A stretch of DNA of 64,000 bases from Pleodorina starrii (lineage: Eukaryota > Chlorophyta > Chlorophyceae > Chlamydomonadales > Volvocaceae). A program made the position numbers and the translations under genes. The stretch's first letter is position 1. Each line of letters begins with the position of its first letter. Positions 1 through 64,000 of this stretch are shown here, piece by piece. Location of the stretch: contig BRXU01000079.1 of assembly GCA_030267565.1 (NCBI GenBank), forward strand, positions 43,881-107,880. Reading direction: 5' to 3'. The notes below the pieces were generated by a model. The model was not told the DNA's origin. It saw nothing but the letters and a program-made list of their open reading frames with translations, and did not search any database.

Positions 1-157
1 TCTCCGCAGCGACCCGCGCCCGCTCCGCCTTCGTGCGCCGCCGACGCCCGCTCGGCCCCTCGATCACCTCTAGCCGAGAAACCCTGCCGTCCCCTGGGCC
101 GTCCAAATGGACGCCCACTTTGCCGTCTCGTTCCAAACCAACACCTCCAACGCTCAT
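1..157 (-). pseudogene. 5' part of an IS66-type TnpA (accessory transposition protein), cut by window edge
   Basis: The minus strand is open from an ATG at 157 to the window edge (52 residues). It carries the motif EVIEGPSGRRRR followed by TKAERARVAAE, which resembles the N-terminus of IS66-family TnpA proteins just before their helix-turn-helix. The rest lies outside the window, so it cannot be judged intact or broken. No IS66 terminal repeat is recognisable between it and virB1, 11 bp away, which suggests the element or its flank has eroded. It stands where virB2-virB4 would be expected. Family assignment is from memory of the motif and moderate. Confidence 0.5.
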
Positions 158-168
158 GCGTACAGAAA

Positions 169-1299
169 ATGGCCCGGTCAGATCAGAAGCGGCAGGAGGG
201 GGGCCGCGTCGCGCTTACGATCGCCGTTGGTCAAGGCGTTCCCGTAATTGACGTCAACCAGCTACAGCAGAACCTCCTAATCCTGACGGAGCAGTTTGCT
301 GACCTCGAACGCCAGCGCAATAAACAAGGGCGGCTTGAGGACATTGGACAGCTGCATGAAGAACAGCTTGCCGCGCTTGATGCCATCATTGGCAGCACTC
401 GCCCGACAGGCAGTTCAGAAGATATGATTGCTGATCTGGAAGAAGGGGAAACTCCTTCTTCAGCAGCGCCCAATCTTTATTCCACCGAGGATGCCAATAC
501 AGCCACACCGGAACTTTTCGGTGATGCTCAGGTGACGGTAGAGCAAGTCATCATCCGGGCTGCCCAAGCCACCTACAGTCGTCCTGGGGTGGCTAAAGCA
601 GGATTGTCGCCGGTCCAATGGCGCGCACTGCTGCAGGCCATGATCTGGCAGGAAAGCCGCTTCAACCCTCATGCTGAGTCACCTGTCGGAGCCTATGGCC
701 TCACGCAGATTATGCCTCTTACAGCAGTCGATCTTGGGATTGGTGAAACCTATCGCGGTGATCCTTACGTGCAGGCGGAAGGTGGCGCACGTTACCTATC
801 AACCCAGCTTGATACGTTTGATGGCGATATTGTTCTGGCACTGGCAGCATACAATTCAGGCCCCGGAAATGTTCGGCGTCACAACGGCGTCCCGCCATTC
901 AACGAGACGCGGCACTACGTTCAGGTCATCCCGGCCAAGTATAACGAGTATCTGGCACAGATTGGCGGTGTTGATGCTCTGGGCACAATCGAGCCTGTTC
1001 TAGCGGCTGGCGCGCGCACTGCCATGATGAGCGATGGCGCGATGCTTTATGGCGACAACGCTTATGAAATGGTGCGCCAGTCAGCCGTTCGCGTCCGCGC
1101 CATTATCGAGCGGATTGAGACAACAGAGACACCGCATGAGGCAATGGCCCTCAATGCCTACATGCGCGCTGAAACAGCGCGCGTCATGGTTCTGCTGACG
1201 CGTCTGCGGGCAGCAAATTCACAACCCATTAGTGCTGAAGCAATGCAGTTCGCAGCCGAACAGGCTTCAGAGCGCAGTTTCCTAAGATTTGGAGAATGA
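169..1299 (+). CDS. virB1: VirB1-type lytic transglycosylase of the T4SS
   Basis: Predicted to open peptidoglycan locally so that the secretion channel can be built. The SLT domain spans about residues 145-260: the catalytic glutamate is E162 in WQESRFNP, followed by GAYGLTQIMP (about 174-183) and AYNSGPGNV (227-235). The 376-aa length is long for VirB1. Residues 20-75 form a helical segment starting QGVPVIDVNQLQQN that looks like the mature N-terminus of the next gene product (VirB5-like), so the protein may be a partial internal duplication. No clear signal peptide is present with this start, and the ribosome site is weak; the 5' end may have been altered by the IS66 remnant beside it. The stop overlaps virB5 (ATGA). 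Confidence 0.85.
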   Translation: MARSDQKRQEGGRVALTIAVGQGVPVIDVNQLQQNLLILTEQFADLERQRNKQGRLEDIGQLHEEQLAALDAIIGSTRPTGSSEDMIADLEEGETPSSAAPNLYSTEDANTATPELFGDAQVTVEQVIIRAAQATYSRPGVAKAGLSPVQWRALLQAMIWQESRFNPHAESPVGAYGLTQIMPLTAVDLGIGETYRGDPYVQAEGGARYLSTQLDTFDGDIVLALAAYNSGPGNVRRHNGVPPFNETRHYVQVIPAKYNEYLAQIGGVDALGTIEPVLAAGARTAMMSDGAMLYGDNAYEMVRQSAVRVRAIIERIETTETPHEAMALNAYMRAETARVMVLLTRLRAANSQPISAEAMQFAAEQASERSFLRFGE

Positions 1300-2105
1300 C
1301 CATGCGTAACCTCAGAAAGTTCGCTCGTCCAAAAGCTTTTGCTATTGCTGTCGTCGCTGCAACGGCCCTGCCCTACGCATATTCGGATGCCGCATACGCT
1401 CAAGGCGTTCCGACGGTAGATACTCAGAATATCGCTCAGTCCATCCGGCAGCTTCAAAATATGCTTGAAGATGCCGGTCTGCAAAACGCGCAGCTCGACC
1501 AGCTTCTCTCTCAAGTGACCCTTCTTCAAGGGCACCTTGAGACTGCCAATAACCTTTATGCCTCCCTGACTGGCGCCCGCGATATTGTCGGGCTGACCAT
1601 GGACGGCGATCTGAATGACCTTCTCGAAGGAAATATGAGCGGCGTCCTCGGGACGATCTTGGCCGGGATGAACGGTGACTGGAGCGGGCTGACTGGCCCG
1701 CGATCGGTGAACATGCGGACCACAATGACCGCAGCTCTGGAAAGCGCAGGGTTTGGAGAGGGCACTGTTGAAGAATTGGCCGGATCAAGTGTGCCAGGCG
1801 CTCGCCGTGTCGCATCCGCTGCAACTGGTGGAGCTGTCGTTGCCGCAGCTGGTGAAAGTGCCCATGCGAATACGGCGCAAAGCCTCGGCCGCGTCGGCGC
1901 ACTGGTCGATATGATCGGAGAGACTGAAGATCTAAAGGCGTCAATCGACCTGAACACGCGCGTAAATGCCGAGGTCGTCATTGCTCTGTCGCAGCTCATC
2001 GAACTTGAAGCTGTAACCGCAGTAAATTCGGGCATGGCGGGCATGATGGATGCTGCCACGATGGCCGAAGAGCGCGCGTTCCTCACGTTCGGGAACATCG
2101 AATAA
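1296..2105 (+). CDS. virB5: VirB5/TrbJ-like T4SS periplasmic protein
   Basis: The 269-aa product has a signal peptide (basic MTMRNLRKFARPK, hydrophobic AIAVVAATALPYAYS, cleavage near AYAQ) and a mature helical part beginning QGVPTVDTQNIAQSIRQLQ. This matches the VirB5/TrbJ family, minor pilus-tip proteins that help contact the recipient. A Gly/Ala-rich stretch at about 165-190 is variable in the family. The start is coupled to virB1 by a 4-base overlap; an ATG six bases downstream is possible. The position between virB1 and virB8 supports the call. Sequence in this family is poorly conserved, so the assignment rests on context plus the N-terminal motif. Confidence 0.75.
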   Translation: MTMRNLRKFARPKAFAIAVVAATALPYAYSDAAYAQGVPTVDTQNIAQSIRQLQNMLEDAGLQNAQLDQLLSQVTLLQGHLETANNLYASLTGARDIVGLTMDGDLNDLLEGNMSGVLGTILAGMNGDWSGLTGPRSVNMRTTMTAALESAGFGEGTVEELAGSSVPGARRVASAATGGAVVAAAGESAHANTAQSLGRVGALVDMIGETEDLKASIDLNTRVNAEVVIALSQLIELEAVTAVNSGMAGMMDAATMAEERAFLTFGNIE

Positions 2106-2761
2106 TGGCACGCGAAAAAAAAGAAATTATCGAAGAAGAACTGATTTTTGGTGCGCGCAAGCGCGAAGCATTTTGGCGCAAGCTGGCCCTTACAGGTTGG
2201 GGCTTTGGCATCATAGGGTGCTTGTCAGCTGCTGCAGTCGCAGTCTTTACCGAGCGTCCTGCACCCGCACTCGTGCCATTTGATCCTGCAACTGGAATGG
2301 CGCTGCCAATGGCAAGCGTCGGAACCCTCAGTCTGAACGAACAGCAGGCAGTCGTGCAATCTCTTGTTTTCGCCTATGTGCGCGACCGAGAAACCTACAA
2401 TCGGATCGACAACGATCAGCGCGTTCAGACGCTACTCAATCGCTCTGAGGGTAATGCACGCGGCTCCCTAGTCGAACAGTGGACAGCGGATAATCCAGAT
2501 TTCCCCCCAACGCTCTACGGTGAGAACTCTCGTATGGATGTGGAGGTTATCAGTGTCACCCCTCTCAGCAATGATAGGGCGACGGCCCGGATCGTGAAGC
2601 GGCTCGTGACGCCCCGCGGCACGACCGAGGGGACATTCACTGTCTCGCTCGTCTTCAACTTCCAGCCTCAAGAACAGCGCACTCTCGAAGCCCTGTGGCA
2701 AAACCCATTCGGTTTCTCGGTGCGGGAATATGTGGTGTCGTCGGAAAGGTTCACAGAATGA
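2105..2761 (+). CDS. virB8: VirB8 inner-membrane T4SS assembly factor
   Basis: 218 aa with the VirB8 layout: a short cytoplasmic N-terminus rich in Lys/Glu, one membrane span at about residues 25-45 (LTGWGFGIIGCLSAAAVAVF), then a periplasmic NTF2-like domain to the end with ATARIVKRLV and the terminal NPFGFSVREYVVSSE signature. VirB8 nucleates assembly and contacts VirB9 and VirB10. The start overlaps the virB5 stop and the stop overlaps the virB9 start, so translation is probably coupled. Confidence 0.9.
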   Translation: MAREKKEIIEEELIFGARKREAFWRKLALTGWGFGIIGCLSAAAVAVFTERPAPALVPFDPATGMALPMASVGTLSLNEQQAVVQSLVFAYVRDRETYNRIDNDQRVQTLLNRSEGNARGSLVEQWTADNPDFPPTLYGENSRMDVEVISVTPLSNDRATARIVKRLVTPRGTTEGTFTVSLVFNFQPQEQRTLEALWQNPFGFSVREYVVSSERFTE

Positions 2762-3453
2762 AAAAAACTAGCTTCCTCGCCGCACTTTGCCTCGCCGGTT
2801 TTTCGACAGTGGCTCACGCCGAGGTTACGCCCCGCGCGGGTGCGCACGATAGTCGAGTGCGCCTGGCTCATTATGTTGATGGGCAGGTTTATCGGATCAA
2901 TACAACGATCATGAAAGTCACCTCAATCGAGTTTGGCTCGGGCGAGGAAATCATATCAATCGCTGCGGGTGATACCGAAGGATTCCAGTTCGACGCAGTT
3001 CCTGGCGGCCATGCAATGCTCATCAAACCCATGATGTCAGGCGTCACCACGAACATCATCGTCTATACCAATCAGCGGGCATACTACTTTGCGGTTACAG
3101 AAACCAATTCTGCGACGCACTATGTTGTTCGGTTCGATGGCCCACGCACGCGCTCTGCGCCTCCTGCTAACAAACAGGTTGTCGCAACTGCCCCCTACGA
3201 CACATACGGCGCGAACCGGCTGACGGAGATCACGCCCCGCGAAGTATTCGATGATGGGACGTTTACGTATTTCCGTTTCGCGCGGAATGCCTCGCTGCCT
3301 GCAATTTTTCGCGTTTCGGGCGGTCGAGAGCGCACTGTGAACAGCCAAACTTTGGACGATGGCACAATCAGGGTTTCGGGTGTCTCGCAGTATTGGGTGC
3401 TGCGGGCCGGGGAAACTGAAAACACGATTGCGAGGCTTGGAGGCAGCAAATGA
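2758..3453 (+). CDS. virB9: VirB9 outer-membrane core protein
   Basis: The start is the ATG overlapping the virB8 stop, which gives a clean signal peptide (MKKTSFLAALCLAGFSTVAHA) and a 231-aa protein. The N-terminal domain has DSRVRLAHYVDGQVYRI and GDTEGFQFD; the C-terminal beta domain has the VirB9 segment PREVFDDGTFTYFRF and ends with WVLRAGE. VirB9 forms the outer-membrane ring with VirB7 and VirB10. No separate virB7 lipoprotein gene was seen nearby. Confidence 0.92.
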   Translation: MKKTSFLAALCLAGFSTVAHAEVTPRAGAHDSRVRLAHYVDGQVYRINTTIMKVTSIEFGSGEEIISIAAGDTEGFQFDAVPGGHAMLIKPMMSGVTTNIIVYTNQRAYYFAVTETNSATHYVVRFDGPRTRSAPPANKQVVATAPYDTYGANRLTEITPREVFDDGTFTYFRFARNASLPAIFRVSGGRERTVNSQTLDDGTIRVSGVSQYWVLRAGETENTIARLGGSK

Positions 3454-4892
3454 CTGACGACACGAGCAACGCAGAAGTCGATCAACAGCAAGGCGCTCAA
3501 GACACTGAGGGCGATCCCGAAGAACAGCTGAATGAGCGCCTTCAGGCGCTTGAGGCTGAGAGTCAGGGTGCAAAAAAGACTGAGAGCAAACGGTCACCTG
3601 CGATCCTGGTCACGGGACTGATTGCGATCTGCGGGCTAGGCTTGGCTGCTTATACAGTTTCACAGACTTCAACGGATCGTTCCAGCCTTAGAACAGGACA
3701 GTCTGACCCATTCCAGAATATCGGTACAAGCGCCTACGGCCATCTGCGCGTAGCCCAAGGCGCTGAATCAGACCCGCAACCTGAGCCTGAGCTGGAGGAG
3801 CCGCAGCAGCCAGAGCCTGATCCTCGCTTTGAAGAAATGCAGCAACAACTTGCAGCATTGCGGGCCGAGATTGCGGCGCGGGATGCAGCCAGCGAAACGG
3901 ATAATGCCGAAGTCACCGAGGAAGCCCCTGAGGAAGATGACCGGCTATCATTGCTTGCAGAGGAGCTGGAAACCCTGCGTCTTCGCGATGAGGAGCGTGA
4001 CTCGGAAGCGGCGCGGATCGCACAGGACCATGCGCGCGAAATGCAACGACTGCAAAGCGAGCTGGATCTTGCCCGGCTGTCTGGTGGGGGTGACAATTAC
4101 GACCAGTCCGGTAATGCCGCGCTTGATGATCGTGCCCGACAAGCCGAAGAAGCACGTCGCCTAGCCCTGGAGCAACAGGAACGTCGCCGTTCCTCGGGTA
4201 TGCTTGCCTTTGGGCGAAGCGGTGGAGGCGGTGGCGAAGCCTCTGGTGCGGCTGAACAGCGTGAAGCGCGGCTGTCAGACAACGAGGCGTTCGTGCGCGA
4301 TGCAGGAAGGCCGGCGCAGGTCGAGCGGGCTTCCGTGATAGTGAACCCCGCAAACACTGTAACGCAAGGAACGATGATCCAAGCTATTTTGGAAACTGCG
4401 ATCAATTCGCAGCTTCCCGGTGCGATTAGGGGGGTCGTAAGCGAGGATGTGCATTCCTATGACGGGACGCGCATTTTGATCCCTCGGGGATCGCAAGTGA
4501 TCGGACGATACTCTGAAGGCGTAGAACTGGGCCAGCGCCGCGCACTGGTGGCATGGGAGCGCATCATCATGCCGGACAATCAGTCCGTCACAATTTCAGC
4601 CTATGGCGGCGACGAGATAGGACAGTCCGGTCTTACGGGAAAGGTAAACAATCATTTCGGTCAGCGTTTTGGTTCGGCAGCTCTTGTTAGCTTCCTGACG
4701 ATCCTTCCGGCACTCGCGACGGAAAACACGGATGATGACCGCGCAAATGATATGGCGGATAGCGTAGGGCAGAACCTAACCAGCGCGACAACCTCCGTGC
4801 TGAGTGAGTCCCTACGCATCAAGCCAACTATCCGCGTCGCCCAAGGCGCCCGTGTGACGATCATGGTTGACCGTGATCTGGAGATTTTCTGA
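3450..4892 (+). CDS. virB10: VirB10/TrbI channel scaffold
   Basis: 480 aa. A cytoplasmic N-terminus is followed by one membrane span (about 50-68, AILVTGLIAICGLGLAAYTV), a Pro/Glu-rich and coiled-coil region (about 105-270), a Gly-rich linker, and the TrbI/VirB10 beta-barrel domain (about 290-480) with NPANTVTQGTMIQAILETAI, GTRILIPRGSQVIG and the terminal ARVTIMVDRDLEI. It bridges the inner and outer membranes and senses ATP use by VirB11 and VirD4. The start overlaps virB9 by four bases and the stop shares one base with the virB11 start. Confidence 0.95.
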   Translation: MTDDTSNAEVDQQQGAQDTEGDPEEQLNERLQALEAESQGAKKTESKRSPAILVTGLIAICGLGLAAYTVSQTSTDRSSLRTGQSDPFQNIGTSAYGHLRVAQGAESDPQPEPELEEPQQPEPDPRFEEMQQQLAALRAEIAARDAASETDNAEVTEEAPEEDDRLSLLAEELETLRLRDEERDSEAARIAQDHAREMQRLQSELDLARLSGGGDNYDQSGNAALDDRARQAEEARRLALEQQERRRSSGMLAFGRSGGGGGEASGAAEQREARLSDNEAFVRDAGRPAQVERASVIVNPANTVTQGTMIQAILETAINSQLPGAIRGVVSEDVHSYDGTRILIPRGSQVIGRYSEGVELGQRRALVAWERIIMPDNQSVTISAYGGDEIGQSGLTGKVNNHFGQRFGSAALVSFLTILPALATENTDDDRANDMADSVGQNLTSATTSVLSESLRIKPTIRVAQGARVTIMVDRDLEIF

Positions 4893-5878
4893 TGCAGGAT
4901 GACAGCTACTTTAATCAGGCGATGGCCGCGCTAGGCGATGTAGTCACGCGCGAAGACCTTGTGGAGCTGTGCATCAACCCTGATGGAACAGTCTGGGCGG
5001 AAACTCGTGGTGACCATTTCATGCAGAAGTGTGAAGCGCATCTGACAAGAAATGTGCTGGCTGACTTAGCCGCTAGTATCGTCGGCCAGGCCCAAGCGAC
5101 CATCAGCAAAACCAAGCCCCTTATCTCGGCTTCTATTGAGTATCTCGGCCGTCCGATCAGGGTCCAGGTCGTCGCACCACCTGCGGCACTCTCAGGCCAT
5201 GCTATCGCAATGCGCTTCTTCTCATCCCTGCCCCTCGATGAGGTCAAACTAGACTATCTCTATGGAGAACAGCGGTCATTGGATGAGGAGCGCGCGGCAC
5301 GAAACCTGCAGCTCAAAGAAATTGCAGAAAAAGGCACTCTCGATGAAGCCCTAGAGTTCTGTGTCTGTGAAAAGCTGAACATGGTCCTGTCAGGCGGAAC
5401 CTCGACGGGCAAGACTGTAGCTCTCCGCAAAATCATGACCTTCATTCCTCCAACTGAACGGGTCATCACTATTGAGGACGCCGCTGAGCTGCTGCCTAGC
5501 CAGCCTAATACAGTGTCCTTGATTGCCGACAGGAACAGTGACGTGCGATCGCCTGACGCGCTTCTTATTTCTTCGCTGCGAATGCGGCCTGACAGGGTGA
5601 TCGTTGGCGAAGTGCGCGGCAAGGAAGCGATGACATTCCTTGAAGCTATCAACACAGGGCATGGCGGCTCAGCGACTACCGTTCATGCCGAAACGCCAAC
5701 CCTGGCATTAGATGCTCTTGCCATGAAAGCAGGCCGATCAGATGTGCCCATGAGCTATTCGGAAATTCGTGAATACATTACCCGATCTATCGACGTCATC
5801 ATTCAGACAGGTCGGAAAGACGGAAAGCGCGGCATTGCCGAGTTCTACCTTCCGACAGCGAAAGGAACAGCAGGATGA
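4892..5878 (+). CDS. virB11: VirB11 traffic ATPase
   Basis: 328 aa, the usual family length. Walker A is GGTSTGKT (about 168-175), the Walker B region is RVIVGEVRG (235-243), and the His box GHGGSATTVHAE (about 257-268) is complete, so the ATPase looks active. It is a hexameric cytoplasmic motor driving pilus assembly and DNA transfer. The start shares its A with the virB10 stop; the 3' end overlaps the next gene by four bases. Confidence 0.96.
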   Translation: MQDDSYFNQAMAALGDVVTREDLVELCINPDGTVWAETRGDHFMQKCEAHLTRNVLADLAASIVGQAQATISKTKPLISASIEYLGRPIRVQVVAPPAALSGHAIAMRFFSSLPLDEVKLDYLYGEQRSLDEERAARNLQLKEIAEKGTLDEALEFCVCEKLNMVLSGGTSTGKTVALRKIMTFIPPTERVITIEDAAELLPSQPNTVSLIADRNSDVRSPDALLISSLRMRPDRVIVGEVRGKEAMTFLEAINTGHGGSATTVHAETPTLALDALAMKAGRSDVPMSYSEIREYITRSIDVIIQTGRKDGKRGIAEFYLPTAKGTAG

Positions 5879-6330
5879 TGAAGTCCATTGTTCTCGCTGC
5901 TATCGCAGTTGCCGCTACTGCCGCTACTGCTCACCCAGACAAGGTGACGGAAGATCAGGAACGTAAGTTTCTGCGCTTCGACACGCAAAGCGCAGGAAAT
6001 CCAGAAATCTCCGAACGCGGCTGCTCGATCCCGCCACGTCCTGTTCTTCCAAACCCAAAAAACGCGCCAGTCAACGCCAACCCTGATCAAGCAAGTTCTG
6101 TCCTACTATCAGTCTACAGGCGTCAGAACGCAGAGCGGATTGTGTCTGAGCAAGCCTGCTCGTGCGACATGTATTTCTCGGATTGGGATAGCGCGCTCAA
6201 TGAAATGATGGCCGTTTTTGAGGGGCTACACTTCGATGAGTGGGCAAGCGTTCGGCTTGAAAACAGCAGGGCCACGAATGCCCTATCCTCCGAAGTGCGG
6301 ACAATCTGCAAAGAAAGTGGTGTCCTATAA
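5875..6330 (+). CDS. Small exported protein of the T4SS operon, function unknown
   Basis: 151 aa with a signal peptide (MMKSIVLAAIAVAATAATA, cleavage before HPDK) and several cysteines in the mature part (ERGCS, QACSCD), suggesting disulphides in the periplasm. It overlaps virB11 upstream and abuts virB6 downstream, so it is co-translated with the channel genes. The first cysteine is not placed for a lipobox, so it is not a classical VirB7. The family is not recognised. Confidence 0.7.
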   Translation: MMKSIVLAAIAVAATAATAHPDKVTEDQERKFLRFDTQSAGNPEISERGCSIPPRPVLPNPKNAPVNANPDQASSVLLSVYRRQNAERIVSEQACSCDMYFSDWDSALNEMMAVFEGLHFDEWASVRLENSRATNALSSEVRTICKESGVL

Positions 6331-7370
6331 TGCCTATAGTTTCGGAACTGGTGGAAATTGGACAGCAGCAACTCAGTGACGCCGCACAATCGCAGTTTGG
6401 CCTTACTGCCGCAGCTATCGGTGACACACTCCAAGTAGCAGCATCGCTGGCTATCATCCTCGTCTTTATCAATGCGCTCCTGCAAATTCGGCCGCAGCCT
6501 GTCGGAGATCTGTTGATACTGGTCGTAAAGTTGCTTTTAATTTTCCAGTTCGCGACAGTGTGGAGCCAATTCAATGCCATCGCTAGTGCGGTCATAAACG
6601 GCATGGATTCAATTGCAGGCGCCATGCTGTCAGGCAGCTCTAATCCGAACATGGGTCTTGCAGCCTCATTCGATGATATGCTGGACCGCCTCGCAACCAG
6701 CGCCAATACGACAATGGACAACCTCAGTTACATGAGCCGTGCCGTAATGAGCGGCATTTTCTTCATCCTACATTCCCTCACGGCGGCAGTGGCGGGACTG
6801 ATCTTGATTTTCGCCCTAGTCATGATCACGATCCATCTTGGCCTCGCGCCCATTTTTATTGGTCTTTCAGTCTTCAAAGCGACGTCTGACTTCTTTTTTC
6901 AGTGGCTTCGCTCGACTCTAAGTTACGTTCTTTATCCTATCGTCATCGCCGCTGTGCTGGGTTCAATGATCCGGCTTACGCAAGGTGTTGTTGATAACCT
7001 TGATCCAACAAACATCGAATCCATCGCTGGCTTGGTCCCTTTTCTGACGATCCTCTTTATGATGATTTTCACCATTGTCCTGATACCGATGATTGTGAGC
7101 GGCCTAAGCGGGATGGTTGCGGCCGTTGGTCCTTTAGCGGCGGCTGCGGTTACTGCTGGCGTGTATCGCAACCTGTCTGGGTCGATGGCAGGTCCTGCAG
7201 CTCTGTCGAGATCGTTCCGCGGTGCCGGTAGCGGCGGCAATGCGGGGTCATCACCTCCCGCACCTGGGCCCGGACCGGGTGCGGGTGCAAGCCCCGCCTC
7301 CCCGCATCAGGCACAGCCAAGCGTGCAGCGACAACTTAACATGCCAAATAGGTTCCGGGACCGTTCCTGA
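6330..7370 (+). CDS. virB6: VirB6 polytopic inner-membrane protein
   Basis: 346 aa with about six hydrophobic segments (for example LQVAASLAIILVFINALL, LTAAVAGLILIFALVMITI and VPFLTILFMMIFTIVLIPMI), the family motif region HLGLAPIFIGLSVF and the adjacent FFFQWLRSTLSYVLYP. The tail after about residue 290 is Gly/Pro-rich and soluble. VirB6 lines the inner-membrane part of the DNA path. It is the last gene of the operon and is followed directly by a strong terminator. Confidence 0.9.
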   Translation: MPIVSELVEIGQQQLSDAAQSQFGLTAAAIGDTLQVAASLAIILVFINALLQIRPQPVGDLLILVVKLLLIFQFATVWSQFNAIASAVINGMDSIAGAMLSGSSNPNMGLAASFDDMLDRLATSANTTMDNLSYMSRAVMSGIFFILHSLTAAVAGLILIFALVMITIHLGLAPIFIGLSVFKATSDFFFQWLRSTLSYVLYPIVIAAVLGSMIRLTQGVVDNLDPTNIESIAGLVPFLTILFMMIFTIVLIPMIVSGLSGMVAAVGPLAAAAVTAGVYRNLSGSMAGPAALSRSFRGAGSGGNAGSSPPAPGPGPGAGASPASPHQAQPSVQRQLNMPNRFRDRS

Positions 7371-7381
7371 TCCTAAAAAAG

Positions 7382-7410
7382 AAAAGCCCGCCTTAACGGC
7401 GGGCTTTTTT
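7382..7410. terminator. Bidirectional intrinsic terminator between virB6 and virD4
   Basis: The stem AAAAGCCCGCC / GGCGGGCTTTT closes a 5-base loop, with a T-run on the plus side and an A-run on the other. It therefore serves both the virB operon and the convergent virD4-relaxase-mobC transcript. Confidence 0.9.
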
Positions 7411-7432
7411 GTTCGGGTAGGTGCTTGATACG

Positions 7433-9595
7433 TCATACCTCAACCTGAGATATTACGTCCATATCAGTGAATTTGTCTCGTAGATCGTCCAGCATTGACC
7501 GCCCCTTCTTCAACGTGCGGTCAACGACTGCGCGGGCTTCTGGAGTGTCGGGCACGTCCTTTAAGGCCAAATCTAATTGTGCAGTTGCCACCGCTTTTCG
7601 TTGTGGCCTCCGGTTCGAGCGAACAGCGGAAACGGAAGTGTCAGCTGAAGGCGCTTTTCGAGCCAACCTGCGTGATGATCTGGGCCTATCGTCCGGAGCC
7701 GGATCGTTTTGCTCTACGATCTGAGGCGCTGCAACTTCGACGTCCTGAACGATCGTTCTATAAGCGGTTTCAACGCTGGCATCCTTCCCGACCGCAACAG
7801 GCTCAACGACTTCAGGTGACGCCTCGGCATCCACCTTCTCCGGGGGTGGCAACAAGCGCACTCTAGCTTTTTCTGCCGCGCGGGCGGCGTCCGCTTCCAT
7901 CAAGCCAATGTCAGGGAAAACGTACTTATCCATAGCAGGGTTATGCGGAGGCATCGGCATAGGACCGGTTTGAGCCTCGAACATGGGCTTCAACTTTGCA
8001 TCACTGAAGTATTTGATACGCTTTGCCCGGATCGGCATGTCGGCATCAACAATGATAATTACGTCATCCTTGGGCAGCCGGCGCGCTTCATCCTCTGACA
8101 ACAAAGGCCGTTCTTCTGTTCGTTCGCTGACATTGACGCCATTGAAAGCACCTTGACCAATAGTCCGGCTCTTGCTGACGACCCGCCGCGTCGTCATGCC
8201 TGTTGCACGGGACAGGTCAGACACCGTTTTTTCCTCAGAAGGCGTCAGATATAGTTTTATCCCTGCGCCACCTTGGAGCGACAGGCGAACATTCTGCCCA
8301 TAAATCTCGTCCAGCGCTGGAACAGTCTGCGTAACAATTGCCAAGTTGCCGCCGTATGACCGCAGGGTTTTGATCGACTCAGCTACAATCGGCATTTTGC
8401 CAAGTTTGTCGAACTCATCCAGCATGATTAGGACCGGCCAAGGTTCGTCCTGACCTGGCTCGCCAGCCCCCTGCAATGAAGAAATGAGATCGGAAAAAAA
8501 CAATCTGATCAGCGGTGCGATTGCAGCAACGTCATCTGGCGGTACAACCAGATAAACGGTCTGAGGTTTTTTGCGGAAGGTCACAAACTCAAAATCACTA
8601 TCATCAGTTAGAGCGCAAATGCGCGGGTTTGCCCACGTTCCAAGACCCGAGCTGCTGAGAACTGAGAGGTATGCTGACAGGGTACGTTCGGTGATATTCG
8701 CGAGCTTGTTGAACATCATCTTAGTGGCAGGATCTTCCGCTATTCGGGCATAGTAAGCGTACTGCGTCTTTGTCTCTCCGCCTTGAACCGCATAGCGGTA
8801 AATCTCCCCCAACGTGACGCGGGTTTTTTCATAAGCCAGCATCCCGCAAGCGACAAAAATATCCGTAGCGCCCGGTAGAAACTCCTCTGCCCCCTGCCCG
8901 GCTTGCAGGAACAGCTTGGCGATCTTTTGAAGCTCCATCATGCGCTGCGCAGGGTTCTTCATCTTGCCGACGCGCTTGAGGGGGTTGTATCGGTGCGACG
9001 GCGACTCCCAATCGGTCGGTGCAAAGCGATAGACCGTATCGCCGCGCGCTTTGCGGTGGCGTGACGTTAACTCAAAGTTTTCGCCTTTCACGTCCAGCAC
9101 TACGCTGCTGCCTGCATAGGTTAGGCAGTTGGGAATAACGAAGCCCACGCCTTTACCACGTCCCGTAGGCGCAACGATTAGGGCATGTGGATGCTCGGCA
9201 GATACAATAAAGGGTTGGTTTGAGCCTGGGTCACCCGTCTTTCCCAAAACAAAGCCTTTGGCGGGATTGGTTAAGAAGCGTTTGCGCTTCATTTGCCGTT
9301 TCGTCTGCCAGCTCGTCTTCCCAAAGCGTGTAAGGTCTTCTGTCGTCACCTTAGCAGCCAGCATGAAGCCCGCCAGGGTGGTTGCAATGACCACAAAGTT
9401 TATCAGGACATAGCCGCGTGGATCACGCGCTTGGATGTCACCGTACTGCGTAGCGATAAAAAAGAGATCGAGTTCGGCCAAGTCGTAGCGGTACTGGGCG
9501 AGACCCGACGCCAGCACGTAGCCAATCAGAAAAGCGAAAAAACCAATAAGGAGAACCCCTCCTAGTTGGCGCAGCCTGCCTTCAAGTCTGGTCAT
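7433..9595 (-). CDS. virD4: VirD4-type coupling protein (T4CP)
   Basis: 720 aa. Two membrane spans lie near the N-terminus (about 12-32 and 63-81), followed by Walker A APTGRGKG (142-149), Walker B VLIMLDEFDKLGKM, and the motif region LSLQGGAGIKLYLTP typical of TraG/VirD4. The last 200 residues are low-complexity and charged and may contact the relaxosome. It couples the relaxase-DNA complex to the VirB channel. It lies 11 bp downstream of the relaxase gene on the same strand. Confidence 0.95.
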   Translation of the reverse strand: MTRLEGRLRQLGGVLLIGFFAFLIGYVLASGLAQYRYDLAELDLFFIATQYGDIQARDPRGYVLINFVVIATTLAGFMLAAKVTTEDLTRFGKTSWQTKRQMKRKRFLTNPAKGFVLGKTGDPGSNQPFIVSAEHPHALIVAPTGRGKGVGFVIPNCLTYAGSSVVLDVKGENFELTSRHRKARGDTVYRFAPTDWESPSHRYNPLKRVGKMKNPAQRMMELQKIAKLFLQAGQGAEEFLPGATDIFVACGMLAYEKTRVTLGEIYRYAVQGGETKTQYAYYARIAEDPATKMMFNKLANITERTLSAYLSVLSSSGLGTWANPRICALTDDSDFEFVTFRKKPQTVYLVVPPDDVAAIAPLIRLFFSDLISSLQGAGEPGQDEPWPVLIMLDEFDKLGKMPIVAESIKTLRSYGGNLAIVTQTVPALDEIYGQNVRLSLQGGAGIKLYLTPSEEKTVSDLSRATGMTTRRVVSKSRTIGQGAFNGVNVSERTEERPLLSEDEARRLPKDDVIIIVDADMPIRAKRIKYFSDAKLKPMFEAQTGPMPMPPHNPAMDKYVFPDIGLMEADAARAAEKARVRLLPPPEKVDAEASPEVVEPVAVGKDASVETAYRTIVQDVEVAAPQIVEQNDPAPDDRPRSSRRLARKAPSADTSVSAVRSNRRPQRKAVATAQLDLALKDVPDTPEARAVVDRTLKKGRSMLDDLRDKFTDMDVISQVEV

Positions 9596-9606
9596 GGGAT
9601 TACTCC

Positions 9607-11976
9607 TTATCCAAAATCGTGACCGTCTTGCTCATGACCACGCCGCTCATGACGGAGGGCTTGCTCATGCTTGACGGCCGCAACATTGTGTTGCGCGACT
9701 GCTTGGGAGTGATCACGGCTGCTACCGATATTCTGGTCAGCCTTCAGGTAAGCGATGGCAAAGTCATGCCGCTGAGCCGTGCCCATTCCTGGAATGTCGG
9801 GCGCTCTTCCGTTCTGCATGTCACGAACCGCATCCTGCCCAAGCGCACGTTCGACTGCATCGACAAGCCGGCGCGACTCGTCAAAAGTCATGTTGCCACC
9901 TCTTGCCGCAAGTTGCTTGGCTTCATCGAGTGCGGCGGCTTTATCGCGCTCCTGACTCTGTGCTGCACGTTCCTCTTGCTCTCGCACACGATCCATCTGG
10001 ATAGCTGTGAACGCTCGCTGAATATCCTCGTCAGGCATCCTGCGTTCTGTCGCAGGCACATAGCCTTCGGGACCGCGCGCGTCATTTGCGTTCCGGTCCC
10101 ATGCCTCGGAGGCAAGCTCCGCATGATCCCGCGACCTGTCAGCAAAATCAGTAAACGCGTCGCTGGCTGCTGCGACCTCCTTCTGCCCCTGCTGTCTCGC
10201 TTGGCTGTCTTCTGAATAAGGCCAGTTGAAATCAGTCCGTTCGAACTGTTGGACAAGGCGTCTGAAGTCCTGACGCTCGCCAGCCGAGTGCACATCGACT
10301 GCCTCAGTGCGCTCAATGCTCTGATCGCGTAGCGCGTCTTCTACCCTGTCATATATATCGCTGACATGATCACGAGCCTTCTCCAGCCCCTCACTGGTCG
10401 CAAGGTCATAGCCGTTCTTGTCAGCGACAGCATGCAAGTCTCGCTCAACCCACCGGCTTTCCAGCGCCGCCGTGGTGGCAGTCATTTCAATGCGCGCTGA
10501 AACCTCCCGCGGGTCAATGCCACTACCTTCCAGGGCAGCTTCCAGCCTGTCCGGCGCCAGATCACGTTGCATGTCGCGCGCCACCTTTTCGGCATAGATG
10601 CTGTCAGATGCAGGGCTAGTCAGGGTGCGGGTCTGCTCCCCAAGAGGATTCAACTCTCGGACGCTGCGCAGCATGTCATCCACGTCCTTATCCATTTTCG
10701 CCCGTTGCTCAGGCGGCGCTCGATCTATGCTGCGGTCGATTTCTTTGATCGTAGAGCGCAATGCTATTAGCTTTGCCTCGAATTGATCGACGTCCCGCTC
10801 CAATGCCGGGTTGGCCTCAATGGCCCCTGCCCTATCGCTCATGTCTTCACCTTTCTCAATTTGCTGCGCCATGCGCTCCAATGCGTTTGCCGTAAGGGTA
10901 TTCCCAAGTCGGTCAGCTATGCTGCCAAGGCTGCGATATGTGTCTGCAACCTCGGACAGTCTTTGCTTGATAAAATCGCTGTCCACGCGCTCGGCCGCGC
11001 GATCTTGGGTCTGGCTAGGTCCAATCGCACGGACCTCCCATTGCGTGCGAGTAAAGGCCACGTCCTTACCGGCACGATTAGTAAAGCTGGTAACTTCTTT
11101 CCCTCGATTGGTGATTGCAATGGTTTGTCCTGTGTCAACATTTGCCTCGGCCATTGCCCGACCCAAGCCACTGCCCCACATTTCCTTCATACCATTTTCA
11201 GTAGCCAGCTTAACGTAATAACTCGGTGTATTCTTAGGGTCATGACCATAAGGGGACTTGCCATGCTCGATCAATTCACCGCGCAGACTCTTTCGTAAAT
11301 CTATCGAGCTAAGCGCGTCCTCGGTAATGCCACGCGAAAACCGACTAGTGTTGATCATTTCAACTCCAGCCGCCCGCCCCCATTCGACCATCGCATCTTT
11401 AAAACGGTCATAAGAAAGCTCTCCGTCTTTTTCCAGATAGAAAAGCTCATTTTCTTGATTGCGCCGGTCTACAATAATGTGGGCGTGCGGATGATCACGA
11501 TCCGTATGTATGCCAGCGATATAATTCCAACGGCCATATCCTTGCCCTATGAGCTCATCACATACTCCACGCGTGATGGCTTTAACCTTCTCGGTGTCTG
11601 TCCCTTTGGGAAATGACATCATCAAGTGCATCGAGTTCCCGTTCTCGATCTTACCGCGCCAACCCTCAGACCAATCGGTAGCAAGTCGTGAAACCTGGCG
11701 ACCTGTCAGCTCCTTGCCGCCATCGTGCCGGTAGCTGGGGTCGATAACGTGATCCGACTTTCCCAGGACGTAATTCATCTGAGCCTTTATGTCGGCACGG
11801 TTGTAGCACCCTCCGCTGCGGATGATCTTGAACACAGCCTGGGGAGTGTTTGCCTTGCGAACATTGCTAAGAAGCCGCGTGACGGAGCCGCCCCCGCCCC
11901 CAGATTTGACCCGCCGACCAGACCGGACATGGTGATCATCAAGGAAGTTGGTGACGATGCTGCTTCGCTGTGCCAT
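9607..11976 (-). CDS. VirD2/MobA-type relaxase
   Basis: 789 aa. The relaxase domain fills about residues 45-250. The three-histidine metal motif is HTDRDHPHAHIIVDRR (about 157-172), and candidate catalytic tyrosines are Y58 in GGCYNRADI and Y69. The remaining 500 residues are helical and charged with little conservation. It nicks oriT, stays bound to the 5' end and pilots the T-strand. Its start overlaps the end of mobC by one base. It is most like VirD2-type MOB-P relaxases; the exact MOB class would need a profile search. Confidence 0.9.
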   Translation of the reverse strand: MAQRSSIVTNFLDDHHVRSGRRVKSGGGGGSVTRLLSNVRKANTPQAVFKIIRSGGCYNRADIKAQMNYVLGKSDHVIDPSYRHDGGKELTGRQVSRLATDWSEGWRGKIENGNSMHLMMSFPKGTDTEKVKAITRGVCDELIGQGYGRWNYIAGIHTDRDHPHAHIIVDRRNQENELFYLEKDGELSYDRFKDAMVEWGRAAGVEMINTSRFSRGITEDALSSIDLRKSLRGELIEHGKSPYGHDPKNTPSYYVKLATENGMKEMWGSGLGRAMAEANVDTGQTIAITNRGKEVTSFTNRAGKDVAFTRTQWEVRAIGPSQTQDRAAERVDSDFIKQRLSEVADTYRSLGSIADRLGNTLTANALERMAQQIEKGEDMSDRAGAIEANPALERDVDQFEAKLIALRSTIKEIDRSIDRAPPEQRAKMDKDVDDMLRSVRELNPLGEQTRTLTSPASDSIYAEKVARDMQRDLAPDRLEAALEGSGIDPREVSARIEMTATTAALESRWVERDLHAVADKNGYDLATSEGLEKARDHVSDIYDRVEDALRDQSIERTEAVDVHSAGERQDFRRLVQQFERTDFNWPYSEDSQARQQGQKEVAAASDAFTDFADRSRDHAELASEAWDRNANDARGPEGYVPATERRMPDEDIQRAFTAIQMDRVREQEERAAQSQERDKAAALDEAKQLAARGGNMTFDESRRLVDAVERALGQDAVRDMQNGRAPDIPGMGTAQRHDFAIAYLKADQNIGSSRDHSQAVAQHNVAAVKHEQALRHERRGHEQDGHDFG

Positions 11977-12554
11977 CAGTCCAGCGCCTTCAAAATTTGA
12001 TCAAGGCGAGCTTTGCGGCGGCGGGCTTTCGTTACAATCAGCTTTGAAACGAGGTCAGATACAGCCTTAAGCTCATCCCTCATGGCGACGATTGTAGCCA
12101 GATCATGTGGCGAAATTTCTGCGCTGCCGGAGACAAGCGCCTTACGATTAGCGTGATAGGCAAGCTGATTTAGGTTGTTGCCAACGCGGCGAACCTCCTT
12201 AGATAGCTCGGCTCCGATCTCAATCAGGTCATCGTCTGGATCAAAAAAGCCCGAAGCACGACGCAGAGCCTTCTTTGCAAATGCGGCTCGGGTCATGCCG
12301 AACCTCCCCGCTTGAACATCAAGGGCGCGCATTTCGTCGCTTTCCAAGCGAACACCAAGAACCTTTGTCTCGATCCTTGCTATCGGATCGCGATGCAGCC
12401 TGGCCGCAATCATCTGAACGGCGCGGCGGCTGATCCCGTAGGTTTTGGCAAGCTCATCTGTCGAGATGTTCTTCGCCAAATCCTGCACCAGTCGCCGCTT
12501 TTCGTCAGCATTTAAACGCCTTTGGGGCCGTTTAGATGGTGGCGAAGTTAACAT
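11976..12554 (-). CDS. mobC: MobC-like relaxosome accessory protein
   Basis: 192 aa. The N-terminal half has a helix-turn-helix (ELAKTYGISRRAVQMIAARL, about 36-55), followed by the MobC-type segment with ETKVLGVRLESDEMRALD (ribbon-helix-helix like) and EVRRVGNNLNQLAYHANR. Such proteins bind oriT beside the nick site and help the relaxase. It is the first gene of mobC-relaxase-virD4, and a large inverted repeat lies just upstream (12580-12646). Confidence 0.85.
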   Translation of the reverse strand: MLTSPPSKRPQRRLNADEKRRLVQDLAKNISTDELAKTYGISRRAVQMIAARLHRDPIARIETKVLGVRLESDEMRALDVQAGRFGMTRAAFAKKALRRASGFFDPDDDLIEIGAELSKEVRRVGNNLNQLAYHANRKALVSGSAEISPHDLATIVAMRDELKAVSDLVSKLIVTKARRRKARLDQILKALD

Positions 12555-12579
12555 GTTACATTTCCCGCCATATTCTTCC

Positions 12580-12646
12580 CTTCAACCATAGGGCGTTTCC
12601 GCACCGCTGGCAAGAAAATGCCCGCGGAAAGGCCCTATGGTTGAAG
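12580..12646. other. Candidate oriT core: 23-bp inverted repeat with 21-bp loop
   Basis: Arms at 12580-12602 and 12624-12646 are complementary at 22 of 23 positions. They begin 26 bp upstream of mobC on its 5' side. A long inverted repeat beside the mobC-relaxase operon is the usual anatomy of an origin of transfer. The nick site itself is not assigned. Confidence 0.6.
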
Positions 12647-12679
12647 TCCGTTTCGGTGGCCGCCCCCAGGGCGGACAGG

Positions 12680-12751
12680 TTCGGGCGATCAGCCCGAAGC
12701 CGCGATATGCATCGCAGATCGCGCCATGCAGCCTCACGGTTAAAGCGTGAG
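12680..12751. other. Cluster of three short hairpins beside the candidate oriT
   Basis: Perfect dyads are TTCGGGC/GCCCGAA (12680-12698), GCGAT/ATCGC (12702-12715) and CTCACG/CGTGAG (12733-12751). They lie in the 400-bp gene-free stretch between mobC and the octamer array and may bind relaxosome or partition proteins, or carry the nick region. The rest of 12752-12955 shows no clear feature. Confidence 0.4.
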
Positions 12752-12955
12752 ATTGGCTAACCGCACCCCCCCCAACAGGCGCAGAGCCTTCTCAGAGGCC
12801 ACAGGATCGCCGCTGAGTGCCCCTATCGGATCAGTCAGCTAGGGTGGGTGCGGCCAAGGCGTCTTTCCGCCCACACGGCGCATTCAGGCTGTAGGTTAGA
12901 TTGGCGCTCCGAACCAACAACAGATTATGGGCTCCACACCACCAGAAGCCGAAAC

Positions 12956-13451
12956 ATGACGACATGGCAAAGCGGCACAATGGCAACATGGTACAGCGAT
13001 ATTGCGGCATTCCGGTAAGGCGGCGCAGCGGCATTGCGGCATTCCGGTAAGGCGGCGCAGCGGCATTGCGGCATTCCGGTAAGGCGGCGCAGCGGTATTG
13101 CGGCATTCCGGTAAAACGGCGCAGCGGCATTGCGGCATTCCGGTTAAACGGCGCAGCGGCATTGCGGCACTACGGTCCTACGGCGTAGCAGCATTGTGGA
13201 GATACGGTATAGTGGCGAAGCGGCATTGTGGCATCTAGGCTAAGTGGCGCAGCGGCATTCCAGCGATACGGCATTGTGGCGATATGACAACATGGCCAAG
13301 TGGCGATGTGGCGATACGGCTTTCCGGCTTGATGGTTATCCGGCATCATGGCGATATGGTGATATGGCGAAGCGGCATCATGGCGACGCGGCATCATGGC
13401 AACATGGCGAAGCGGTGATATGGTAAAGCGGTAATGTGGCGATGTGGCATC
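12956..13451 (+). repeat. Array of about 62 exactly phased degenerate 8-bp units upstream of parA (candidate centromere)
   Basis: From 12956 to 13451 the plus strand divides without a single slip into consecutive octamers of the form N-Y-G-G-C/T-N-N-N (for example GCGGCATT, CCGGTAAG, ATGGCGAT, GTGGCATC). All units point the same way. Only about six units depart from YGG at positions 2-4. In 13004-13163 the octamers form a higher-order 32-bp repeat of four units repeated about five times. The array ends 37 bp before parA. Phased short direct repeats before parA are known centromeres in other plasmids (for instance 7-bp repeats bound by ribbon-helix-helix proteins), so this is probably the parS/parC site; the 8-bp form is not one I recognise. 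Confidence 0.75.
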
Positions 13452-13488
13452 ACGTAACGCCACCAAATAGCGACGTGAGGGACAGAAG

Positions 13489-14208
13489 ATGAAAGTAATT
13501 TCACTGATCGGGCAAAAAGGGGGCGCAGGAAAAAGCACTGTCGCCCGCGTTCTTGCATCCGCAGCCGTTCTCGAAGGTAAGCGCGTTTTAATGCTCGACT
13601 GCGACCCAAACAAAAGCACTTACTCCTTTTATCAAAAGCTGATGCGGAACGATCCGACCTCGGCAAAAAGTGTTACTGCCTTTCACTGTGCCAACACTGA
13701 AGAAATGGAACGTCATATCATCGAAGCCGATGAGACGGAGAATATAGACTACTGCATTATTGATACCCAAGGCGACCTAGTGAATTGGGTAGATGATGTG
13801 ATTGAGCTTTCTAATAGGGTGATCATACCCGTCAAGGTTTCTGAAACCGATTTTACGGTGCAATTGGAAACCTACAAACGATATGTTGCTTTGCGTGATG
13901 CCGTAGTTGACCCGTCAAAGTTGCCGCCAATTATGTTCTTGCTGAATCAGATCAAGCCAGGCGTCAAATATCCTGCTTCGCTTCGTGATCTGTTTGATGA
14001 AATTGCAAGCCATGACAGAATGCTGCGCTTCTACCTGCAAGAGCGCAATGTGTATAACCAGACTGATCAGGGCATTCTTTTGGGGGAATACGCTAAACGC
14101 GTTGAAGCAACATCGGTTGGGAAAGTCATGCCAAAATATATGACGCAGGCAATGGACGAGGCGAAAGAACTACTAACCGCAGTTGAGGAGGTTATCGTCA
14201 ATGGCTAG
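13489..14208 (+). CDS. parA: ParA-type plasmid partition ATPase
   Basis: 239 aa, the small ParA form without an N-terminal DNA-binding domain (type Ib). The deviant Walker A is KGGAGKST (10-17), the second lysine motif is followed by LMLDCDPNKS, and the Walker B-like DYCIIDTQGD lies at about 87-96. It moves plasmid copies apart on the nucleoid. The RBS GAGGGAC is at good distance. The octamer array upstream and the overlapping gene downstream fit the usual centromere-parA-parB order. Confidence 0.9.
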   Translation: MKVISLIGQKGGAGKSTVARVLASAAVLEGKRVLMLDCDPNKSTYSFYQKLMRNDPTSAKSVTAFHCANTEEMERHIIEADETENIDYCIIDTQGDLVNWVDDVIELSNRVIIPVKVSETDFTVQLETYKRYVALRDAVVDPSKLPPIMFLLNQIKPGVKYPASLRDLFDEIASHDRMLRFYLQERNVYNQTDQGILLGEYAKRVEATSVGKVMPKYMTQAMDEAKELLTAVEEVIVNG

Positions 14209-14908
14209 TCTGCCACCCCCCCGCACGGATCGCTCCCCTCGACGTGGCTTGCAGCTTAAAGAAGGCACTAAGTTGCCTGACCCACCTAGCTTCGAGAAGG
14301 TCAGCACAAAGAGCGAGATAGATGGTGAAGCCAATGCTTCTACTCGACCCTTGCCAGAGCAAGAGAAAGCAGAAGCCATCGAACAGAAGCCAGAACATGC
14401 GCCGGCAGTGGTTGAAGAGCCGCAAGACAAGCAGACCCGCAAGGGTGAACATACCAGCTCAAGGCGCAGTCTGACGAGAGGGCAGGGGGATACCCCATCA
14501 GCGCCCGAAGAAACGACTCGTCATGCCGCCCCCACGGCGGCAGCAGACACGCAGTTCGTCACAATCCGATTAGGTTTTGAGCCCAGGGTGAGGGAACTGG
14601 CGGAAAAATGTTGCCAAGCAACGGGGGCCTCTCTTCCTGATTTGGTCGGCGTTGCAGCCCGCAAGATGATCGTCACGGATGCTGATTTTGAAGCCAAACC
14701 GCTATGGCCTGCGCCTACTCGCTCACGCCCGATCGACTATACTCTGCGGGTGAAGTGCAAGCTGTCCTCGTCCTTGCTCAACAAATGGTCGAAGAAACTT
14801 GATCCCCTCGGTGCAAAACAGCCCGGTGAAATCGCCTATAATGCTGTTCAACACGCATTTAATCGCAGTGCCCGACGCATCATTTCTGAGCTGACGAAAG
14901 CTCAGTGA
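14201..14908 (+). CDS. Likely ParB-like partner of ParA (centromere-binding candidate)
   Basis: The chosen ATG overlaps the parA stop (AATGGCTAG) and has GGAGG nine bases upstream, giving 235 aa. The first 120 residues are Pro/Glu/Lys-rich and probably disordered. The C-terminal 115 residues (from about FVTIRLGFEPRVRELAEKC) are folded, with paired helices. Position directly after parA and coupled translation suggest it is the adaptor that binds the octamer array. I do not recognise the family from sequence; the role is inferred from context. Confidence 0.6.
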   Translation: MASLPPPRTDRSPRRGLQLKEGTKLPDPPSFEKVSTKSEIDGEANASTRPLPEQEKAEAIEQKPEHAPAVVEEPQDKQTRKGEHTSSRRSLTRGQGDTPSAPEETTRHAAPTAAADTQFVTIRLGFEPRVRELAEKCCQATGASLPDLVGVAARKMIVTDADFEAKPLWPAPTRSRPIDYTLRVKCKLSSSLLNKWSKKLDPLGAKQPGEIAYNAVQHAFNRSARRIISELTKAQ

Positions 14909-14939
14909 TGCTTGCCGTATCCTCAAGGAGCAAAGAAAA

Positions 14940-15359
14940 ATGTCAAACTCGGCCCTGATTGCCATTGCCGCACTATTTGCTGCAGCCGCCGTGCCAGCGG
15001 GCGCCGAACAATGGGACGTGACAAAGGACAAGAGCCTCGTAGTTCATCGCCTCGCTGCCAATGATCTTCGCATGACAGTCGTATGCGATCCCGAGGGGGC
15101 ATTTTCACCGCCGCAAAACTACCTCTTTGTCGAACGGCGCGGCCAACGTGTCGAAACTGGCGAACTGACAGTTTCGGGGGGTGATGATACCGTGAACCTT
15201 CCGATCATCGGGGCCGCCGCCGTTCCAACTGGCAATGTCGAGAACTGGAATACAGCTATGGACATGCTGTTCGGGGGCAGGGGGGTCAACCTTGCTGTCG
15301 GTGACGTGGCGGCTCAGCTTCAGATAGAGCGCCTCGCGAATGTTTGCGCGGCTCGATAG
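14940..15359 (+). CDS. Exported protein of unknown function
   Basis: 139 aa with a clear signal peptide (MSNSALIAIAALFAAAAVPAGA, cleavage before EQWDV). The mature part is a small beta-rich domain with two cysteines (VVCDPEGAF and ANVCAAR) that could form a disulphide. The RBS is AAGGAGC. It follows the parAB pair by 31 bp on the same strand. Family not recognised. Confidence 0.65.
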   Translation: MSNSALIAIAALFAAAAVPAGAEQWDVTKDKSLVVHRLAANDLRMTVVCDPEGAFSPPQNYLFVERRGQRVETGELTVSGGDDTVNLPIIGAAAVPTGNVENWNTAMDMLFGGRGVNLAVGDVAAQLQIERLANVCAAR

Positions 15360-15371
15360 GTAGCTACCGCC

Positions 15372-16259
15372 ATGCCGTTTCCGCTCTCACCTCAAAGCAT
15401 TGACGCCATTGCCGACGTTATAACCGGCGGTGGTGCTAACGATTCAACGCCTCCCGTTGGCATCTATCGCAGCGGTCATAGGATTGAGAAGTTTATGAGG
15501 AGCTGCCACGTCCCGTTTGCAGTTGAGGGTTCTCGCGTGCAGTCCCTGGTCCAGTGCCTCACTGAACTAAACAATAGCCCTGAGGCTCAACAGAGATTTC
15601 CCAGGATCATTGAGGCTTCTGCCGATCCCCGTGATTTTGTGCACGAGCCTGAGCGCCACGTCTCTGTACTCGACTTCCTTAACCGCGCGCTTCGCTTTGA
15701 CGGGTTTGAGGTTCAGCAGCACGGTGGGCAGATGCGCCTTATCGACGCCGGAAAGGGCATACCCGTTCTTGCAGAACTGGCCGGGCTGTCTGAAGTGATC
15801 GACTTTGACACGGTGAGCAGGGATCTAGCGAGGGCGCTTGCCAGCAGCCAGAGCGACCCCGAGGATGCTGTCACCGCAGCCTGCAGCACTGTGGAAAGCG
15901 TGTGTCGATCCATCCTTATCGAGCTAGAGCTACCGCTCCCTGCGAAAAAAGACGTGCAGGCACTATACAACGCAGTGAAGCAACCCCTTGGCCTATCTCC
16001 TGATCGTTCAGACATAGACCCTCTGATAGCAGCCGATGTACGGCAAATTCTATCAGGGCTTGCCACGGTTATTGCGGGGGTGGGGGCGCTTCGCACGCAT
16101 GGCGGGGATGCACATGGCAGAGAAAAAGGCTTTGCGCGGATAGATGCACGAATTGCTAGGTTGTCGATCCATTCAGCAAGTACCGCTGCCCTATTTCTTA
16201 TAGAAACATGGCAACGCAAATTCCCATCTCGCCCACTTCCCAAGGCAAAGAGCCCATGA
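15372..16259 (+). CDS. Abortive-infection (Abi_C domain) family protein
   Basis: 295 aa. The C-terminal third has the Abi_C signature: helices with DPEDAVTAACSTVESVCRSIL and then GLATVIAGVGALRTHGGDAHGREKG (about 230-255), the small-residue plus HGR pattern seen in proteins annotated as abortive infection family. The N-terminal part (about 1-130) is not recognised. It sits 12 bp after the exported protein and before a VapBC pair, so it is probably part of a small defence/maintenance cluster. The domain call is from recall of the motif; anti-phage activity is inferred. Confidence 0.7.
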   Translation: MPFPLSPQSIDAIADVITGGGANDSTPPVGIYRSGHRIEKFMRSCHVPFAVEGSRVQSLVQCLTELNNSPEAQQRFPRIIEASADPRDFVHEPERHVSVLDFLNRALRFDGFEVQQHGGQMRLIDAGKGIPVLAELAGLSEVIDFDTVSRDLARALASSQSDPEDAVTAACSTVESVCRSILIELELPLPAKKDVQALYNAVKQPLGLSPDRSDIDPLIAADVRQILSGLATVIAGVGALRTHGGDAHGREKGFARIDARIARLSIHSASTAALFLIETWQRKFPSRPLPKAKSP

Positions 16260-16323
16260 GTGTCAAAGAGCAAAGCGCATTGGCAACGCTGTAAGTAACA
16301 AGGGTTATAGCCTTACTTGCAGC

Positions 16324-16371
16324 GGTATATACCGTCAGGTATATATAGGTATCACGTACGGGGATATACCT
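16324..16371. promoter_or_regulatory. Operator-like repeats upstream of vapB
   Basis: The perfect palindrome GGTATATACC (16324-16333) is followed by AGGTATATATAGGTATC (about 16337-16353) and GGATATACCT directly before the ATG. Repeated GGTATA/TATACC elements at the start of a toxin-antitoxin operon are the expected binding sites for VapB or VapBC autoregulation. The AT-rich core probably also contains the -10 region. Confidence 0.65.
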
Positions 16372-16620
16372 ATGGCAATGCTCATCAAAGGTGATGAAAT
16401 TGACGACCTTGTGGCGAAATACTGCGCTTTAACTGGGGTCAGGAACAAGAGTGAAGCCGTGCGCCAAGCACTGGCCGCACAAATTTCCGCATTGTCGCAA
16501 AAGGAAAGCCTCGCTGATCGAGTCGCCAGTATCCAGAACCGCGCAGCGGCTTTCGGCATCGTGGCTGACAGTGCCGATGACAAAGCTTTCATGGACGCTA
16601 TGTGGGGCGATGAAGCCTGA
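16372..16620 (+). CDS. vapB: VapB-type antitoxin
   Basis: 82 aa. The N-terminus ([31 protein letters not shown]) matches the ribbon-helix-helix of the VapB/PSK-type antitoxins, with KSEAVRQAL the conserved helix. The C-terminal tail ([13 protein letters not shown]) is the toxin-binding arm. It neutralises VapC and represses the operon through the repeats just upstream. The stop overlaps the vapC start by one base. Confidence 0.88.
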
Positions 16621-17045
16621 TGTTCGTTGATGCAAGTGCCCTTGTCGCCGTCCTAAAAAATGAACCAGACGCTCCAGCTCTGCTGAAGGCGATGGAGGCG
16701 GCGCGTGGGAAGCTCCGTGTGTCGCCGGTGGTGCGACTTGAAGCGACTCTTGCCGTTGCCCGGACACGCCGGGATGCGCGAAGCGCAGGCCCGGCGACGG
16801 CCGAAGATTTTAAGATTGCCGCAGAGCTGGTCAACGATTTGCTTGAAGCCATCCAAGCACAGGAAATGATGATTTCGTCAGCCATGGGAAATGCGGCGAT
16901 CGAGGCGCTGGCGACCTATGGGAAGCTAGTCGGGCATCCGGCGCAGCTAAACATGGGTGACGCACTGTCTTACGCGTGTGCCAAGTCCCATGCCGTGCCC
17001 TTGCTCTACAAAGGCAACGACTTCTCCCACACGGATCTTGTCTAA
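16620..17045 (+). CDS. vapC: VapC toxin, PIN-domain ribonuclease
   Basis: 141 aa. All PIN acidic residues are in place: D4 in [10 protein letters not shown]41 in RLEATLAV, D114 in [11 protein letters not shown] and D134 near GNDFSHTDL. The enzyme is a metal-dependent RNase that acts when VapB is degraded. With vapB it forms an addiction module that stabilises the plasmid. The reading frame is complete. Confidence 0.9.
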
Positions 17046-17129
17046 CCACATCGGCCGCGCCAGCGGTTTACCACAGCCGCCTCGCCTCCCTTCGCTCCAT
17101 GAAGGCGCGTCCGGCTCGGCGGCTGCAAG

Positions 17130-17220
17130 CCCTGGCCCAAGGGCCAGGGTGGAAAACCGCCCTCGCACTGGCAAGAACACTGGCACCCAAAAAGAAAAAA
17201 GCCGCCCCGTAAGGGGCGGC
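17130..17220. terminator. Palindrome and intrinsic terminator between vapC and the nuclease gene
   Basis: CCCTGGCCC/GGGCCAGGG forms a 9-bp stem at 17130-17149. A second stem GCCGCCCC/GGGGCGGC at 17201-17220 is preceded by an A-rich run, so on the minus strand it is a hairpin with a T-tail. That one should stop the transcript of the convergent nuclease gene. Confidence 0.75.
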
Positions 17221-17304
17221 AAGTTGTTTCCTCGCCACGAGGAAAACTGTCTGGTGTCAGCAATGCGTGATTTGTCGCAATGCGTCAACCTCGCGGGACA
17301 CGCG

Positions 17305-17886
17305 CTACCTGCGCCGCCAGTCCCACGGCATGTCAAAACTCCCCTCCCAAATGCCGCGCCTGGCTCTGCGGGCAGCATTCTCGGCGGCAATATATTCGCC
17401 GCCATATTGGCGATAGGCGACGGCCTGGCCTGAGTAAACGAGCGCGGCGTTCATATCTTCCTCCCCGACAAAGCACTGCCCAATCACCCGCCCGTAGCGA
17501 TCCATATCTCGCTGTTCACATCGGACGGGCTGATCGCCAATCCACTCTGTTAGCCAGCGTGTCGCCATGTCGCCGCAGCGGTATGACCGGCTAGAACGAT
17601 CCCGGCAAAGCTGATCGGCCTCCGGCGCGTCAACTCCATGCAGTCGGATAGTTTTGAGGCTGATGACAAAGGTATCTGCATCCACAATGCGTGGAATGCC
17701 CTCGATTACTCGCGATCCGTCAGCAGAAGGGGCGCTGCGCCGGTCTGCCTTGCCGGTCAGATCGTCCAGCAAATCGCCATAGTCACCCTGAGACATGACG
17801 GCCAGCGCAGCCAGTGCGGCCAGGATCGGCAAGGCAGACCGGCGCAAACGACGGCGCAGGGGATTACGGATGGGGCGTTTTCGCAT
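17305..17886 (-). CDS. Thermonuclease-like (SNase) protein with N-terminal anchor
   Basis: 193 aa. A basic N-terminus (about 1-17) precedes a hydrophobic segment (SALPILAALAALAVM, 17-31), so the protein is exported or membrane-tethered. The SNase domain follows with DADTF (69-73), RLHGVDAPE (R81, E89) and RYGRVIG (R133), matching the catalytic Arg-Glu-Arg set of staphylococcal nuclease. Such genes are common on alphaproteobacterial plasmids beside transfer functions. Its role here is unknown. Confidence 0.85.
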   Translation of the reverse strand: MRKRPIRNPLRRRLRRSALPILAALAALAVMSQGDYGDLLDDLTGKADRRSAPSADGSRVIEGIPRIVDADTFVISLKTIRLHGVDAPEADQLCRDRSSRSYRCGDMATRWLTEWIGDQPVRCEQRDMDRYGRVIGQCFVGEEDMNAALVYSGQAVAYRQYGGEYIAAENAARRARRGIWEGSFDMPWDWRRR

Positions 17887-18048
17887 AAGGGGCCAACAGA
17901 CTTCTGAATTACGAACACAAAAATAGGGTTCGCGGGAATTACATGATCCTGTGCGAAAGGGGCAACCGCTCGGCTTGCTCGACCCTGCACGGGCACTTAA
18001 GTGTCAGATGCCTCCTCCGGCTGTGAGGGCAGGAGGAGGCGGGGGGTC

Positions 18049-18159
18049 TTAATCGGCCCCATGCTGCGTCAGGAAGCGGCGTCCGATACCAAAGGTATCG
18101 CCCTTCCTGACAAGCGCCCACGCTTCTGCAAGGCGCTGTTCCAAAATCATTTTGCTCAT
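18049..18159 (-). CDS. 36-aa small protein, unknown
   Basis: A short ORF with ATG at 18159, stop at 18049-18051, and a good ribosome site (GAGAGGAT seven bases upstream). The product begins MSKMILEQRLAEAWALVRKG and ends in TQHGAD; it has a regular amphipathic first helix and balanced charge. It lies between the 101-aa gene and the nuclease gene on the same strand and may be the last gene of the leader-A operon. No family recognised. Confidence 0.5.
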   Translation of the reverse strand: MSKMILEQRLAEAWALVRKGDTFGIGRRFLTQHGAD

Positions 18160-18236
18160 GTGTTTATCCTCTCGCGGCCCCATTTCGGGAAGCGTCAGCC
18201 CGCGCCTTTTGCGGGCTGACTGGATTGCCTGAATGA

Positions 18237-18542
18237 CTAGGAGGCAGTGGCTTGCGGACTGCGCCGCACAATCCGACCCAACAGAGGCGTGGCGTTCGGA
18301 AGGTCCCGCATTTCACGGTCAGGCCGACGCTTGTTGTCAGCTCCGATCAGCCACCCCTCGCGATGCGCGACAAAGACGGACTCGAAAATGTCTTTAGGCG
18401 TCATCTGCCAAGGAAACAGCACGGCTTCGTCACTGTCGGAAATGACAAAGATCCAGCCTCCGGTGCCATGCTCTCCGCGGAAAGCAATGGCGTCTGCGGA
18501 ACAATCGAACAAACGCCATGTCTTGTAGGGCTGTGCGGACAT
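18237..18542 (-). CDS. 101-aa plasmid protein, unknown
   Basis: The start at 18542 is favoured because GGAGGGC precedes it and it lies four bases after the upstream stop; the longer frame to 18581 would overlap that gene. The product starts MSAQPYKTWRLFDCSADAIA and contains GWIFVISDSDEAVLFPWQM and FVAHREGWLIGAD. It looks like a compact cytoplasmic domain. Second gene of the operon behind leader copy A. Confidence 0.6.
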   Translation of the reverse strand: MSAQPYKTWRLFDCSADAIAFRGEHGTGGWIFVISDSDEAVLFPWQMTPKDIFESVFVAHREGWLIGADNKRRPDREMRDLPNATPLLGRIVRRSPQATAS

Positions 18543-18546
18543 ATCT

Positions 18547-18768
18547 TCAGCCCTCCACGGTGAAAATGACAGTTTCACCATCGACCGTGTACGGCACGGC
18601 CTTGCTCAACAGGCTCTCGAAGGCGTTGGACGGGACACTCGAAAAGGTCGCGCAGAACAGATCGAGCAGCCGCTGACGATCCTGTTGAAACGCATAGCCA
18701 CTGATGGCCCATGCAAGAATGCCGGGGGTGTGGACGGCGGGCGAAGAACCCAAGCGATAAGTAGTCAT
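18547..18768 (-). CDS. 73-aa plasmid protein, unknown
   Basis: Its ATG at 18768 sits at the same place relative to leader copy A as the DUF3560, ParB and DUF932 starts do to their leaders, with the same AAAGGAAA ribosome site. That shared architecture is the best evidence that it is real. The product (MTTYRLGSSPAVHTPGILAW...) has a mildly hydrophobic first third and ends GETVIFTVEG. By company it may be an anti-defence or establishment gene; this is inference. Confidence 0.6.
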   Translation of the reverse strand: MTTYRLGSSPAVHTPGILAWAISGYAFQQDRQRLLDLFCATFSSVPSNAFESLLSKAVPYTVDGETVIFTVEG

Positions 18769-18917
18769 TGTCGTTTCCTTTTCGTGGCGATGGCGTGGGG
18801 GCTTGGTGCCTCCTTCCGCCGATGGGCTGCGCCTCGTCGGTCTGGTCTGACGAATACGCATGTATTCGGCGGAACAGAGTGAGGAGGGCGAAGCCCGACA
18901 AACGGGCCTGGGCGGTT
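18769..18917 (-). promoter_or_regulatory. 145-bp leader, copy A (structured, quadruplicated)
   Basis: Identical over about 145 bp to the copies at 22478, 31119 and 33638. Each ends in the ribosome site of a minus-strand gene. Dyads: TTCCGCCGA/TCGGCGGAA (18814-18822 with 18866-18874) enclosing GAATAC-GCAT-GTATTC and CGTC/GACG, plus GGGC-GAA-GCCC on the distal side. Candidate single-stranded-DNA promoter or structured leader. Confidence 0.7.
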
Positions 18918-19503
18918 TTGTCAAAGGATCGGAGCCGGGGGGTGGTGCGGCCCGCAGCCGAAGGCGAGGACACGGCCCCCGGTGGAGACGACGCCGCAGG
19001 CGGCGCTTGTCTTTTGACAGGGCCGATCAGGTCTGTTGGCGGATATGAAATGAAAGATCGTCGGGGTGGGGGTGAGCGCGGGCCTTGGCCCGCGTCGATC
19101 CCCCGGCCCGTCCGCAGGATCAAACACAAGCCCGGCGACCAGCCGGGCTTTCTCAATCCTCTATCTTTGGCCGGAGCTATCCAGCCTGCCGCGCTTCGCG
19201 GCGGGCCTTGCAGGGTGGCGAGCTGGACGCGCCATCACAGAGCGAAGGGAAGCGAGCCGCCCTGTGGGAAGGTCCGGCCTTGCGCGAGCGATCGTGACCC
19301 GAAGGGCCGAGACTATGCCGCTGCCCTGACTATTGCGCCCCTGCACGGGCAGGCTCGGAACGAGACAAGCGGGCAGGACCAGGCGCAAAGGAAGGGTAGG
19401 GGCATAGGCTCGGGGCGCAGGTCGGCCCTTGCCGGCCAAGCCTAGAGCGCGGTCCCTCGGGGCGGGTGGTCCAGGGCGATCAGCCCTAGACCGAACGACA
19501 CGA
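18918..19503. repeat. Repeat R1, copy a
   Basis: About 530 bp nearly identical to copies at 27845-28388 and 31264-31801 and to the two halves at 44346-44594 and 45523-45763. It is GC-rich and contains CGCGGGCC/GGCCCGCG and a terminator-like AAGCCCGGC/GCCGGGCTT hairpin about 215 bp in. It ends in a long imperfect dyad (GGTCCCTCGGGG... to ...CGAGGGACGC). It is probably non-coding. It joins leader A on one side and an AT-rich gene on the other. Confidence 0.8.
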
Positions 19504-19560
19504 GGGACGCGGCGGAATGTTTATGGTAGGAGCTTTGCAAAACTGACAAGGGTATTAGCT

Positions 19561-20312
19561 ATGATTTACGAATTACCTCCAGGATATCGAAAACAAAAAA
19601 CTAATTTTGATGGCTTGCCTTTAACGACCAGTTTCGTGCAATAACATTTATTCTTGTCACCACTCTTGGAAGTGGAAGCTACCTCGAAAAGATCTCAGTC
19701 CCCTTAAAACCTTACGTACAAAGTGGACTATTCACACTTTGCGGCATGTCCATATCCATGTTCGCATTCAGTGCATGGTTCTATGTCTCTACACTTTTAA
19801 AAATACCAGATACAAAATCATATGACATTAAACTATTTAAGTGGCTACGAGACAAACTTGCTATTCTAGCTCTGGTTATTTTCGGTCACCTTGCAATAGT
19901 TGTTGTCGCATTATTTCTTTTACCTCAAAATTATACTACGGTGAACGAATATTATCAACCAATAGCCTTAGCGGTATTTGATAAGCTATTTTTTGCACTA
20001 TTTATATCCGCAGGACTTATGTTCTTTTTTTATATTTTGCACGATACTCTAAAAACTGATTGGGCTGGAACTCTCGCTGCGTTTTCAGTATGCGTACTGT
20101 CTCTTCCTGTTTGGTATAACTATTATAGGGATACTCAGAAGAGCGCCTTCATAGCTGATAACCAGTATTGCTATTGGTTTCATGCCGCTGCTGCATCCAT
20201 TCCCAAAGATGCCATATCCAATTTTCGTGATGCCTACCGCTTTGATCCTACCTGCGCCGCACAGCGCCAAAAAGGCGTAGTTCACTTTGGCTTGCGCGTT
20301 TTAAATAGGTGA
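19561..20312 (+). pseudogene. AT-rich integral membrane protein, apparent frameshift near residue 22
   Basis: The ATG at 19561 (AAGGG nine bases upstream) opens MIYELPPGYRKQK... which runs into a stop at 19642-19644. From about 19630 another frame continues QFRAITFILVTTLGSGSYLE... without a stop to 20312. Joined, about 250 aa with four to five membrane spans (for example LAILALVIFGHLAIVVVALF and LFFALFISAGLMFFFYI) and a soluble C-terminus. Alternatively translation starts at the internal ATG at 19746 (188 aa). The base composition is far lower in GC than all neighbours, so it is foreign cargo placed beside R1. Function unknown. Confidence 0.6.
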
Positions 20313-20337
20313 GGCAAAGGCGCGCTTCGAAGGCGGG

Positions 20338-20363
20338 AAGGACGCCGCTAGGCGTCCTTGTCC
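20338..20363 (+). terminator. Intrinsic terminator after the AT-rich membrane gene
   Basis: The 9-bp stem AAGGACGCC/GGCGTCCTT with loop GCTA is followed by TGTCCTT. It lies 25 bp past the stop at 20312. Confidence 0.6.
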
Positions 20364-20449
20364 TTCCGCCGCGTATCTGCATGTAGAACCAGCCCGAATG
20401 ATCTATGCAGTGTCGGCCGCACAGCGGCCTCCCGCGCGGATAGCGCACA

Positions 20450-20490
20450 GTCCGGTTGCGGGGGCGCCGCAGGTGCCTCCGCAACCGGAC
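20450..20490. terminator. Strong hairpin downstream of the methyltransferase gene
   Basis: Perfect 12-bp arms GTCCGGTTGCGG / CCGCAACCGGAC enclose 17 bases, 47 bp beyond the methyltransferase stop on the minus strand. There is no clear T-tail, so it may act as an mRNA-stabilising or factor-dependent stop. Confidence 0.5.
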
Positions 20491-20537
20491 ACCATACCGC
20501 GGAGAAGAGGGGCCGCGTCCGACCCCTCTGCCTCTGT

Positions 20538-21143
20538 TTAGTCACGGCGCACCCTGACAATCTTGGTATGCACTCTGGCAGTGCTGAACGTGTCAGGCGG
20601 CAAGGTTTCCAGGTGCTCGGCCTCGGGATGCTCAAAAGTGACCGGCACCAGGGCCACAAGATTTGCCGCCTCGACGTGGCCGCCTCGCCCTAGAAGGGTC
20701 AAAGCCGCTGCAACATGCTTCCGCACATCACGAAACGGCGGGTTCATGATGATGCGGGGAAACTCAGTGCGGCCTTTCACCTCATCGGCGTATTCCAGAA
20801 AACAACGGTTGATGGTCGGGCCGATGCTGCGAAGCGATGCGGCAAGTTTGTGATGACGCTCGATCATCGTCAGTTCTTGCGCGCTGTGGCCGGAGGCGAT
20901 CAACGCGCGCGCGAGCTGGCCGGTCCCGGCGCTTGGCTCTAGCGTGAGATAGTCTCCAACGGGGCCAAGATAGCCCACCATGCGCCGCGCCACGTCCTCG
21001 GGCGTGACGTGGCATTCCGTGGCGCGGTCAACTGCGATGACTTCGGGCGCTTCGGCCATTGCGAGGGCGGGCGCGTCCCGTCGTGCCCTGACCGGAATGG
21101 TCAGGGGCTTGGCGGGACGGGTGTAGATCGCGGGGCGCTTCAC
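20538..21143 (-). CDS. DNA adenine methyltransferase-like protein
   Basis: The start is GTG at 21143 overlapping the DUF3560 stop (GTGA); the longer open frame upstream is only a shadow of DUF3560. The 201-aa product has SAM motif I as LEPSAGTGQLARAL and the catalytic motif IV as NPPF (IIMNPPFRDVRKH), the layout of N6-adenine enzymes. There is no recognition domain or partner nuclease, so it is an orphan methylase that could protect incoming plasmid DNA from restriction. It is co-transcribed with DUF3560 behind leader B. Target sequence unknown. Confidence 0.8.
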   Translation of the reverse strand: MKRPAIYTRPAKPLTIPVRARRDAPALAMAEAPEVIAVDRATECHVTPEDVARRMVGYLGPVGDYLTLEPSAGTGQLARALIASGHSAQELTMIERHHKLAASLRSIGPTINRCFLEYADEVKGRTEFPRIIMNPPFRDVRKHVAAALTLLGRGGHVEAANLVALVPVTFEHPEAEHLETLPPDTFSTARVHTKIVRVRRD

Positions 21144-22477
21144 GCTGCTGCCTCCATGTCTTGAACGCTGGCCGGGGCGTCGTGCTGCTTCTGGTCTGTG
21201 ATCAGGATTGCAGCCCATCCGGCCATATAGCGGGGGCCTTCGTGCTTCGGGTTCGGGGCGATCCTCACGCGGAAATTGCCGCAGGTCGAAAGGCGGGTGC
21301 CGCGCTGCTCGGTGTGGATCTTGACATAATCTGCCTTGGTCATTTCCACTTGCGGCAGGTTCTCGGCTTCCCTGCGCCACGGGTTCACGACAGAAATTGT
21401 GCCGCTCCCGGCTTTGAAATTCAGGATCGGCGGCTTGGCGGGCTTGCTGGCCGGGGGCAGGTAGCCGCAGGATTGCATCAGGTCGCGCCACTCGTCGGCG
21501 GAAAGTTCGACGCTGCACCCTTGGGCGATATGGGCGGGCAGGGGGGCGGCACATTCCACGGTGAATAGGTCGGCATCGACCTTCGCGCCCTTTGGCTTGT
21601 CCGCGCCATGCTCTCGGACGAACATCTGCAACAGGGTCGGGCTAATCTCGCCTTGATAGCGCGGCACGTCGCCTAGCATGTCCCGCTCATAAGCAAGCCG
21701 GTTCAAGGTGTGCGAAATCCAACGGCCCAGGTTGTCGCTCTCGATGGTGGCGCGCGCTCCAGCCATTGCCTTTTCGCGGGCCTCCTGCGGGGTTATCTCG
21801 CCACTCTCAACGGCGGAATAAAGGTTATAGGAATGCAGATCGCCGCGACCCAAGCCAAGGCGGATCAGGTTGTCTGTCGTCAGCTTGCCCCACACTTCAA
21901 GCGCCTTGTGCGCAGTGTTCAATTTGCGCTGTAGGTCGCGCAGTTCGGCTAGAAGCGTCTTGATGCGGCCCGCGCGCACTTTCGGATCGTTCTTGCGGTT
22001 GGCGTGACGCTCGACGCCTTCGGCGCGATACTGCCAGTATCCGATGGCTTTGTGCGCCTTTACAGCCTTGTCCATTGCGTTGTGCATCCGCTCCTGCGTC
22101 TTGCGGGCCTTCCGCTCGGAATGATGGCCGACAAGGATAGGCTGCCCAAACTCGAACGCGCGCGACAGTTCGTCAGCCGCGCGGGAATACGCGCTAGCCT
22201 GCGTGGCCCGTTTGTCCGCGATGGCGTCCAGTCGATCAGCCTTCATCTGCGCCCGTTCCGCCAGGGTCATTTCCTCCGGCTCAATCTCGCCAGCCAGCTC
22301 CAGAGCCAAATCCTCACGGGCGCAGGACCATGCGGGGGCAACGAAAAGCTCCTGTTTGGGTGCCCATTTGAAGCCTGCGGCCTTCACGCGCTGATAGGTT
22401 TCGGCATCAAGACGGGTGGACGGATATAGGCGGATTTTGTTGTCTTCGGGCGAGTAGGTCGCGGAAATGGTGGTCAT
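21140..22477 (-). CDS. DUF3560-domain plasmid protein
   Basis: 445 aa from the ATG at 22477 (AAAGGAAAC ribosome site). The N-terminus (MTTISATYSPEDNKIRLYPS) with AAGFKWAPKQELFVAPAWS is the DUF3560 hallmark: a small fold that also recurs in plasmid anti-restriction-type proteins. A long coiled-coil region with many Ala/Arg/Lys follows (about 85-220), then a C-terminal domain with LSADEWRDLMQSCGYL. It is widespread on alphaproteobacterial plasmids; function is not established. Position behind leader B beside a methyltransferase suggests a role in establishment or anti-defence, which is inference. Confidence 0.8.
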   Translation of the reverse strand: MTTISATYSPEDNKIRLYPSTRLDAETYQRVKAAGFKWAPKQELFVAPAWSCAREDLALELAGEIEPEEMTLAERAQMKADRLDAIADKRATQASAYSRAADELSRAFEFGQPILVGHHSERKARKTQERMHNAMDKAVKAHKAIGYWQYRAEGVERHANRKNDPKVRAGRIKTLLAELRDLQRKLNTAHKALEVWGKLTTDNLIRLGLGRGDLHSYNLYSAVESGEITPQEAREKAMAGARATIESDNLGRWISHTLNRLAYERDMLGDVPRYQGEISPTLLQMFVREHGADKPKGAKVDADLFTVECAAPLPAHIAQGCSVELSADEWRDLMQSCGYLPPASKPAKPPILNFKAGSGTISVVNPWRREAENLPQVEMTKADYVKIHTEQRGTRLSTCGNFRVRIAPNPKHEGPRYMAGWAAILITDQKQHDAPASVQDMEAAA

Positions 22478-22625
22478 GTCGTTTCCTTTTCGTGGCGATG
22501 GCGTGGGGGCTTGGTGCCTCCTTCCGCCGATGGGCTGCGCCTCGTCGGTCTGGTCTGACGAATACGCATGTATTCGGCGGAACAGAGTGAGGAGGGCGAA
22601 GCCCGACAAACGGGCCTGGGCGGTT
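22478..22625 (-). promoter_or_regulatory. 145-bp leader, copy B, before DUF3560
   Basis: Same sequence as copies A, C and D. Stem arms at 22522-22530 and 22574-22582; the inner hairpin GAATAC-GCAT-GTATTC is at 22560-22575. The distal flank is R2 type (TGTGTGAACACC...), as for copy D. Confidence 0.7.
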
Positions 22626-23055
22626 CTGTGTGAACACCGCGCAAAACTGCCTTTTGCGTCACGAAACTACCTCGTGCGTGTGTTTCCGACATTTCCCGTT
22701 CGTGCCCTTCTGATCCGCCGAGTGGCGAAGCCATCCGTGCTTTTCACTTTGGATGACCTCATGTCATCCGAAGGGCAAAGCAGGGTGGGCGCAGCCCGAC
22801 CTGCGGCCGGACGGTGATCTGACACACGGGGCCGGAGCGGTGAAATTGGGAGGGGCCCGCGCCCTGGCGCGGGAGGAACCGGATTTCTCCGTGGAGGCTG
22901 ACGCGCAGCGGCACCAGAGCCCGTGTTCAGAGCGCCGGCCGGATGGCAGGCGGACCTAGCAAACGGAAAGGTGTCGGACGTGCCAGAGCGGAGCGGAGGC
23001 GCGGCTGTCCTTCCGATCAGCGATCGCGGCCATAACCGCGATCACCGCGTCCGCT
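22626..23055. repeat. Repeat R2, copy a
   Basis: About 400 bp similar to 33787-34200. It contains GGATGAC/GTCATCC and the shared block from CACTTTGGATGACCTCATG through GGTGAAATTGGGAGG to the GATCAGCGATCGCGG segment. The copies differ at several positions (for example TAGCAAACGG here, AAAAGAAATG in copy b), so they are older than R1 a/b/c or under less homogenisation. No convincing gene inside. Confidence 0.7.
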
Positions 23056-23109
23056 TCCAAGGATTTTAGGTAGAGTGCAGCATAAGCATCGATGTGCATG
23101 ATCATGATT

Positions 23110-23138
23110 ATGTCATCCACCTGAAACGTAGTCGTCAT
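23110..23138 (+). promoter_or_regulatory. Possible Pho box upstream of ptxA
   Basis: Three half-site-like heptamers lie at an exact 11-bp period: ATGTCAT (23110), CTGAAAC (23121) and TCGTCAT (23132), compared with the PhoB half-site CTGTCAT. The first and third match well, the middle one poorly. The site is about 65 bp before ptxA, where phosphate-starvation control of a phosphite operon would be expected. Confidence 0.45.
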
Positions 23139-23202
23139 ATTGCGCGCCTATTGATCGACCCATCCTATCGCGACCGCAGAACGATTAGAAAGATGCATCA
23201 TC

Positions 23203-24018
23203 ATGTTGGCTTTGAACAGGGTTGCCGTGACCTATGGGAATGGCACACAAGCTCTAAAACCGACCTCGCTGAAGCTCGCGCAGGGGCAGTTTGTCGTCCT
23301 TTTGGGCCGCTCTGGCGCGGGTAAATCCACACTCATCCGCACCCTTAACGGCTTAGTTGCTCCTACGTCCGGTTCGATTATCGCTGATGGCGTTGGATCT
23401 CTGGACGGAGAGCGGGCGCTCCGAGTGCACCGCAGGCGCACCGGGATGATTTTCCAGCAGCACCAGCTCATCGGGCGCTTGAGCGCGCTTGATAATGTGA
23501 TGACCGGTCGCTTGGGCTATCACTCATCCTTTCGAACCCTCTTTCCTCTTCCGCGTTCTGACCGGCAACTTGGGCTGGAATGTCTTGCTCGGGTTGGCTT
23601 GCTCGACAAAGCCTTGGTGAGGGCTGACCAGTTGTCGGGCGGCCAACAGCAACGTGTCGGCATCGCCCGTGCTCTGGTTCAGCAGCCCCGATTGATACTG
23701 GCTGACGAACCTGTGGCCAGCCTCGATCCGGAAACAGCCGTCGAAGTCCTTTCGCAACTCCGCCACATTTGCACGACGGATGGCATAACGGCTGTCATCA
23801 GCCTGCACCAGATCGACTTGGCGAGGCGCTTTGGTGATCGGGTCATCGCCATGCGTGATGGCTCTGTAGTCGCAGATGCGTCCGTTGATGAACTGACAGA
23901 TCAGATGTGCGCCTCGATCTACCGCAGCGAAGCTTCAGGCCGGAGTTCGCAGCAAGCGCATCACCATTCATCCCACTCCCAACCACAACCTGTTGCTGCC
24001 ATGGAGGCCGCCCTATGA
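23203..24018 (+). CDS. ptxA: Phosphite ABC transporter ATPase PtxA
   Basis: 271 aa, PhnC/PtxA type. Walker A is GRSGAGKST (35-43), the signature is LSGGQQQRVGIARAL, and Walker B is LILADEPVASLDPE, followed by the switch histidine in VISLHQID. It powers uptake of phosphite through PtxB and PtxC. The His-rich C-terminal tail (QQAHHHSSHSQPQP) is unusual. The stop overlaps ptxB (ATGA). The order A-B-C-D-E and the ptxD gene make phosphite rather than phosphonate the likely substrate. Confidence 0.92.
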   Translation: MLALNRVAVTYGNGTQALKPTSLKLAQGQFVVLLGRSGAGKSTLIRTLNGLVAPTSGSIIADGVGSLDGERALRVHRRRTGMIFQQHQLIGRLSALDNVMTGRLGYHSSFRTLFPLPRSDRQLGLECLARVGLLDKALVRADQLSGGQQQRVGIARALVQQPRLILADEPVASLDPETAVEVLSQLRHICTTDGITAVISLHQIDLARRFGDRVIAMRDGSVVADASVDELTDQMCASIYRSEASGRSSQQAHHHSSHSQPQPVAAMEAAL

Positions 24019-24863
24019 AGAAGTTGCTCCCCGTTGTCGTTCTCGCTGCTCTCGGCTGCGGCTCCGCAGTGCATGCGGAGGCAAATCCAGAAACTCTGCG
24101 CGTGGCGCTGTTGCCCGACGAGAACGCCGCCACAGTGATCAAAAACAATCGTCCGCTGGAAGAGTATCTTGAAGAAACTCTTGACCGCGACATCGAGCTG
24201 ATCGTGACCACCGACTACTCCTCGATGATCGAGGCGATGCGGTTCGGTCGGCTTGAAATCGCATATTTCGGTCCGCTTTCCTACACGTTGGCCAAGACGA
24301 AGGCCGAGATCGAACCCTTTGCGGCACTGATGAAAGACGGCGAGACAACTTACCGCGCCGTTGTCATCGGCAACGCTGAAGCCGGCATTGAGACTATTGC
24401 GGATGCTGCCGGCCACGATGTGGCATGGGGTGACGTGGCATCTACTTCCAGCCACCTGATCCCGAAATCCATGCTGCTTAAAGCGGGCCTAGAAGCAGAG
24501 ACGGATTACAGCGAGAACTACGTCGGCTCCCATGATGCCGTGGCGCTGGCGGTGCAAAACGGCAATGCTCAGGTTGGTGGTCTTTCGCTGCCCATCTTCA
24601 ACGCTATGGTTGCTCGCGGCACGATCGACCCCGCGAAAGTTGTTGCGCTCGAAGAGTCCGATCCGTTTCCGCAGTATCCTTGGACGATGCGCTCTGACCT
24701 CGATCCGAGCCTGAAGCAAGCCATCACCGACGCGTTCATCAACCTGAACGATGAGGAAGTGCTGGCGACGTTCAAGGCAGATGGTTTCGCGCCGATCAAC
24801 GACAAGGCTTACGATGTCGTGCGGGATCTCGGTAAGATGCTGAACCTCGACCTCAGCAAATAA
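24015..24863 (+). CDS. ptxB: Phosphite-binding periplasmic protein PtxB
   Basis: The start at 24015, coupled to ptxA, gives a typical signal peptide (MKKLLPVVVLAALGCGSAVHA). The 282-aa PhnD-type binding protein has LRVALLPDENAATVIKNN, the ligand-site segment TTDYSSMIEAMRFGRLEIAYFGPLSY, and VASTSSHLIPKSMLL, all typical of the PhnD/PtxB family. It delivers phosphite to the PtxC channel. Confidence 0.92.
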   Translation: MKKLLPVVVLAALGCGSAVHAEANPETLRVALLPDENAATVIKNNRPLEEYLEETLDRDIELIVTTDYSSMIEAMRFGRLEIAYFGPLSYTLAKTKAEIEPFAALMKDGETTYRAVVIGNAEAGIETIADAAGHDVAWGDVASTSSHLIPKSMLLKAGLEAETDYSENYVGSHDAVALAVQNGNAQVGGLSLPIFNAMVARGTIDPAKVVALEESDPFPQYPWTMRSDLDPSLKQAITDAFINLNDEEVLATFKADGFAPINDKAYDVVRDLGKMLNLDLSK

Positions 24864-24930
24864 GACATATCAACCGCCATTCATTGCGGGCGCAGGCGAA
24901 GTCTGCGCCTCACTTTTCAGGAGCACGTCA

Positions 24931-25737
24931 ATGACAGCGCTTTCCCCAAGTTTCGACAGCATCCTTCAGCGCCAAAGTAGAGCTTGGAAGCGCGCTGCCG
25001 TGATCGCGGTGATCATCGCTGGCGTCATCATTGTCAGCAGCTACCACTCCGGCTTGCTTGATCTGGAGCGGCTTGGTTCCGGCCTTCCTTCGCTTTGGCA
25101 GTTGGGAAGTGAAATGGTTCCGCCCGATTTCAGCCGTGGGATGGAGTGGATCGGCCCCTTGGTTGATACTCTTGCCATGAGCATCGCCGGGACGGCAATC
25201 GCGGTTCTGATTTCGCTTCCCGTTGGCTTTTGCGCTTCGCGAAAAACAGCGCCAAACCGCGTTATCTACATGATCGCCCGCGGCCTGCTGAACGGCCTGC
25301 GCTCCATCCCTGAGTTGATCATGGGTATCGTTTTCGTTGCGGCGGTAGGCTTCGGGGCTCTGCCCGGCGTTCTTGCTCTAGGCCTTCACTCCGTTGGCAT
25401 GGTCGGAAAGTTCTTTGCAGAAGCCATCGAGCATTGTGACAATGCGCCGATCGAGGCGGCGCGGGCCGCCGGTGCTTCACCCTTCCAGATCGTCACGCGC
25501 GCAATCCTGCCGCAAGTCCTGCCTCAACTGGCCGATGTCACGATCTACCGTTGGGAGTATAACTTCCGCGCCTCCACCATCCTTGGCACGGTCGGAGCCG
25601 GCGGCATCGGCTTCGAGCTGATGACCTCTCTTCGGATTATGAATTATCAGGAGGTTCTTGCCATCATGCTGGTCGTTCTTCTGATGGTCACCGTGGTCGA
25701 TCAGGTCGGCGCTCTTCTTCGCCGCCAACTTCAATAA
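24931..25737 (+). CDS. ptxC: Phosphite ABC transporter permease PtxC
   Basis: 268 aa with about five to six membrane spans and the permease EAA loop as EAARAAGASPFQIVTRAILPQ, matching PhnE/PtxC. GLLNGLRSIPELIMGIVFV is also characteristic. The RBS TCAGGAGCACG lies nine bases before the ATG. A 67-bp gap after ptxB holds the short dyad GGCGCAGGC...GTCTGCGCC, which may tune expression between binding protein and permease. Confidence 0.92.
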   Translation: MTALSPSFDSILQRQSRAWKRAAVIAVIIAGVIIVSSYHSGLLDLERLGSGLPSLWQLGSEMVPPDFSRGMEWIGPLVDTLAMSIAGTAIAVLISLPVGFCASRKTAPNRVIYMIARGLLNGLRSIPELIMGIVFVAAVGFGALPGVLALGLHSVGMVGKFFAEAIEHCDNAPIEAARAAGASPFQIVTRAILPQVLPQLADVTIYRWEYNFRASTILGTVGAGGIGFELMTSLRIMNYQEVLAIMLVVLLMVTVVDQVGALLRRQLQ

Positions 25738-25757
25738 ACAACAACAGGGAGCGCGAC

Positions 25758-26756
25758 ATGTTGCCCAAGATCGTTATCACGCACAAAGTCCATGACGAGA
25801 TCCTGACCAAGCTGGCGCCTTATGCCCGCGTCAGCGTCAACGAGTCGGACGATACTTGGGCGCATGACAGGCTTTTGGCAGAACTCAGTGATGCGACTGC
25901 GATGATGGCTTTCATGCCGGATCGGATCGACGCTACGGTTCTGAGCCACGCTCCTAGCCTGCGGCTTGTAGCTTGCGCGTTGAAGGGTTTCGACAACTTT
26001 GATGTTGCTGCCTGCACGGCACGAGGGGTCCATGTCTCCATCGTGTCCGATCTTCTGACTGATCCGACCGCAGAACTGACCATCGGCTTGATGATTGGCT
26101 TGGGGCGGCACATCCTGCCGGGGGATGAAGCTGTCAGAATTGGCTACAAGGGGTGGAGACCGCGTTTCTACGGCGTGGGCCTGAAGGGCGCAGCGGTTGG
26201 CATCTTAGGCATGGGAGCGATCGGCAAGTCCATTGCTGAACGGCTCACGGGCTTTGGAACGCAAGTGAGCTATTGGGACAGGCGCGAGCTCGGTTCTGAT
26301 GATGAAGAAAGGCTCAAGGTTACGTTCACGGATTTCGAACGGCTTCTTTCCACTTCGGATTTCGTAGTGTGTGCCCTTCCGCTCGCCAACGACACGCAGC
26401 ATCTGCTCGGCGCACTGGAAGTTGCGAAGATGCGGAAGGGGACGCTTCTGATCAATCCATCACGTGGGAGCGTTGTGGACGAAGGGGCCGTGGTGGCTGC
26501 GCTGGAGGCGGGACATCTGGCGGGTTACGCCGCAGATGTCTACGAGATGGAGGACTGGGCGCGGCCGGATCGACCTGAAGCTGTCCATCCTGGCTTGGTG
26601 CAGCGTCGCACGGACACCTTGCTGACACCCCATATCGGCTCGGCGGTTACCAAGACTCGCCTTGCGATCGAGCATGAGGCGGCTGACAACATCATTGATC
26701 TTCTTGAAGGCCGCAGACCGCGAGCCGCTATCAATGAGCCCGCGTCTGTTCTTTAA
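25758..26756 (+). CDS. ptxD: NAD-dependent phosphite dehydrogenase PtxD
   Basis: 332 aa, close to the family's 336. The start MLPKIVITHKVHDEIL and internal MMAFMPDRIDA, CALKGFDNFDVAACTARGV and YAADVYEMEDWARPDRP match PtxD closely. The Rossmann motif is GILGMGAIG (about 148-156). Catalytic residues are K76, R236 (NPSRG), E265 (VYEMEDW) and H292 (TPHIGS). An acidic D174 at the end of the second Rossmann strand fits NAD preference. It oxidises phosphite to phosphate, so the host can use phosphite as sole P source. Confidence 0.95.
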   Translation: MLPKIVITHKVHDEILTKLAPYARVSVNESDDTWAHDRLLAELSDATAMMAFMPDRIDATVLSHAPSLRLVACALKGFDNFDVAACTARGVHVSIVSDLLTDPTAELTIGLMIGLGRHILPGDEAVRIGYKGWRPRFYGVGLKGAAVGILGMGAIGKSIAERLTGFGTQVSYWDRRELGSDDEERLKVTFTDFERLLSTSDFVVCALPLANDTQHLLGALEVAKMRKGTLLINPSRGSVVDEGAVVAALEAGHLAGYAADVYEMEDWARPDRPEAVHPGLVQRRTDTLLTPHIGSAVTKTRLAIEHEAADNIIDLLEGRRPRAAINEPASVL

Positions 26757-26769
26757 CAAGGTATCCTGC

Positions 26770-27684
26770 ATGTATCATCTGTCTCATGTCGCTGCCTTCG
26801 TTGAAGTCATCGAGACGGGAAATTTTCGTGCGGCATCGCGACGGCTGCAAATCTCGCAGCCTACGGTTTCGAACAGCGTCAGGCGCCTTGAGGATATCCT
26901 AGGGGTGCAACTGGTAGATCGAGGGAACGATCGCTGTGTTCCGACGCGGCACGGAGCCATATTATTGCCATTTGCCAAGAGCCTGCTGACGGTTTCTGCA
27001 CGTGCCTTTGACCGCTTGCACATGGAACAAATTCAACTGGGTGCGAGCAGCAACATCGGTATCTACCTCATGCCGGAGCATCTGAAGCGCCTGCATGGTG
27101 CCAAAGGGCGCTCTGCCAACTTGGTAATCGCCTCCAACCTGGAGATCTTAGAAAAACTCCAGAGAAAGGAAGTTGATCTTGCTTTCATGGAGTGGTGGGA
27201 CGGCCGGAATGGATACGAGGCCAGCCTGTGGCGCACCGAGAAGCTCATTTTGATTGTTTCCCCGGATCACCGGTGGGCAAGCAAGGGTTCGATAGACTCG
27301 TCTGAACTTTTCACGGAGTCGCTGATCGGAGGCGAGCGTGGAACCGGGACGGGCACTATTCTCCGCCGTGCCTTCGGTCAAAAAGCAGATCAGCTATCGA
27401 TCAGCCACACAACCGGAAGCACTGAAGGGGTGAAGCGTGCGGTCAGAGCGGGACTAGGCGTATCGTTGGTGATGAAAAGCACGGTTCTCGATGAACTGGC
27501 TTCGGGTCAACTTTGTGAAGTTTCTATCAAGGGCGTAGATTTGGAGAAGCCAATTTGGGCCGTCCATCCTGTAAAGATGGAGGACGGTTCCCCGGAAGCC
27601 GAGACGCTTAGCATCCTCCTCAATGCCAAGACGGTGCCTGTTCTATGTCAGCAGGCTGCACGACCAGCCGAAGCAGCTAACTGA
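26770..27684 (+). CDS. ptxE: LysR-family regulator PtxE
   Basis: The start at ATG 26770 leaves the LysR helix-turn-helix at the N-terminus (MYHLSHVAAFVEVIETGNFR, then LQISQPTVSNSVRRLE); the longer frame upstream overlaps ptxD and is rejected. 304 aa with a LysR substrate-binding domain. It is 13 bp after ptxD in the same direction, as ptxE is in the known ptxABCDE operon. Its role in regulation is modest in known systems; phosphate control is thought to be dominant. Confidence 0.88.
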   Translation: MYHLSHVAAFVEVIETGNFRAASRRLQISQPTVSNSVRRLEDILGVQLVDRGNDRCVPTRHGAILLPFAKSLLTVSARAFDRLHMEQIQLGASSNIGIYLMPEHLKRLHGAKGRSANLVIASNLEILEKLQRKEVDLAFMEWWDGRNGYEASLWRTEKLILIVSPDHRWASKGSIDSSELFTESLIGGERGTGTGTILRRAFGQKADQLSISHTTGSTEGVKRAVRAGLGVSLVMKSTVLDELASGQLCEVSIKGVDLEKPIWAVHPVKMEDGSPEAETLSILLNAKTVPVLCQQAARPAEAAN

Positions 27685-27844
27685 AAGACAGACATGGGGC
27701 CTCGAAAGAGATGTATGAACCGCAGCCGAACAGCGGCCGCGACCTTGTAGCGGCAAGATTGCGTGGCAGATGAAGCAAGAATGCCTGACACGTTGTCGGT
27801 GCTTTTCGAAGTTCATGCACCGTGGCGCGGCAAATCATCTTGCG
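27685..27844. other. Non-coding joint between ptxE and R1b
   Basis: Contains no recognisable gene. The last bases GAATCTACATTCTGTCAAAGG (27844 onward, shared with 44346 onward) mark the left boundary of both R1b and R1d. Confidence 0.4.
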
Positions 27845-28388
27845 AATCTACATTCTGTCAAAGGATCGGAGCCGGGGGGTGGTGCGGCCCGCAGCCGAAG
27901 GCGAGGACACGGCCCCCGGTGGAGACGACGCCGCAGGCGGCGCTTGTCTTTTGACAGGGCCGATCAGGTCTGTTGGCGGATATGAAATGAAAGATCGTCG
28001 GGGTGGGGGTGAGCGCGGGCCTTGGCCCGCGTCGATCCCCCGGCCCGTCCGCAGGATCAAACACAAGCCCGGCGACCAGCCGGGCTTTCTCAATCCTCTA
28101 TCTTTGGCCGGAGCTATCCAGCCTGCCGCGCTTCGCGGCGGGCCTTGCAGGGTGGCGAGCTGGACGCGCCATCACAGAGCGAAGGGAAGCGAGCCGCCCT
28201 GTGGGAAGGTCCGGCCTTGCGCGAGCGATCGTGACCCGAAGGGCCGAGACTATGCCGCTGCCCTGACTATTGCGCCCCTGCACGGGCAGGCTCGGAACGA
28301 GACAAGCGGGCAGGACCAGGCGCAAAGGAAGGGTAGGGGCATAGGCTCGGGGCGCAGGTCGGCCCTTGCCGGCCAAGCCTAGAGCGCG
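27845..28388. repeat. Repeat R1, copy b
   Basis: Nearly identical to R1a through about 530 bp, with the same internal hairpins. The left edge differs from copies a and c: GAATCTACATTCTG replaces the leader. It closes the ptx module on the right. Confidence 0.8.
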
Positions 28389-28445
28389 GTCCCTTGGGGC
28401 GGGTGGTCTAGGGCTTCTCGCCCTAGACCACCCGCCCCAAGGGAC
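28389..28445. repeat. Perfect 26-bp inverted repeat at the end of R1b
   Basis: Arms at 28389-28414 and 28420-28445 are exactly complementary with a 5-base loop (TTCTC). The same position in R1a (about 19450-19505) and R1d (about 45702-45760) has a similar but degraded dyad. Confidence 0.9.
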
Positions 28446-28481
28446 GCCGCGATAAAAATTTGTTCTGCTCGTAAATGGAGA

Positions 28482-28700
28482 TTAGCGCAAATGATCCATT
28501 GCCGGTGACATGCGCGCAATTCCAACGGTCTCATAGGTGCCCGTTTTCGGGTTCAGCACAAACAAGCCGTTGCCGCGCAACTCCACCGTCAGCACGCCGT
28601 CAGGGCTGGATAGCTTATCGAAACATGCCAGCATCTTTTCCACCATATCGCGTGTCACTTCCGCCTTGGCGTCCTGTCCCATCTCGCGTGTCGAAAGCAT
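28482..28700 (-). CDS. 72-aa plasmid protein, unknown
   Basis: The start at 28700 has a good ribosome site (AGAAAGG, six-base spacer); a longer frame to 28772 lacks one. The product starts MLSTREMGQDAKAEVTRDMV and contains DGVLTVELRGNGLFVLNPKTG, a small alpha-beta fold. It ends 36 bp from the 26-bp palindrome. Family not recognised. Confidence 0.55.
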   Translation of the reverse strand: MLSTREMGQDAKAEVTRDMVEKMLACFDKLSSPDGVLTVELRGNGLFVLNPKTGTYETVGIARMSPAMDHLR

Positions 28701-28921
28701 AAAAATACCTTTCTTAATAACTACGCTGGAAGACATATTTGATTTGGCGGCCTGTACCACGAGGTAGACCAAAAGGACTGTTCAAAAGAACAGTATCACG
28801 TTTTTTCTTGACACGCGCGTCAACTTTCCGCTGCGCCGTCAGGTGCAGCTCGGCCCGAAGGGCCGGGCCGGGCGGGGGGGTCGGCGCAGACGGCCGCCCC
28901 GCCAGGTCATCACTCCCCGCC

Positions 28922-28949
28922 AAAAAGAAGCCCCGCTAGATGCGGGGCT
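28922..28949 (-). terminator. Terminator of the ParB-59aa operon
   Basis: On the minus strand the stem AGCCCCGC/GCGGGGCT is followed by TCTTTTT. It lies 41 bp after the stop of the 59-aa gene. Confidence 0.8.
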
Positions 28950-28989
28950 AGTTGAACCTTCGCCGCGGAAGGATGGGCATGGCTGCGGT

Positions 28990-29169
28990 CTATTGAACAG
29001 GATCGGCGGCGGGAAACTCGGTGGCTGCCGGGGCTGGCCGCAAGCGGACACTCTGATGTGTCCATGCTGCGCTGTGCAGTTTTTGCTGCGCGTCTTTGAA
29101 AGGCAGGGGATCGGCATGCAGATCAACCCATGCAGTGCCGTTCCAGTGGGTTGCGATATACAGCGACAT
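28990..29169 (-). CDS. 59-aa small protein downstream of the ParB-domain gene
   Basis: ATG at 29169, TAG at 28990-28992, ribosome site AGAGAGAT. The product begins MSLYIATHWNGTAWVDLHAD and includes QQKLHSAAWTHQSVRL, a Trp- and His-rich small domain. It lies 68 bp after the ParB-domain gene and before the operon terminator, so it is very likely expressed with it. No family recognised. Confidence 0.55.
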   Translation of the reverse strand: MSLYIATHWNGTAWVDLHADPLPFKDAQQKLHSAAWTHQSVRLRPAPAATEFPAADPVQ

Positions 29170-29237
29170 TGAAATCTCTCTAGTCTGAAAATGCTCGGTA
29201 TGGGGCGGCTAACGCCGCCCCTCCGGTTCGGTATGAA

Positions 29238-31112
29238 TCAGAAGCAGTCCGGGGTCCAAGCCTCGATGCGGGCTTTCTTCTCCGCGTCGATCTTCCATGC
29301 CTTCTGATACTCGGCATCGCTGAACAGCCGCTCCATGCACTGCGCTTTTTCAGCCTTCTTCTGCGCCTTGTGCGCCTTAAAGCCGTTCCCCTGCGGATCG
29401 CAGCCCGTCAGGTCCAGATGCAGCGCGTCCAGATAATCGGCGCTGACGCGGCTGAAAAAGTTCTCGGCGGTGGGCGTCCAGACCTTGCGGATACCGGCCC
29501 CGGCATCGGCCTCGATCAGTCCGAAAAAATCCGCGCTGCCTGCGCCATAGGGCAGGGTCCGCGCCACGCTCTCGACCAGCGCCGCGTTGCGGGCCTTCTT
29601 GCCTGCGGCGACGAACGTGCGGAAGGCGGTCGCCAGATCGTCCACACGCAATTCCGGGCGGCTCCATGCCTCATGTCCCGCAGGGGCATGGGTCAGCCGT
29701 TCGGAAAACTCCAACCCTTCCGGCTTGCTTGGGCAGTTGTTGGGGCGTCCCGGTGACACGTCGAACACATGGGTGCTGACGCCCGATGCCAGCGACAGGC
29801 CGAAGGCCAGCAGGTCGAACACCATTTCCGGCTTGTCCAGCAACGCGGTCTGGATCGCGGCCAGCCGCACGGCCTTCATGTCCTCGACCAACGCGCCGGA
29901 ATAGGGCGACTTGGGGGCATCCTCGACGCTGGCCGCGATATGGCGCGTTGCGGCATGGCCGGTCAGAACCTGCGTCTCGATCGCCTCGGCGCGGTCATAA
30001 GGGCTGACAAGGGGGTTGGTTACGCAAAGCCGTCCATCGCTCCCCACATAGACGAACACCCCGGCCACGGCGCGCTGCGCATCGGTGTAATCTCCGTCAA
30101 GGATTGCGACCAGTTCCGCCAGTTCGGCCTGCCCTGCCTCGTCCAGAACGTCGCCATTCGCCAGTTCGGCCAACTCGTCGTAACGCTCGGACTGCGCTTC
30201 GGTCAGTTCGCCCGGGACAGGATAGATGCGGTCCAGCTTCTCGGCAGTGCCGTAGGGCACATAGCTGTCGGGCATGGCCTCGACCCATTTCCAGACTTCA
30301 CCGATCTTTGCCGCTGCCTCGTCCATCTTCTCGTTGAACAGGCGAGCCAGCAGATCGCCATCGTGAAGCGCGGTCGTGTCGCTGAACAGGTCGCGGTTCA
30401 TCCGTCCGCCCGCTGCGGTGTAGGCGTCCAGCCCGACAAACAGGGCGCGGCGGTCGGTGCCGCTGATCGCTTCGGGCTGCAAAGCCTGCTTGATGCGGTA
30501 TTCGGACACGTCGCGGCCCATCACCTCGGCCAGAACCTGCAAGGTCAGGGCCTCGTCCTGGGACACGGTAAAGGCTTTTGCCATGCCAAGGCTGATTTGC
30601 CCCGCCTTCAAGGCGTCCAGAACAGCAGCGGGCAGTGCTGCCAGCGCAAGGCGGCGGTAAACATGCGCCTCGGTCTTGCCGAAGCTGCGGGCGATGGTGG
30701 ACACGTCTGCGCCTGCCTCCTTCATCCGGCCATAGGCACGGATTTCATCGGCGGGTGCCAAGTCCTCGCGGGCGGCGTTCTCGGCGCTGGCCCATGCCCG
30801 CGCGGTGGCCTCGTCGGGGGCGATGCGGACGGGAACGGAGGCCAGTTCCGGGTGGCGCTTGGTCACGGTCGGATCACGCTCGACCGCGCGGGCGATGGCG
30901 CGCAGCCTGCGGCCCCCGGCGACGATGCCGACGCGGCCATCCGCGTCAACGGTGCCGGAAAGGTTCTGGATCAGGCCGATCATGGCAAGGCTGTCGGCCA
31001 GCAGGTCGATCCCCTCCGGGTCCGCGTCCTGACGCGGGTTCATGTCGGAGACATAGAGTTGGGCCAGCGGGAAATACTGGATGGCGGCGGCGGTGATGAT
31101 TTCGGTTTTCAT
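29238..31112 (-). CDS. Long ParB/RepB-domain protein (leading-region type)
   Basis: 624 aa from ATG 31112 (AAAAGGAAAC site); the longer frame includes leader C and is rejected. The N-terminus carries the ParB nuclease-like domain (PLAQLYVSDMNPRQD, then VGIVAGGRRLRAIARA with the GGRR motif), followed by a helix-turn-helix (SFGKTEAHVYRRLALAAL). The long C-terminal half is not homologous to partition ParB. Such proteins are common on plasmids near the origin of transfer and are counted among leading-region genes; they are not partners of parA here. The C-terminus (KAHKAQKKAEKAQ) is basic. Confidence 0.85.
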   Translation of the reverse strand: MKTEIITAAAIQYFPLAQLYVSDMNPRQDADPEGIDLLADSLAMIGLIQNLSGTVDADGRVGIVAGGRRLRAIARAVERDPTVTKRHPELASVPVRIAPDEATARAWASAENAAREDLAPADEIRAYGRMKEAGADVSTIARSFGKTEAHVYRRLALAALPAAVLDALKAGQISLGMAKAFTVSQDEALTLQVLAEVMGRDVSEYRIKQALQPEAISGTDRRALFVGLDAYTAAGGRMNRDLFSDTTALHDGDLLARLFNEKMDEAAAKIGEVWKWVEAMPDSYVPYGTAEKLDRIYPVPGELTEAQSERYDELAELANGDVLDEAGQAELAELVAILDGDYTDAQRAVAGVFVYVGSDGRLCVTNPLVSPYDRAEAIETQVLTGHAATRHIAASVEDAPKSPYSGALVEDMKAVRLAAIQTALLDKPEMVFDLLAFGLSLASGVSTHVFDVSPGRPNNCPSKPEGLEFSERLTHAPAGHEAWSRPELRVDDLATAFRTFVAAGKKARNAALVESVARTLPYGAGSADFFGLIEADAGAGIRKVWTPTAENFFSRVSADYLDALHLDLTGCDPQGNGFKAHKAQKKAEKAQCMERLFSDAEYQKAWKIDAEKKARIEAWTPDCF

Positions 31113-31118
31113 GATCTG

Positions 31119-31263
31119 GTTTCCTTTTCGTGGCGATGGCGTGGGGGCTTGGTGCCTCCTTCCGCCGATGGGCTGCGCCTCGTCGGTCTGGTCTGACGAA
31201 TACGCATGTATTCGGCGGAACAGAGTGAGGAGGGCGAAGCCCGACAAACGGGCCTGGGCGGTT
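31119..31263 (-). promoter_or_regulatory. 145-bp leader, copy C, before the ParB-domain gene
   Basis: Identical to copies A, B and D except for the last six bases before the start codon. The distal flank is R1c, as in copy A. Confidence 0.7.
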
Positions 31264-31801
31264 CTGTCAAAGGATCGGAGCCGGGGGGTGGTGCGGCCCG
31301 CAGCCGAAGGCGAGGACACGGCCCCCGGTGGAGACGACGCCGCAGGCGGCGCTTGTCTTTTGACAGGGCCGATCAGGTCTGTTGGCGGATATGAAATGAA
31401 AGATCGTCGGGGTGGGGGTGAGCGCGGGCCTTGGCCCGCGTCGATCCCCCGGCCCGTCCGCAGGATCAAACACAAGCCCGGCGACCAGCCGGGCTTTCTC
31501 AATCCTCTATCTTTGGCCGGAGCTATCCAGCCTGCCGCGCTTCGCGGCGGGCCTTGCAGGGTGGCGAGCTGGACGCGCCATCACAGAGCGAAGGGAAGCG
31601 AGCCGCCCTGTGGGAAGGTCCGGCCTTGCGCGAGCGATCGTGACCCGAAGGGCCGAGACTATGCCGCTGCCCTGACTATTGCGCCCCTGCACGGGCAGGC
31701 TCGGAACGAGACAAGCGGGCAGGACCAGGCGCAAAGGAAGGGTAGGGGCATAGGCTCGGGGCGCAGGCCGGCTCTTGCCGGCCAAGCCTAGAGCGCGGTC
31801 C
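31264..31801. repeat. Repeat R1, copy c
   Basis: Matches R1a through about 530 bp, with a few changes near the end (CGGCTCTTGCCGG). The terminal dyad is missing: after GCGGTCCC the sequence becomes unique. Confidence 0.8.
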
Positions 31802-31837
31802 CGGACAAAGGACGGGATGCGACATGATCCCGGTTAG

Positions 31838-32053
31838 CTATGGGTTGACCTCCATGGGGATCTGGACACCCAGCTTGAGCGCTAAAGCCTCCAGTCCCTC
31901 TATGGACGCGTTGTAAGCCGTGCCAGATTTAGGAAAGTCAGTTCGCATCCTTCTGTAGAAAGCCAGTTGAACCGTCAGTTCTTCAATAGGATAGGTGCCC
32001 GCCCAATGGGTTCCAGACATTGTGAAAGTGGATTCGGTGTGCGTGATCTTCAT
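31838..32053 (-). CDS. 71-aa plasmid protein, unknown
   Basis: The start at ATG 32053 gives MKITHTESTFTMSGTHWAGT...; the open frame continues far upstream but without a better start. It contains YPIEELTVQLAFYRRMRTDF and GLEALALKLGVQIP, a plausible small helical domain. It ends 36 bp from R1c, the same spacing as the 72-aa gene has to the R1b palindrome. No family recognised. Confidence 0.5.
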   Translation of the reverse strand: MKITHTESTFTMSGTHWAGTYPIEELTVQLAFYRRMRTDFPKSGTAYNASIEGLEALALKLGVQIPMEVNP

Positions 32054-32269
32054 CCGTCGATTTTGCCTGATACTGGCGGCAAGAGACAAGTTCGGATGAA
32101 AATCGAAAAGCTGAAACCAGACGCAACCGCCCGCCCGGTTGCCCACAGGCTGACGCTCGATCCCTGTGGTCTCGCTTACAGCCTGCTCCGGCCCGCTGCG
32201 TCCACTCCCAAGGTCGTTCCCTTGCGGGCTGGACAACCGGGCTCTGTTCGGAACCTCGACCTTATAAAA

Positions 32270-32305
32270 AAGCACAAGGCGCGGCATTGCCGCGCCTTTC
32301 TGTTC
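32270..32305. terminator. Terminator of the DUF932 operon
   Basis: The stem AAGGCGCGGC/GCCGCGCCTT with loop ATT has a T-rich run on both sides (AAAAAAGC on the left). On the minus strand it follows the 96-aa gene. The rest of 32054-32421 shows no gene. Confidence 0.7.
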
Positions 32306-32421
32306 TTAGCCGGAACCGGCCTCCTGCGCGGATAGCGCCAGACCAAGCCGACCAGGGTATCTTTGCCCTGGTCGACTTGGTCACCTGAGCTGCGTTTGCC
32401 TTCGGTCAGGATGGGCTTTTC

Positions 32422-32712
32422 TTAGTGGTGCCAAAAGTCCCGCGAATATTTACGCCCTTGGATTGTGATGCGGTTCTCTTGGTCAATTGGAATCAAGTCG
32501 CGCGTCTGAGGCTGGCCGTTGGCGTCTATGGCATAAACGCTGCAGGTCAGGTTATCGTTGGAAAACCATGGCACCTGAAAACACCAGTTGCCTCGTCCAC
32601 TCTCCCGGCTCTGAAAGTAGCCGTTCCAGTTGCGACACTCCCAGTTTCCGGCCCACCACGTTGCGCCGTGTTCGCTTTTGTTGATCGTATCGGGAAAAAG
32701 ATCATCCATCAT
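32422..32712 (-). CDS. 96-aa plasmid protein, unknown
   Basis: Starts MMDDLFPDTINKSEHGATWW and has many Trp, Asn and Cys residues (WECRNWNGYF, WCFQVPWFSNDNLTCSVYAI). It lies 55 bp downstream of DUF932 on the same strand and before a terminator, so it belongs to the leader-D operon. Family not recognised. Confidence 0.6.
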   Translation of the reverse strand: MMDDLFPDTINKSEHGATWWAGNWECRNWNGYFQSRESGRGNWCFQVPWFSNDNLTCSVYAIDANGQPQTRDLIPIDQENRITIQGRKYSRDFWHH

Positions 32713-32767
32713 TGCACCGTTGTCCCATTGGAAAGGTGGCAGGGCCTTGCGGCCCTGCCTGCGGCAT

Positions 32768-33637
32768 TCATCCAGCTTTGATTTCAGCCATCCGTTCGGT
32801 CAGCATCCAAAGGGCTCGGTTCAAGGAACGGTTCTGGTCGATCCCGGCAACCTCACGGGTACTCCGGCGAACGGTGCGCCCGTTGGCATCACGAACGCGG
32901 CCTGTAAGTCCGCCTTTGATCGTATTTTCCTGCACAACGTTGAAAGCCGTCCAAAGATCGGTGGCACGATCCGCAGAACGGCGGGGGCGCAAAAGGGCGT
33001 CAGCCTGAATGGCCGCGGGCTTGGCTTCGTCGGCAGTAGGAAAACGCAGCGTGTGGGCGGCTTCTGCCAGTGCCTCGCGCTCAATGTCCCGCAGGGTAAT
33101 GGATTTCCAACGCGAAACCTGATCCACCACCACGGGGGCATCCTGTAGGACGCTGTAAGCGCCTTCGATAACTTCCCCGATGGCATTGCCGGAATGACGA
33201 ACCCTCACCTCATTGAACGTCTCGCCAGTCATCAAGCCGTTTTCGCAAACGAACCGGAAAAACCCCGGCATCATGTGATAGGCACTTGTCCCGTCATTGG
33301 CATTGACCAGCACAATCTCAAAAGCATCGCCTTCGGTATTGGTCAAGGACCGGTGGCGCAGGCGCAGCATGTGCTTGGTGTATTCCGCTTTGCCTTCAAT
33401 CCGGGTGCGTGCCTGAACGGCGCTGAACGGTTCAAACCCTTCGGCGCGCAAGCCGTCAAGAACCGTGATGGTAGGGACCGGCGCGAAGCGGGCGCTGCGG
33501 CTTTCGTGGGCGTCGGTCGCAAAAATCGACGGGACGGCTGCGCGAAGCTGCTCATCGCTAAGGGCCTCACCCCGGCCCGTGATGCGATTGCCTGCGCTCA
33601 TGCCGCGCATAAAACGGGAAAAATTGTGAATGGTCAT
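32768..33637 (-). CDS. DUF932 domain protein (phage/plasmid-like family)
   Basis: 289 aa from ATG 33637, with the same AAAGGAAA site as the other leader genes. Landmarks are MTIHNFSRFMRGMSAGNRIT near the start, YHMMPGFFRFVCENGLM (the family's ENG motif) and FNVVQENTIKGG near the end, which identify DUF932. Members are common on conjugative plasmids and phages; function is unproven, with roles in establishment or anti-defence proposed. Confidence 0.85.
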   Translation of the reverse strand: MTIHNFSRFMRGMSAGNRITGRGEALSDEQLRAAVPSIFATDAHESRSARFAPVPTITVLDGLRAEGFEPFSAVQARTRIEGKAEYTKHMLRLRHRSLTNTEGDAFEIVLVNANDGTSAYHMMPGFFRFVCENGLMTGETFNEVRVRHSGNAIGEVIEGAYSVLQDAPVVVDQVSRWKSITLRDIEREALAEAAHTLRFPTADEAKPAAIQADALLRPRRSADRATDLWTAFNVVQENTIKGGLTGRVRDANGRTVRRSTREVAGIDQNRSLNRALWMLTERMAEIKAG

Positions 33638-33786
33638 TGTCGTTTCCTTTTCGTGGCGATGGCGTGGGGGCTTGGTGCCTCCTTCCGCCGATGGGCTGCG
33701 CCTCGTCGGTCTGGTCTGACGAATACGCATGTATTCGGCGGAACAGAGTGAGGAGGGCGAAGCCCGACAAACGGGCCTGGGCGGTT
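33638..33786 (-). promoter_or_regulatory. 145-bp leader, copy D, before DUF932
   Basis: Identical to copy B, including the first bases of the R2-type flank. Confidence 0.7.
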
Positions 33787-34200
33787 CTGTGTGAACACCA
33801 AGCAAAATTGCCGTTTGCGTCACGGCTTTGCCTTTTAGGTGACCCAACATCTCCGCCCGCTCCTTCCTGTTCCGCCAGTGGCGAAGCCATCCCTGCTTTT
33901 CACTTTGGATGACCTCATGTCATCCGAAGGGCAAAGCAGGGTGGGCGCAGCCCGACCTGCGGCCGGACGGTGATCTGACACACGGGGCCGGAGCGGTGAA
34001 ATTGGGAGGGACCCGCGCGCTTGCGCGTGGGAGGAACCGGATTTCTCCGTGGAGGCTGACGCGCAGCGGCACCAGAGCCCGTGTTCGGATCGCCGGCCGG
34101 ATGGCAGGCGGAAAAAGAAATGAAAGATCGTCAGCCGTGCCAGAGCGAAGCGGAGGCGCGGCTGTCTCCTGGATCAGCGATCGCGGTGCCCGCGATCACC
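33787..34200. repeat. Repeat R2, copy b
   Basis: Similar to 22626-23055, sharing the GGATGAC/GTCATCC hairpin and the GATCAGCGATCGCGG end. After about 34200 the sequence is unrelated to copy a. From 34201 to 34475 no gene is evident; a short GCAGCGAATGCAG-type segment there recurs near 54230. Confidence 0.7.
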
Positions 34201-34475
34201 ATATCTCTGAAAAGCAGCCTCTCGACTGCCAGGCAGCATCGACGCGAAGAGCCCATAGACGACACTCATGCCGCCTGCAGCGAATGCAGATGCAGCAAGA
34301 GTGATCGACCCAAACCGGACCTTGGTCCCGGCAAGGCCAACTATGGTTTAGGGCGACGCTCATCCCATAGCGGTCATTCGTCATGTGAGGCAAAGGGTGC
34401 CGCTCTGCCGTTTCGGGTGGGAACAGCGAACTCTCTCCGCACTGCGTATCTATGTTGCGAAACTGACCAATGCCT

Positions 34476-34623
34476 TGCCATCGACATGGCCGAGGTGGAG
34501 CTGGAGCACGGCACGGATGACGAGACGCGCGATATGGCGCAGAAGATCATCGACGCGCAAAAGGAAGATATTGCCGAGATGACGGCCATGCTGGACCGCA
34601 TGGGCGTTGAAGTGCCGGAATAA
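34476..34623 (+). pseudogene. Truncated DUF305-family gene (3' end only)
   Basis: The last 47 or so residues (AIDMAEVELEHGTDDETRDM... KEDIAEMTAMLDRMGVEVPE) match the C-terminal end of DUF305 proteins, which are four-helix metal-related proteins, but the N-terminal half with its signal peptide and HHQ motif is missing. The break at about 34475 marks the joint between the plasmid repeat region and the chromosomal-type block. A terminator follows directly. Confidence 0.7.
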
Positions 34624-34630
34624 TAGGGTG

Positions 34631-34657
34631 GGCCCGCCTTGCGCGGGCCTGTTCTTT
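34631..34657 (+). terminator. Terminator after the DUF305 remnant
   Basis: Stem GGCCCGC/GCGGGCC with loop CTTGC, followed by TGTTCTTT. It overlaps the end of the convergent mdh gene by a few bases. Confidence 0.75.
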
Positions 34658-35639
34658 ACAGAAGGGCTGAGACAGCCTCGCGTTCCTCCTCCAGTTCGGC
34701 GATGGTGCGGGCCATCATCTCGCGCTGGAAATCGGTAAAAGTCAGACCTTCGACGCGTTCGTATGTGCCGTTCGCACAGATGACCGGAACGCCGAACATC
34801 AGCCCCTCGGGGATACCGTATTCGCCGTTCGAGTGGACGCCCATCGACATCCATTTGCCCCCCGTGCCGTGAATCCAGCCATGCATGTGGTCGATGGCGG
34901 CATTTGCGGCGGACGCGGCCGAGGATGCGCCCCGCGCCTCGATGATTGCGGTGCCGCGCCGGGCCACGTTCGGGATTAGGGTGTCGCGATACCATGCGTC
35001 GTCGCCGATCATGTCGGGCAGTTTGCCGCCCTGCGCGGTGGCTTCGGTCCAATCCGCGAACATGGTGGGGGAATGGTTGCCCCAGACGGCCAGCCGGTCG
35101 ATCTCGGCCACGGCGACGCCCGCCTTCGTGGCCAGCTGCGTCAGCGCGCGATTGTGGTCAAGCCGGATCATCGAGGTGACGTTCTCGTTCGGGAAGTCGG
35201 GCGCGTTGGCGGCAAGGATCATCGCGTTGGTGTTCGCGGGGTTGCCGACGACCACGACCTTCGCGTCACGCTTGGCGGTCTCGTTCAGCGCTCGGCCTTG
35301 GGCGCGGAAGATCTCGGCATTGGCCGACAGCAGATCGCGCCGCTCCATCCCCTTGCCGCGCGGGCGCGAGCCGACGAAGAACGCCGCATCCGCATCGCGG
35401 AAGGCCGTCGCCGGATCGTCGGTCACCATGGTCTCGACCAGCAGCGGAAAGGCGCAATCCGCCAGCTCCATTACCACGCCGCGCACGGCATCCTGCGCCT
35501 GCGGCAGGTCCAGTAGTTGCAGGATTACCGGCTGGTCGGGGCCATAGACGTCGCCCTTGGCGATGCGGAACAGCAGGGCATAGCAGATCTGGCCGGCGGC
35601 GCCGGTGACGGCGATGCGTTTGGGGGTAGATGTGGTCAC
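34656..35639 (-). CDS. mdh: NAD-dependent malate dehydrogenase (type 2, long form)
   Basis: 327 aa. The N-terminal Rossmann motif is [18 protein letters not shown], with LLDLP as in group-2 malate dehydrogenases. The active site has [14 protein letters not shown] (substrate arginines), NPANTNA and [11 protein letters not shown] with the catalytic histidine. It interconverts malate and oxaloacetate. Alphaproteobacterial housekeeping Mdh is of a different, shorter type, so this is probably an acquired or second enzyme. Position 4 kb from a TDT-type organic-acid transporter is suggestive. Confidence 0.92.
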
Positions 35640-35713
35640 GGTGTCCTCCTAAAGGTTGCGGGGAATAGGTAGGCCCGCGGAAGACAACCGTCCAACGCAT
35701 CGTTCCGTTTGGA

Positions 35714-36313
35714 TCAATCGCCTTGTTCGATGAATGACGCGACACCCTCGCGGAATGCGGCCAACCCGCCTTGCGCCGGATGGCGGACATAGGTGGCGGA
35801 AACGCCCAAGCCCTGCGCCGCGCGTTCGGCCACGCGCCCGATACAGAGGATGCGCGGCGGGCGTTTCCACGCGATCAGCGCATGCAGGGCGGGCATGTTG
35901 GCGGCAATCTCGGCCACGGCCGGCGGGCGGGTGCGGCCATCGGCATGATGAGGATGCTGCATGACGGCGTTCCAGAACAGCGGCGGCGGGTCCGACACGG
36001 CGGCCCAGATCGCACAGGCGGTCGGCCCGTCGGGCAGCGCATGGCGGGTCGGCTGAATCAATGGCAGGCCGAGACGGTGCAGCGCCTCCTCGCCGCAGAA
36101 CGGGATGCCGGTGCGACGCGCGCCGCGTCGTGCCATCGCCTCGCCCAGCCACAGCGGCGCGCCCTTCGGCATCGCCTCCAGATAGACGCGCAGGTTGCAG
36201 CGGCGAATTTCAGGGGCACCCGCAGCCTCCACCGCCGGATCATGGTCGCGGTAAGGGTTGAACAGCCGATCGGTGGACGCAATCGCCATCAGGGCGCGCA
36301 GCACCTCATCCAA
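35714..36313 (-). CDS. Uracil-DNA-glycosylase-like protein
   Basis: 199 aa. NPYRDHDP, RRCNLRVYLEAM, GIPFCGEEAL and the C-terminal segment RILCIGRVAERAA ... YVRHPAQGG resemble the uracil-DNA glycosylase superfamily fold with its C-terminal H-P motif. Recognised as superfamily only; substrate unknown. The start lies inside the end of the LysR gene (8-base overlap), so the two are translationally linked. Confidence 0.65.
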   Translation of the reverse strand: MDEVLRALMAIASTDRLFNPYRDHDPAVEAAGAPEIRRCNLRVYLEAMPKGAPLWLGEAMARRGARRTGIPFCGEEALHRLGLPLIQPTRHALPDGPTACAIWAAVSDPPPLFWNAVMQHPHHADGRTRPPAVAEIAANMPALHALIAWKRPPRILCIGRVAERAAQGLGVSATYVRHPAQGGLAAFREGVASFIEQGD

Positions 36314-37145
36314 GAGCGCGATCCAGAAACGCTTGGGCGGCTCGGCTCACATGGCGGCCGGTGGGACGCACGGCGTTGAAATGGCGCGGCGGGATGGGGA
36401 ACTCGATCTCGAACAACCGACCCGCTGCCAAGGATGCCTCTATCACCACGCGCGACAGGGCGGTGACGCCAGTGCCCGCCTCGACCGCCGCACGGACAGC
36501 CTCGTTCGAGGGAAGCTCCATCCCCACGCATGGCACGATCCCCGCCGCCGCCAGCGCCTGTTCCAGAATGGCGCGCGTGCCAGAGCCCTGTTCGCGCAGG
36601 ATCCATGTCCCCGCTGCCAGATCGGCCACGGGCTTTGCAGCCACCACGACCAGTCGGTCCGTTGCGGCGGGGATCAGAGTAAACGCGGGCGAGGTCACCT
36701 CATCCTCGACAAAGCCCAGATCGGCCTCACCCTCGGCCACCGCCTGGCACGCGTCATGGGTGTTCAGGATGCGCAAGGTCAACGCGATCCCCGGATGGGC
36801 GGCCTGGAAGGTCTGCATAACCTTCGGCAGCCAGTAATTCGCGACCGTCTGGCTGGCCACCAGCCGTAACCGCCCATGATGCAATCCCATCGAGGCCGCA
36901 AGGAACCCCGCCGCATCCTCGGCCCGCGCCACCACCGCCCGCGCCTCGGGCAGGAAGCTGCGGCCCAGATCGGTCAGCATGATGCCGCGCCCCACGCGGT
37001 CGAACAAGCGCACGTTGTGGCGTTCCTCAAGTGCTGCAATGGCGGCGCTGGTGGCGGACTGGGTCAGGTTCAGCGCGCGGGCGGCCTCGGTCACATGCTG
37101 ACGTTCGGCCACGGCGATGAAGATCCGAAGCTGTTCCAGCGTCAT
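36306..37145 (-). CDS. LysR-family transcriptional regulator
   Basis: The start at 37145 overlaps the ZIP gene stop (ATGA) and leaves the helix-turn-helix at the N-terminus (MTLEQLRIFIAVAERQHVTE, then LNLTQSATSAAIAALE). 279 aa with a normal effector domain (GTRAILEQALAAAGI). It lies between ZIP and UDG-like genes. The target is unknown; the divergent TDT transporter is a reasonable guess. Confidence 0.88.
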   Translation of the reverse strand: MTLEQLRIFIAVAERQHVTEAARALNLTQSATSAAIAALEERHNVRLFDRVGRGIMLTDLGRSFLPEARAVVARAEDAAGFLAASMGLHHGRLRLVASQTVANYWLPKVMQTFQAAHPGIALTLRILNTHDACQAVAEGEADLGFVEDEVTSPAFTLIPAATDRLVVVAAKPVADLAAGTWILREQGSGTRAILEQALAAAGIVPCVGMELPSNEAVRAAVEAGTGVTALSRVVIEASLAAGRLFEIEFPIPPRHFNAVRPTGRHVSRAAQAFLDRALG

Positions 37146-37897
37146 GCGGCAGTCCCCAGATGCGACAAGGCGAAGGCCACGAGGAACCCGAGCGTGACCA
37201 GAAGGCCGGTCTCGCCGCGTTCGCCCTCTACCGCCTCGGGGATCATGGTATCGGCAATCATGGTCAGCAGGGCGCCGGCGGCCAGCGCGTTCACCGCCGC
37301 CAGCAGATAGGGCGGCGCATCCCCCAAGGCCGCTGCACCGATCAGCGCCGCCGCGCCGGAACACAGCACGATCGCCGTCCACAGGCCGAACACATACCCC
37401 GCGCCGCGCCCCGCAGCCTTCATCCCGACGGCGCTGGACAGACCTTCGGGAAAGTTCGACAGAAAGATCGCCGCGAACATGGCGATGCTGACGCCGCCGC
37501 CGTCCAGCATGCCCACCCCCAGCACGACCGATTCCGGTATCCCGTCCAGAAACGCCCCCGCCGCGATGGCCAACCCGCCGCCCTGTGCCGCATGCCCCTG
37601 CTGTTTTCCCGACCGCTTGCGATGGTGCCCGCCATTCCGCGATATCAGCGCGTTGGCCACCGTATACAGCACCGACCCCGCCACGGCCCCCAGCACCACC
37701 GGCCAGATGCCCGCCTTGCCGAACCCGTCCAGGATCAGGTCATAGCTGACGGCCGAGATCAGGACCCCGCAGCCGAACGCCATGAACCCCGTCGTCACCC
37801 GTCTGGGAAACGGTGCAAACCATGCCAGCGCCACGCCGATCAGCAGCGACGATGCGGCCGCCAGCCCCCACAATCCCGCCTGCATCCAGATCGCCAT
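37142..37897 (-). CDS. ZIP-family metal transporter
   Basis: About 251 aa from ATG 37897 (an ATG at 37924 is also possible). Eight hydrophobic segments; a His-rich loop (RNGGHHRKRSGKQQGHAAQ) between spans 3 and 4; the family motif of span 4-5 as AAGAFLDGIPESVVLG and FLSNFPEGLSSA, with the paired N/D-x-P-E metal sites. Imports zinc or related divalent ions. It shares a divergent promoter region with the TDT gene. Confidence 0.85.
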   Translation of the reverse strand: MAIWMQAGLWGLAAASSLLIGVALAWFAPFPRRVTTGFMAFGCGVLISAVSYDLILDGFGKAGIWPVVLGAVAGSVLYTVANALISRNGGHHRKRSGKQQGHAAQGGGLAIAAGAFLDGIPESVVLGVGMLDGGGVSIAMFAAIFLSNFPEGLSSAVGMKAAGRGAGYVFGLWTAIVLCSGAAALIGAAALGDAPPYLLAAVNALAAGALLTMIADTMIPEAVEGERGETGLLVTLGFLVAFALSHLGTAA

Positions 37898-37992
37898 CGT
37901 CGTCCCATCGTCTAATCCGATCATTCGGACAAGTTTAATCCGTTGGACCGGTCGCGCCAGCCCCCTTATCTCCACACCCAAGGAGAGACCCT

Positions 37993-39102
37993 ATGACCTT
38001 CGAGAAAATGCGCGCCGTATCGCTCGGCCTTCAACCGTTCAGCCGCCTCGACAGCCCGCGCGAGGTGGTGCGCCAGTTCACCCCGAACTGGTTCGCCGCC
38101 ACCATGGGCACCGGCATCCTGTCCATCGCGCTGGCGCAAACCTCGTTCCGCGCGGTGGGCGAGGCGCTGTGGATCCTCAACATCGGCCTTTTCGCGCTGT
38201 TCACCGTGCTTTACGCGGCGCGGTGGGTGTTCTTCTTCGACGGGGCGCGCCGCGTCTTCGGCCATTCGGTCGTGTCGATGTTCTTCGGCTGCATCCCGAT
38301 GGGGCTGGCCACGATCATCAACGGCCTGCTGATCTATCACGGCGCGGTGGGGCTGGCGGAAACGCTGTGGTGGATCGACGTCGCGATGGCCGCCGCCTGT
38401 GGCATCGCCATCCCCTATCTGATGTTCACCCGCCAAAGCCATTCCATCGACCAGATGACCGCCGTCTGGCTTCTGCCCATGGTCGCGGCCGAGGTGGCGG
38501 CAGTGACGGGCGGGCTTCTGGCCCCGCATGTCGGGAACGGCCTGACGGTGCTGTGGGTGTCTTATACCCTCTGGGCGCTGTCGGTGCCCATCGCGATGAG
38601 CGTGCTGGTGGTGCTGGTCCTGCGCCTTGCAATCCACAAGCTGCCGCATGCGTCGATGGCGGCCTCGGCCTGGCTGGCGCTTGGCCCCATCGGCACCGGC
38701 GCGCTTGGCCTGATGACCCTGGGCGAAGCTGCGCCCGCCATCTTCGCCGCGCACGGGCTGGACGCCTATGTCGGCGCAGCGCAGGGCGTCGGTCTGATCG
38801 GCGGGATGATCCTGTGGGGCTACGGCCTGTGGTGGTTCGCGATGGCTGCCCTGATCACCGGGCGCTACCTGCGCGAGGGGCTGCCGTTCAACCTCGGCTG
38901 GTGGGGCTACACCTTTCCCATCGGGGTGTTCGCGGTGGCGACGCTGAAGCTGGGCACGCTGATGCCCATCGGCTCGATCAACGTCTTCGGCCTGATGCTG
39001 GTGGCCCTGCTGGCCGTGATCTGGACCATCGTGGCCACGCGCACCGTGCGCGGGGCGTGGCGGGGTGATCTGTTCGTCGCTCCTTGCCTGAAGAAGGATT
39101 GA
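37993..39102 (+). CDS. TDT/SLAC1-family transporter (TehA/Mae1/Ssu1 type)
   Basis: 369 aa with ten hydrophobic spans. The first span begins FTPNWFAATMGTGILSIAL, the hallmark of the TDT family, and NLGWWGYTFPIGVFAVAT near the end is equally typical. Members move C4-dicarboxylates, sulfite or tellurite-related anions. RBS AAGGAGAG. With mdh nearby, malate is possible; with sorAB downstream, sulfite export is possible. The sequence alone does not decide. Confidence 0.85.
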   Translation: MTFEKMRAVSLGLQPFSRLDSPREVVRQFTPNWFAATMGTGILSIALAQTSFRAVGEALWILNIGLFALFTVLYAARWVFFFDGARRVFGHSVVSMFFGCIPMGLATIINGLLIYHGAVGLAETLWWIDVAMAAACGIAIPYLMFTRQSHSIDQMTAVWLLPMVAAEVAAVTGGLLAPHVGNGLTVLWVSYTLWALSVPIAMSVLVVLVLRLAIHKLPHASMAASAWLALGPIGTGALGLMTLGEAAPAIFAAHGLDAYVGAAQGVGLIGGMILWGYGLWWFAMAALITGRYLREGLPFNLGWWGYTFPIGVFAVATLKLGTLMPIGSINVFGLMLVALLAVIWTIVATRTVRGAWRGDLFVAPCLKKD

Positions 39103-39103
39103 G

Positions 39104-39163
39104 ATGATCGCAACACGGCGCACCGTTCCGGCGGGTGCTGCCGCCCTGATGCTGTCAGCATAA
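39104..39163 (+). pseudogene. Truncated gene start (19 codons)
   Basis: ATG two bases after the TDT stop opens MIATRRTVPAGAAALMLSA and stops. It looks like the twin-arginine or Sec signal of a second operon gene cut off at about 39163, so the chromosomal-type block ends here. Confidence 0.5.
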
Positions 39164-39471
39164 GACCGCAAAACAAAAACTATAAGCGGCAAATAATGCT
39201 TCGCATCCCTCGCGGCTCATCTATCGAATGCTAGGCAAAGCATTTCCTTCAGTTGGTTGAAGGCTTTGCTTATGCCAGTTCACCAAAGCAGACGCTCACG
39301 GGGGCTGGATAGGTCGACACAATGCGGGACGGTGCGGAGCGGACGGTCAGGGATAGACACCCGTGAAGCGGCTCTGATAACGCGGCGCGCAAAAGGAGGC
39401 TGTGGACACGCCAACCTCTTTTCATGCTAGGCTCAAAAGTAAGATCAAAACCTTTGGGAGGAGGCACAGTG
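39164..39471. other. Joint region upstream of sorA
   Basis: No gene seen. AT-richer than its flanks around 39165-39290. An interrupted dyad (CAAAG..CCTTCA / TGAAGG..CTTTG, about 39236-39269) may be a terminator or operator. The sorA promoter should lie between here and the strong RBS GGGAGGAGG. Confidence 0.4.
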
Positions 39472-40656
39472 ATGATGGGTGATTTCAAGATAGGCCGTCG
39501 AAGCCTGCTGGCCGGAAGTGGTGCCATCTTGTCCGTGATGGCCAGCGGTGTCCGTGTGCAAGCTCAGGAAAGTGTGACGGCCCTGCCTGACTATGTCAGT
39601 TGGAAGGACGCCGATGCACTGATCGTGCACTCCAACAGCACGATCGAGATGGAGCGGTCTGCGTTTGGAACCTCTGCGTTTACGCCTGAGGACAGGCTGT
39701 ATGTCCGCAACAATGTGGCACCGCCTCCTGCTTCCATTCTTGACGATCGCGATGCATGGGAAGTCAGCATCGACGGCGTGGCAGAGCCTCGGAGCCTGAC
39801 GCTGGCCGAACTGAAGACAATGGGGATCACGACTGTTGCCATGGTCCTGCAATGCTCCGGGAACGGCCGTGCCTATTTTGAGCACGAGCCGTCCGGCACA
39901 CCTTGGCAGGTTGGTGCTGCAGGCTGCGTCATGTGGACGGGTGTGCCCTTGAGAGTTGTGGTTGACGCTCTGGGGGGAGTTGCGGAGGGGATGGAATACG
40001 TGACCGGCACGGGTGGAGAGACGCTTCCCGAAGGACTTGATCCGCTGACATTGCTCGTCGAGCGGTCGGTGCCCCTGGATGCGCTCGATGATATCTTGCT
40101 GGCGTGGGAGCTGAATGGGGAGCCGATTTCCCTAGCCCATGGCGGTCCGCTGCGCATGGTCGTCCCCGGGTTTACGGGCGTCAACAGCGTGAAATACGTC
40201 ACCAAGGTCGCCATGACCGCGGAGCAGTCGCCAGCGCTGATCCAGCAGACGCGCTATCGGTTGCAGCCTGTGGGTGAAGAAGGCGGCCCGGACCATCCGT
40301 CGGTCTGGCAGATGTCGGTCAAATCCTGGATCACCGGCCCGTTGGATGCGACCCAGGCTGGTCGCGTTCAGGTCACGGGTGTGGCGTTCGGCGGAACAAC
40401 CAACGTCGCATCAGTCGAAGTATCTGCGGATGATGGCCAGACGTGGAGCACAGCAGAGTTCATCGGACCTGATCTCGGGAAATTTGCGTGGCGTCCCTTT
40501 GTGGCACAGATGGATCTGCAGCCCGGCACGTATCGGCTGGTCAGCCGGGCCACGGATGCGGACGGAAACCAGCAGCCTGAGCAGACTGAGCCCAACGACC
40601 CCGGATACAACCATAATGGGTGGCGCGCGCCAGGCATCGAAATCGAAGTGGCATGA
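39472..40656 (+). CDS. sorA: SorA-type sulfite:cytochrome c oxidoreductase, molybdenum subunit
   Basis: The start at 39472 follows GGGAGGAGG. A twin-arginine signal is present (KIGRRSLLAGSGAI...VQAQE), so it is exported folded with its cofactor. The SUOX-fold molybdopterin domain has the Mo-ligand cysteine C128 in VLQCSGNGRAYFE and GPLRMVVPGFTGVNSVKYV; the dimerisation domain ends WRAPGIEIEVA. 394 aa. It oxidises sulfite to sulfate in the periplasm and passes electrons to the cytochrome encoded next. Confidence 0.92.
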   Translation: MMGDFKIGRRSLLAGSGAILSVMASGVRVQAQESVTALPDYVSWKDADALIVHSNSTIEMERSAFGTSAFTPEDRLYVRNNVAPPPASILDDRDAWEVSIDGVAEPRSLTLAELKTMGITTVAMVLQCSGNGRAYFEHEPSGTPWQVGAAGCVMWTGVPLRVVVDALGGVAEGMEYVTGTGGETLPEGLDPLTLLVERSVPLDALDDILLAWELNGEPISLAHGGPLRMVVPGFTGVNSVKYVTKVAMTAEQSPALIQQTRYRLQPVGEEGGPDHPSVWQMSVKSWITGPLDATQAGRVQVTGVAFGGTTNVASVEVSADDGQTWSTAEFIGPDLGKFAWRPFVAQMDLQPGTYRLVSRATDADGNQQPEQTEPNDPGYNHNGWRAPGIEIEVA

Positions 40657-40708
40657 CACACGCGGCTGGCGGTTCGTGCCGGACACCCCTCAGATCAACG
40701 GAAAACAC

Positions 40709-41047
40709 ATGAACAAGACACTGAGTGCCGCGGCCATTTTGCTTTCATCCTTGTCAGGTATGGCTGTAGCTGAAACAGACTCTGCCCGGATCGACATGGG
40801 CAAGGCACTTTTCACACAAGGGGCAGAGCCGTCCTGCTCGATCTGCCATACCCTGGCCGATGCCGAGACAATGGGAGAGATCGGGCCGAACCTCGACACC
40901 ATGCGTCCCGATTATGACCGCGTCATGCGGGCGTTGGTGAACGGCGTCGGACCGATGACGCCGTATGATAGCCTGACGGACGAGGAGTTGGACGCTCTGT
41001 CCCACTATGTCGCAAGCGCGACCAAGGCAGACAACGTCGAGCCCTGA
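40709..41047 (+). CDS. sorB: SorB-type cytochrome c
   Basis: 113 aa, signal peptide MNKTLSAAAILLSSLSGMAVA, one haem site CSICH and a distal methionine candidate in GPMTPYDSL. It is 52 bp after sorA and before a strong terminator, matching the SorAB pair: it takes electrons from SorA and hands them to the respiratory chain. Confidence 0.9.
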   Translation: MNKTLSAAAILLSSLSGMAVAETDSARIDMGKALFTQGAEPSCSICHTLADAETMGEIGPNLDTMRPDYDRVMRALVNGVGPMTPYDSLTDEELDALSHYVASATKADNVEP

Positions 41048-41084
41048 GATGATCGATGGCTCTTCTCCACGACGGAACTGAACG

Positions 41085-41117
41085 AAAAACCCCCCGCTTG
41101 CAGGCGGGGGGTTACGT
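41085..41117 (+). terminator. Terminator of sorAB
   Basis: Ten-base stem AACCCCCCGC/GCGGGGGGTT with a six-base loop (41088-41097 with 41104-41113), A-rich before and T-containing after. It may also serve the convergent AcfC-like gene. Confidence 0.85.
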
Positions 41118-41257
41118 TTAGCGTCTTGCTCATTCCATCGCCGTTCAAGCCGGGACTTCAGGCTGACGATGAGGGTTCGCATTCAATCGCATTGCGTTGG
41201 ACAGATCTGCGGTCAGGTCAGACCTCATGCTTTAGAGATGCTGGATCGTGGACCCCT

Positions 41258-42058
41258 TCAGCGGGTCCAGCCTTCGGTTTCCATCAGCGCCTGCGCCTCG
41301 TCCGTAACCAGAAAGTCCAGAAAGGCCTGCGCCTCCGGGTCAGCATCCGGCGCGATGGCGACGTTCAGGTCGCGCCAGATCGCGCGGTCCTCGGACAGCG
41401 ATACGGCCTCGATAACGTCGGGATTGCGCGCGGTCCAGTCCGGCCAAGTGATCCAGGCATCCGCGTCCATATCGGTGAACGCCTTGAAGCTGGCGCCCGA
41501 CCCGTGCTCGAACGCCACAATGTTGCGGCGCATGCCCACAACATCGTCCAGGTTGCCCGTTCGCCCTGCGATATCCTCCCAAACTCCGGTGCCCGATGTG
41601 TTGCCGACGCCGGCGCCCTCGGTCACGACGATCTTGACGCCGTCGGCCAGAAGATCGTCGAAGCCGGTGATGCCCTTGGGGTTGCCGGCCTTCACCGCGA
41701 TGATGGCGGGACGCAGGTAGATCGGCTGAACCTGATCGGACGAGAACGAGGTGTAGGTTTCCAGAAACGCCGTCATCGACTGCTCGGACGTCCCCCAGAT
41801 GATGTCGGCATCGGCCTGCGCCTGATCGGACCATGTGGGTTCCGGTCCGAAGGTGATTGCAACCTCGGTGCCCGTTTCGGCCTGCCAGACATCGGCGACC
41901 TTCTGCAGCGCGCTATGCGGCCCGCCCGCACCATAAAGACGCACAACGCCGTCGCCAGCTTCACGCGCGATCGCGGGCGCATCCGTGGCTGCGTCCTGGG
42001 CAAGGGCGGGGGTGGTCAGGGACAGGCTCATGGCCAGAAGGGATATCATTTTCATCAA
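41258..42058 (-). CDS. AcfC-like periplasmic solute-binding protein
   Basis: 266 aa with signal peptide (MMKMISLLAMSLSLTTPALA). LYGAGGPHSALQKVADVW, VAITFGPEPTWSDQAQADAD and GTSEQSMTAF match the AcfC group of oxyanion-type binding proteins, related to sulfate and molybdate binders. Convergent with sorAB, so it may bind sulfate, a sulfonate or molybdate linked to sulfite metabolism. No permease gene is near, so it either serves a transporter elsewhere or acts as a sensor. Confidence 0.75.
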   Translation of the reverse strand: MMKMISLLAMSLSLTTPALAQDAATDAPAIAREAGDGVVRLYGAGGPHSALQKVADVWQAETGTEVAITFGPEPTWSDQAQADADIIWGTSEQSMTAFLETYTSFSSDQVQPIYLRPAIIAVKAGNPKGITGFDDLLADGVKIVVTEGAGVGNTSGTGVWEDIAGRTGNLDDVVGMRRNIVAFEHGSGASFKAFTDMDADAWITWPDWTARNPDVIEAVSLSEDRAIWRDLNVAIAPDADPEAQAFLDFLVTDEAQALMETEGWTR

Positions 42059-42737
42059 GGCACTCCGGTCGAACAGGATCGCGTCGGCCTGATGCCGACG
42101 CCATGTGACGTCTAGAACGCTGCAGCTGGCGTAAACGCCCGAACGGCTTCGCCGTTTTCTGCCATTTCTACGTCACTCTTGCGTGTGGGGCACGGCTGAC
42201 GCGTGATAAATGCTGACTAGTCAATTCGATCAAAAGGTCAGCGCTGACTCTGGCGCGCAGGAACGCATCCGCTGCGCAGCTGACATCGCCCTGTGTCGAC
42301 GTAACGCCTGAGAGCCGGCGTGCCAGCAGCGCGAAAAGGCCATCGTCGCCGAATTCGTAGCGGCGTTCGAGTAGGTGTGTGTGAGTGGCCGCGCTTTGAT
42401 AAGAATATGGGATGACGAGCGGCTGCTTCCGGACTCTAGACCTGTAAATATCAGGAATCTTTAGCGGCGGCTTTCCGCCCAGCACGTCGCTGATGCTGCA
42501 ATTGCGAACGGTCTTAGCGTAGGCGCACTCAATGGCCGAAAGGTCCCGCATAGCAGACCGTCAATCGCAAACTTGGTCCGTCCGCTATGCGGGACTTTCC
42601 TACCCATCGCTGCAACGGCTCCAGCACGCTGGACCGGGTGTTGGTAATCGCGACGGCGGAAACCTCGAAAGGGGTTCTGGTAAGCTGGGAGTGAAATCGG
42701 CGGGGCCTGCAACAACGCAGGCTCACCCACATTCAGC
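42059..42737. other. Gene-poor stretch with a 59-bp dyad element
   Basis: No convincing gene. At 42539-42597 lies a 59-bp element with near-complementary ends (AAAGGTCCCGCATAGCAGACC and its partner ending GCTATGCGGGACTT). A second copy is at 62636-62694. Confidence 0.5.
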
Positions 42738-43664
42738 TCAAGAAATGTCTAAATGAATCATGGTTGCAATGTCGTGCAGTGGCCCCAAGCGTATTAGCTT
42801 CCCGTCCCCCACATCAGCCCCCTGCACGACAAGTCGGCGCTCGTCTTGGTATGCGTACCGGAAGTGCTTCGTTGTGGCCACGTTAGGGATTCCAGATGGC
42901 GGGGAATAGGGGTCCAGATAGGTCACATCTGCGAAGTAGGATCGTGCGCCGGGAAACTCCTGTTCAACGGCGCAGAGTAACCGTTTCTCGAACTCCGCAG
43001 GATGGTTGATGATCACCGCGCCCGTCGCACCCCAGTCTGCAATCATGCGAAGCTCAGGGGTCTTCCCCAAGCAGTACAGGCCGTAACCGTCAATGTTCAT
43101 ACGTATGTTGAAAACATGGTCACGCTCTTCGTCGGGCACGTCCTGCGGGTTGGCGACCACACGACGGACCTCCTCAGTGGAAAGAGTGCCCTTGACCTCT
43201 ATCGAACACTCATCGTCGTGAACGGCGCAGATGTCCGAGTCCATGAACCGTTTCGCCGGTTGGATCATCAGCTCGCCTTCGTTGTAGAGGCCCTGCATAT
43301 GGTCAAGCCGTCCGAACCGTAGGAGGCAGCGGGGGGGTGCGGCCGAGAACGGCTGACCTGCTCGTTTGATCCTTGCCCGGCGTGGTTCATCGAATGGCAG
43401 CATTTCCTTGAATGGCTTGCCGGTGAATTTGGCCGAGTAGGTCCCATGCCGTATGCGAAGCTCTTCCGCACATTCTGTTAACCGAACGCATAACTCTGCG
43501 AACGTCTGCCCCTTCAAGGGGACAATCAGCGCGTCAACGCTGACCCGCACAGTATTGTTCACAATGTCCGCAAGCCGCTGCTCAAGCTCCGCATCGCTGG
43601 CCCGCCGAAGATAGCGTGTCTGGCGATAGTGCTCAATAATCTGGCGGGTCGGATCGGCTTTCAT
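42738..43664 (-). CDS. 308-aa protein of unknown function
   Basis: A full-length, well-behaved frame with start MKADPTRQIIEHYRQTRYLR. The N-terminal 110 residues are helical; the rest has recognisable but unassigned motifs (CLLRFGRLDHMQGLYNEGEL, DDECSIEVKGTLS, YFADVTYLDPYSPP). The last motif and DHVFNIRMNIDGYGLYC suggest a folded enzyme or sensor domain. It is divergent from the Nudix gene. No membrane span. Composition is near the plasmid average. Confidence 0.65.
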   Translation of the reverse strand: MKADPTRQIIEHYRQTRYLRRASDAELEQRLADIVNNTVRVSVDALIVPLKGQTFAELCVRLTECAEELRIRHGTYSAKFTGKPFKEMLPFDEPRRARIKRAGQPFSAAPPRCLLRFGRLDHMQGLYNEGELMIQPAKRFMDSDICAVHDDECSIEVKGTLSTEEVRRVVANPQDVPDEERDHVFNIRMNIDGYGLYCLGKTPELRMIADWGATGAVIINHPAEFEKRLLCAVEQEFPGARSYFADVTYLDPYSPPSGIPNVATTKHFRYAYQDERRLVVQGADVGDGKLIRLGPLHDIATMIHLDIS

Positions 43665-43757
43665 TGTGGAGTAGGCCTTGCGCCGTTGTTACGTGGAACG
43701 CCAGCTTAAGAGGCCTCGCCGGAAGGTCTAGTCAAGGGCATTATCGAGAGGCGAAAG

Positions 43758-44222
43758 ATGGCAGAGATTCAGATTAGGGCATTCATTGCATCGCTAGTCG
43801 CTGTCCGCAGGGCAGAAGAGCGATACGAGGTTCTTCTTATGAAAAGAACGCAGTCTCTAGCCGGTGAGTGGTGTCAGGTTGCTGGCAAGATTGAGGACGG
43901 CGAAACAGCTTGGCAGACTGCCTTGCGCGAGCTTTCCGAAGAGACTGGTTTGAAGCCTGATGCTTTCTATTCCGCTGATACTTGCGAGCAATTTTATGAG
44001 GCGGATCGCGATGCAATCACTATCGCACCTGTCTTCGTCGCGTTCGTCGACAACACTGCAGAAGTGGTGCTCAACCACGAGCACAGCGAGTTCCGATGGG
44101 TCAGTTTCGAAGAAGCCGCTGATATGGTCGCCTTCGGCGGTCAAAGGCGGGTTCTTCGCTGGATCGAGCAAGAGTTCATCGAAAGAGAGCCGAGCAAACA
44201 CCTATTGATCGACCACTTGTGA
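43758..44222 (+). CDS. Nudix hydrolase
   Basis: 154 aa with an exact Nudix box G-x5-E-x7-R-E-U-x-E-E-x-G-U at residues 43-65 (GKIEDGETAWQ... RELSEETGL). The protein is a single Nudix domain like MutT or dATP pyrophosphohydrolases, cleaving a nucleoside diphosphate linked to another moiety. Substrate not predictable. RBS GAGAGGCGAAAG. Confidence 0.9.
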   Translation: MAEIQIRAFIASLVAVRRAEERYEVLLMKRTQSLAGEWCQVAGKIEDGETAWQTALRELSEETGLKPDAFYSADTCEQFYEADRDAITIAPVFVAFVDNTAEVVLNHEHSEFRWVSFEEAADMVAFGGQRRVLRWIEQEFIEREPSKHLLIDHL

Positions 44223-44345
44223 TCTTCGAGACTGTCAGGTTTGGGCTCAAAGCGGCAATATTGCCTGACGAACGAGGTAAAAATGTGTGGTGAAAGATGC
44301 GGTGTGAGCCTGCACTTCCAGCACGGCCGCTGCAAACCCGTCTGT

Positions 44346-44594
44346 GAATCTACATTCTGTCAAAGGATCGGAGCCGGGGGGTGGTGCGGCCCGCAGCCGA
44401 AGGCGAGGACACGGCCCCCGGTGGAGACGACGCCGCAGGCGGCGCTTGTCTTTTGACAGGGCCGATCAGGTCTGTTGGCGGATATGAAATGAAAGATCGT
44501 CGGGGTGGGGGTGAGCGCGGGCCTTGGCCCGCGTCGATCCCCCGGCCCGTCCGCAGGATCAGACACAAGTCCGGCGACCAGCCGGGCTTTCTCA
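44346..44594. repeat. Repeat R1, copy d, left part
   Basis: Matches R1b from its left boundary GAATCTACATTCTGTCAAAG to the terminator-like hairpin GCCGGGCTTTCTCA, then breaks off. The remaining part resumes at about 45523. 44223-44345 shows no gene. Confidence 0.8.
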
Positions 44595-44622
44595 AGTATG
44601 ATCTGCAATGGGATGAAGTATA

Positions 44623-45504
44623 TTGGAGCTGAAATTGAGTACGAAGCTAAAAAAAGACCCTATTGGCATAGACGCTTTGGAAGAATATCTCAACGAAGCT
44701 TCAGATTTTTCATTCGAATTAAGAATACTCAAAAAGCTTACAGAAATGGGTATCTCATGCGACCATGGCGGGCAGTATCGAGACCCTGATACGAAAAAGT
44801 ACCGGGAATTTGACTTGCGGGTGAGTTTAACTCAAGGAGCAGCGACATTTGTAGCTGCTATCGAATGCAAGTCGATAGGACTACATTTTCCGCTTTTAGT
44901 CTCATGTGTGCACCGTAGGGAAACAGAAGCTTTCCATGAAGCTTTCCTACACTCTAAAAAGAAATCGCAAGATGCCAGTGCCCCTTTTTATCTCCCGCAT
45001 ATCGAAATGCCCTCAGCCATGCACGGCATAAGGATCGGAACTAGCGCCTTATATCCAACTGGTGAACCAGTCGGGAAAAGCACCGCTCAGGTGGGACGCT
45101 ATGCCAACAAAGAAGATCTACATGTCAACGACGCCGAGTTCTTCGAAAAGTGGTCGCAAGCACTCCAGTCTCTTGACGACTTAGTAGATAATATTTCTGA
45201 CGATGAACTTGTGGACATAGTAGGTTCAGTAAAGCCACATTGGGCGATAGCACTGCCTATCGTAGTAATTCCTGATGGAACCCTATGGACCGTCAATTAT
45301 TCAGATGATGGTTCTAAAGAGGGCTCTCCATCGCAAGTAGATAGAGCATCAATATTCATTGGAAGAGAATACAAAGGCTTAATGCCGGGAGGCTCTTATA
45401 TCGTTTCCCACTTGGAAGTAATGACAGAAACGGGTCTTGCAACATTCTTCGGAGATTATCTGATGAAGGATAAAGCCTTGCTCAACCTTGTCCGAGGACG
45501 TTAG
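44623..45504 (+). CDS. AT-rich candidate PD-(D/E)XK nuclease inserted in R1d
   Basis: 293 aa, starting at TTG 44623 (GGATGAAG upstream). FELRILKKLTEMGISCDHGG (E32), then REFDLRV (D64) and the pair IECKS (E81, K83) give the E...D...E-x-K spacing of the restriction-endonuclease fold. The rest (about 100-293) is unassigned, with ALPIVVIPDGTLWTVNYSDD. GC content is much lower than the repeat on either side. It replaces about 130 bp of R1. As a lone nuclease-fold cargo gene between mobile repeats it is a candidate defence gene. The fold is inferred by eye. Confidence 0.6.
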   Translation: MELKLSTKLKKDPIGIDALEEYLNEASDFSFELRILKKLTEMGISCDHGGQYRDPDTKKYREFDLRVSLTQGAATFVAAIECKSIGLHFPLLVSCVHRRETEAFHEAFLHSKKKSQDASAPFYLPHIEMPSAMHGIRIGTSALYPTGEPVGKSTAQVGRYANKEDLHVNDAEFFEKWSQALQSLDDLVDNISDDELVDIVGSVKPHWAIALPIVVIPDGTLWTVNYSDDGSKEGSPSQVDRASIFIGREYKGLMPGGSYIVSHLEVMTETGLATFFGDYLMKDKALLNLVRGR

Positions 45505-45522
45505 CACCCAAACGGGAAGGCA

Positions 45523-45763
45523 GGTCCCTGCGCGAGCGATCGTGACCCGAAGGGCCGAGACTATGCCGCTGGCCTAACTATTGCGCCCCTGCACGGGCAG
45601 GCTCGGAACGAGACAAGCGGGCAGGACCAGGCGTAAAGGAAGGGCAGGGGCATAGGCTCGGGGCGCAGGCCGGCCCTTGCCGGCCGGAGCCTAGAGCGCG
45701 GTCCCTCGGGACGGGCGGTCTAGGGCGACAAGCCCTAAACCGAACGACGCGAGGGACGCTGCC
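45523..45763. repeat. Repeat R1, copy d, right part
   Basis: Continues the R1 sequence from GCGCGAGCGATCGTGACC to the terminal dyad (GGTCCCTCGGGACG... to ...CGAGGGACGC), with several point changes relative to copies a-c. Confidence 0.8.
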
Positions 45764-45884
45764 TAAATTTAGCTGCTTTCAAAAGATAGACATTGCAAAT
45801 CTGCATTTTTTTTGTGGTAAACTATCATCAGAGATGATTTATTAATTTGCAGTAGTGATATCAGAATTAAAGGATGTAAATAAA

Positions 45885-46142
45885 ATGGTTGCGGCAATAT
45901 GTATAGTTGGTTTTATTATACTAGGGTGTGGATTTTTCAAGCTTATTGAAAGAAAGCCTTTTTCTGACATTCCTTTAAACTGGGCAGTTATGGTAGGTAT
46001 TGGCTCCGCATTTCTTCTAGTAGGATTATTCGGATTTGCTAAAGGCGCCCTTTGGCCCCAGATGACTCCCGAACAAATCTGCGTATCTCAAAGTAAGTTC
46101 TGGATACAAGGACAATGCACAGAAATCCAGCTTAAATACTGA
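45885..46142 (+). CDS. 85-aa AT-rich membrane protein
   Basis: The ATG at 45885 has AAAGGA upstream; a GTG at 45855 would add ten residues. Two spans: VAAICIVGFIILGCGFF and WAVMVGIGSAFLLVGLFGFA. The C-terminus has two cysteines. It stands in the same position behind R1d as the AT-rich membrane gene behind R1a. Function unknown. Confidence 0.6.
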   Translation: MVAAICIVGFIILGCGFFKLIERKPFSDIPLNWAVMVGIGSAFLLVGLFGFAKGALWPQMTPEQICVSQSKFWIQGQCTEIQLKY

Positions 46143-46150
46143 AGCACTAT

Positions 46151-46190
46151 AATATTCACCCACAGATATTATTTCCTGCGGGTGAATATT
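46151..46190. terminator. Convergent terminator hairpin
   Basis: Perfect 11-bp arms AATATTCACCC / GGGTGAATATT around an 18-base loop, between two convergent AT-rich genes. Confidence 0.7.
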
Positions 46191-46191
46191 A

Positions 46192-46572
46192 CTACCTAAC
46201 AGAGCGGAACTCTCGTATAACGGCTGTTACGCCTTTCGATATAAGATAACAATCCTCTCGCCACTCTTTGGCATACTGGTTTTCTGTAGGGGTCAGCATA
46301 TCAAGCAATTCAGTTGGCACAACTATAGCAGTCGGCCCTTCTTCTTCTGTGATTAACTTGGTATTGCAAAATCCCGCATCGTCCCACTTTACGCGTATAA
46401 TCGCCGCTTTTATATGCCCCATATCTTCATATGCCAGCGCCCAATGGTCTAAGCTATTATCTTGAACAAGCATGAGAATATTTTCTTTCTCTATGCCCAG
46501 CTCGTACATTGAAACCTTACGGATATGGTTTTCAATGTCTTTACTGTCTATTTTGACCCCATTCCAACCCAT
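46192..46572 (-). CDS. 126-aa AT-rich protein, unknown
   Basis: The start at ATG 46572 is favoured by GGAGGCGGAA just before it. The product (MGWNGVKIDSKDIENHIRKV...) contains LDHWALAYEDMGHIKAAIIRVKW and AIVVPTELLDMLTPTENQYA, and ends in VIREFRSVR. Soluble and acidic. Foreign composition like the preceding gene. It may be a small immunity or regulator protein; not recognised. Confidence 0.6.
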   Translation of the reverse strand: MGWNGVKIDSKDIENHIRKVSMYELGIEKENILMLVQDNSLDHWALAYEDMGHIKAAIIRVKWDDAGFCNTKLITEEEGPTAIVVPTELLDMLTPTENQYAKEWREDCYLISKGVTAVIREFRSVR

Positions 46573-46625
46573 TTCCGCCTCCATGTACGTTGAAGGGTTA
46601 CGTTGGCACACCTTAGAATTTGCCG

Positions 46626-47915
46626 CTATACTTTAAGAGTTGGCAGCTCGCTAATCCGGGTTGTGTAGCGTGGCGATCGGTGATCGGCCTTCGTTGCCCA
46701 TGACCGGCTGATCCCTTCACGCGCCAGCACCATCGTCTTCTTGCCAAAACGGTCATTGATCGCATCGAGCGCGTCCGTCAGGCGCGCGTCGCGTGGCCTT
46801 TCCGGTGGAAACAGCATTGCGGGTCGGTCGGCCTCGGCCAGCAGGTCATCCAGGATGATCCCGGCCTTAGTATAGCCAAAGCCGTTTCCAGACGGATCGC
46901 CTTTCCAGCCCCGCCGCGCGGCCGCCACGGCGGCATCCACCAGGTCGAAGGTATGGTTGGACATGGGCCGCAAGCGGATGCTGCGCGAAAAGGAATGGCG
47001 CGGCCTGTCGGGCTTGTGGGGATTGGTGTGGTAGAACACCGTCATCGTGCCAGCGACCAAGCCGTGCTGCCGCAGCTTCTCGGCCGCCCGTGTGGCATGG
47101 GCACTGATGGCCTGGGCCAGCGTGTCGAAGCTGGTCATGGGCGTGCCCGCGGAGCGGGTGACGGCCATGCCCTTGCGCTGCGGGGCCACGTCCTCAAAAT
47201 CGACGCAGGACACGCCGCGCAGCTCGGCCACCAGGCGTTCCAGGACAACCGTACCGATCTTGCGGCCAAGGGCCAAAGGCAGGTCGCGCAGCTCGGCGGC
47301 AGAGTTGATCCCCTGGGCCTTCAACTTGGCCTCGGTCGCGGACCCCACGCCCCAGATTTCTCCGATGGGAATGCGGCGCATCACATAGTCCCGCACATCC
47401 TGGTCCATGAGATTGCAGACCCCGGAAAAAAGCGGGTTCTTCTTGGCGGCATAGTTCGCCAGCTTGGCAAGCGTCTTGGTGGGCGCGATACCCACGCAGG
47501 TCGGGATGCCGGTTTCGGTCCTGACTGCATCCCTCATTTGGGCAGCATGGGTCTCCATGCGATCCCCAAAGCCAGATAAATCGACAAAGCTCTCGTCAAT
47601 CGAGTATGTCTCAAGGCGCGGGGAATAGCTGTGCAGGACCTCAGAGACTCTGCGACTTACGTCACCGTAAAGCGCATAGTTAGACGACATAGCCTTGACC
47701 CCATGCCGCTTCATCAGATCACGGATCTTAAAGACTGGCTCGGCCATGCGTATTCCGAGTGCTTTAGACTCGTCCGAACGGGCAACTACTGCGCCGTCAT
47801 TGTTGGACAAAACAATGACAGGAATGCCGCGTAACGACATATCAAACAGGCGTTCACAGCTGACATAGAAGTTGTTGCAGTCGATCAGTGCAATGGGGCG
47901 GTCGGATTGCTCCAC
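46626..47915 (-). CDS. umuC: UmuC-type Y-family DNA polymerase
   Basis: 429 aa from GTG 47915, 12 bp after umuD; the frame upstream lies inside umuD. The catalytic core starts [17 protein letters not shown] (first metal aspartate) and has [12 protein letters not shown] (the SIDE motif with second aspartate and glutamate). [20 protein letters not shown] is the helix-hairpin-helix. It is the catalytic subunit of Pol V-like error-prone polymerase used for lesion bypass under SOS. Confidence 0.93.
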
Positions 47916-47926
47916 CAGGACCGCCC

Positions 47927-48361
47927 CTATTCTATGGGCAGGCGGCGCACGACGCCGGCGACAACTCCCCATATCTCGGTCGTCTCCGTGACCGGGATTG
48001 TGGCATAGCCATCCGCACGGGCGCGCGGATCGAGAAACCAGACACCATCGCGCTTTGCGAGCTTCTTGACGGTAATGGCGCCATCGACCACCGCGACGAC
48101 GATGCGGCCATGGCGGCGCTTGCCAGCGCGATCCACGGCGATCAGGTCGCCGTCCAGGATGCCCTCTGCCTCCAGACTATCGCCCGACACGCGCCACCAG
48201 AAGGTCGCATGCTCATGCCGCACCACCCACTTGATCGGGTCGATCGTATCCTCAAGATCATCCGCGGCGGGTGACGGAAAACCGGCCGGAACCGGCATGG
48301 ATGCCAGGGGCACATGCCGGTCTACGAGCGTGATCTTGATAGGACTGAGCTGCAGGGTCAT
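47927..48361 (-). CDS. umuD: UmuD-type S24 auto-protease
   Basis: 144 aa. The self-cleavage site is AG (26-27) in [15 protein letters not shown], the nucleophile serine is S62 in [11 protein letters not shown], and the general-base lysine is K99 in GAITVKKL. RecA-stimulated cleavage makes UmuD', which joins UmuC. First gene of the operon, with a LexA box just upstream. Confidence 0.93.
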
Positions 48362-48369
48362 GACTATTA

Positions 48370-48384
48370 GAACAATACGGGAAC
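48370..48384 (-). promoter_or_regulatory. LexA (SOS) box of umuDC
   Basis: On the minus strand GTTCCCGTATTGTTC fits GTTC-N7-GTTC, the direct-repeat SOS box known from Rhodobacter and relatives. It is 9 bp upstream of the umuD start. Confidence 0.85.
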
Positions 48385-48474
48385 ACTAGCCATAACCCGA
48401 ACACCCCCTGCGGCGTCAAGGACGGATGAGAAAAGTTAGCTCCTAAGCCTGACTTGGGCTCTCATTCCGGACAT

Positions 48475-48804
48475 TCAGGCTCCCTGCGTGGACTTGATGA
48501 CAAGCCCGATGGATTCTCCAGCATAGTTCGCACCCATCATGAAGCCAGCAGCCCATGTCCTGATGCGGTTGTGGGCCTCGATAGGGTTATGGCTTTCATC
48601 CTCGGACAGCAGAAGTTCATAGACTGGAACCGGATTTTCCCCCTCCCTCGTGCTGCACAGGCTGAGCCTGATAACACTGTCTGCCTCTGTTTCCTGTCCG
48701 CGATCTTGCAGTTCTGCAGCGGTCAGATGCTCCAGAACCAGAAAGCCTTTTGTACCTGGTGGGGGCAGGAGGTCGAATAGCAGCTTTAGGTTCTCTTTCA
48801 TCAT
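48475..48804 (-). CDS. Hypothetical protein, about 109 aa
   Basis: The start is probably MMKENLKLLFDLL at 48804. Contains FLVLEHLTAAELQDRGQETE and IRTWAAGFMMGANYAGESIG. It looks like a soluble alpha-beta protein. Upstream of umuD on the same strand, but with its own spacing and no SOS box. Family not recognised. Confidence 0.5.
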   Translation of the reverse strand: MMKENLKLLFDLLPPPGTKGFLVLEHLTAAELQDRGQETEADSVIRLSLCSTREGENPVPVYELLLSEDESHNPIEAHNRIRTWAAGFMMGANYAGESIGLVIKSTQGA

Positions 48805-48944
48805 CAGTTCCGTCACGACAGGTTGCGGCCTAGCCAGCACAATTATGAGCGGCGGATGAGGTAAAGTATTCCTGACCTAAATGTAAAGCTATTGCCAAAA
48901 ACAACCATAAATTTATCACTGACTGTAACGGATACAGCTACAGG

Positions 48945-48963
48945 TATGCTAAATAATAGCATA
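48945..48963. promoter_or_regulatory. Operator-like palindrome
   Basis: TATGCTA (48945-48951) and TAGCATA (48957-48963) are perfect inverted arms in an AT-rich stretch 10 bp before the 62-aa gene, suitable for a repressor and overlapping a likely -10 region. Confidence 0.5.
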
Positions 48964-48973
48964 CTATGGGCGT

Positions 48974-49162
48974 ATGTCTTGGAAAGATCACCTGACGCCG
49001 ATTGAGCGGAATGAGCTTCTTGAAGCCGAACATCGCAAGAAGGAGGTTATAGAAGCCTACAATGCGATCTGGCGCAGGTTGAAAACCCGGTGCGATGCTC
49101 GAAAAAGGCGGCACGGAAGCAAGAGCGAGGACGATGACAATGACGCATGTTCATCATCATGA
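48974..49162 (+). CDS. 62-aa charged protein, unknown
   Basis: MSWKDHLTPIERNELLEAEH... then basic helices (AIWRRLKTRCDARKRRHGSK) and an acidic Ser-rich tail. A small helical, possibly DNA-binding protein. It overlaps the next gene by 29 bp in another frame. Confidence 0.5.
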   Translation: MSWKDHLTPIERNELLEAEHRKKEVIEAYNAIWRRLKTRCDARKRRHGSKSEDDDNDACSSS

Positions 49163-49415
49163 TACCCAAACGGTCGCGTCTCGCTTTTGCGGGCACTGCG
49201 GCACGGAGGTCAGTGGAGGCTACACGGTCTGTGCGGCGTGCGGCGCCAACTACCGTCGCAAGGGACGGGGCCTTTATATTGGCATCCTCTTGGGCGTCCT
49301 TGGCGTCCAGGCGCTCGTTACAGGTGAATGGGAAGGCGCCGTTGTCCTGCTTGGCGTAGGATTTTTGTTGATCCGTCACGCCCGCCAGCGTGCTTGGTAT
49401 CGCAGAAACGCCTAA
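49134..49415 (+). CDS. Zinc-ribbon membrane protein
   Basis: The start at ATG 49134 has GAGGAC upstream. It begins MTMTHVHHHDTQTV, then one zinc ribbon (CGHCG and CAACG, a Cys4 set), followed by two short hydrophobic segments (YIGILLGVLGVQALV and AVVLLGVGFLLI). 93 aa, ending in basic residues. Similar zinc-ribbon plus membrane proteins occur on plasmids; function unknown. Confidence 0.65.
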   Translation: MTMTHVHHHDTQTVASRFCGHCGTEVSGGYTVCAACGANYRRKGRGLYIGILLGVLGVQALVTGEWEGAVVLLGVGFLLIRHARQRAWYRRNA

Positions 49416-49674
49416 CGATGCTCTCCCTTTGCATCGTTCTGAATCAGTCTGATCCACACATGCACGGCTGAAAAACTCGCCTACTACGCTCTCATGGCAT
49501 GAAACGGCCTTGTAACGCTGTTCGGCTTCTACACGCTTATTTCTCCAGCCATGCAACATCGCACCAAGAACTCCGGTCGAGGCATTATCTGTAACGGTCA
49601 TGCTTCTACTGCGCATATCACGGGGATCGGTGCTGCTCTAAGCACGCGGCTTGATATGACACGGGCTGTCGGTA

Positions 49675-50427
49675 CTAGCTCGCAGCATAAGAATAAGAGG
49701 TAGCTTGGGATTCAGTCCGCTTAGCGGACTCGCGTAAATCAATGGATTTTCCCAGCTGTGCGAGAGCTTTTCCAAGAGGCGAGTCACCACACTGGAAGGT
49801 GGCGTAGCTACTGAGATCCAATGTTGCTTTGAACTCTGCCTCCATGGCGCTGCGATCAGCTTGCTCGCGTCCCTCATCCTCGGGCAAAGCGGGACGGCTT
49901 GCCCAACGTCCCAAAAGCGCCAGGGCGCGTTTAGGTGCCGACAGGCGATAGGCATTGCTGACCTGCCTGACCTGCGGCCCACGACCTTCATTTGGGGTCG
50001 GCTCGTACCGGCGTAGCCAGTCCAGAAAGCCATGATCGCGCAACGCCTTCATGGCGCGAACAACCGCGTCACGCGACCGCTTCAGCTTTCCGGTGATCCA
50101 GTCAAGTGAAGGGTCCAGTCGGCCTGTCTTGAAGCTTACAAGGTTGGCGAAAAGGGTCAGAAGCTCCAGTGCCACGCCACCCAAGGGGCCATTGCGCCGA
50201 CCGGGTTTCTTGCCTTCCAGCTCATAGCGTTGCGCAGCACGGAGGATTTTCTGAACCTCCTGACGCGACGTGCCATGCCAGAAAGATGCTTCGCACGATC
50301 CTACCCGCCGAGAGTTGCGACGAATTGGGGTGCCGCCTGCTGCACGGTCGTCGGCGCATGCGCCTGAAATCACGCCCCCAAGGCGTTTGAAAAAAGTGCC
50401 GCCTGTCGCGGCTGTAGTCGTAGACAT
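49675..50427 (-). CDS. Candidate plasmid replication initiator (RepA-like, winged helix)
   Basis: 250 aa from ATG 50427 (GAGGAGCAGGAT site). The core WHGTSRQEVQKILRAAQRYE, GPLGGVALELLTLFANLVSF and KLKRSRDAVVRAMKALRDHG is a winged-helix-type domain that I associate with RepA-like replication proteins of alphaproteobacterial plasmids. It ends in a Ser/Tyr-rich tail. It is the only plausible initiator in the window. Alternatives are a plasmid regulator or a remnant. 49416-49674 downstream shows no gene. Confidence 0.5.
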   Translation of the reverse strand: MSTTTAATGGTFFKRLGGVISGACADDRAAGGTPIRRNSRRVGSCEASFWHGTSRQEVQKILRAAQRYELEGKKPGRRNGPLGGVALELLTLFANLVSFKTGRLDPSLDWITGKLKRSRDAVVRAMKALRDHGFLDWLRRYEPTPNEGRGPQVRQVSNAYRLSAPKRALALLGRWASRPALPEDEGREQADRSAMEAEFKATLDLSSYATFQCGDSPLGKALAQLGKSIDLRESAKRTESQATSYSYAAS

Positions 50428-50748
50428 ATCCTGCTCCTCGAATTCAAGAAGCGCGGTGTCCGCAGGCAAGTCTCATCCGCTCGCACAGATGCGCTTTTGC
50501 TCTTGATTTTCGGGGACGGGGAGATAACTATAGCAGGTGAACAAGTGCTAATTCAGGTCGCCAAACCTGTGTTATCAACCTTAAGCCCCCTCGTGCGGAC
50601 CCCCGCGCGGGGGGTTTTGCTTTTGGGCCGGTCTTTTATCTGATTCTGCTCGTCCCTTTCCCGTTTGCGGGCATTTTGCCGATCACCTTACGCATGCAAG
50701 GGGTTAGCGGCAATTCTTTGTGTAGCCGTCGGCGGCTCTCTACACGCA
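50428..50748. other. Region upstream of the candidate initiator with a hairpin
   Basis: A GC hairpin (CCCCCGCGCGGGGG followed by GTTTTGCTTTT, about 50600-50624) looks like a plus-strand terminator. CAGGT/ACCTG-type short motifs near 50535-50572 could be initiator-binding repeats but are too few to call an origin. Confidence 0.35.
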
Positions 50749-51306
50749 TCAGTATCTGACCCACTCGGTGGTATACGCACCGGTATGGTCCTGCATCCGC
50801 AAGAGGATGGCCCGGAAGTTACCAAATTCTGAGCTAAAGGCGTTGCCTGTATGCGTGGTTACCGCAGCACTGACCCAGCTCGGGACATTGCTTTGTGCCT
50901 GCCGGACAAAGTCACCCTCGCGATTGTAGAAATTGCGGATCGCGGTTGTAGAGACTTCACGGCCACCACTGCCACTTTGGCTTCGCTTAGAAAGCTCCCA
51001 AACCTCAACGGCATCACGATACTGCCGTATTTCTGGGGTGAGACCGTCTGAGCCCAGATTAGGAACAGGTACTGACCCGCCGCCGCTCATCGGACAGTTC
51101 CAGAGCTGCAACGGCGGCTCAATCGGCCACGGCGTCACTCGTCGGATCACCTCGACCTGGGCGGCTGTGCATTCAGCTGACGGAGGAAACCCACCGGCCA
51201 TGCACAAGAGGATCGCGCAGTCGATGGGGTAAGCATCCGCTATCGGCGCTGACGCCAGAGAGGCCGACGCGAAAGCTGCTGCAGCTAGGTATTTCAGTCG
51301 CATCAC
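50749..51306 (-). CDS. Exported cysteine protein, TrbM-like N-terminus
   Basis: 185 aa with signal peptide (MMRLKYLAAAAFASASLASAPIADA). The mature start YPIDCAILLCMAGGFPPSAECTA with later LWNCPM resembles the TrbM/KikA group linked to conjugative transfer, with paired cysteines for disulphides. The C-terminal half is not recognised. It may be a periplasmic transfer accessory or entry-exclusion factor. Confidence 0.55.
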   Translation of the reverse strand: MMRLKYLAAAAFASASLASAPIADAYPIDCAILLCMAGGFPPSAECTAAQVEVIRRVTPWPIEPPLQLWNCPMSGGGSVPVPNLGSDGLTPEIRQYRDAVEVWELSKRSQSGSGGREVSTTAIRNFYNREGDFVRQAQSNVPSWVSAAVTTHTGNAFSSEFGNFRAILLRMQDHTGAYTTEWVRY

Positions 51307-51370
51307 AGACCTCCGTTCGAGCGAGCTACCATAGGCAAACGACAGGTTACAACATAAATGAAATGTTTAA

Positions 51371-51658
51371 TCATTCAACAATGTTTCCAGCTATCGCGCT
51401 TTTGTATCGTTCATGCCACCGGTTGCCCCGTTGGATTATGTCGGCCTGAGACTGCTGCAAACACAGCAAATAGGCATTCAGGTCGTTGAAATAACGGTCA
51501 TACTCGTCCCTGACAGATAGACCGTAATGGGTGAGTGCCTGTGCGTCCTCGATGGGATCATTCGGCGTTACACACAGATGAAGCACCTGCTGCATTGAGG
51601 GTTCAAGGCCCGGCGCAGTCATCTGAGCAAGCGCAAGGATCGCCAATGATGCGATCAT
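51371..51658 (-). CDS. Small exported protein, unknown
   Basis: 95 aa. MIASLAILALAQMTAPGL is a short hydrophobic leader; the mature part has two cysteines (HLCVTPNDP, LLCLQQS) and an amphipathic C-terminus. The ATG overlaps (ATGA) the stop of the shifted resolvase frame, so it was originally translated behind the recombinase. Confidence 0.55.
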   Translation of the reverse strand: MIASLAILALAQMTAPGLEPSMQQVLHLCVTPNDPIEDAQALTHYGLSVRDEYDRYFNDLNAYLLCLQQSQADIIQRGNRWHERYKSAIAGNIVE

Positions 51659-52238
51659 TTTGAGGCGTCCAATTTCAGTGCGATGGCACGCATAAGGGTA
51701 GCACGGCTAACTCCAAGTGCCTTCGCTGCTTGAGCCTGTGTCATTTTCTTTGAGGCCAGCCAGTCTTGGGCCTGACGTATCTGTGCCGGGGTCAAAAGGC
51801 GTTTGCGCCGAACTGGCTGCCTCGGCTTCGCGCGGCTTCAAGGCCAGCTTTTGTTCGCTCCGCAATCAGATCTCGCTCAAACTGAGCAATCATCGCAAAG
51901 ACGTGGAAGATCATTCTGCCCTGCGGGGTCGTCGTGTCGATCAATTCGTTCAGCGATCGGAGGCTGATGTCTCGGTCAGAAAGATTATTTGCTATCGCGA
52001 TCAGCTCTTTAACGCTGCGCGCGAGCCGATCCAGGCGCCAGACAACCAGCGTATCGTTAGGAGAAAGCTTCGCCAAAAGGTTCTGCAGTTGCGGCCGGCC
52101 ATTCTCATTTGCCCCGCTGCCCACCTCAGACACGATGTAGTCACACCCGGCCGCCTCAAGGGCATCGTTCTGTAGACGATGATCTTGGCCGCTTGTCGAT
52201 ACTCGGGAATAGCCAACTGTCGCCACGTGTGGCCTCAT
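51655..52238 (-). pseudogene. Serine resolvase/invertase with C-terminal frameshift
   Basis: From ATG 52238 the catalytic domain is complete: VGYSRVSTSGQDHRLQ with the nucleophile serine, WRLDRLARS, and the E helix region IFHVFAMIAQFERDLI. The frame ends at 51792 after GSQFGAN. One base later in register the HTH continues (RLLTPAQIRQAQDWLASKKM... AKALGVSRATLMRAIA) to 51655. A missing C in GGCCGC at about 51808 explains the shift. Without the HTH the protein would not bind its site specifically. Confidence 0.8.
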
Positions 52239-52600
52239 CAATGCTGCAGAAGTCACCCCATACTGGGCATGTCGCAAAACTCGCTTATTTGACGGATTTT
52301 GCAACACGTTTGGCGTTGCTGCATCAACGATCGTTTTTGAACATGGCCGGTATGTGGGTAGAGGGGAGGGCATCCACTGATCCGCGCTAGGTCTCTTGAA
52401 CGCGGGGTCTGGAAGGATTTGCTAAGCTAAGAAAGCAGAATAACTTTTTGGACAGGCAGATTGGTTAATTTTGCGTTTGTGCTTGACTCGGCGTTGGTGA
52501 GCTAAACTCGACTTACCGGCAGGCAGTCTGTCTTTCGAGCTTGCCCGCTTGAGGAAAGCGGACGGTCAGTGGTCGGCGCTGCCTTGACGTGAAGAACCGA
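52239..52600. other. Joint between the resolvase gene and the IS element
   Basis: No gene seen. The resolvase site and promoter should lie in the first 150 bp; CAAAACTCGC/GCGAGTTTTGC-like pieces near 52274 are possible. No target duplication of the IS is visible at 52596-52600 compared with 54201-54205. Confidence 0.35.
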
Positions 52601-54200
52601 GGCTGTGTGGAAACTCGGCCTTATGGTAGACTTAGACATGGTGGCGGGAGATCGGCATGTCGGGTTTCATCGAAGGCACTGCGCGGGGACAGACGGCTCT
52701 TTTCCCAGATCGTCTTGAAGACTGGATTGGCGAGGATCACTTGGTTCGGGTGGTTGATCTGTTTGTTGATGAACTCGATTTGCCTGCGCTCGGATTTGCG
52801 CGATCGGCGCCGGCGCGGACGGGGCGACCCGGATATCATCCTGCCGTGCTGCTTAAGCTGTTCATCTACGGCTATCTGAACCGGATCCCATCCAGCCGAA
52901 GGCTGGAACGCGAAGCCGGGCGGAACGTCGAGTTGATGTGGTTGACCGGCCGCCTTATCCCAGACCACAAGACCATCGCTGACTTCCGACGTGACAACGG
53001 CCCTGGTATCCGCCGCAGCTGCGCCCAATTCGTAGAGTTGAGCCGCCGGATCGGCGTGCTGAAAGGCGCCTGCGTTGCCATCGACGGGAGCAAGTTCCGG
53101 GCCGTCAACAGCCGGGATCGCAACTTTACCAAGGGCAAGATCGCCAGCCGCATCGCCCACCTGGAGGCGGACGTCGAGCGCTACATCGCGGAGATGGTGC
53201 GGGTCGATCGACAGGAGGAGGGTGAGGTTCGGGCCGAGAAGGTCGCGCATCTGGCCAAGCGTTACGGGCGTGTCCGGCAGCATATCCACCACCTGCAAGC
53301 CATGGGTCGGGCCTTGGCCGATGCGCCGGATGGGCAGATATCGCTGACGGATCCTGATGCCCGGGCCATGGCCACCAGCGCCCGGAACAGCGGTATGGTC
53401 GGATACAATGTCCAGACCGCCGTCGATACCGAGACCCACCTGGTCGTCGCGCATGACGTCACCAACCAGGGCCATGACCGTGATCTTCTGGTGCCGATGG
53501 CAAAGGCGGCCAAGGATGCACTCCGTCGCGTCGAGATGCATGTGCTGGCCGACAAGGACTACTTCAGCGGGCGGCAGATCCTGGCCTGCCATGAGGCTGG
53601 CATCACTACGACAATCCCGCGCCCCGAGACGTCGGGCAACCGCCTCAAGGGCATGTATGAGAAGGCGGACTTCGCCTATGAGGCCGATGCGGATATCTAT
53701 CGTTGTCCTGCAGGGGAGGCGCTACCGTATCGCTACACGACCGAGGAAGACGGCTTGGAACTCCGCCGCTACTGGACCAGCGAGTGCGGCACGTGCCTGA
53801 TGAAATCGCGATGCACGACCGGCAAGGAGCGCCGGATTACAAGGTGGGCGCACGAGCATCTGGTCGAGGCGGCGCGGGCGAGGCTGATCGGCCCGACCGA
53901 ACCGATGACAATCCGCCGAGGCACGGTCGAGCACCCGTTTGGCACCATCAAGGCGTGGATGGGCACGTCCCACTTTCTGACCCAACGACTGAGGAATGTG
54001 AAAACGGAGATCGCGCTGAACGTCCTCGCCTACAATATCAAGCGGATGGTAGCGCTGATCGGGGTCCAAGGGCTGATGAGCGCTCTGAAGGTATGAAAAG
54101 CGCCGCTCCATGTGGTCTGTCTGCACTTCGCCAAACGCAAGTCAGATCTTCGCGTCAGATGCCCTTGGATGCCAGCATGCGCCGGCGTTTCCACACAGCC
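52601..54200 (+). mobile_element. Complete IS1182-family insertion sequence, 1.6 kb
   Basis: Terminal inverted repeats: GGCTGTGTGGAAAC at 52601-52614 and its complement GTTTCCACACAGCC at 54187-54200, perfect over 14 bp with partial similarity beyond. One transposase gene fills the element. No clear target duplication. Confidence 0.85.
52657..54096 (+). CDS. IS1182-family transposase
   Basis: 479 aa. The N-terminal domain begins MSGFIEGTARGQTALFPDRL and has GRPGYHPAVLLKLFIYGYLN. The DDE core has VAIDGSKFRAVNS (first D), VLADKDYFSG (second D) and VEHPFGTIKAWMG (E). A Cys-rich insert (SECGTCLMKSRCTTG) is typical of IS1182. Intact. An RBS-like GGCGGGAG precedes the start. Confidence 0.93.
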   Translation: MSGFIEGTARGQTALFPDRLEDWIGEDHLVRVVDLFVDELDLPALGFARSAPARTGRPGYHPAVLLKLFIYGYLNRIPSSRRLEREAGRNVELMWLTGRLIPDHKTIADFRRDNGPGIRRSCAQFVELSRRIGVLKGACVAIDGSKFRAVNSRDRNFTKGKIASRIAHLEADVERYIAEMVRVDRQEEGEVRAEKVAHLAKRYGRVRQHIHHLQAMGRALADAPDGQISLTDPDARAMATSARNSGMVGYNVQTAVDTETHLVVAHDVTNQGHDRDLLVPMAKAAKDALRRVEMHVLADKDYFSGRQILACHEAGITTTIPRPETSGNRLKGMYEKADFAYEADADIYRCPAGEALPYRYTTEEDGLELRRYWTSECGTCLMKSRCTTGKERRITRWAHEHLVEAARARLIGPTEPMTIRRGTVEHPFGTIKAWMGTSHFLTQRLRNVKTEIALNVLAYNIKRMVALIGVQGLMSALKV

Positions 54201-54575
54201 TAAGCCCATTGTGGACCCTGATGATTGTCGCAGCGAATGCAGGTGCAGCAAAAACTGCCAGCACATCTTCGAATAGCAGGAATTAACATGAGCTGCAGTG
54301 CAGCTTCCCTAAAGCTGTCGTTCACGAGCCCCGCACTAAGTTGGGCGTGGCATATGACGATTTCAGGCCGCATATCAGGTCTTGAGGCTTCGTCTTGTTA
54401 AGCTGGCAGCTCGCCCACCGGCGCCTCGTCTTGCCCTGTGACCAACCAACTCTTACCCCCGTTTACTTGCAGGTTTTCAGAAAGCAAGAGCCTCATCACG
54501 GCATCTCGAGGCGCTCTTTTCCGTTGATCCGGATCCCCCGTCCCGCCATGTCTTGGCGGAACGAAGGGAAATCGG
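54201..54575. other. Non-coding stretch between the IS and the two-component system
   Basis: No gene. Contains a GCAGCGAATGCAGGTGCAGC segment (about 54231-54250) that resembles 34276-34296, probably an old mobile remnant. The regulator promoter lies near 54470-54570. Confidence 0.35.
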
Positions 54576-55229
54576 ATGCGTGTGCTGCTGATCGAAGACG
54601 AGGCCGATATCGCCGATGCGCTGGTCCGGTACCTGCGGGCGCAGGGCCATGCGGTCGATCACGCGCCGGACCTGGACACCGCGCGCGCGGCCTTGGAGGT
54701 TGCGGGCTTTGACGCGATCCTGCTGGACCTGGCGCTGCCGGACGGGTCCGGGCTGGTGCTGCTGCGCGAGCAGCGCCATCGCGGCAACCGCGTGCCGGTG
54801 ATCATCGCCACCGCGCGCGACCAGATCACCGAACGCATCGCCGGGCTGGATGCGGGCGCGGACGATTACGTCGTCAAACCCTATGACCTGGCCGAGATCG
54901 AGGCGCGTCTGCGCGCCAATGCCCGCCGCGCATCGGGCGATCCGGCGACGGAAAGCCGGCTTGGCGGGCTGCGGGTGGACCGCGCCGGAGCCCGCCTGTT
55001 CAAGGGCGAGGCCGAGATCCGCCTGACCTCGCGCGAATGGGCGCTGTTCGACGCACTGCTATCCGCGCGGGGCAGGGTGCTGTCCAAGCAGGCGCTGGAG
55101 GATCGCCTCTATGCCTTCGACGATGCCATCGAGGGGAACGCGGTCGAGGTCTATGTCTCGCGGCTGCGGGGCAAGCTGGGGGCGGATGCGATCCAGACGC
55201 GGCGCGGCCTGGGATACCTGATCCCGTGA
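54576..55229 (+). CDS. OmpR/PhoB-type response regulator
   Basis: 217 aa. Receiver domain with the acidic pair E7-D8 (LLIEDEADI), phospho-acceptor D51 (AILLDLALPDG) and the K of DDYVVKPYDL. The winged-helix output domain has LTSREWALFDALL and ending RRGLGYLIP. The stop overlaps the kinase start. Probably controls the facing envelope operon, in QseB/PmrA manner. Confidence 0.93.
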   Translation: MRVLLIEDEADIADALVRYLRAQGHAVDHAPDLDTARAALEVAGFDAILLDLALPDGSGLVLLREQRHRGNRVPVIIATARDQITERIAGLDAGADDYVVKPYDLAEIEARLRANARRASGDPATESRLGGLRVDRAGARLFKGEAEIRLTSREWALFDALLSARGRVLSKQALEDRLYAFDDAIEGNAVEVYVSRLRGKLGADAIQTRRGLGYLIP

Positions 55230-56467
55230 CGCGGCCCTGGTCCCTGCGCGGCAGGCTGGTGCGCCGGGTCGTGCTGGGGGCCTGCGCCGCGTGGCTGGCG
55301 GGAGTGGCGCTGGCCGCGACGGTGATCTCTCACGAGATGTCCGAGCTGATGGATGACAGCCTGGAGGCATCGGCCCGCCTGTCGCTGTCGCTGTACCGTG
55401 GCGCGGGTCAGGTCGGGACACTGGCCCCGGGCGACAGCGCGATCCGCATCATTGACGGGGGCGTGGCGGTGACCGACGCGCCCTGGGCGCCGGTCACCGC
55501 CGATGGCGGCCAGGACCTGCCCGGCTGGCGGGTGTTCCGCCTGGCCGATCCGGCGGGCGATCTGGTCGTCGAGGTCGGCCACACAACCGCCTGGCGCCGC
55601 GACGAGCTGCGCGAAAGCCTGACCTGGCTGGTTGGGTTGATGCTGCCGGTCCTGCTGGCTGCACCCTTGGCGATCCGCGGGGCGGTCGGGTCTGCGCTGC
55701 GGCCCGCGACGCGCTTCGCGTGCGAACTGCGCGGGCGGTCGGCCCAGGATCTGTCCCCCGTCGCGACCCCGGACCTGCCGATCGAACTGGACCCGATCCC
55801 GCAGGCGCTGAACGGCTATCTGGACACGATCCGCGCCCGGATCGATGCGGAACGCCAGTTCGCCACCAACGCCGCGCACGAGTTGCGCACGCCCATCGCC
55901 GCCGCGTCCGGCCAGGCGCAGCTGATCGCGGCGGGGCTGGCCGACGACGCGGCGGCGGGGCGGCTGGCGGGCGCGCTGTCCCGCATGGGCCACCTGGTCG
56001 AACGCCTGCTGCAGCTGTCGCGGGCCGAGGCGGGGGCGATTGGCGCGGGCCCGTGCGACCTGATCCGCGTGGCGCGGATGGTCATCGACGACATCGGCCA
56101 GCCGGTGATGTTCGACGACGGAGAGATGACGCAGGCCCCGGTGGCCGTCGATCCCGACGCGCTGGCTCTGATCCTGCGCAACCTGCTGCGCAACGCAGTG
56201 GACCACGGGACGGGGGACCTGCGGGTGCTGATTTCGGCGGGGCCGGCGTTGACGGTCAGCAATGCGGTCGGGCCGGGCGCGGCCTTTCGCCATGCGACCT
56301 TCGACAAATCCAAGACTTCCCATGGTGCGGGGCTGGGGCTGGCGATCATCGCGCGAGTCGCGGCCGCGCAGGGCATCGCGGTCGATTACGCGATGGCAGG
56401 GGATCGCGCATTGGTCATGCTAAGGCTGCCCCCGGCGGAGGAGGGGTCAGCTGTCGAAGCCGAATGA
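55226..56467 (+). CDS. Sensor histidine kinase
   Basis: 413 aa from GTG 55226 (GTGA overlap). Two spans (about 11-34 and 132-153) flank a small periplasmic sensor; HAMP-like linker; HisKA with H218 in TNAAHELRTPIAA; HATPase with NLLRNAVDHG and GAGLGLAIIARVAAA. Partner of the preceding regulator. The 3' end runs into the convergent phosphatase gene. Confidence 0.93.
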   Translation: MTRPWSLRGRLVRRVVLGACAAWLAGVALAATVISHEMSELMDDSLEASARLSLSLYRGAGQVGTLAPGDSAIRIIDGGVAVTDAPWAPVTADGGQDLPGWRVFRLADPAGDLVVEVGHTTAWRRDELRESLTWLVGLMLPVLLAAPLAIRGAVGSALRPATRFACELRGRSAQDLSPVATPDLPIELDPIPQALNGYLDTIRARIDAERQFATNAAHELRTPIAAASGQAQLIAAGLADDAAAGRLAGALSRMGHLVERLLQLSRAEAGAIGAGPCDLIRVARMVIDDIGQPVMFDDGEMTQAPVAVDPDALALILRNLLRNAVDHGTGDLRVLISAGPALTVSNAVGPGAAFRHATFDKSKTSHGAGLGLAIIARVAAAQGIAVDYAMAGDRALVMLRLPPAEEGSAVEAE

Positions 56468-57000
56468 GGCCTCCATCGCTTCCCAGCTTTGGTCATGGGC
56501 CAGGCCGCACTGACGGGCAGCGAGACATGGCCGTAGCGGAACGAGATCTGTGCCTCGGCCAGTGCCTCGCCCTGACCTGCACCTGCCAGAAACAAGGCCG
56601 AGGCTAGTCCGGTCCGGTCGGCCCCGGCCTTGCAATGGATCAGCACCGGCTTGGGCAAGGCCTCTATCAGGGCCATCAACGCAGCGGCGCGGTCCAGCGT
56701 CAGGATTTCGCTGTCGCGCATGGCGAAATCAGCGTGCGTCAGGGTCAGGCGCGCGGCGGTCTTCTGTTCGGCCCGATACCATTCTGCATCCGACGGCCCG
56801 CGCAGATTCAGGACGCTGCGAAACCCGTACGCAGTTGTCCACTCCACGAGCTGCGCCGCCGAGGGCTGGGCCGATCGGTAGACCTCGCCCTCCAGCACTT
56901 CATGCAGGTTGCCGCTTTTCTGCAGCCACGCAGCCCATCCGGCGCCGGCCACAACGGCCAGAACCGGCAGAGCCAAAATCAGTGCTGCCCACCGCCTCAC
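56386..57000 (-). CDS. Dual-specificity/tyrosine phosphatase-like protein, probable 3' frameshift
   Basis: About 184-204 aa. One N-terminal span (LILALPVLAVVAGAGWAAWL) and a DSP domain with the P-loop HCKAGADRTG (Cys and Arg present) and upstream general-acid region FAMRDSE. The natural family ending appears in another frame (QSWEAMEASFGFDS, stop at 56447), so one C of a run near 56500 is probably missing and the listed end at 56386 is artificial. GTG start overlapping cytochrome b561. Confidence 0.75.
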   Translation of the reverse strand: MRRWAALILALPVLAVVAGAGWAAWLQKSGNLHEVLEGEVYRSAQPSAAQLVEWTTAYGFRSVLNLRGPSDAEWYRAEQKTAARLTLTHADFAMRDSEILTLDRAAALMALIEALPKPVLIHCKAGADRTGLASALFLAGAGQGEALAEAQISFRYGHVSLPVSAAWPMTKAGKRWRPHSASTADPSSAGGSLSMTNARSPAIA

Positions 57001-57539
57001 GGGCGGTCCTGTTCGGATAAAGGGCGCTTGGTTCCGGTCAGCATGGACAGGACCAGGTTCTCGTGGTGGCGCAGGCTTTCGACCAGGACGCCCGCGACGT
57101 GCAGCCCCACCAGCACCAGGATCAGCGTGGCCAAGGCCTCATGGACCTCCTCCATTGCCGACGAGCCCCAGAAGGCGTCAGTCGTCTGCAGCCAACCGGT
57201 CAGCGCGGTGCCCGCAACCGTCAGCAGCAGCGCCACGATCATCGCGCCGCCCGCCGGGTTGTGGCCCAGATAGCGGCGCTCGCGCCCCGCCCGCAGGTCG
57301 CGCAGATGAGCCAGCACCGGGCGCGGCCCGCGGACGAAATTCGTGAAGCGGGCATAGCGGGGGCCGATCAGCCCCCAGACCACGCGCGCCCCGATCAGCG
57401 CCGCGATAACATAGCCCACGCCTTCGTGCAGGACCTTCGGCCCGTCGGCGGTCAGCCAAGCCATGGCGATGCCCGCGACCAGCGACCAGTGGAACAGCCG
57501 CACGAAGCCGTCCCACACGCGGATACGCTCAGTCGTCAT
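56997..57539 (-). CDS. Cytochrome b561-family membrane protein
   Basis: 180 aa, four spans. Haem histidines sit in FVRLFHWSLVAG, LHEGVGYVIAAL, EVHEALATLILVLVGLHVAG. It carries electrons across the inner membrane. Start MTTERIRVWDGF overlaps the end of the PepSY gene; the pair PepSY-b561 is a common unit. Confidence 0.88.
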   Translation of the reverse strand: MTTERIRVWDGFVRLFHWSLVAGIAMAWLTADGPKVLHEGVGYVIAALIGARVVWGLIGPRYARFTNFVRGPRPVLAHLRDLRAGRERRYLGHNPAGGAMIVALLLTVAGTALTGWLQTTDAFWGSSAMEEVHEALATLILVLVGLHVAGVLVESLRHHENLVLSMLTGTKRPLSEQDRP

Positions 57540-57785
57540 CGCCGACTGCCTCGAAGGTGGCGGGGTCGAAGAACGTCTCGACGCGCTTGCCGTCCTGGTC
57601 GTGGCCATAGACCTCATAGCAGCCGTCCTCGGTCTTGACGTTGCTGACGGTCCAGCCTTTCGCGGTCAGGTCGGCGGTTAGCTCCTCGACCGGGCGCCAG
57701 TCGGCCTGCGGCACGTCGCAACGCTCCGAGGCCAGGGCAGGGAAGGCCAGTCCGGCCAGCATCAGGGCAAGAAGGGGGTACGCAT
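57529..57785 (-). pseudogene. PepSY-domain secreted protein with a one-base frameshift in its signal
   Basis: The ATG at 57785 has an ideal site (GGAGACATCC) but meets a stop after seven codons. Adding one C to the C5 run (57774-57778 on the plus strand) gives a normal signal (MRTPLLALMLAGLAFPALA) in frame with the mature part ERCDVPQADWRPVEELTADL...GCYEVYGHDQDGKRVETFFDP, which is a PepSY_2 domain. So either a sequencing indel or a recent mutation. Confidence 0.7.
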
Positions 57786-57887
57786 GGATGTCTCCGTTAT
57801 CGGTGTTTCGATGCCGACATTCATGGCCGCCCCAGCTTGCGGCAACCTTACAATCCGCGCCCGTCGCATCGACAGGGCGCCGGGTGC

Positions 57888-58587
57888 TCACGCGGCGGCG
57901 ACGCCGAACAGATGCCCGACCGCCGCCGTCGCGGCCATGGCCATCGCGCCCCAGACCAGCACCCGCAGCGTGCCGCGCGCGATCCCCGCGCCCCCGGCCT
58001 GGGCGCCACCGCCCCCAAGCCTGCCAGCGCCAACATCGTCGCCCCCGTCACCCAAACCGCAATCGCCCCGTCCGGCGCCAAGGCCGCGTGCCAAGCGGCA
58101 GGGCCGCGCCGACGGCGAATGTCGCCGCGGACACCATCGCCGCCTGTACCGGCGCGGCGGTCGTGACCTCGGACATGCCCAGTTCGTCGCGCAGATGGCT
58201 GCCCAGGGCGTCGTGTGCGGTCAGGCGCAGCGCCACCTGCCGGGCCAACTCCGGGTCCAGCCCGCGCTGGACATAGATCGCGGTCAGCTCGTCCAGTTCC
58301 CCGGCGGGGTCGGTGTGCAGTTCGGCCGTCTCGCGGGCGATGTCGGCCCGTTCGGTATCCGACTGCGAGCTGACGGATACATATTCGCCCGCGGCCATGG
58401 ACATGGCGCCGGCGGCCAGACCGGCCATCCCCGCCACCAGGATCTGGCTGCGATCGCCGCTGGCGGCCGCGACCCCGACGATCAGGCTGGCGGTCGAAAC
58501 GATGCCGTCATTGGCACCCATGACGGCGGCGCGCAGCCAGCCGATGCGATGGACAAGATGAGCCTCGGGTCGGGCGTGGGACAGCAT
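57888..58587 (-). pseudogene. VIT/CCC1-family transporter with two frameshifts
   Basis: The start at 58587 gives MLSHARPEAHLVHRIGWLRA, AVMGANDGIVSTASLIVGV (family motif) and GAMSMAAGEYVSVSSQSDTE. At about 58085 the frame shifts to APDGAIAVWVTGATMLALAG and at about 57990 again to GIARGTLRVLVWGAMAM... ending GVAAA at 57888. The total length, about 233 aa, is the family norm, so only single-base indels disturb it. Members export iron or manganese. Confidence 0.75.
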
Positions 58588-58615
58588 GGCGTCGCTCCTG
58601 AGGGAAGGGCCTTGA

Positions 58616-59657
58616 TCAGGCGGCGTGGTGGGAAACCGGCTTGGGCGCCGCGGTATCGGCCCCATGATAGCGGATGAACCACTGTACGTATCGCGCCAAT
58701 CCCACTTCCAGCGGGGTGATCGCGCGCGGCCCTGTCAGGCGGGCCCAGCAGGCCCGTATCGGCCCAGGTCGCGACCACGTCGCCCGGCTGCATCGGCAGC
58801 ATCTGCAGCCAGCGCGGTCCGCCCCGTGGCCACCTGCAGCGCGTCGATGAACGCGGTCAGGGACACGGGCACGCCATTGCCGATGTTGACCACCCGCCAA
58901 GGCGCGACCGGCGACAGACTGTCGCCCGCGACGGGGATGGCCGGGTGTCGCGGGACCACGTCCATCAGTGCCCGGATGGCGTCGACCAGGTCGTCGACAT
59001 AGGTAAAGTCCCGCTGCATCCGGCCATGATTGAACAGCGGGATGGGCCGGTCCTGCATCAGTGCCTGCGTGAACAGGAACGGCGCCATGTCGGGCCGCCC
59101 CCAGGGTCCATAGACGGTGAAGAACCGCAGCATGGTGATCGGCAGGCCGTAAAGCGCGGCATAGGAATGGGCCATCCCCTCGGTCGCCTTCTTGGTGGCG
59201 GCATAGAAGGACATCGGCTGATCGGTCGGGTCGGTCTCGCGATAGGGCATGGTCGGGCTGCCGCCATAGACCGAACTGCTGGAGGCCATCACCAGATGCG
59301 CGGGCGGATGCGCGCGCGCCGCCTCCAGCAGCTGAAACGTGCCCGCCAGGTTCGTCGCCAGATAGGTGTCGGGCGCCTCGATCGAATGGCGCACTCCGGC
59401 CTGGGCGGCCAGATGAACCACCATCTGCGGCCGGTGCCGCGCCATGACGTCGCTCAAGAGGCCCGGCGTCTGGATCTGGCCGCGCAGGGCCAGATAGGCC
59501 GGAACTGGGCCAGCCTTGCCTCTCGGGCGGCCTTGAGCGCCGGGTCGTAGTAGGCGTTGTGGTCGTCTATGCCGATCACGCGTCGGCCTTCGGTCAACAG
59601 GCGGAGGGCCAGGTGATAGCCGATGAACCCGGCAGAGCCGGTGATCAGGATGCTCAT
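58616..59657 (-). pseudogene. NAD-dependent nucleotide-sugar epimerase with frameshifts
   Basis: Begins [20 protein letters not shown] (GxxGxxG) from ATG 59657. A missing C near 59502 shifts into [20 protein letters not shown]...; SSSSVYGG and the YAATKKATE catalytic Tyr-Lys follow, then another shift near 58740 leads to ALTGPRAITPLEVGLARYVQWFIRY and the stop at 58616. Similar to UDP-glucuronate 4-epimerases. Likely supplies a sugar for envelope modification. Confidence 0.75.
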
Positions 59658-60400
59658 GCTGCGCCCCTCGGGTCGGTGGCTCCGGACCGGGCCAGTTCGC
59701 GCGTGCGGTGCAGGCGACGGCGGCGGATCAGCCAGGCCGTGCCCAGCAGGTCGACGACGCCCACCGCCGCGCGCCGCAAATTGCCGTATTTGGACCAGCC
59801 GAAGGCGCGGGGGGCGTGGGTCACGGGCACGGTCTGCACCCGCAACCCCTTGCGCGCGACCATGGCGGGCATGAATCGGTGAATGTGATCGAAATAGGGC
59901 AGGGCTAGATAGACCACCCGCGGAAAGGCCTTCAGCCCGCAGCCGCTGTCGCGCAGCAGGGCGTTGCGGATGCGGTTCGTAGCGATCGAGGCCAGCCGCC
60001 GCGACGGGCGACGGGCGGTCGCGGCGGTCCACCCGCTGGCTCTGGACCAGGCCCAGCGCAATGCCGCCCCCGGCAAAGGGCGCCAGCAGGGCAGGAATAT
60101 TGTCGGGCGGGTTCTGACCGTTTGCATCCATCGCTCGATCAGCGCCCCGCGCGCGGCCCAGACCCCGCTGCGGATCGCGGCGGACTGCCCGCAGGACCGG
60201 TCGTGGCAGACCTCTCGCAGGTGCGGCAGCCGCGTCTGCAGCGCGGCCAGTTCGGCCCGCGTTCCATCGCGTGAGGCGTCGTCGATAACGATGATCTCGT
60301 GCGCGCGGTCCTGCAGGGTGGCGGCGATGCTGGTCAGCAGGGTGGTGATGTTCCCGGCCTCGTCGCGGGCGGGCAGGACGACAGAAATGTCGGGCTTCAT
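59654..60400 (-). pseudogene. GT2 glycosyltransferase (DPM/ArnC-like) with compensating frameshifts
   Basis: Start [20 protein letters not shown] at 60400; [12 protein letters not shown] is the nucleotide-sugar motif. Between about 60131 and 60010 the true sequence ([20 protein letters not shown], containing the D-x-D-like site) is in another frame, and the listed frame returns with [15 protein letters not shown]. Start and stop overlap neighbouring genes by four bases. Transfers a sugar to a lipid carrier, by family. Confidence 0.75.
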
Positions 60401-61953
60401 GGCGCGACCTTCTGTGAGCGGTGAAGGGTATAGGTCCTGTCGCGGAACGGCAGCGGCAGGACAGGGGTCATGCCGGGGAGGGGCCGGCCCGTCTGGTCCA
60501 GAAGCACGCCGCCCGGATGGTCGCGCAGCCACCCCGCAACGGCGTCGTCGGACAGGCGGGCGACCGGGTTCAGCAGGCATCCGGCAAAGTTCAGATGCGC
60601 GTGATAGGTGCCGTCAGTGACGGCGATGCCCGCGGCATCATGGGGCGTCACGGCCCCGGCCCAAATCGGTCATGTCATAGCGCGCGAACAGCAGCGGGCT
60701 CAGCCCGAGATGCAGCCCGATCATCAGCGCCAGCGGCAGCGCGGCCAGCGCCGTCACCGGCGCCCGCAGCCGCAGGAACGCCGCCAGCCCCGTCAGCGCG
60801 CAGAGCCCGCCCAAAGACAGCGACCACAACGGCAGCGGATCGCCAAGCCGTGCCAGCACCGGGATGGGCCCTGCGCCCGCGGCCAGAGAGGCCAGGATCA
60901 GCCCGATCACGGGCGCGGCCAGCCACAGGTCGCGCTGCCCCCACCGCCGCGCGGGCAGGCCGCCCGACAGCAGCAGCGCCAGCGCGGGCAGTTCCGGCAG
61001 CAGGTAATGCGCCTGCTTTCCACTGATCAGCGAGAACGAGACGACCGCCCCCGCGATCCAGATCGCCGCCAGGCGCGTGCCGGGATCGGCCCACAGCCGG
61101 ACCGGACGCAGTGCCGCAAGACCCGGCACGGTCCAGCCGAACGGCCAGATCATCGCGGGCAACAGGGCGGCATAGAACCACCAGGGCTTGCGATGTGCAA
61201 AGGATGCCATCATGCGCCCGCCGCTTTGCCGCCACGGGACCTCGATGCGGTACTCCGGCCCGCCCAGGATCAGCGCGGGCACCAGCCACAGGCCGACCGC
61301 CACCAGCGCGACGGCCAGCGCCAGCGCCAGCGCCAGCGCGCCCATTGTCGCGCCGACGGGCGGTCCCGCCCTGCCCAAAACGGCATCGACAGCGCCACGG
61401 GTAGCACGTGGATCAGGATCACCGGCCCCTTGGCATAGACGCCCAGGGCGACGGCGGCGCCCAAGGCGATCCATGCGCCACGACGCGGGCTGCGGGCCGC
61501 CGACCACAGCGCCAGCATCGCCAGCAGCGTGGCCGCGGTCAGCATCGCGTCGAACATGGTCGTCGATCCGAACAGCAGCCAGACCGGCGACATCGTCAGG
61601 ATCAGTGCCGCAGCCCCGCCGCGCGCCGGCCTGTCCGGCCACAGCCGCAATGCCAGCAGCCCAGTCATCGCCACGCAGGCCGTCGCGAAGGCCGGCGCGA
61701 CCAGCCGGGCCGCGAAGGCATCGACGCCCACGGCCGCCCAGACCAGGTTGATCAGCCAGAACAGCAGCGGCGGCTTGTGCCCGTAGATCGCCCCGTTCAG
61801 ATGCGGGACCAAGGGCGATCCGCCGACATGCATCTCCCACGCTGCGGCGACATAGCGCGTCTCGTCCACGGGCATCAGCGGACGCAGCAGGATCAGCGTC
61901 AGCGCGGTCAGCCCGAACAGCAGCGTGGCGGACAGGACGGGACGCACCCTCAT
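60397..61953 (-). pseudogene. ArnT/PMT-like glycosyltransferase with two frameshifts
   Basis: Start MRVRPVLSATLLFGLTALTL at 61953; MPVDETRYVAAAWEMHVGG (the catalytic Asp-Glu loop of GT83/ArnT) and GHKPPLLFWLINLVW are diagnostic. A missing C near 61365 shifts the frame into ALALALALAVALVAVGLWLV...; a second shift near 60650 leads to the soluble C-terminus ending SQKVAP. About 515 aa in sum. It would move a sugar from a polyprenyl carrier to lipid A or similar acceptors. Confidence 0.75.
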
Positions 61954-62225
61954 GCCGCGGCCGCCCGGCGATGCCTGCGGATCAGCATCAGGTTGCGCAG
62001 ATAGACGAACAGCCCCAGCCCCTGGCCCAGCACGAAGACCGGGTCACCGCGCCACAGCGCATAGGCCAGGAGCGTGACCCCGCCCGCCAGCGAAAACCAC
62101 CAGAACGCGTGCGGCACGACACTGCGTCGCATCCGTTCGCTGGCCAGGCCACTGATGACGAAACGGGCGCTGAACAGCGCCTGCCCCAGAAACCCGATCC
62201 CAAGCCACACCGTCTGTCCCGTCAT
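61950..62225 (-). CDS. Lipid-A-disaccharide synthase N-terminal domain-like (LAB_N) membrane protein
   Basis: 91 aa with three spans. WLGIGFLGQALFSARFVI, FWWFSLAGGVTLLAYALWRGDPVFVLGQG and YLRNLMLIRR are the LAB_N signature. First gene of the envelope operon and the only one of its five distal genes without an apparent frameshift. Likely part of a lipid A or glycolipid modification pathway with the three genes behind it. Confidence 0.85.
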   Translation of the reverse strand: MTGQTVWLGIGFLGQALFSARFVISGLASERMRRSVVPHAFWWFSLAGGVTLLAYALWRGDPVFVLGQGLGLFVYLRNLMLIRRHRRAAAA

Positions 62226-62768
62226 CCACCAAGCCGCCCTGAATTTTTAGGTCGGCAGTGGCAGGGAAAGCTTACAGCGAGCTTACAGTCTGGCTGTCGG
62301 CCGCCTGTGTGCTTGTGAGGGAGCGCGGATGCCAAGCAACCGTGGAGGCAAGGCCCCCCTCACCGGGTCAGAGTGGCTCGGCGCGCGGCCGATTGTCGTG
62401 ATACTCTATGCAGGGCAGCCCAGCCCGTCGCATGACCAAGCCGGAAGACCCCAGCATTCGGGATTCGAGGTCAGGGGAGCGGCCAATCCATTTATATCTG
62501 CATACAGAACGATGGACGGCAGCTTTACAAGATCACCGAGCTCCCAAGCTAGCACCGCCCTTAGCAGTACATTCGCCCCGTTTGGCCTATTAGTAATAAG
62601 TTAAGTGGTCAGGCTGCATCTGCAGCGAACGGCAGAAAGGTCCCGCATACCAGACCCTCGCTCGCTACTTTAGACCGTCTGCTTTGCGGGACTTCTCAGC
62701 CATTGACCAATAGCAGGATCGCCATGAGTGTCCTGGCGAGACGCTCACCGTCACCTTTGAGCTTAACC
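62226..62768. other. Gene-poor stretch with the second 59-bp dyad element
   Basis: The operon promoter should lie just right of 62225. The 59-bp element at 62636-62694 matches 42539-42597 in length and ends (AAAGGTCCCGCATA ... GCGGGACTT). No gene seen. Confidence 0.45.
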
Positions 62769-63360
62769 ATGCCACAGATCGTCCGCTACACTGACCCATC
62801 CACAGGTTCTGATAGAGCCCCTAAAGGACGTGCGGGGCGTGGTCACTGAACGAAGTAGGCAGCAATCGGTTCGCTTCATTGGCTGCCCAGTTCGCTCTCT
62901 TTCCGGAACGCGCACGGGTGGTCAGCAGCGACGAGACCAAGGCGCTGGAGACTGCTACGCCTCTCGCCTCGGCATTGGGGGCGGCGCTAGAGGTCCGGCT
63001 GCGGATGCACGAAAATGACCGCAGCGCCGACCGGTTTCCTTCCACCACAAGAGTTTGAGGCCGTTGCGGATCAATTCTTTGCCGAGCCTTCAGCGAGCGT
63101 GCGCGGTTGGGAAACGGCAGAGGACGCGCAGCGCCGCATTGTGGAAGAGGGTCGAAGCCTGCCTGGCGGGGCCGCATGAAGGGGATATTCTTTTTGTTGG
63201 AGACACGGGGGAGTCGGCACCCTGCTGTTCTGCGCATTGTCTGGCATCGGTATCGACCGGCGCTTCGACCAAGGCCGGGGAGGTGGCGGGTGCTGGTTCG
63301 CGTTCGACTCCCACATTCGGAGGCCACAATGCGGATGGCAACCGATGGAAGCCCTGATTG
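62769..63360 (+). pseudogene. Histidine-phosphatase-family gene broken by several frameshifts
   Basis: Successive frames read MPQIV..., SLNEVGSNRFASLAAQFALF, VVSSDETKALETATPLASAL, EFEAVADQFFAEPSASVRGW, HEGDILFVG and ALSGIGIDRRFDQ, ending FAFDSHIRRPQCGWQPMEAL. This is the order of a phosphoglycerate-mutase-like protein (SSDETKALETA is its substrate loop), but at least four shifts are needed. The N-terminal RHG motif has drifted. Real decay is more likely here than sequence error. Confidence 0.6.
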
Positions 63361-63416
63361 AGCGGCAACTAAAGACGTTCACTGAGCTCTGCTTACTTAG
63401 AGGAAGGACTGCGCAG

Positions 63417-63957
63417 GTGCTGGAAACTAAGGACCTTAAGCTAAGCAGCGTTCAGCAATTCGATGTGCCAGATCTCTTTTCATTCCTGGGCGATGCGTCA
63501 GCGATGACATTTACGCATGTGGACCACTCGCTGCAGGATTGTCGTCGCCGGGTCATGCTCCATGAGTACTTTCGCCGCCGCGATGGCTGCGCACTTTGGG
63601 TGGTCAGGGAAAGGGGCACAGACAGGATCATTGGTTGGGGGTGGGCTCTATCAAGATCCATTTGAGCTGGGCTGGGGTTTCGAGGTCGGATACTTCTTCC
63701 ACCCCGAAGCTTGGGGCAAAGGATACGCATCCCAACTAGTAGCCGCTGCGCTTTCAGTGGCGGACGATCAGCTAAAGATTCCGTAAGTTGGGCCATGGCA
63801 CACCCAGAGAACCGCGGCTCGCAACGGGGTTCTCGAAAAAGCAGGCTTCACCTTCGTAAGACCGCTCCCTGAGCGCACTCGGCTGCTCTATCGCCGAAGC
63901 TCTAATAGAGGTAGCCGGCAGCTTGAGGTTCTCCGAGTCACTGAGCTTGCTCATTGA
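63417..63957 (+). pseudogene. GNAT acetyltransferase gene with frameshifts
   Basis: GTG 63417 opens VLETKDLKLSSVQQFDVPDL; LWVVRERGTDRIIGWG then leaves frame in a G5 run near 63640. The next frame has GGLYQDPFELGWGFEVGYFF and HPEAWGKGYASQLVAAALSV (the acetyl-CoA loop Q/R-x-x-G-x-G/A), then a stop at about 63785. A third frame gives VLEKAGFTFVRPLPERTRLL. A RimJ/RimL-like N-acetyltransferase by family. Confidence 0.6.
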
Positions 63958-64000
63958 CGAGAAGATCCCTTGCCGATCGTCAGAACAAGTGGTGGTTAGC

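Follow-up and report, generated by a model that had tools for sequence, protein, structure and literature searches.

The leader repeats and the genes behind them

What purpose is served by a leader that a plasmid carries four times, almost letter for letter, each time directly in front of a gene? The window (the whole 64,000-nt stretch of DNA analysed here) is a contig of a conjugative plasmid (MOBP, T4SS) of Paracoccus-like bacteria. A first-pass annotation took its four leaders for candidate single-stranded DNA (ssDNA) promoters of a leading region, an interpretation that our analysis supports in part. Sequence comparison places the leaders as follows:

18773..18921, minus strand: leader 1, reading toward the gene of a 73-aa protein, with one base unlike the other three
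22481..22629, minus strand: leader 2, before the DUF3560 gene
31119..31267, minus strand: leader 3, before the ParB-domain gene
33642..33790, minus strand: leader 4, before the DUF932 gene

Leaders 2, 3 and 4 are identical over 149 bp and leader 1 is one base off each of them, near its distal end, so that the annotated identity over about 145 bp holds but for this single difference. The ribosome site of a minus-strand gene forms the end of every leader (4/4), as had been described for the 73-aa, DUF3560, ParB-domain and DUF932 genes. The flanks beyond the leaders are modular: the copies at 18773 and 31119 run on as one 684-bp repeat (99.6%), and those at 22471 and 33631 have a different common flank (90% over 583 aligned positions). 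The genes behind the leaders are:

18547..18768, minus strand: 73-aa protein after leader 1, no match in NCBIfam or PADLOC
21140..22474, minus strand: DUF3560 protein after leader 2 (domain match, longer frame)
20538..21143, minus strand: gene of the leader 2 operon that resembles a methyltransferase by weak matches (a colinear plasmid has an annotated methyltransferase)
29238..31112, minus strand: ParB-domain protein after leader 3 (domain match)
32768..33634, minus strand: DUF932 protein after leader 4 (domain match, longer frame)
31838..32712 (31838-32287 and 32422-32712), minus strand: two small genes after DUF932, no Pfam match

These domain matches support the proposed gene content of leading-region type. 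A search for the leader before other genes of related plasmids returned more than 100 copies, from plasmids of Rhodobacteraceae and now and then from other Alphaproteobacteria, usually followed by genes for ArdC, DUF932, DUF3560, ParB-like or DUF3768 proteins or for a methylase. From the edge of the element to the start codon there are mostly 31-37 nt (10th-90th percentile; 30-50 nt in 141/157), a count biased to short distances since start codon, ribosome site and nearness guided the choice of open frames. Two partial copies were removed ahead of alignment and two without a recognisable arm were also dropped.

Polarity relative to the transfer region

The mobilization genes lie to the left of the leaders:

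9607..11976, minus strand: relaxase (Pfam Relaxase match; matches to the VirD2 and MobP1 models fall short of the cut-offs)
11976..12554, minus strand: MobC-like protein
12555..13488, no strand assigned: stretch from mobC to virC1 presumed to be the oriT region; it has an inverted repeat (12580-12646) and no full YATCCTGY motif
13489..14208, plus strand: VirC1-like ATPase

The full MOBP nic motif (YATCCTGY) was not found in the window, whose own polarity of transfer was therefore derived from synteny with relatives. On the opposite strand, the core ATCCTG stands at window position 12802 short of the full motif, a site missing in a near-identical relative; one other plasmid has a CATCCTG core, likewise on the opposite strand and incomplete. 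Among the relatives, mobC lies 5′ of the element on the strand that folds, and is itself encoded on the opposite strand, in all 44 regions (44/44). All elements share one strand in 24/24 regions with several of them, and the full nic motif is on the fold strand of the element in 9 of 29 non-redundant mobC flanks and on the other strand in none (0/29). Relative to mobC, the leading-region position and gene polarity claimed at first pass are thus borne out, and leaders of the window, placed by synteny, show the arrangement looked for in Frpo/ssi elements, namely a leading region in which the transferred strand is the template of the genes.

A covarying hairpin on the transferred strand

Folded as ssDNA, the plus strand of leader 1 reaches -28.2 kcal/mol (z -6.98), and none of 200 shuffles is equally stable, in line with the predicted top-strand structure. 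The fold kept in evolution is an imperfect hairpin of about 36 bp with many compensatory changes (hairpin A), a stable stem-loop on the transferred strand as in Frpo/ssi elements:

18824..18896, plus strand (presumably the transferred strand): hairpin A of leader 1 (predicted fold; self-complementary match)
22532..22604, plus strand: hairpin A of leader 2 (self-complementary match)
31170..31242, plus strand: hairpin A of leader 3 (self-complementary match)
33693..33765, plus strand: hairpin A of leader 4 (self-complementary match)

Its covariation is 0.234 vs 0.106 in shuffled alignments, a value that 0/500 shuffles reach. The outer stem of the first-pass annotation, TTCCGCCGA/TCGGCGGAA, was rejected as the conserved fold: its letters are complementary, yet it lies outside the minimum-energy fold and does not covary (0.097 vs 0.101 shuffled).

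Wobble pairs tell the two strands apart. On the transferred strand, hairpin A has 126 G·T against 25 A·C pairs (91 distinct copies), the ratio for shuffled arms being 1.04 under slightly different alignment settings. Mapped on a tree, the changes are 15 to G·T and 4 to A·C, vs 64 and 55 in unpaired columns. Since G·T is common and A·C rare on the transferred strand, it is this strand, rather than the duplex or the mRNA, that seems to be under selection. The transferred strand is stabler than composition accounts for in 81/93 copies, and it was the stabler one in 28 of 31 held-out distinct copies (drawn from 34/56 forward matches, the more divergent ones plus three). Selection on the hairpin A fold of the transferred strand, the sense in which the proposed strand-specific fold stands, is thus supported by covariation, G·T excess and energies alike. 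Changes to mismatches other than G·T and A·C are frequent (21, tree count), which counts against the explanation we prefer. The strand preference of wobble pairs may serve as a general test for ssDNA elements of this kind.

A second hairpin and the search for promoter boxes

A second covarying hairpin (module B) stands at a fixed 23 nt from hairpin A, and its stem holds a near-invariant TTGAC, the core of a -35 box. In the window, sequence comparison finds it with and without a leader, along with two divergent relatives of hairpin A:

18918..19035, plus strand: module B by leader 1, with TTGAC in the outer stem
31264..31381, plus strand: module B by leader 3, within the same 684-bp repeat as that of leader 1
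27856..27972 (match from 27853), plus strand: module B without leader
44358..44474 (match from 44355), plus strand: module B without leader
22712..22811, plus strand: divergent member of the hairpin A family on the far side of leader 2 (E 3.8e-11)
33867..33967, plus strand: divergent member of the hairpin A family on the far side of leader 4 (E 3.4e-11)

The last four were absent from the first-pass annotation. Module B is found in 33/64 non-redundant copies, missing in 26 and incomplete in 5; leaders 2 and 4 are among those without a complete module. Conversely, a listed element stands in front of 77/120 module B copies, the remaining 43 including loci that have no element listing.

Signs of a strand preference in module B (alignment of 41 non-redundant of 116 copies) are mixed. 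Energies favour the transferred strand in 75/80 copies and the other strand in 3/80, and flanked mismatches stand at 38 vs 2 for the transferred strand, the shuffled control covering total mismatches and not flanked ones. The tree count of 29 vs 25 shows hardly any preference, and total G·T over A·C (61 vs 35) is near the shuffled ratio of 1.69. In copies without module B the flank has no transferred-strand preference, 7/8 flanks being slightly less stable on it.

No -10 box was recognised, and TTGAC was seen only in module B; within hairpin A, inspection by eye of both topologies showed no sigma-70 boxes. Canonical -35 and -10 boxes restored by folding, as looked for in Frpo/ssi elements, are thus limited to TTGAC in 33/64 copies through module B, with no -10. 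The GGAAC in the 3′ arm of hairpin A, which we had taken to resemble an extracytoplasmic-sigma box, was dropped as such a box because divergent copies lack it.

A predicted promoter of the incoming strand and its alternatives

Taking what was computed (the repeats, their distance to start codons, gene content, mobC polarity, the covarying fold and the transferred-strand preference of hairpin A), we put at roughly 57% the probability that the leader is a promoter-like element working on the incoming single strand, that is, a leading-region ssDNA promoter. Against it stand the lack of a recognised -10 box and of a sigma-70 site in the scan, the copies without a complete module B and the behaviour of flanks where it is missing, the mixed strand signal of module B, the ATCCTG cores on the opposite strand and the small energy difference between the strands of Frpo. 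In conjugation the plus strand would leave from the oriT adjoining mobC with its 5′ end leading, and the region right of 13 kb would therefore enter early. In the recipient, hairpin A, plus module B if present, would form on the transferred strand, and the folded hairpins may offer a double-stranded entry platform that host RNA polymerase would recognise. From a presumed start site, transcription would head for the 5′ end of this strand. It would yield mRNA of genes for anti-restriction and establishment, with start codons about 55 nt from the hairpin base, until second-strand synthesis dissolved the hairpins and ended the pulse. The leader would perhaps turn on protective genes at once in the new cell.

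A composite version of this mechanism is doubtful. Hairpin B would give a double-stranded consensus -35 core (TTGAC) together with some 17 bp of spacer, and hairpin A, adjoining the place of the -10, an open or mismatched start region; with a -35 and no -10 the duplex would be silent, and the genes would thus be on only while the plasmid is single-stranded. Copies without module B would pair hairpin A with another partner.

It is unlikely that the hairpins are single-strand initiation sites that prime complementary-strand synthesis by RNA polymerase or primase, expression being a side effect or a separate matter. Such sites likewise predict a leading-region fold on the transferred strand, but they give no reason for start codons to keep a distance of 31-37 nt, or for each of the four operons to have its own copy.

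An ordinary duplex promoter or operator common to the operons, with a regulator at the dyad and identity kept by gene conversion, would suit the dyad symmetry, the near identity of copies within one plasmid and the helix-turn-helix gene nearby in some relatives. We consider it about equally unlikely: the arms are compensatory rather than conserved, the wobbles are strand-asymmetric, and the coupling to mobC polarity is left unexplained. Moreover, a sigma-70 consensus scan of both strands around leader 1 (18560-19560) returned 0 sites, and thus no -35/-10 pair at 16-18 nt. A duplex promoter upstream of the hairpin was also discarded, as the TTGAC at a fixed place belongs to module B and is absent from 26/64 non-redundant copies (an earlier count had GTCAA within 60 nt in 26/54 copies).

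A structured 5′ leader of the mRNA, a riboregulator or attenuator, is very unlikely. It would fit the location ahead of the ribosome site, and the RNA too folds better than shuffles (z -3.52), but the sense strand is the weaker one (-15.7 vs -28.2), the wobble excess is on the opposite strand and not, as G-U, in the sense strand, and the window has no Rfam match at gathering level. Least probable of all is an antisense RNA made from the plus strand across the leaders, as a regulator of all four operons. The same wobble polarity is expected of such an RNA, but the scan of 18560-19560 provides no plus-strand sigma-70 site for it, and it does not explain the coupling to mobC polarity (44/44 regions).

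Comparison with known ssDNA promoters

The relaxase remains attached at the 5′ end of the transferred strand, according to PMC3772185. In the literature available to us in part, it is the ssDNA promoters of F that have been tested, and ColIb-P9 carries homologues of them. Like Frpo1 and Frpo2 of F and the Frpo-like sequences of ColIb-P9, the leaders are repeats just ahead of leading-region operons with a stem-loop on the transferred strand, and DUF932, ParB-family and methylase genes are common to both surroundings. The anatomy is also the same: in F, two long repeats stop about 21 nt short of their genes, which are ssb in one case and in the other a gene that has DUF932 behind it. Unlike Frpo, the leaders have no recognisable -10 and a -35 only in module B, and they are four near-identical copies, from Alphaproteobacteria, with a hairpin of about 36 bp. 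Our element model had no match at E up to 10 in the F region 49.0-67.5 kb, F being the plasmid compared for homology to known Frpo. In both F repeats the transferred strand has the lower energy at 310 nt and the higher at 230 nt, with little strand difference; as the sign flips with length, an energy yardstick from Frpo was not used as a signature.

The Frpo′ and Frpo* candidates of Samuel et al. 2024 (PMC11541004) are, in the portions of that article available, likewise predicted folded promoters before anti-defence genes with the transferred strand as template; unlike the leaders, they were found through similarity to five known Frpo/ssi sequences or a -35/-10 consensus. Its main text mentions neither Alphaproteobacteria nor DUF932 nor DUF3560.

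Judged from sequence, the leaders are best read as ssDNA promoters of a leading region that have no sequence relationship with the Frpo of F. If so, they would help to pick out candidate genes for anti-restriction on plasmids of Rhodobacteraceae. With over 100 copies, covariation and no sequence relation to the promoters of F, this alphaproteobacterial family would also suggest more than one origin of the trick.

Leader copies and their plasmid context

The window lies in contig BRXU01000079.1 of a 136-Mb, 95-contig assembly and its genes are of bacterial plasmid type; a bacterial plasmid contig within a eukaryote genome assembly points to a symbiont or a contaminant. For the relaxase, the Pfam Relaxase model scores above its cut-off, and the models for VirD2 and MobP1 match at scores below their own. 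The transfer genes and leader-headed genes of the window have the same order in a plasmid of Paracoccus sp. Arc7-R13.

Transfer genes and leaders of the window
169-7370, plus strand, T4SS genes
7433-12554, minus strand, coupling protein, relaxase and MobC
from 13489, plus strand, VirC1
18773, 149 bp, leader 1, before a minus-strand gene
22481, 149 bp, leader 2, before a minus-strand gene
31119, 149 bp, leader 3, before a minus-strand gene
33642, 149 bp, leader 4, before a minus-strand gene

A 32-bp unit in 8.3 tandem copies (12994-13259) separates the presumed oriT from virC1, and the leading region holds an AbiJ-like abortive-infection gene (15372-16259, plus strand).

The near-identity of the leaders reported in the first-pass annotation holds, three being identical over 149 bp and the remaining one differing by a single base, and at the end of each of the four stands the ribosome site of a gene on the minus strand. 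Searching 72,556 plasmid records with a 158-bp query gave 23 matches, Rhodobacterales for the most part. The element model, built from 22 copies, is sequence-only, so that the gathering of more copies was unguided by structure. It returned two additional divergent copies within the window and at least 85 copies in at least 80 loci, pre-fetched by a short pattern from bacterial and archaeal genomes. Around a Paracoccus versutus genome as centre, and under stricter filters, the element was matched in 40 of 394 genomes searched at family level and in 2 of 385 at class level, the centre genome being one of these 2. Copies outside Rhodobacterales occur in Jiella, Ochrobactrum, Fulvimarina, Aurantimonas and Altericroceibacterium.

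Genes behind the element

Our survey covered 165 element places in 133 regions, and an open frame of at least 55 codons stands behind 157 of them. The distance from element edge to start codon is 31-37 nt (10th-90th percentile) and falls within 30-50 nt in 141 of these 157. Their proteins cluster into ArdC (75), an unnamed 102-aa family (14), DNA methylase (11), DUF3768 (10), DUF932 (10), ParB-like (6), DUF3560 (6), DUF1419 (2) and smaller clusters, with a single representative per named cluster checked against Pfam. As to the search of related plasmids suggested earlier, the leader family precedes other genes there, most commonly ArdC.

A conserved hairpin and its polarity

Structure prediction of the top strand, also proposed at that stage, folds the plus strand of leader 1 into a single imperfect hairpin of ~36 bp (hairpin A) at -28.2 kcal/mol (z -6.98); the complementary strand gives -15.7 (z -2.60). 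Among 90 distinct aligned copies, 95.8% of the cells of its 17-pair core are paired (shuffled, 88.4%), and core covariation reaches 0.234, compared with 0.106 when shuffled and 0.094 for the best slid version. The outer stem initially proposed did not survive (covariation 0.097 vs 0.101 shuffled). Divergent copies outside the model keep the hairpin with different arm sequences.

MobC lies 5′ of the element on the element's fold strand (plus in the window), and is itself encoded on the opposite strand, in all 44 regions holding both; one further region, with a weak relaxase match only, is oriented otherwise. Where a region has several elements, all share one strand (24/24). Of the 29 mobC flanks left once near-duplicates were removed, 9 have the full MOBP motif YATCCTGY on the fold strand, none has it on the other strand and 20 lack it. 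Since the relaxase remains on the 5′ end after this motif, as PMC3772185 describes, motif-bearing plasmids transfer the fold strand. The full motif was not found in the window nor in its closest relative; a bare ATCCTG at 12802 of the window, on the opposite strand, is missing from that relative, and one other plasmid has CATCCTG on the opposite strand. The earlier claim that the leader operons have the polarity of leading-region entry agrees with the constant relation to mobC, and for the window itself transfer polarity is predicted from synteny with relatives.

Each G.T pair corresponds to an A.C mismatch on the complementary strand. With arms paired by Watson-Crick rules only, the transferred strand of hairpin A in 91 distinct copies has 126 G.T, 25 A.C and 372 other mismatches; shuffled arms, under slightly different settings, give a G.T/A.C ratio of 1.04. 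On the tree, changes from Watson-Crick pairs lead 17 times to Watson-Crick, 15 to G.T, 4 to A.C and 21 to other mismatches (15 vs 4, p 0.019; p 0.047 against unpaired columns, where the matching transitions number 64 and 55). Stability beyond composition favours the transferred strand in 81 of 93 copies, and this strand is the stabler in 28 of 31 held-out distinct copies, counts that are not independent trials because the copies are related. This strand bias argues against a function in duplex DNA alone or in mRNA alone.

Module B

A second hairpin, module B, follows hairpin A in 33 of 64 non-redundant copies (110/163 overall), with its GTCA 23 nt away in all but one of the 33, where the distance is 22 nt. 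Its covariation is strong (0.390 vs 0.107 shuffled). Five neighbouring pairs, TTGAC/GTCAA, are near-invariant (TTGAC 38/41, GTCAA 35/41), and the pair next to them has double changes in 20 of 41 copies. TTGAC corresponds to the core of the -35 box of sigma-70 promoters and is oriented toward the gene. Strand preference is mixed overall: by energy the transferred strand is stabler in 75 of 80 and less stable in 3, and flanked mismatches in module B copies that adjoin hairpin A are 38 G.T to 2 A.C; total G.T to A.C (61 to 35) is close to the shuffled ratio of 1.69, and the tree count is 29 to 25. Leaders 2 and 4 lack module B, and flanks of copies without it show no transferred-strand preference, 7 of 8 being slightly reversed.

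Three module B copies with no hairpin A in front (L053, L021 and L016 of alignment A3) share, by eye, a GACGTTCCACAC-like flank that may mark another type of leader. The stretch 23203-27684, with leader 2 on one side and an orphan module B on the other, encodes an ABC transporter whose binding protein is of phosphonate type, together with a 2-hydroxyacid dehydrogenase and a LysR regulator; we take this set to resemble a phosphite operon (ptxABCDE-like). The flanking repeat that holds module B has a leaderless copy at 44355-45762, interrupted from ~44595 to ~45514 by other sequence with a 293-aa open frame; another copy terminates in a 57-nt inverted repeat, 91% complementary (28389-28445).

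Comparison with plasmid F

Plasmid F has two ~540-bp repeats, 90% alike, each ending ~21 nt before a gene. One precedes ssb, behind which come DUF905, a ParB-family gene and psiB; the other precedes a gene that is then followed by DUF932. By position, as told in the account of the locus in PMC9849209, we take them for Frpo2 and Frpo1, single-stranded DNA promoters of the F leading region.

The intergenic stretch 17104-17216 resembles the far part of the Frpo1 repeat (66% over 114 nt, E 3e-6, lenient scoring); none of 40 shuffled queries fell below 1e-3. Both share a GCTGCAAGCC...CAGGG.TGGAA motif, on the plus strand in the window and the minus strand of the F locus, and the stretch has matches in only 3 plasmid records.

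For the element itself, homology to F and canonical promoter boxes were both looked for and neither was found, so we do not class it as Frpo; we recognised a description of it in none of the papers listed by our searches of open-licence texts. The strongest rival explanation is that the element is a priming site. Our best reading is that the leader is a leading-region element with putative promoter activity, working like Frpo as portrayed in PMC9849209 and PMC11541004.
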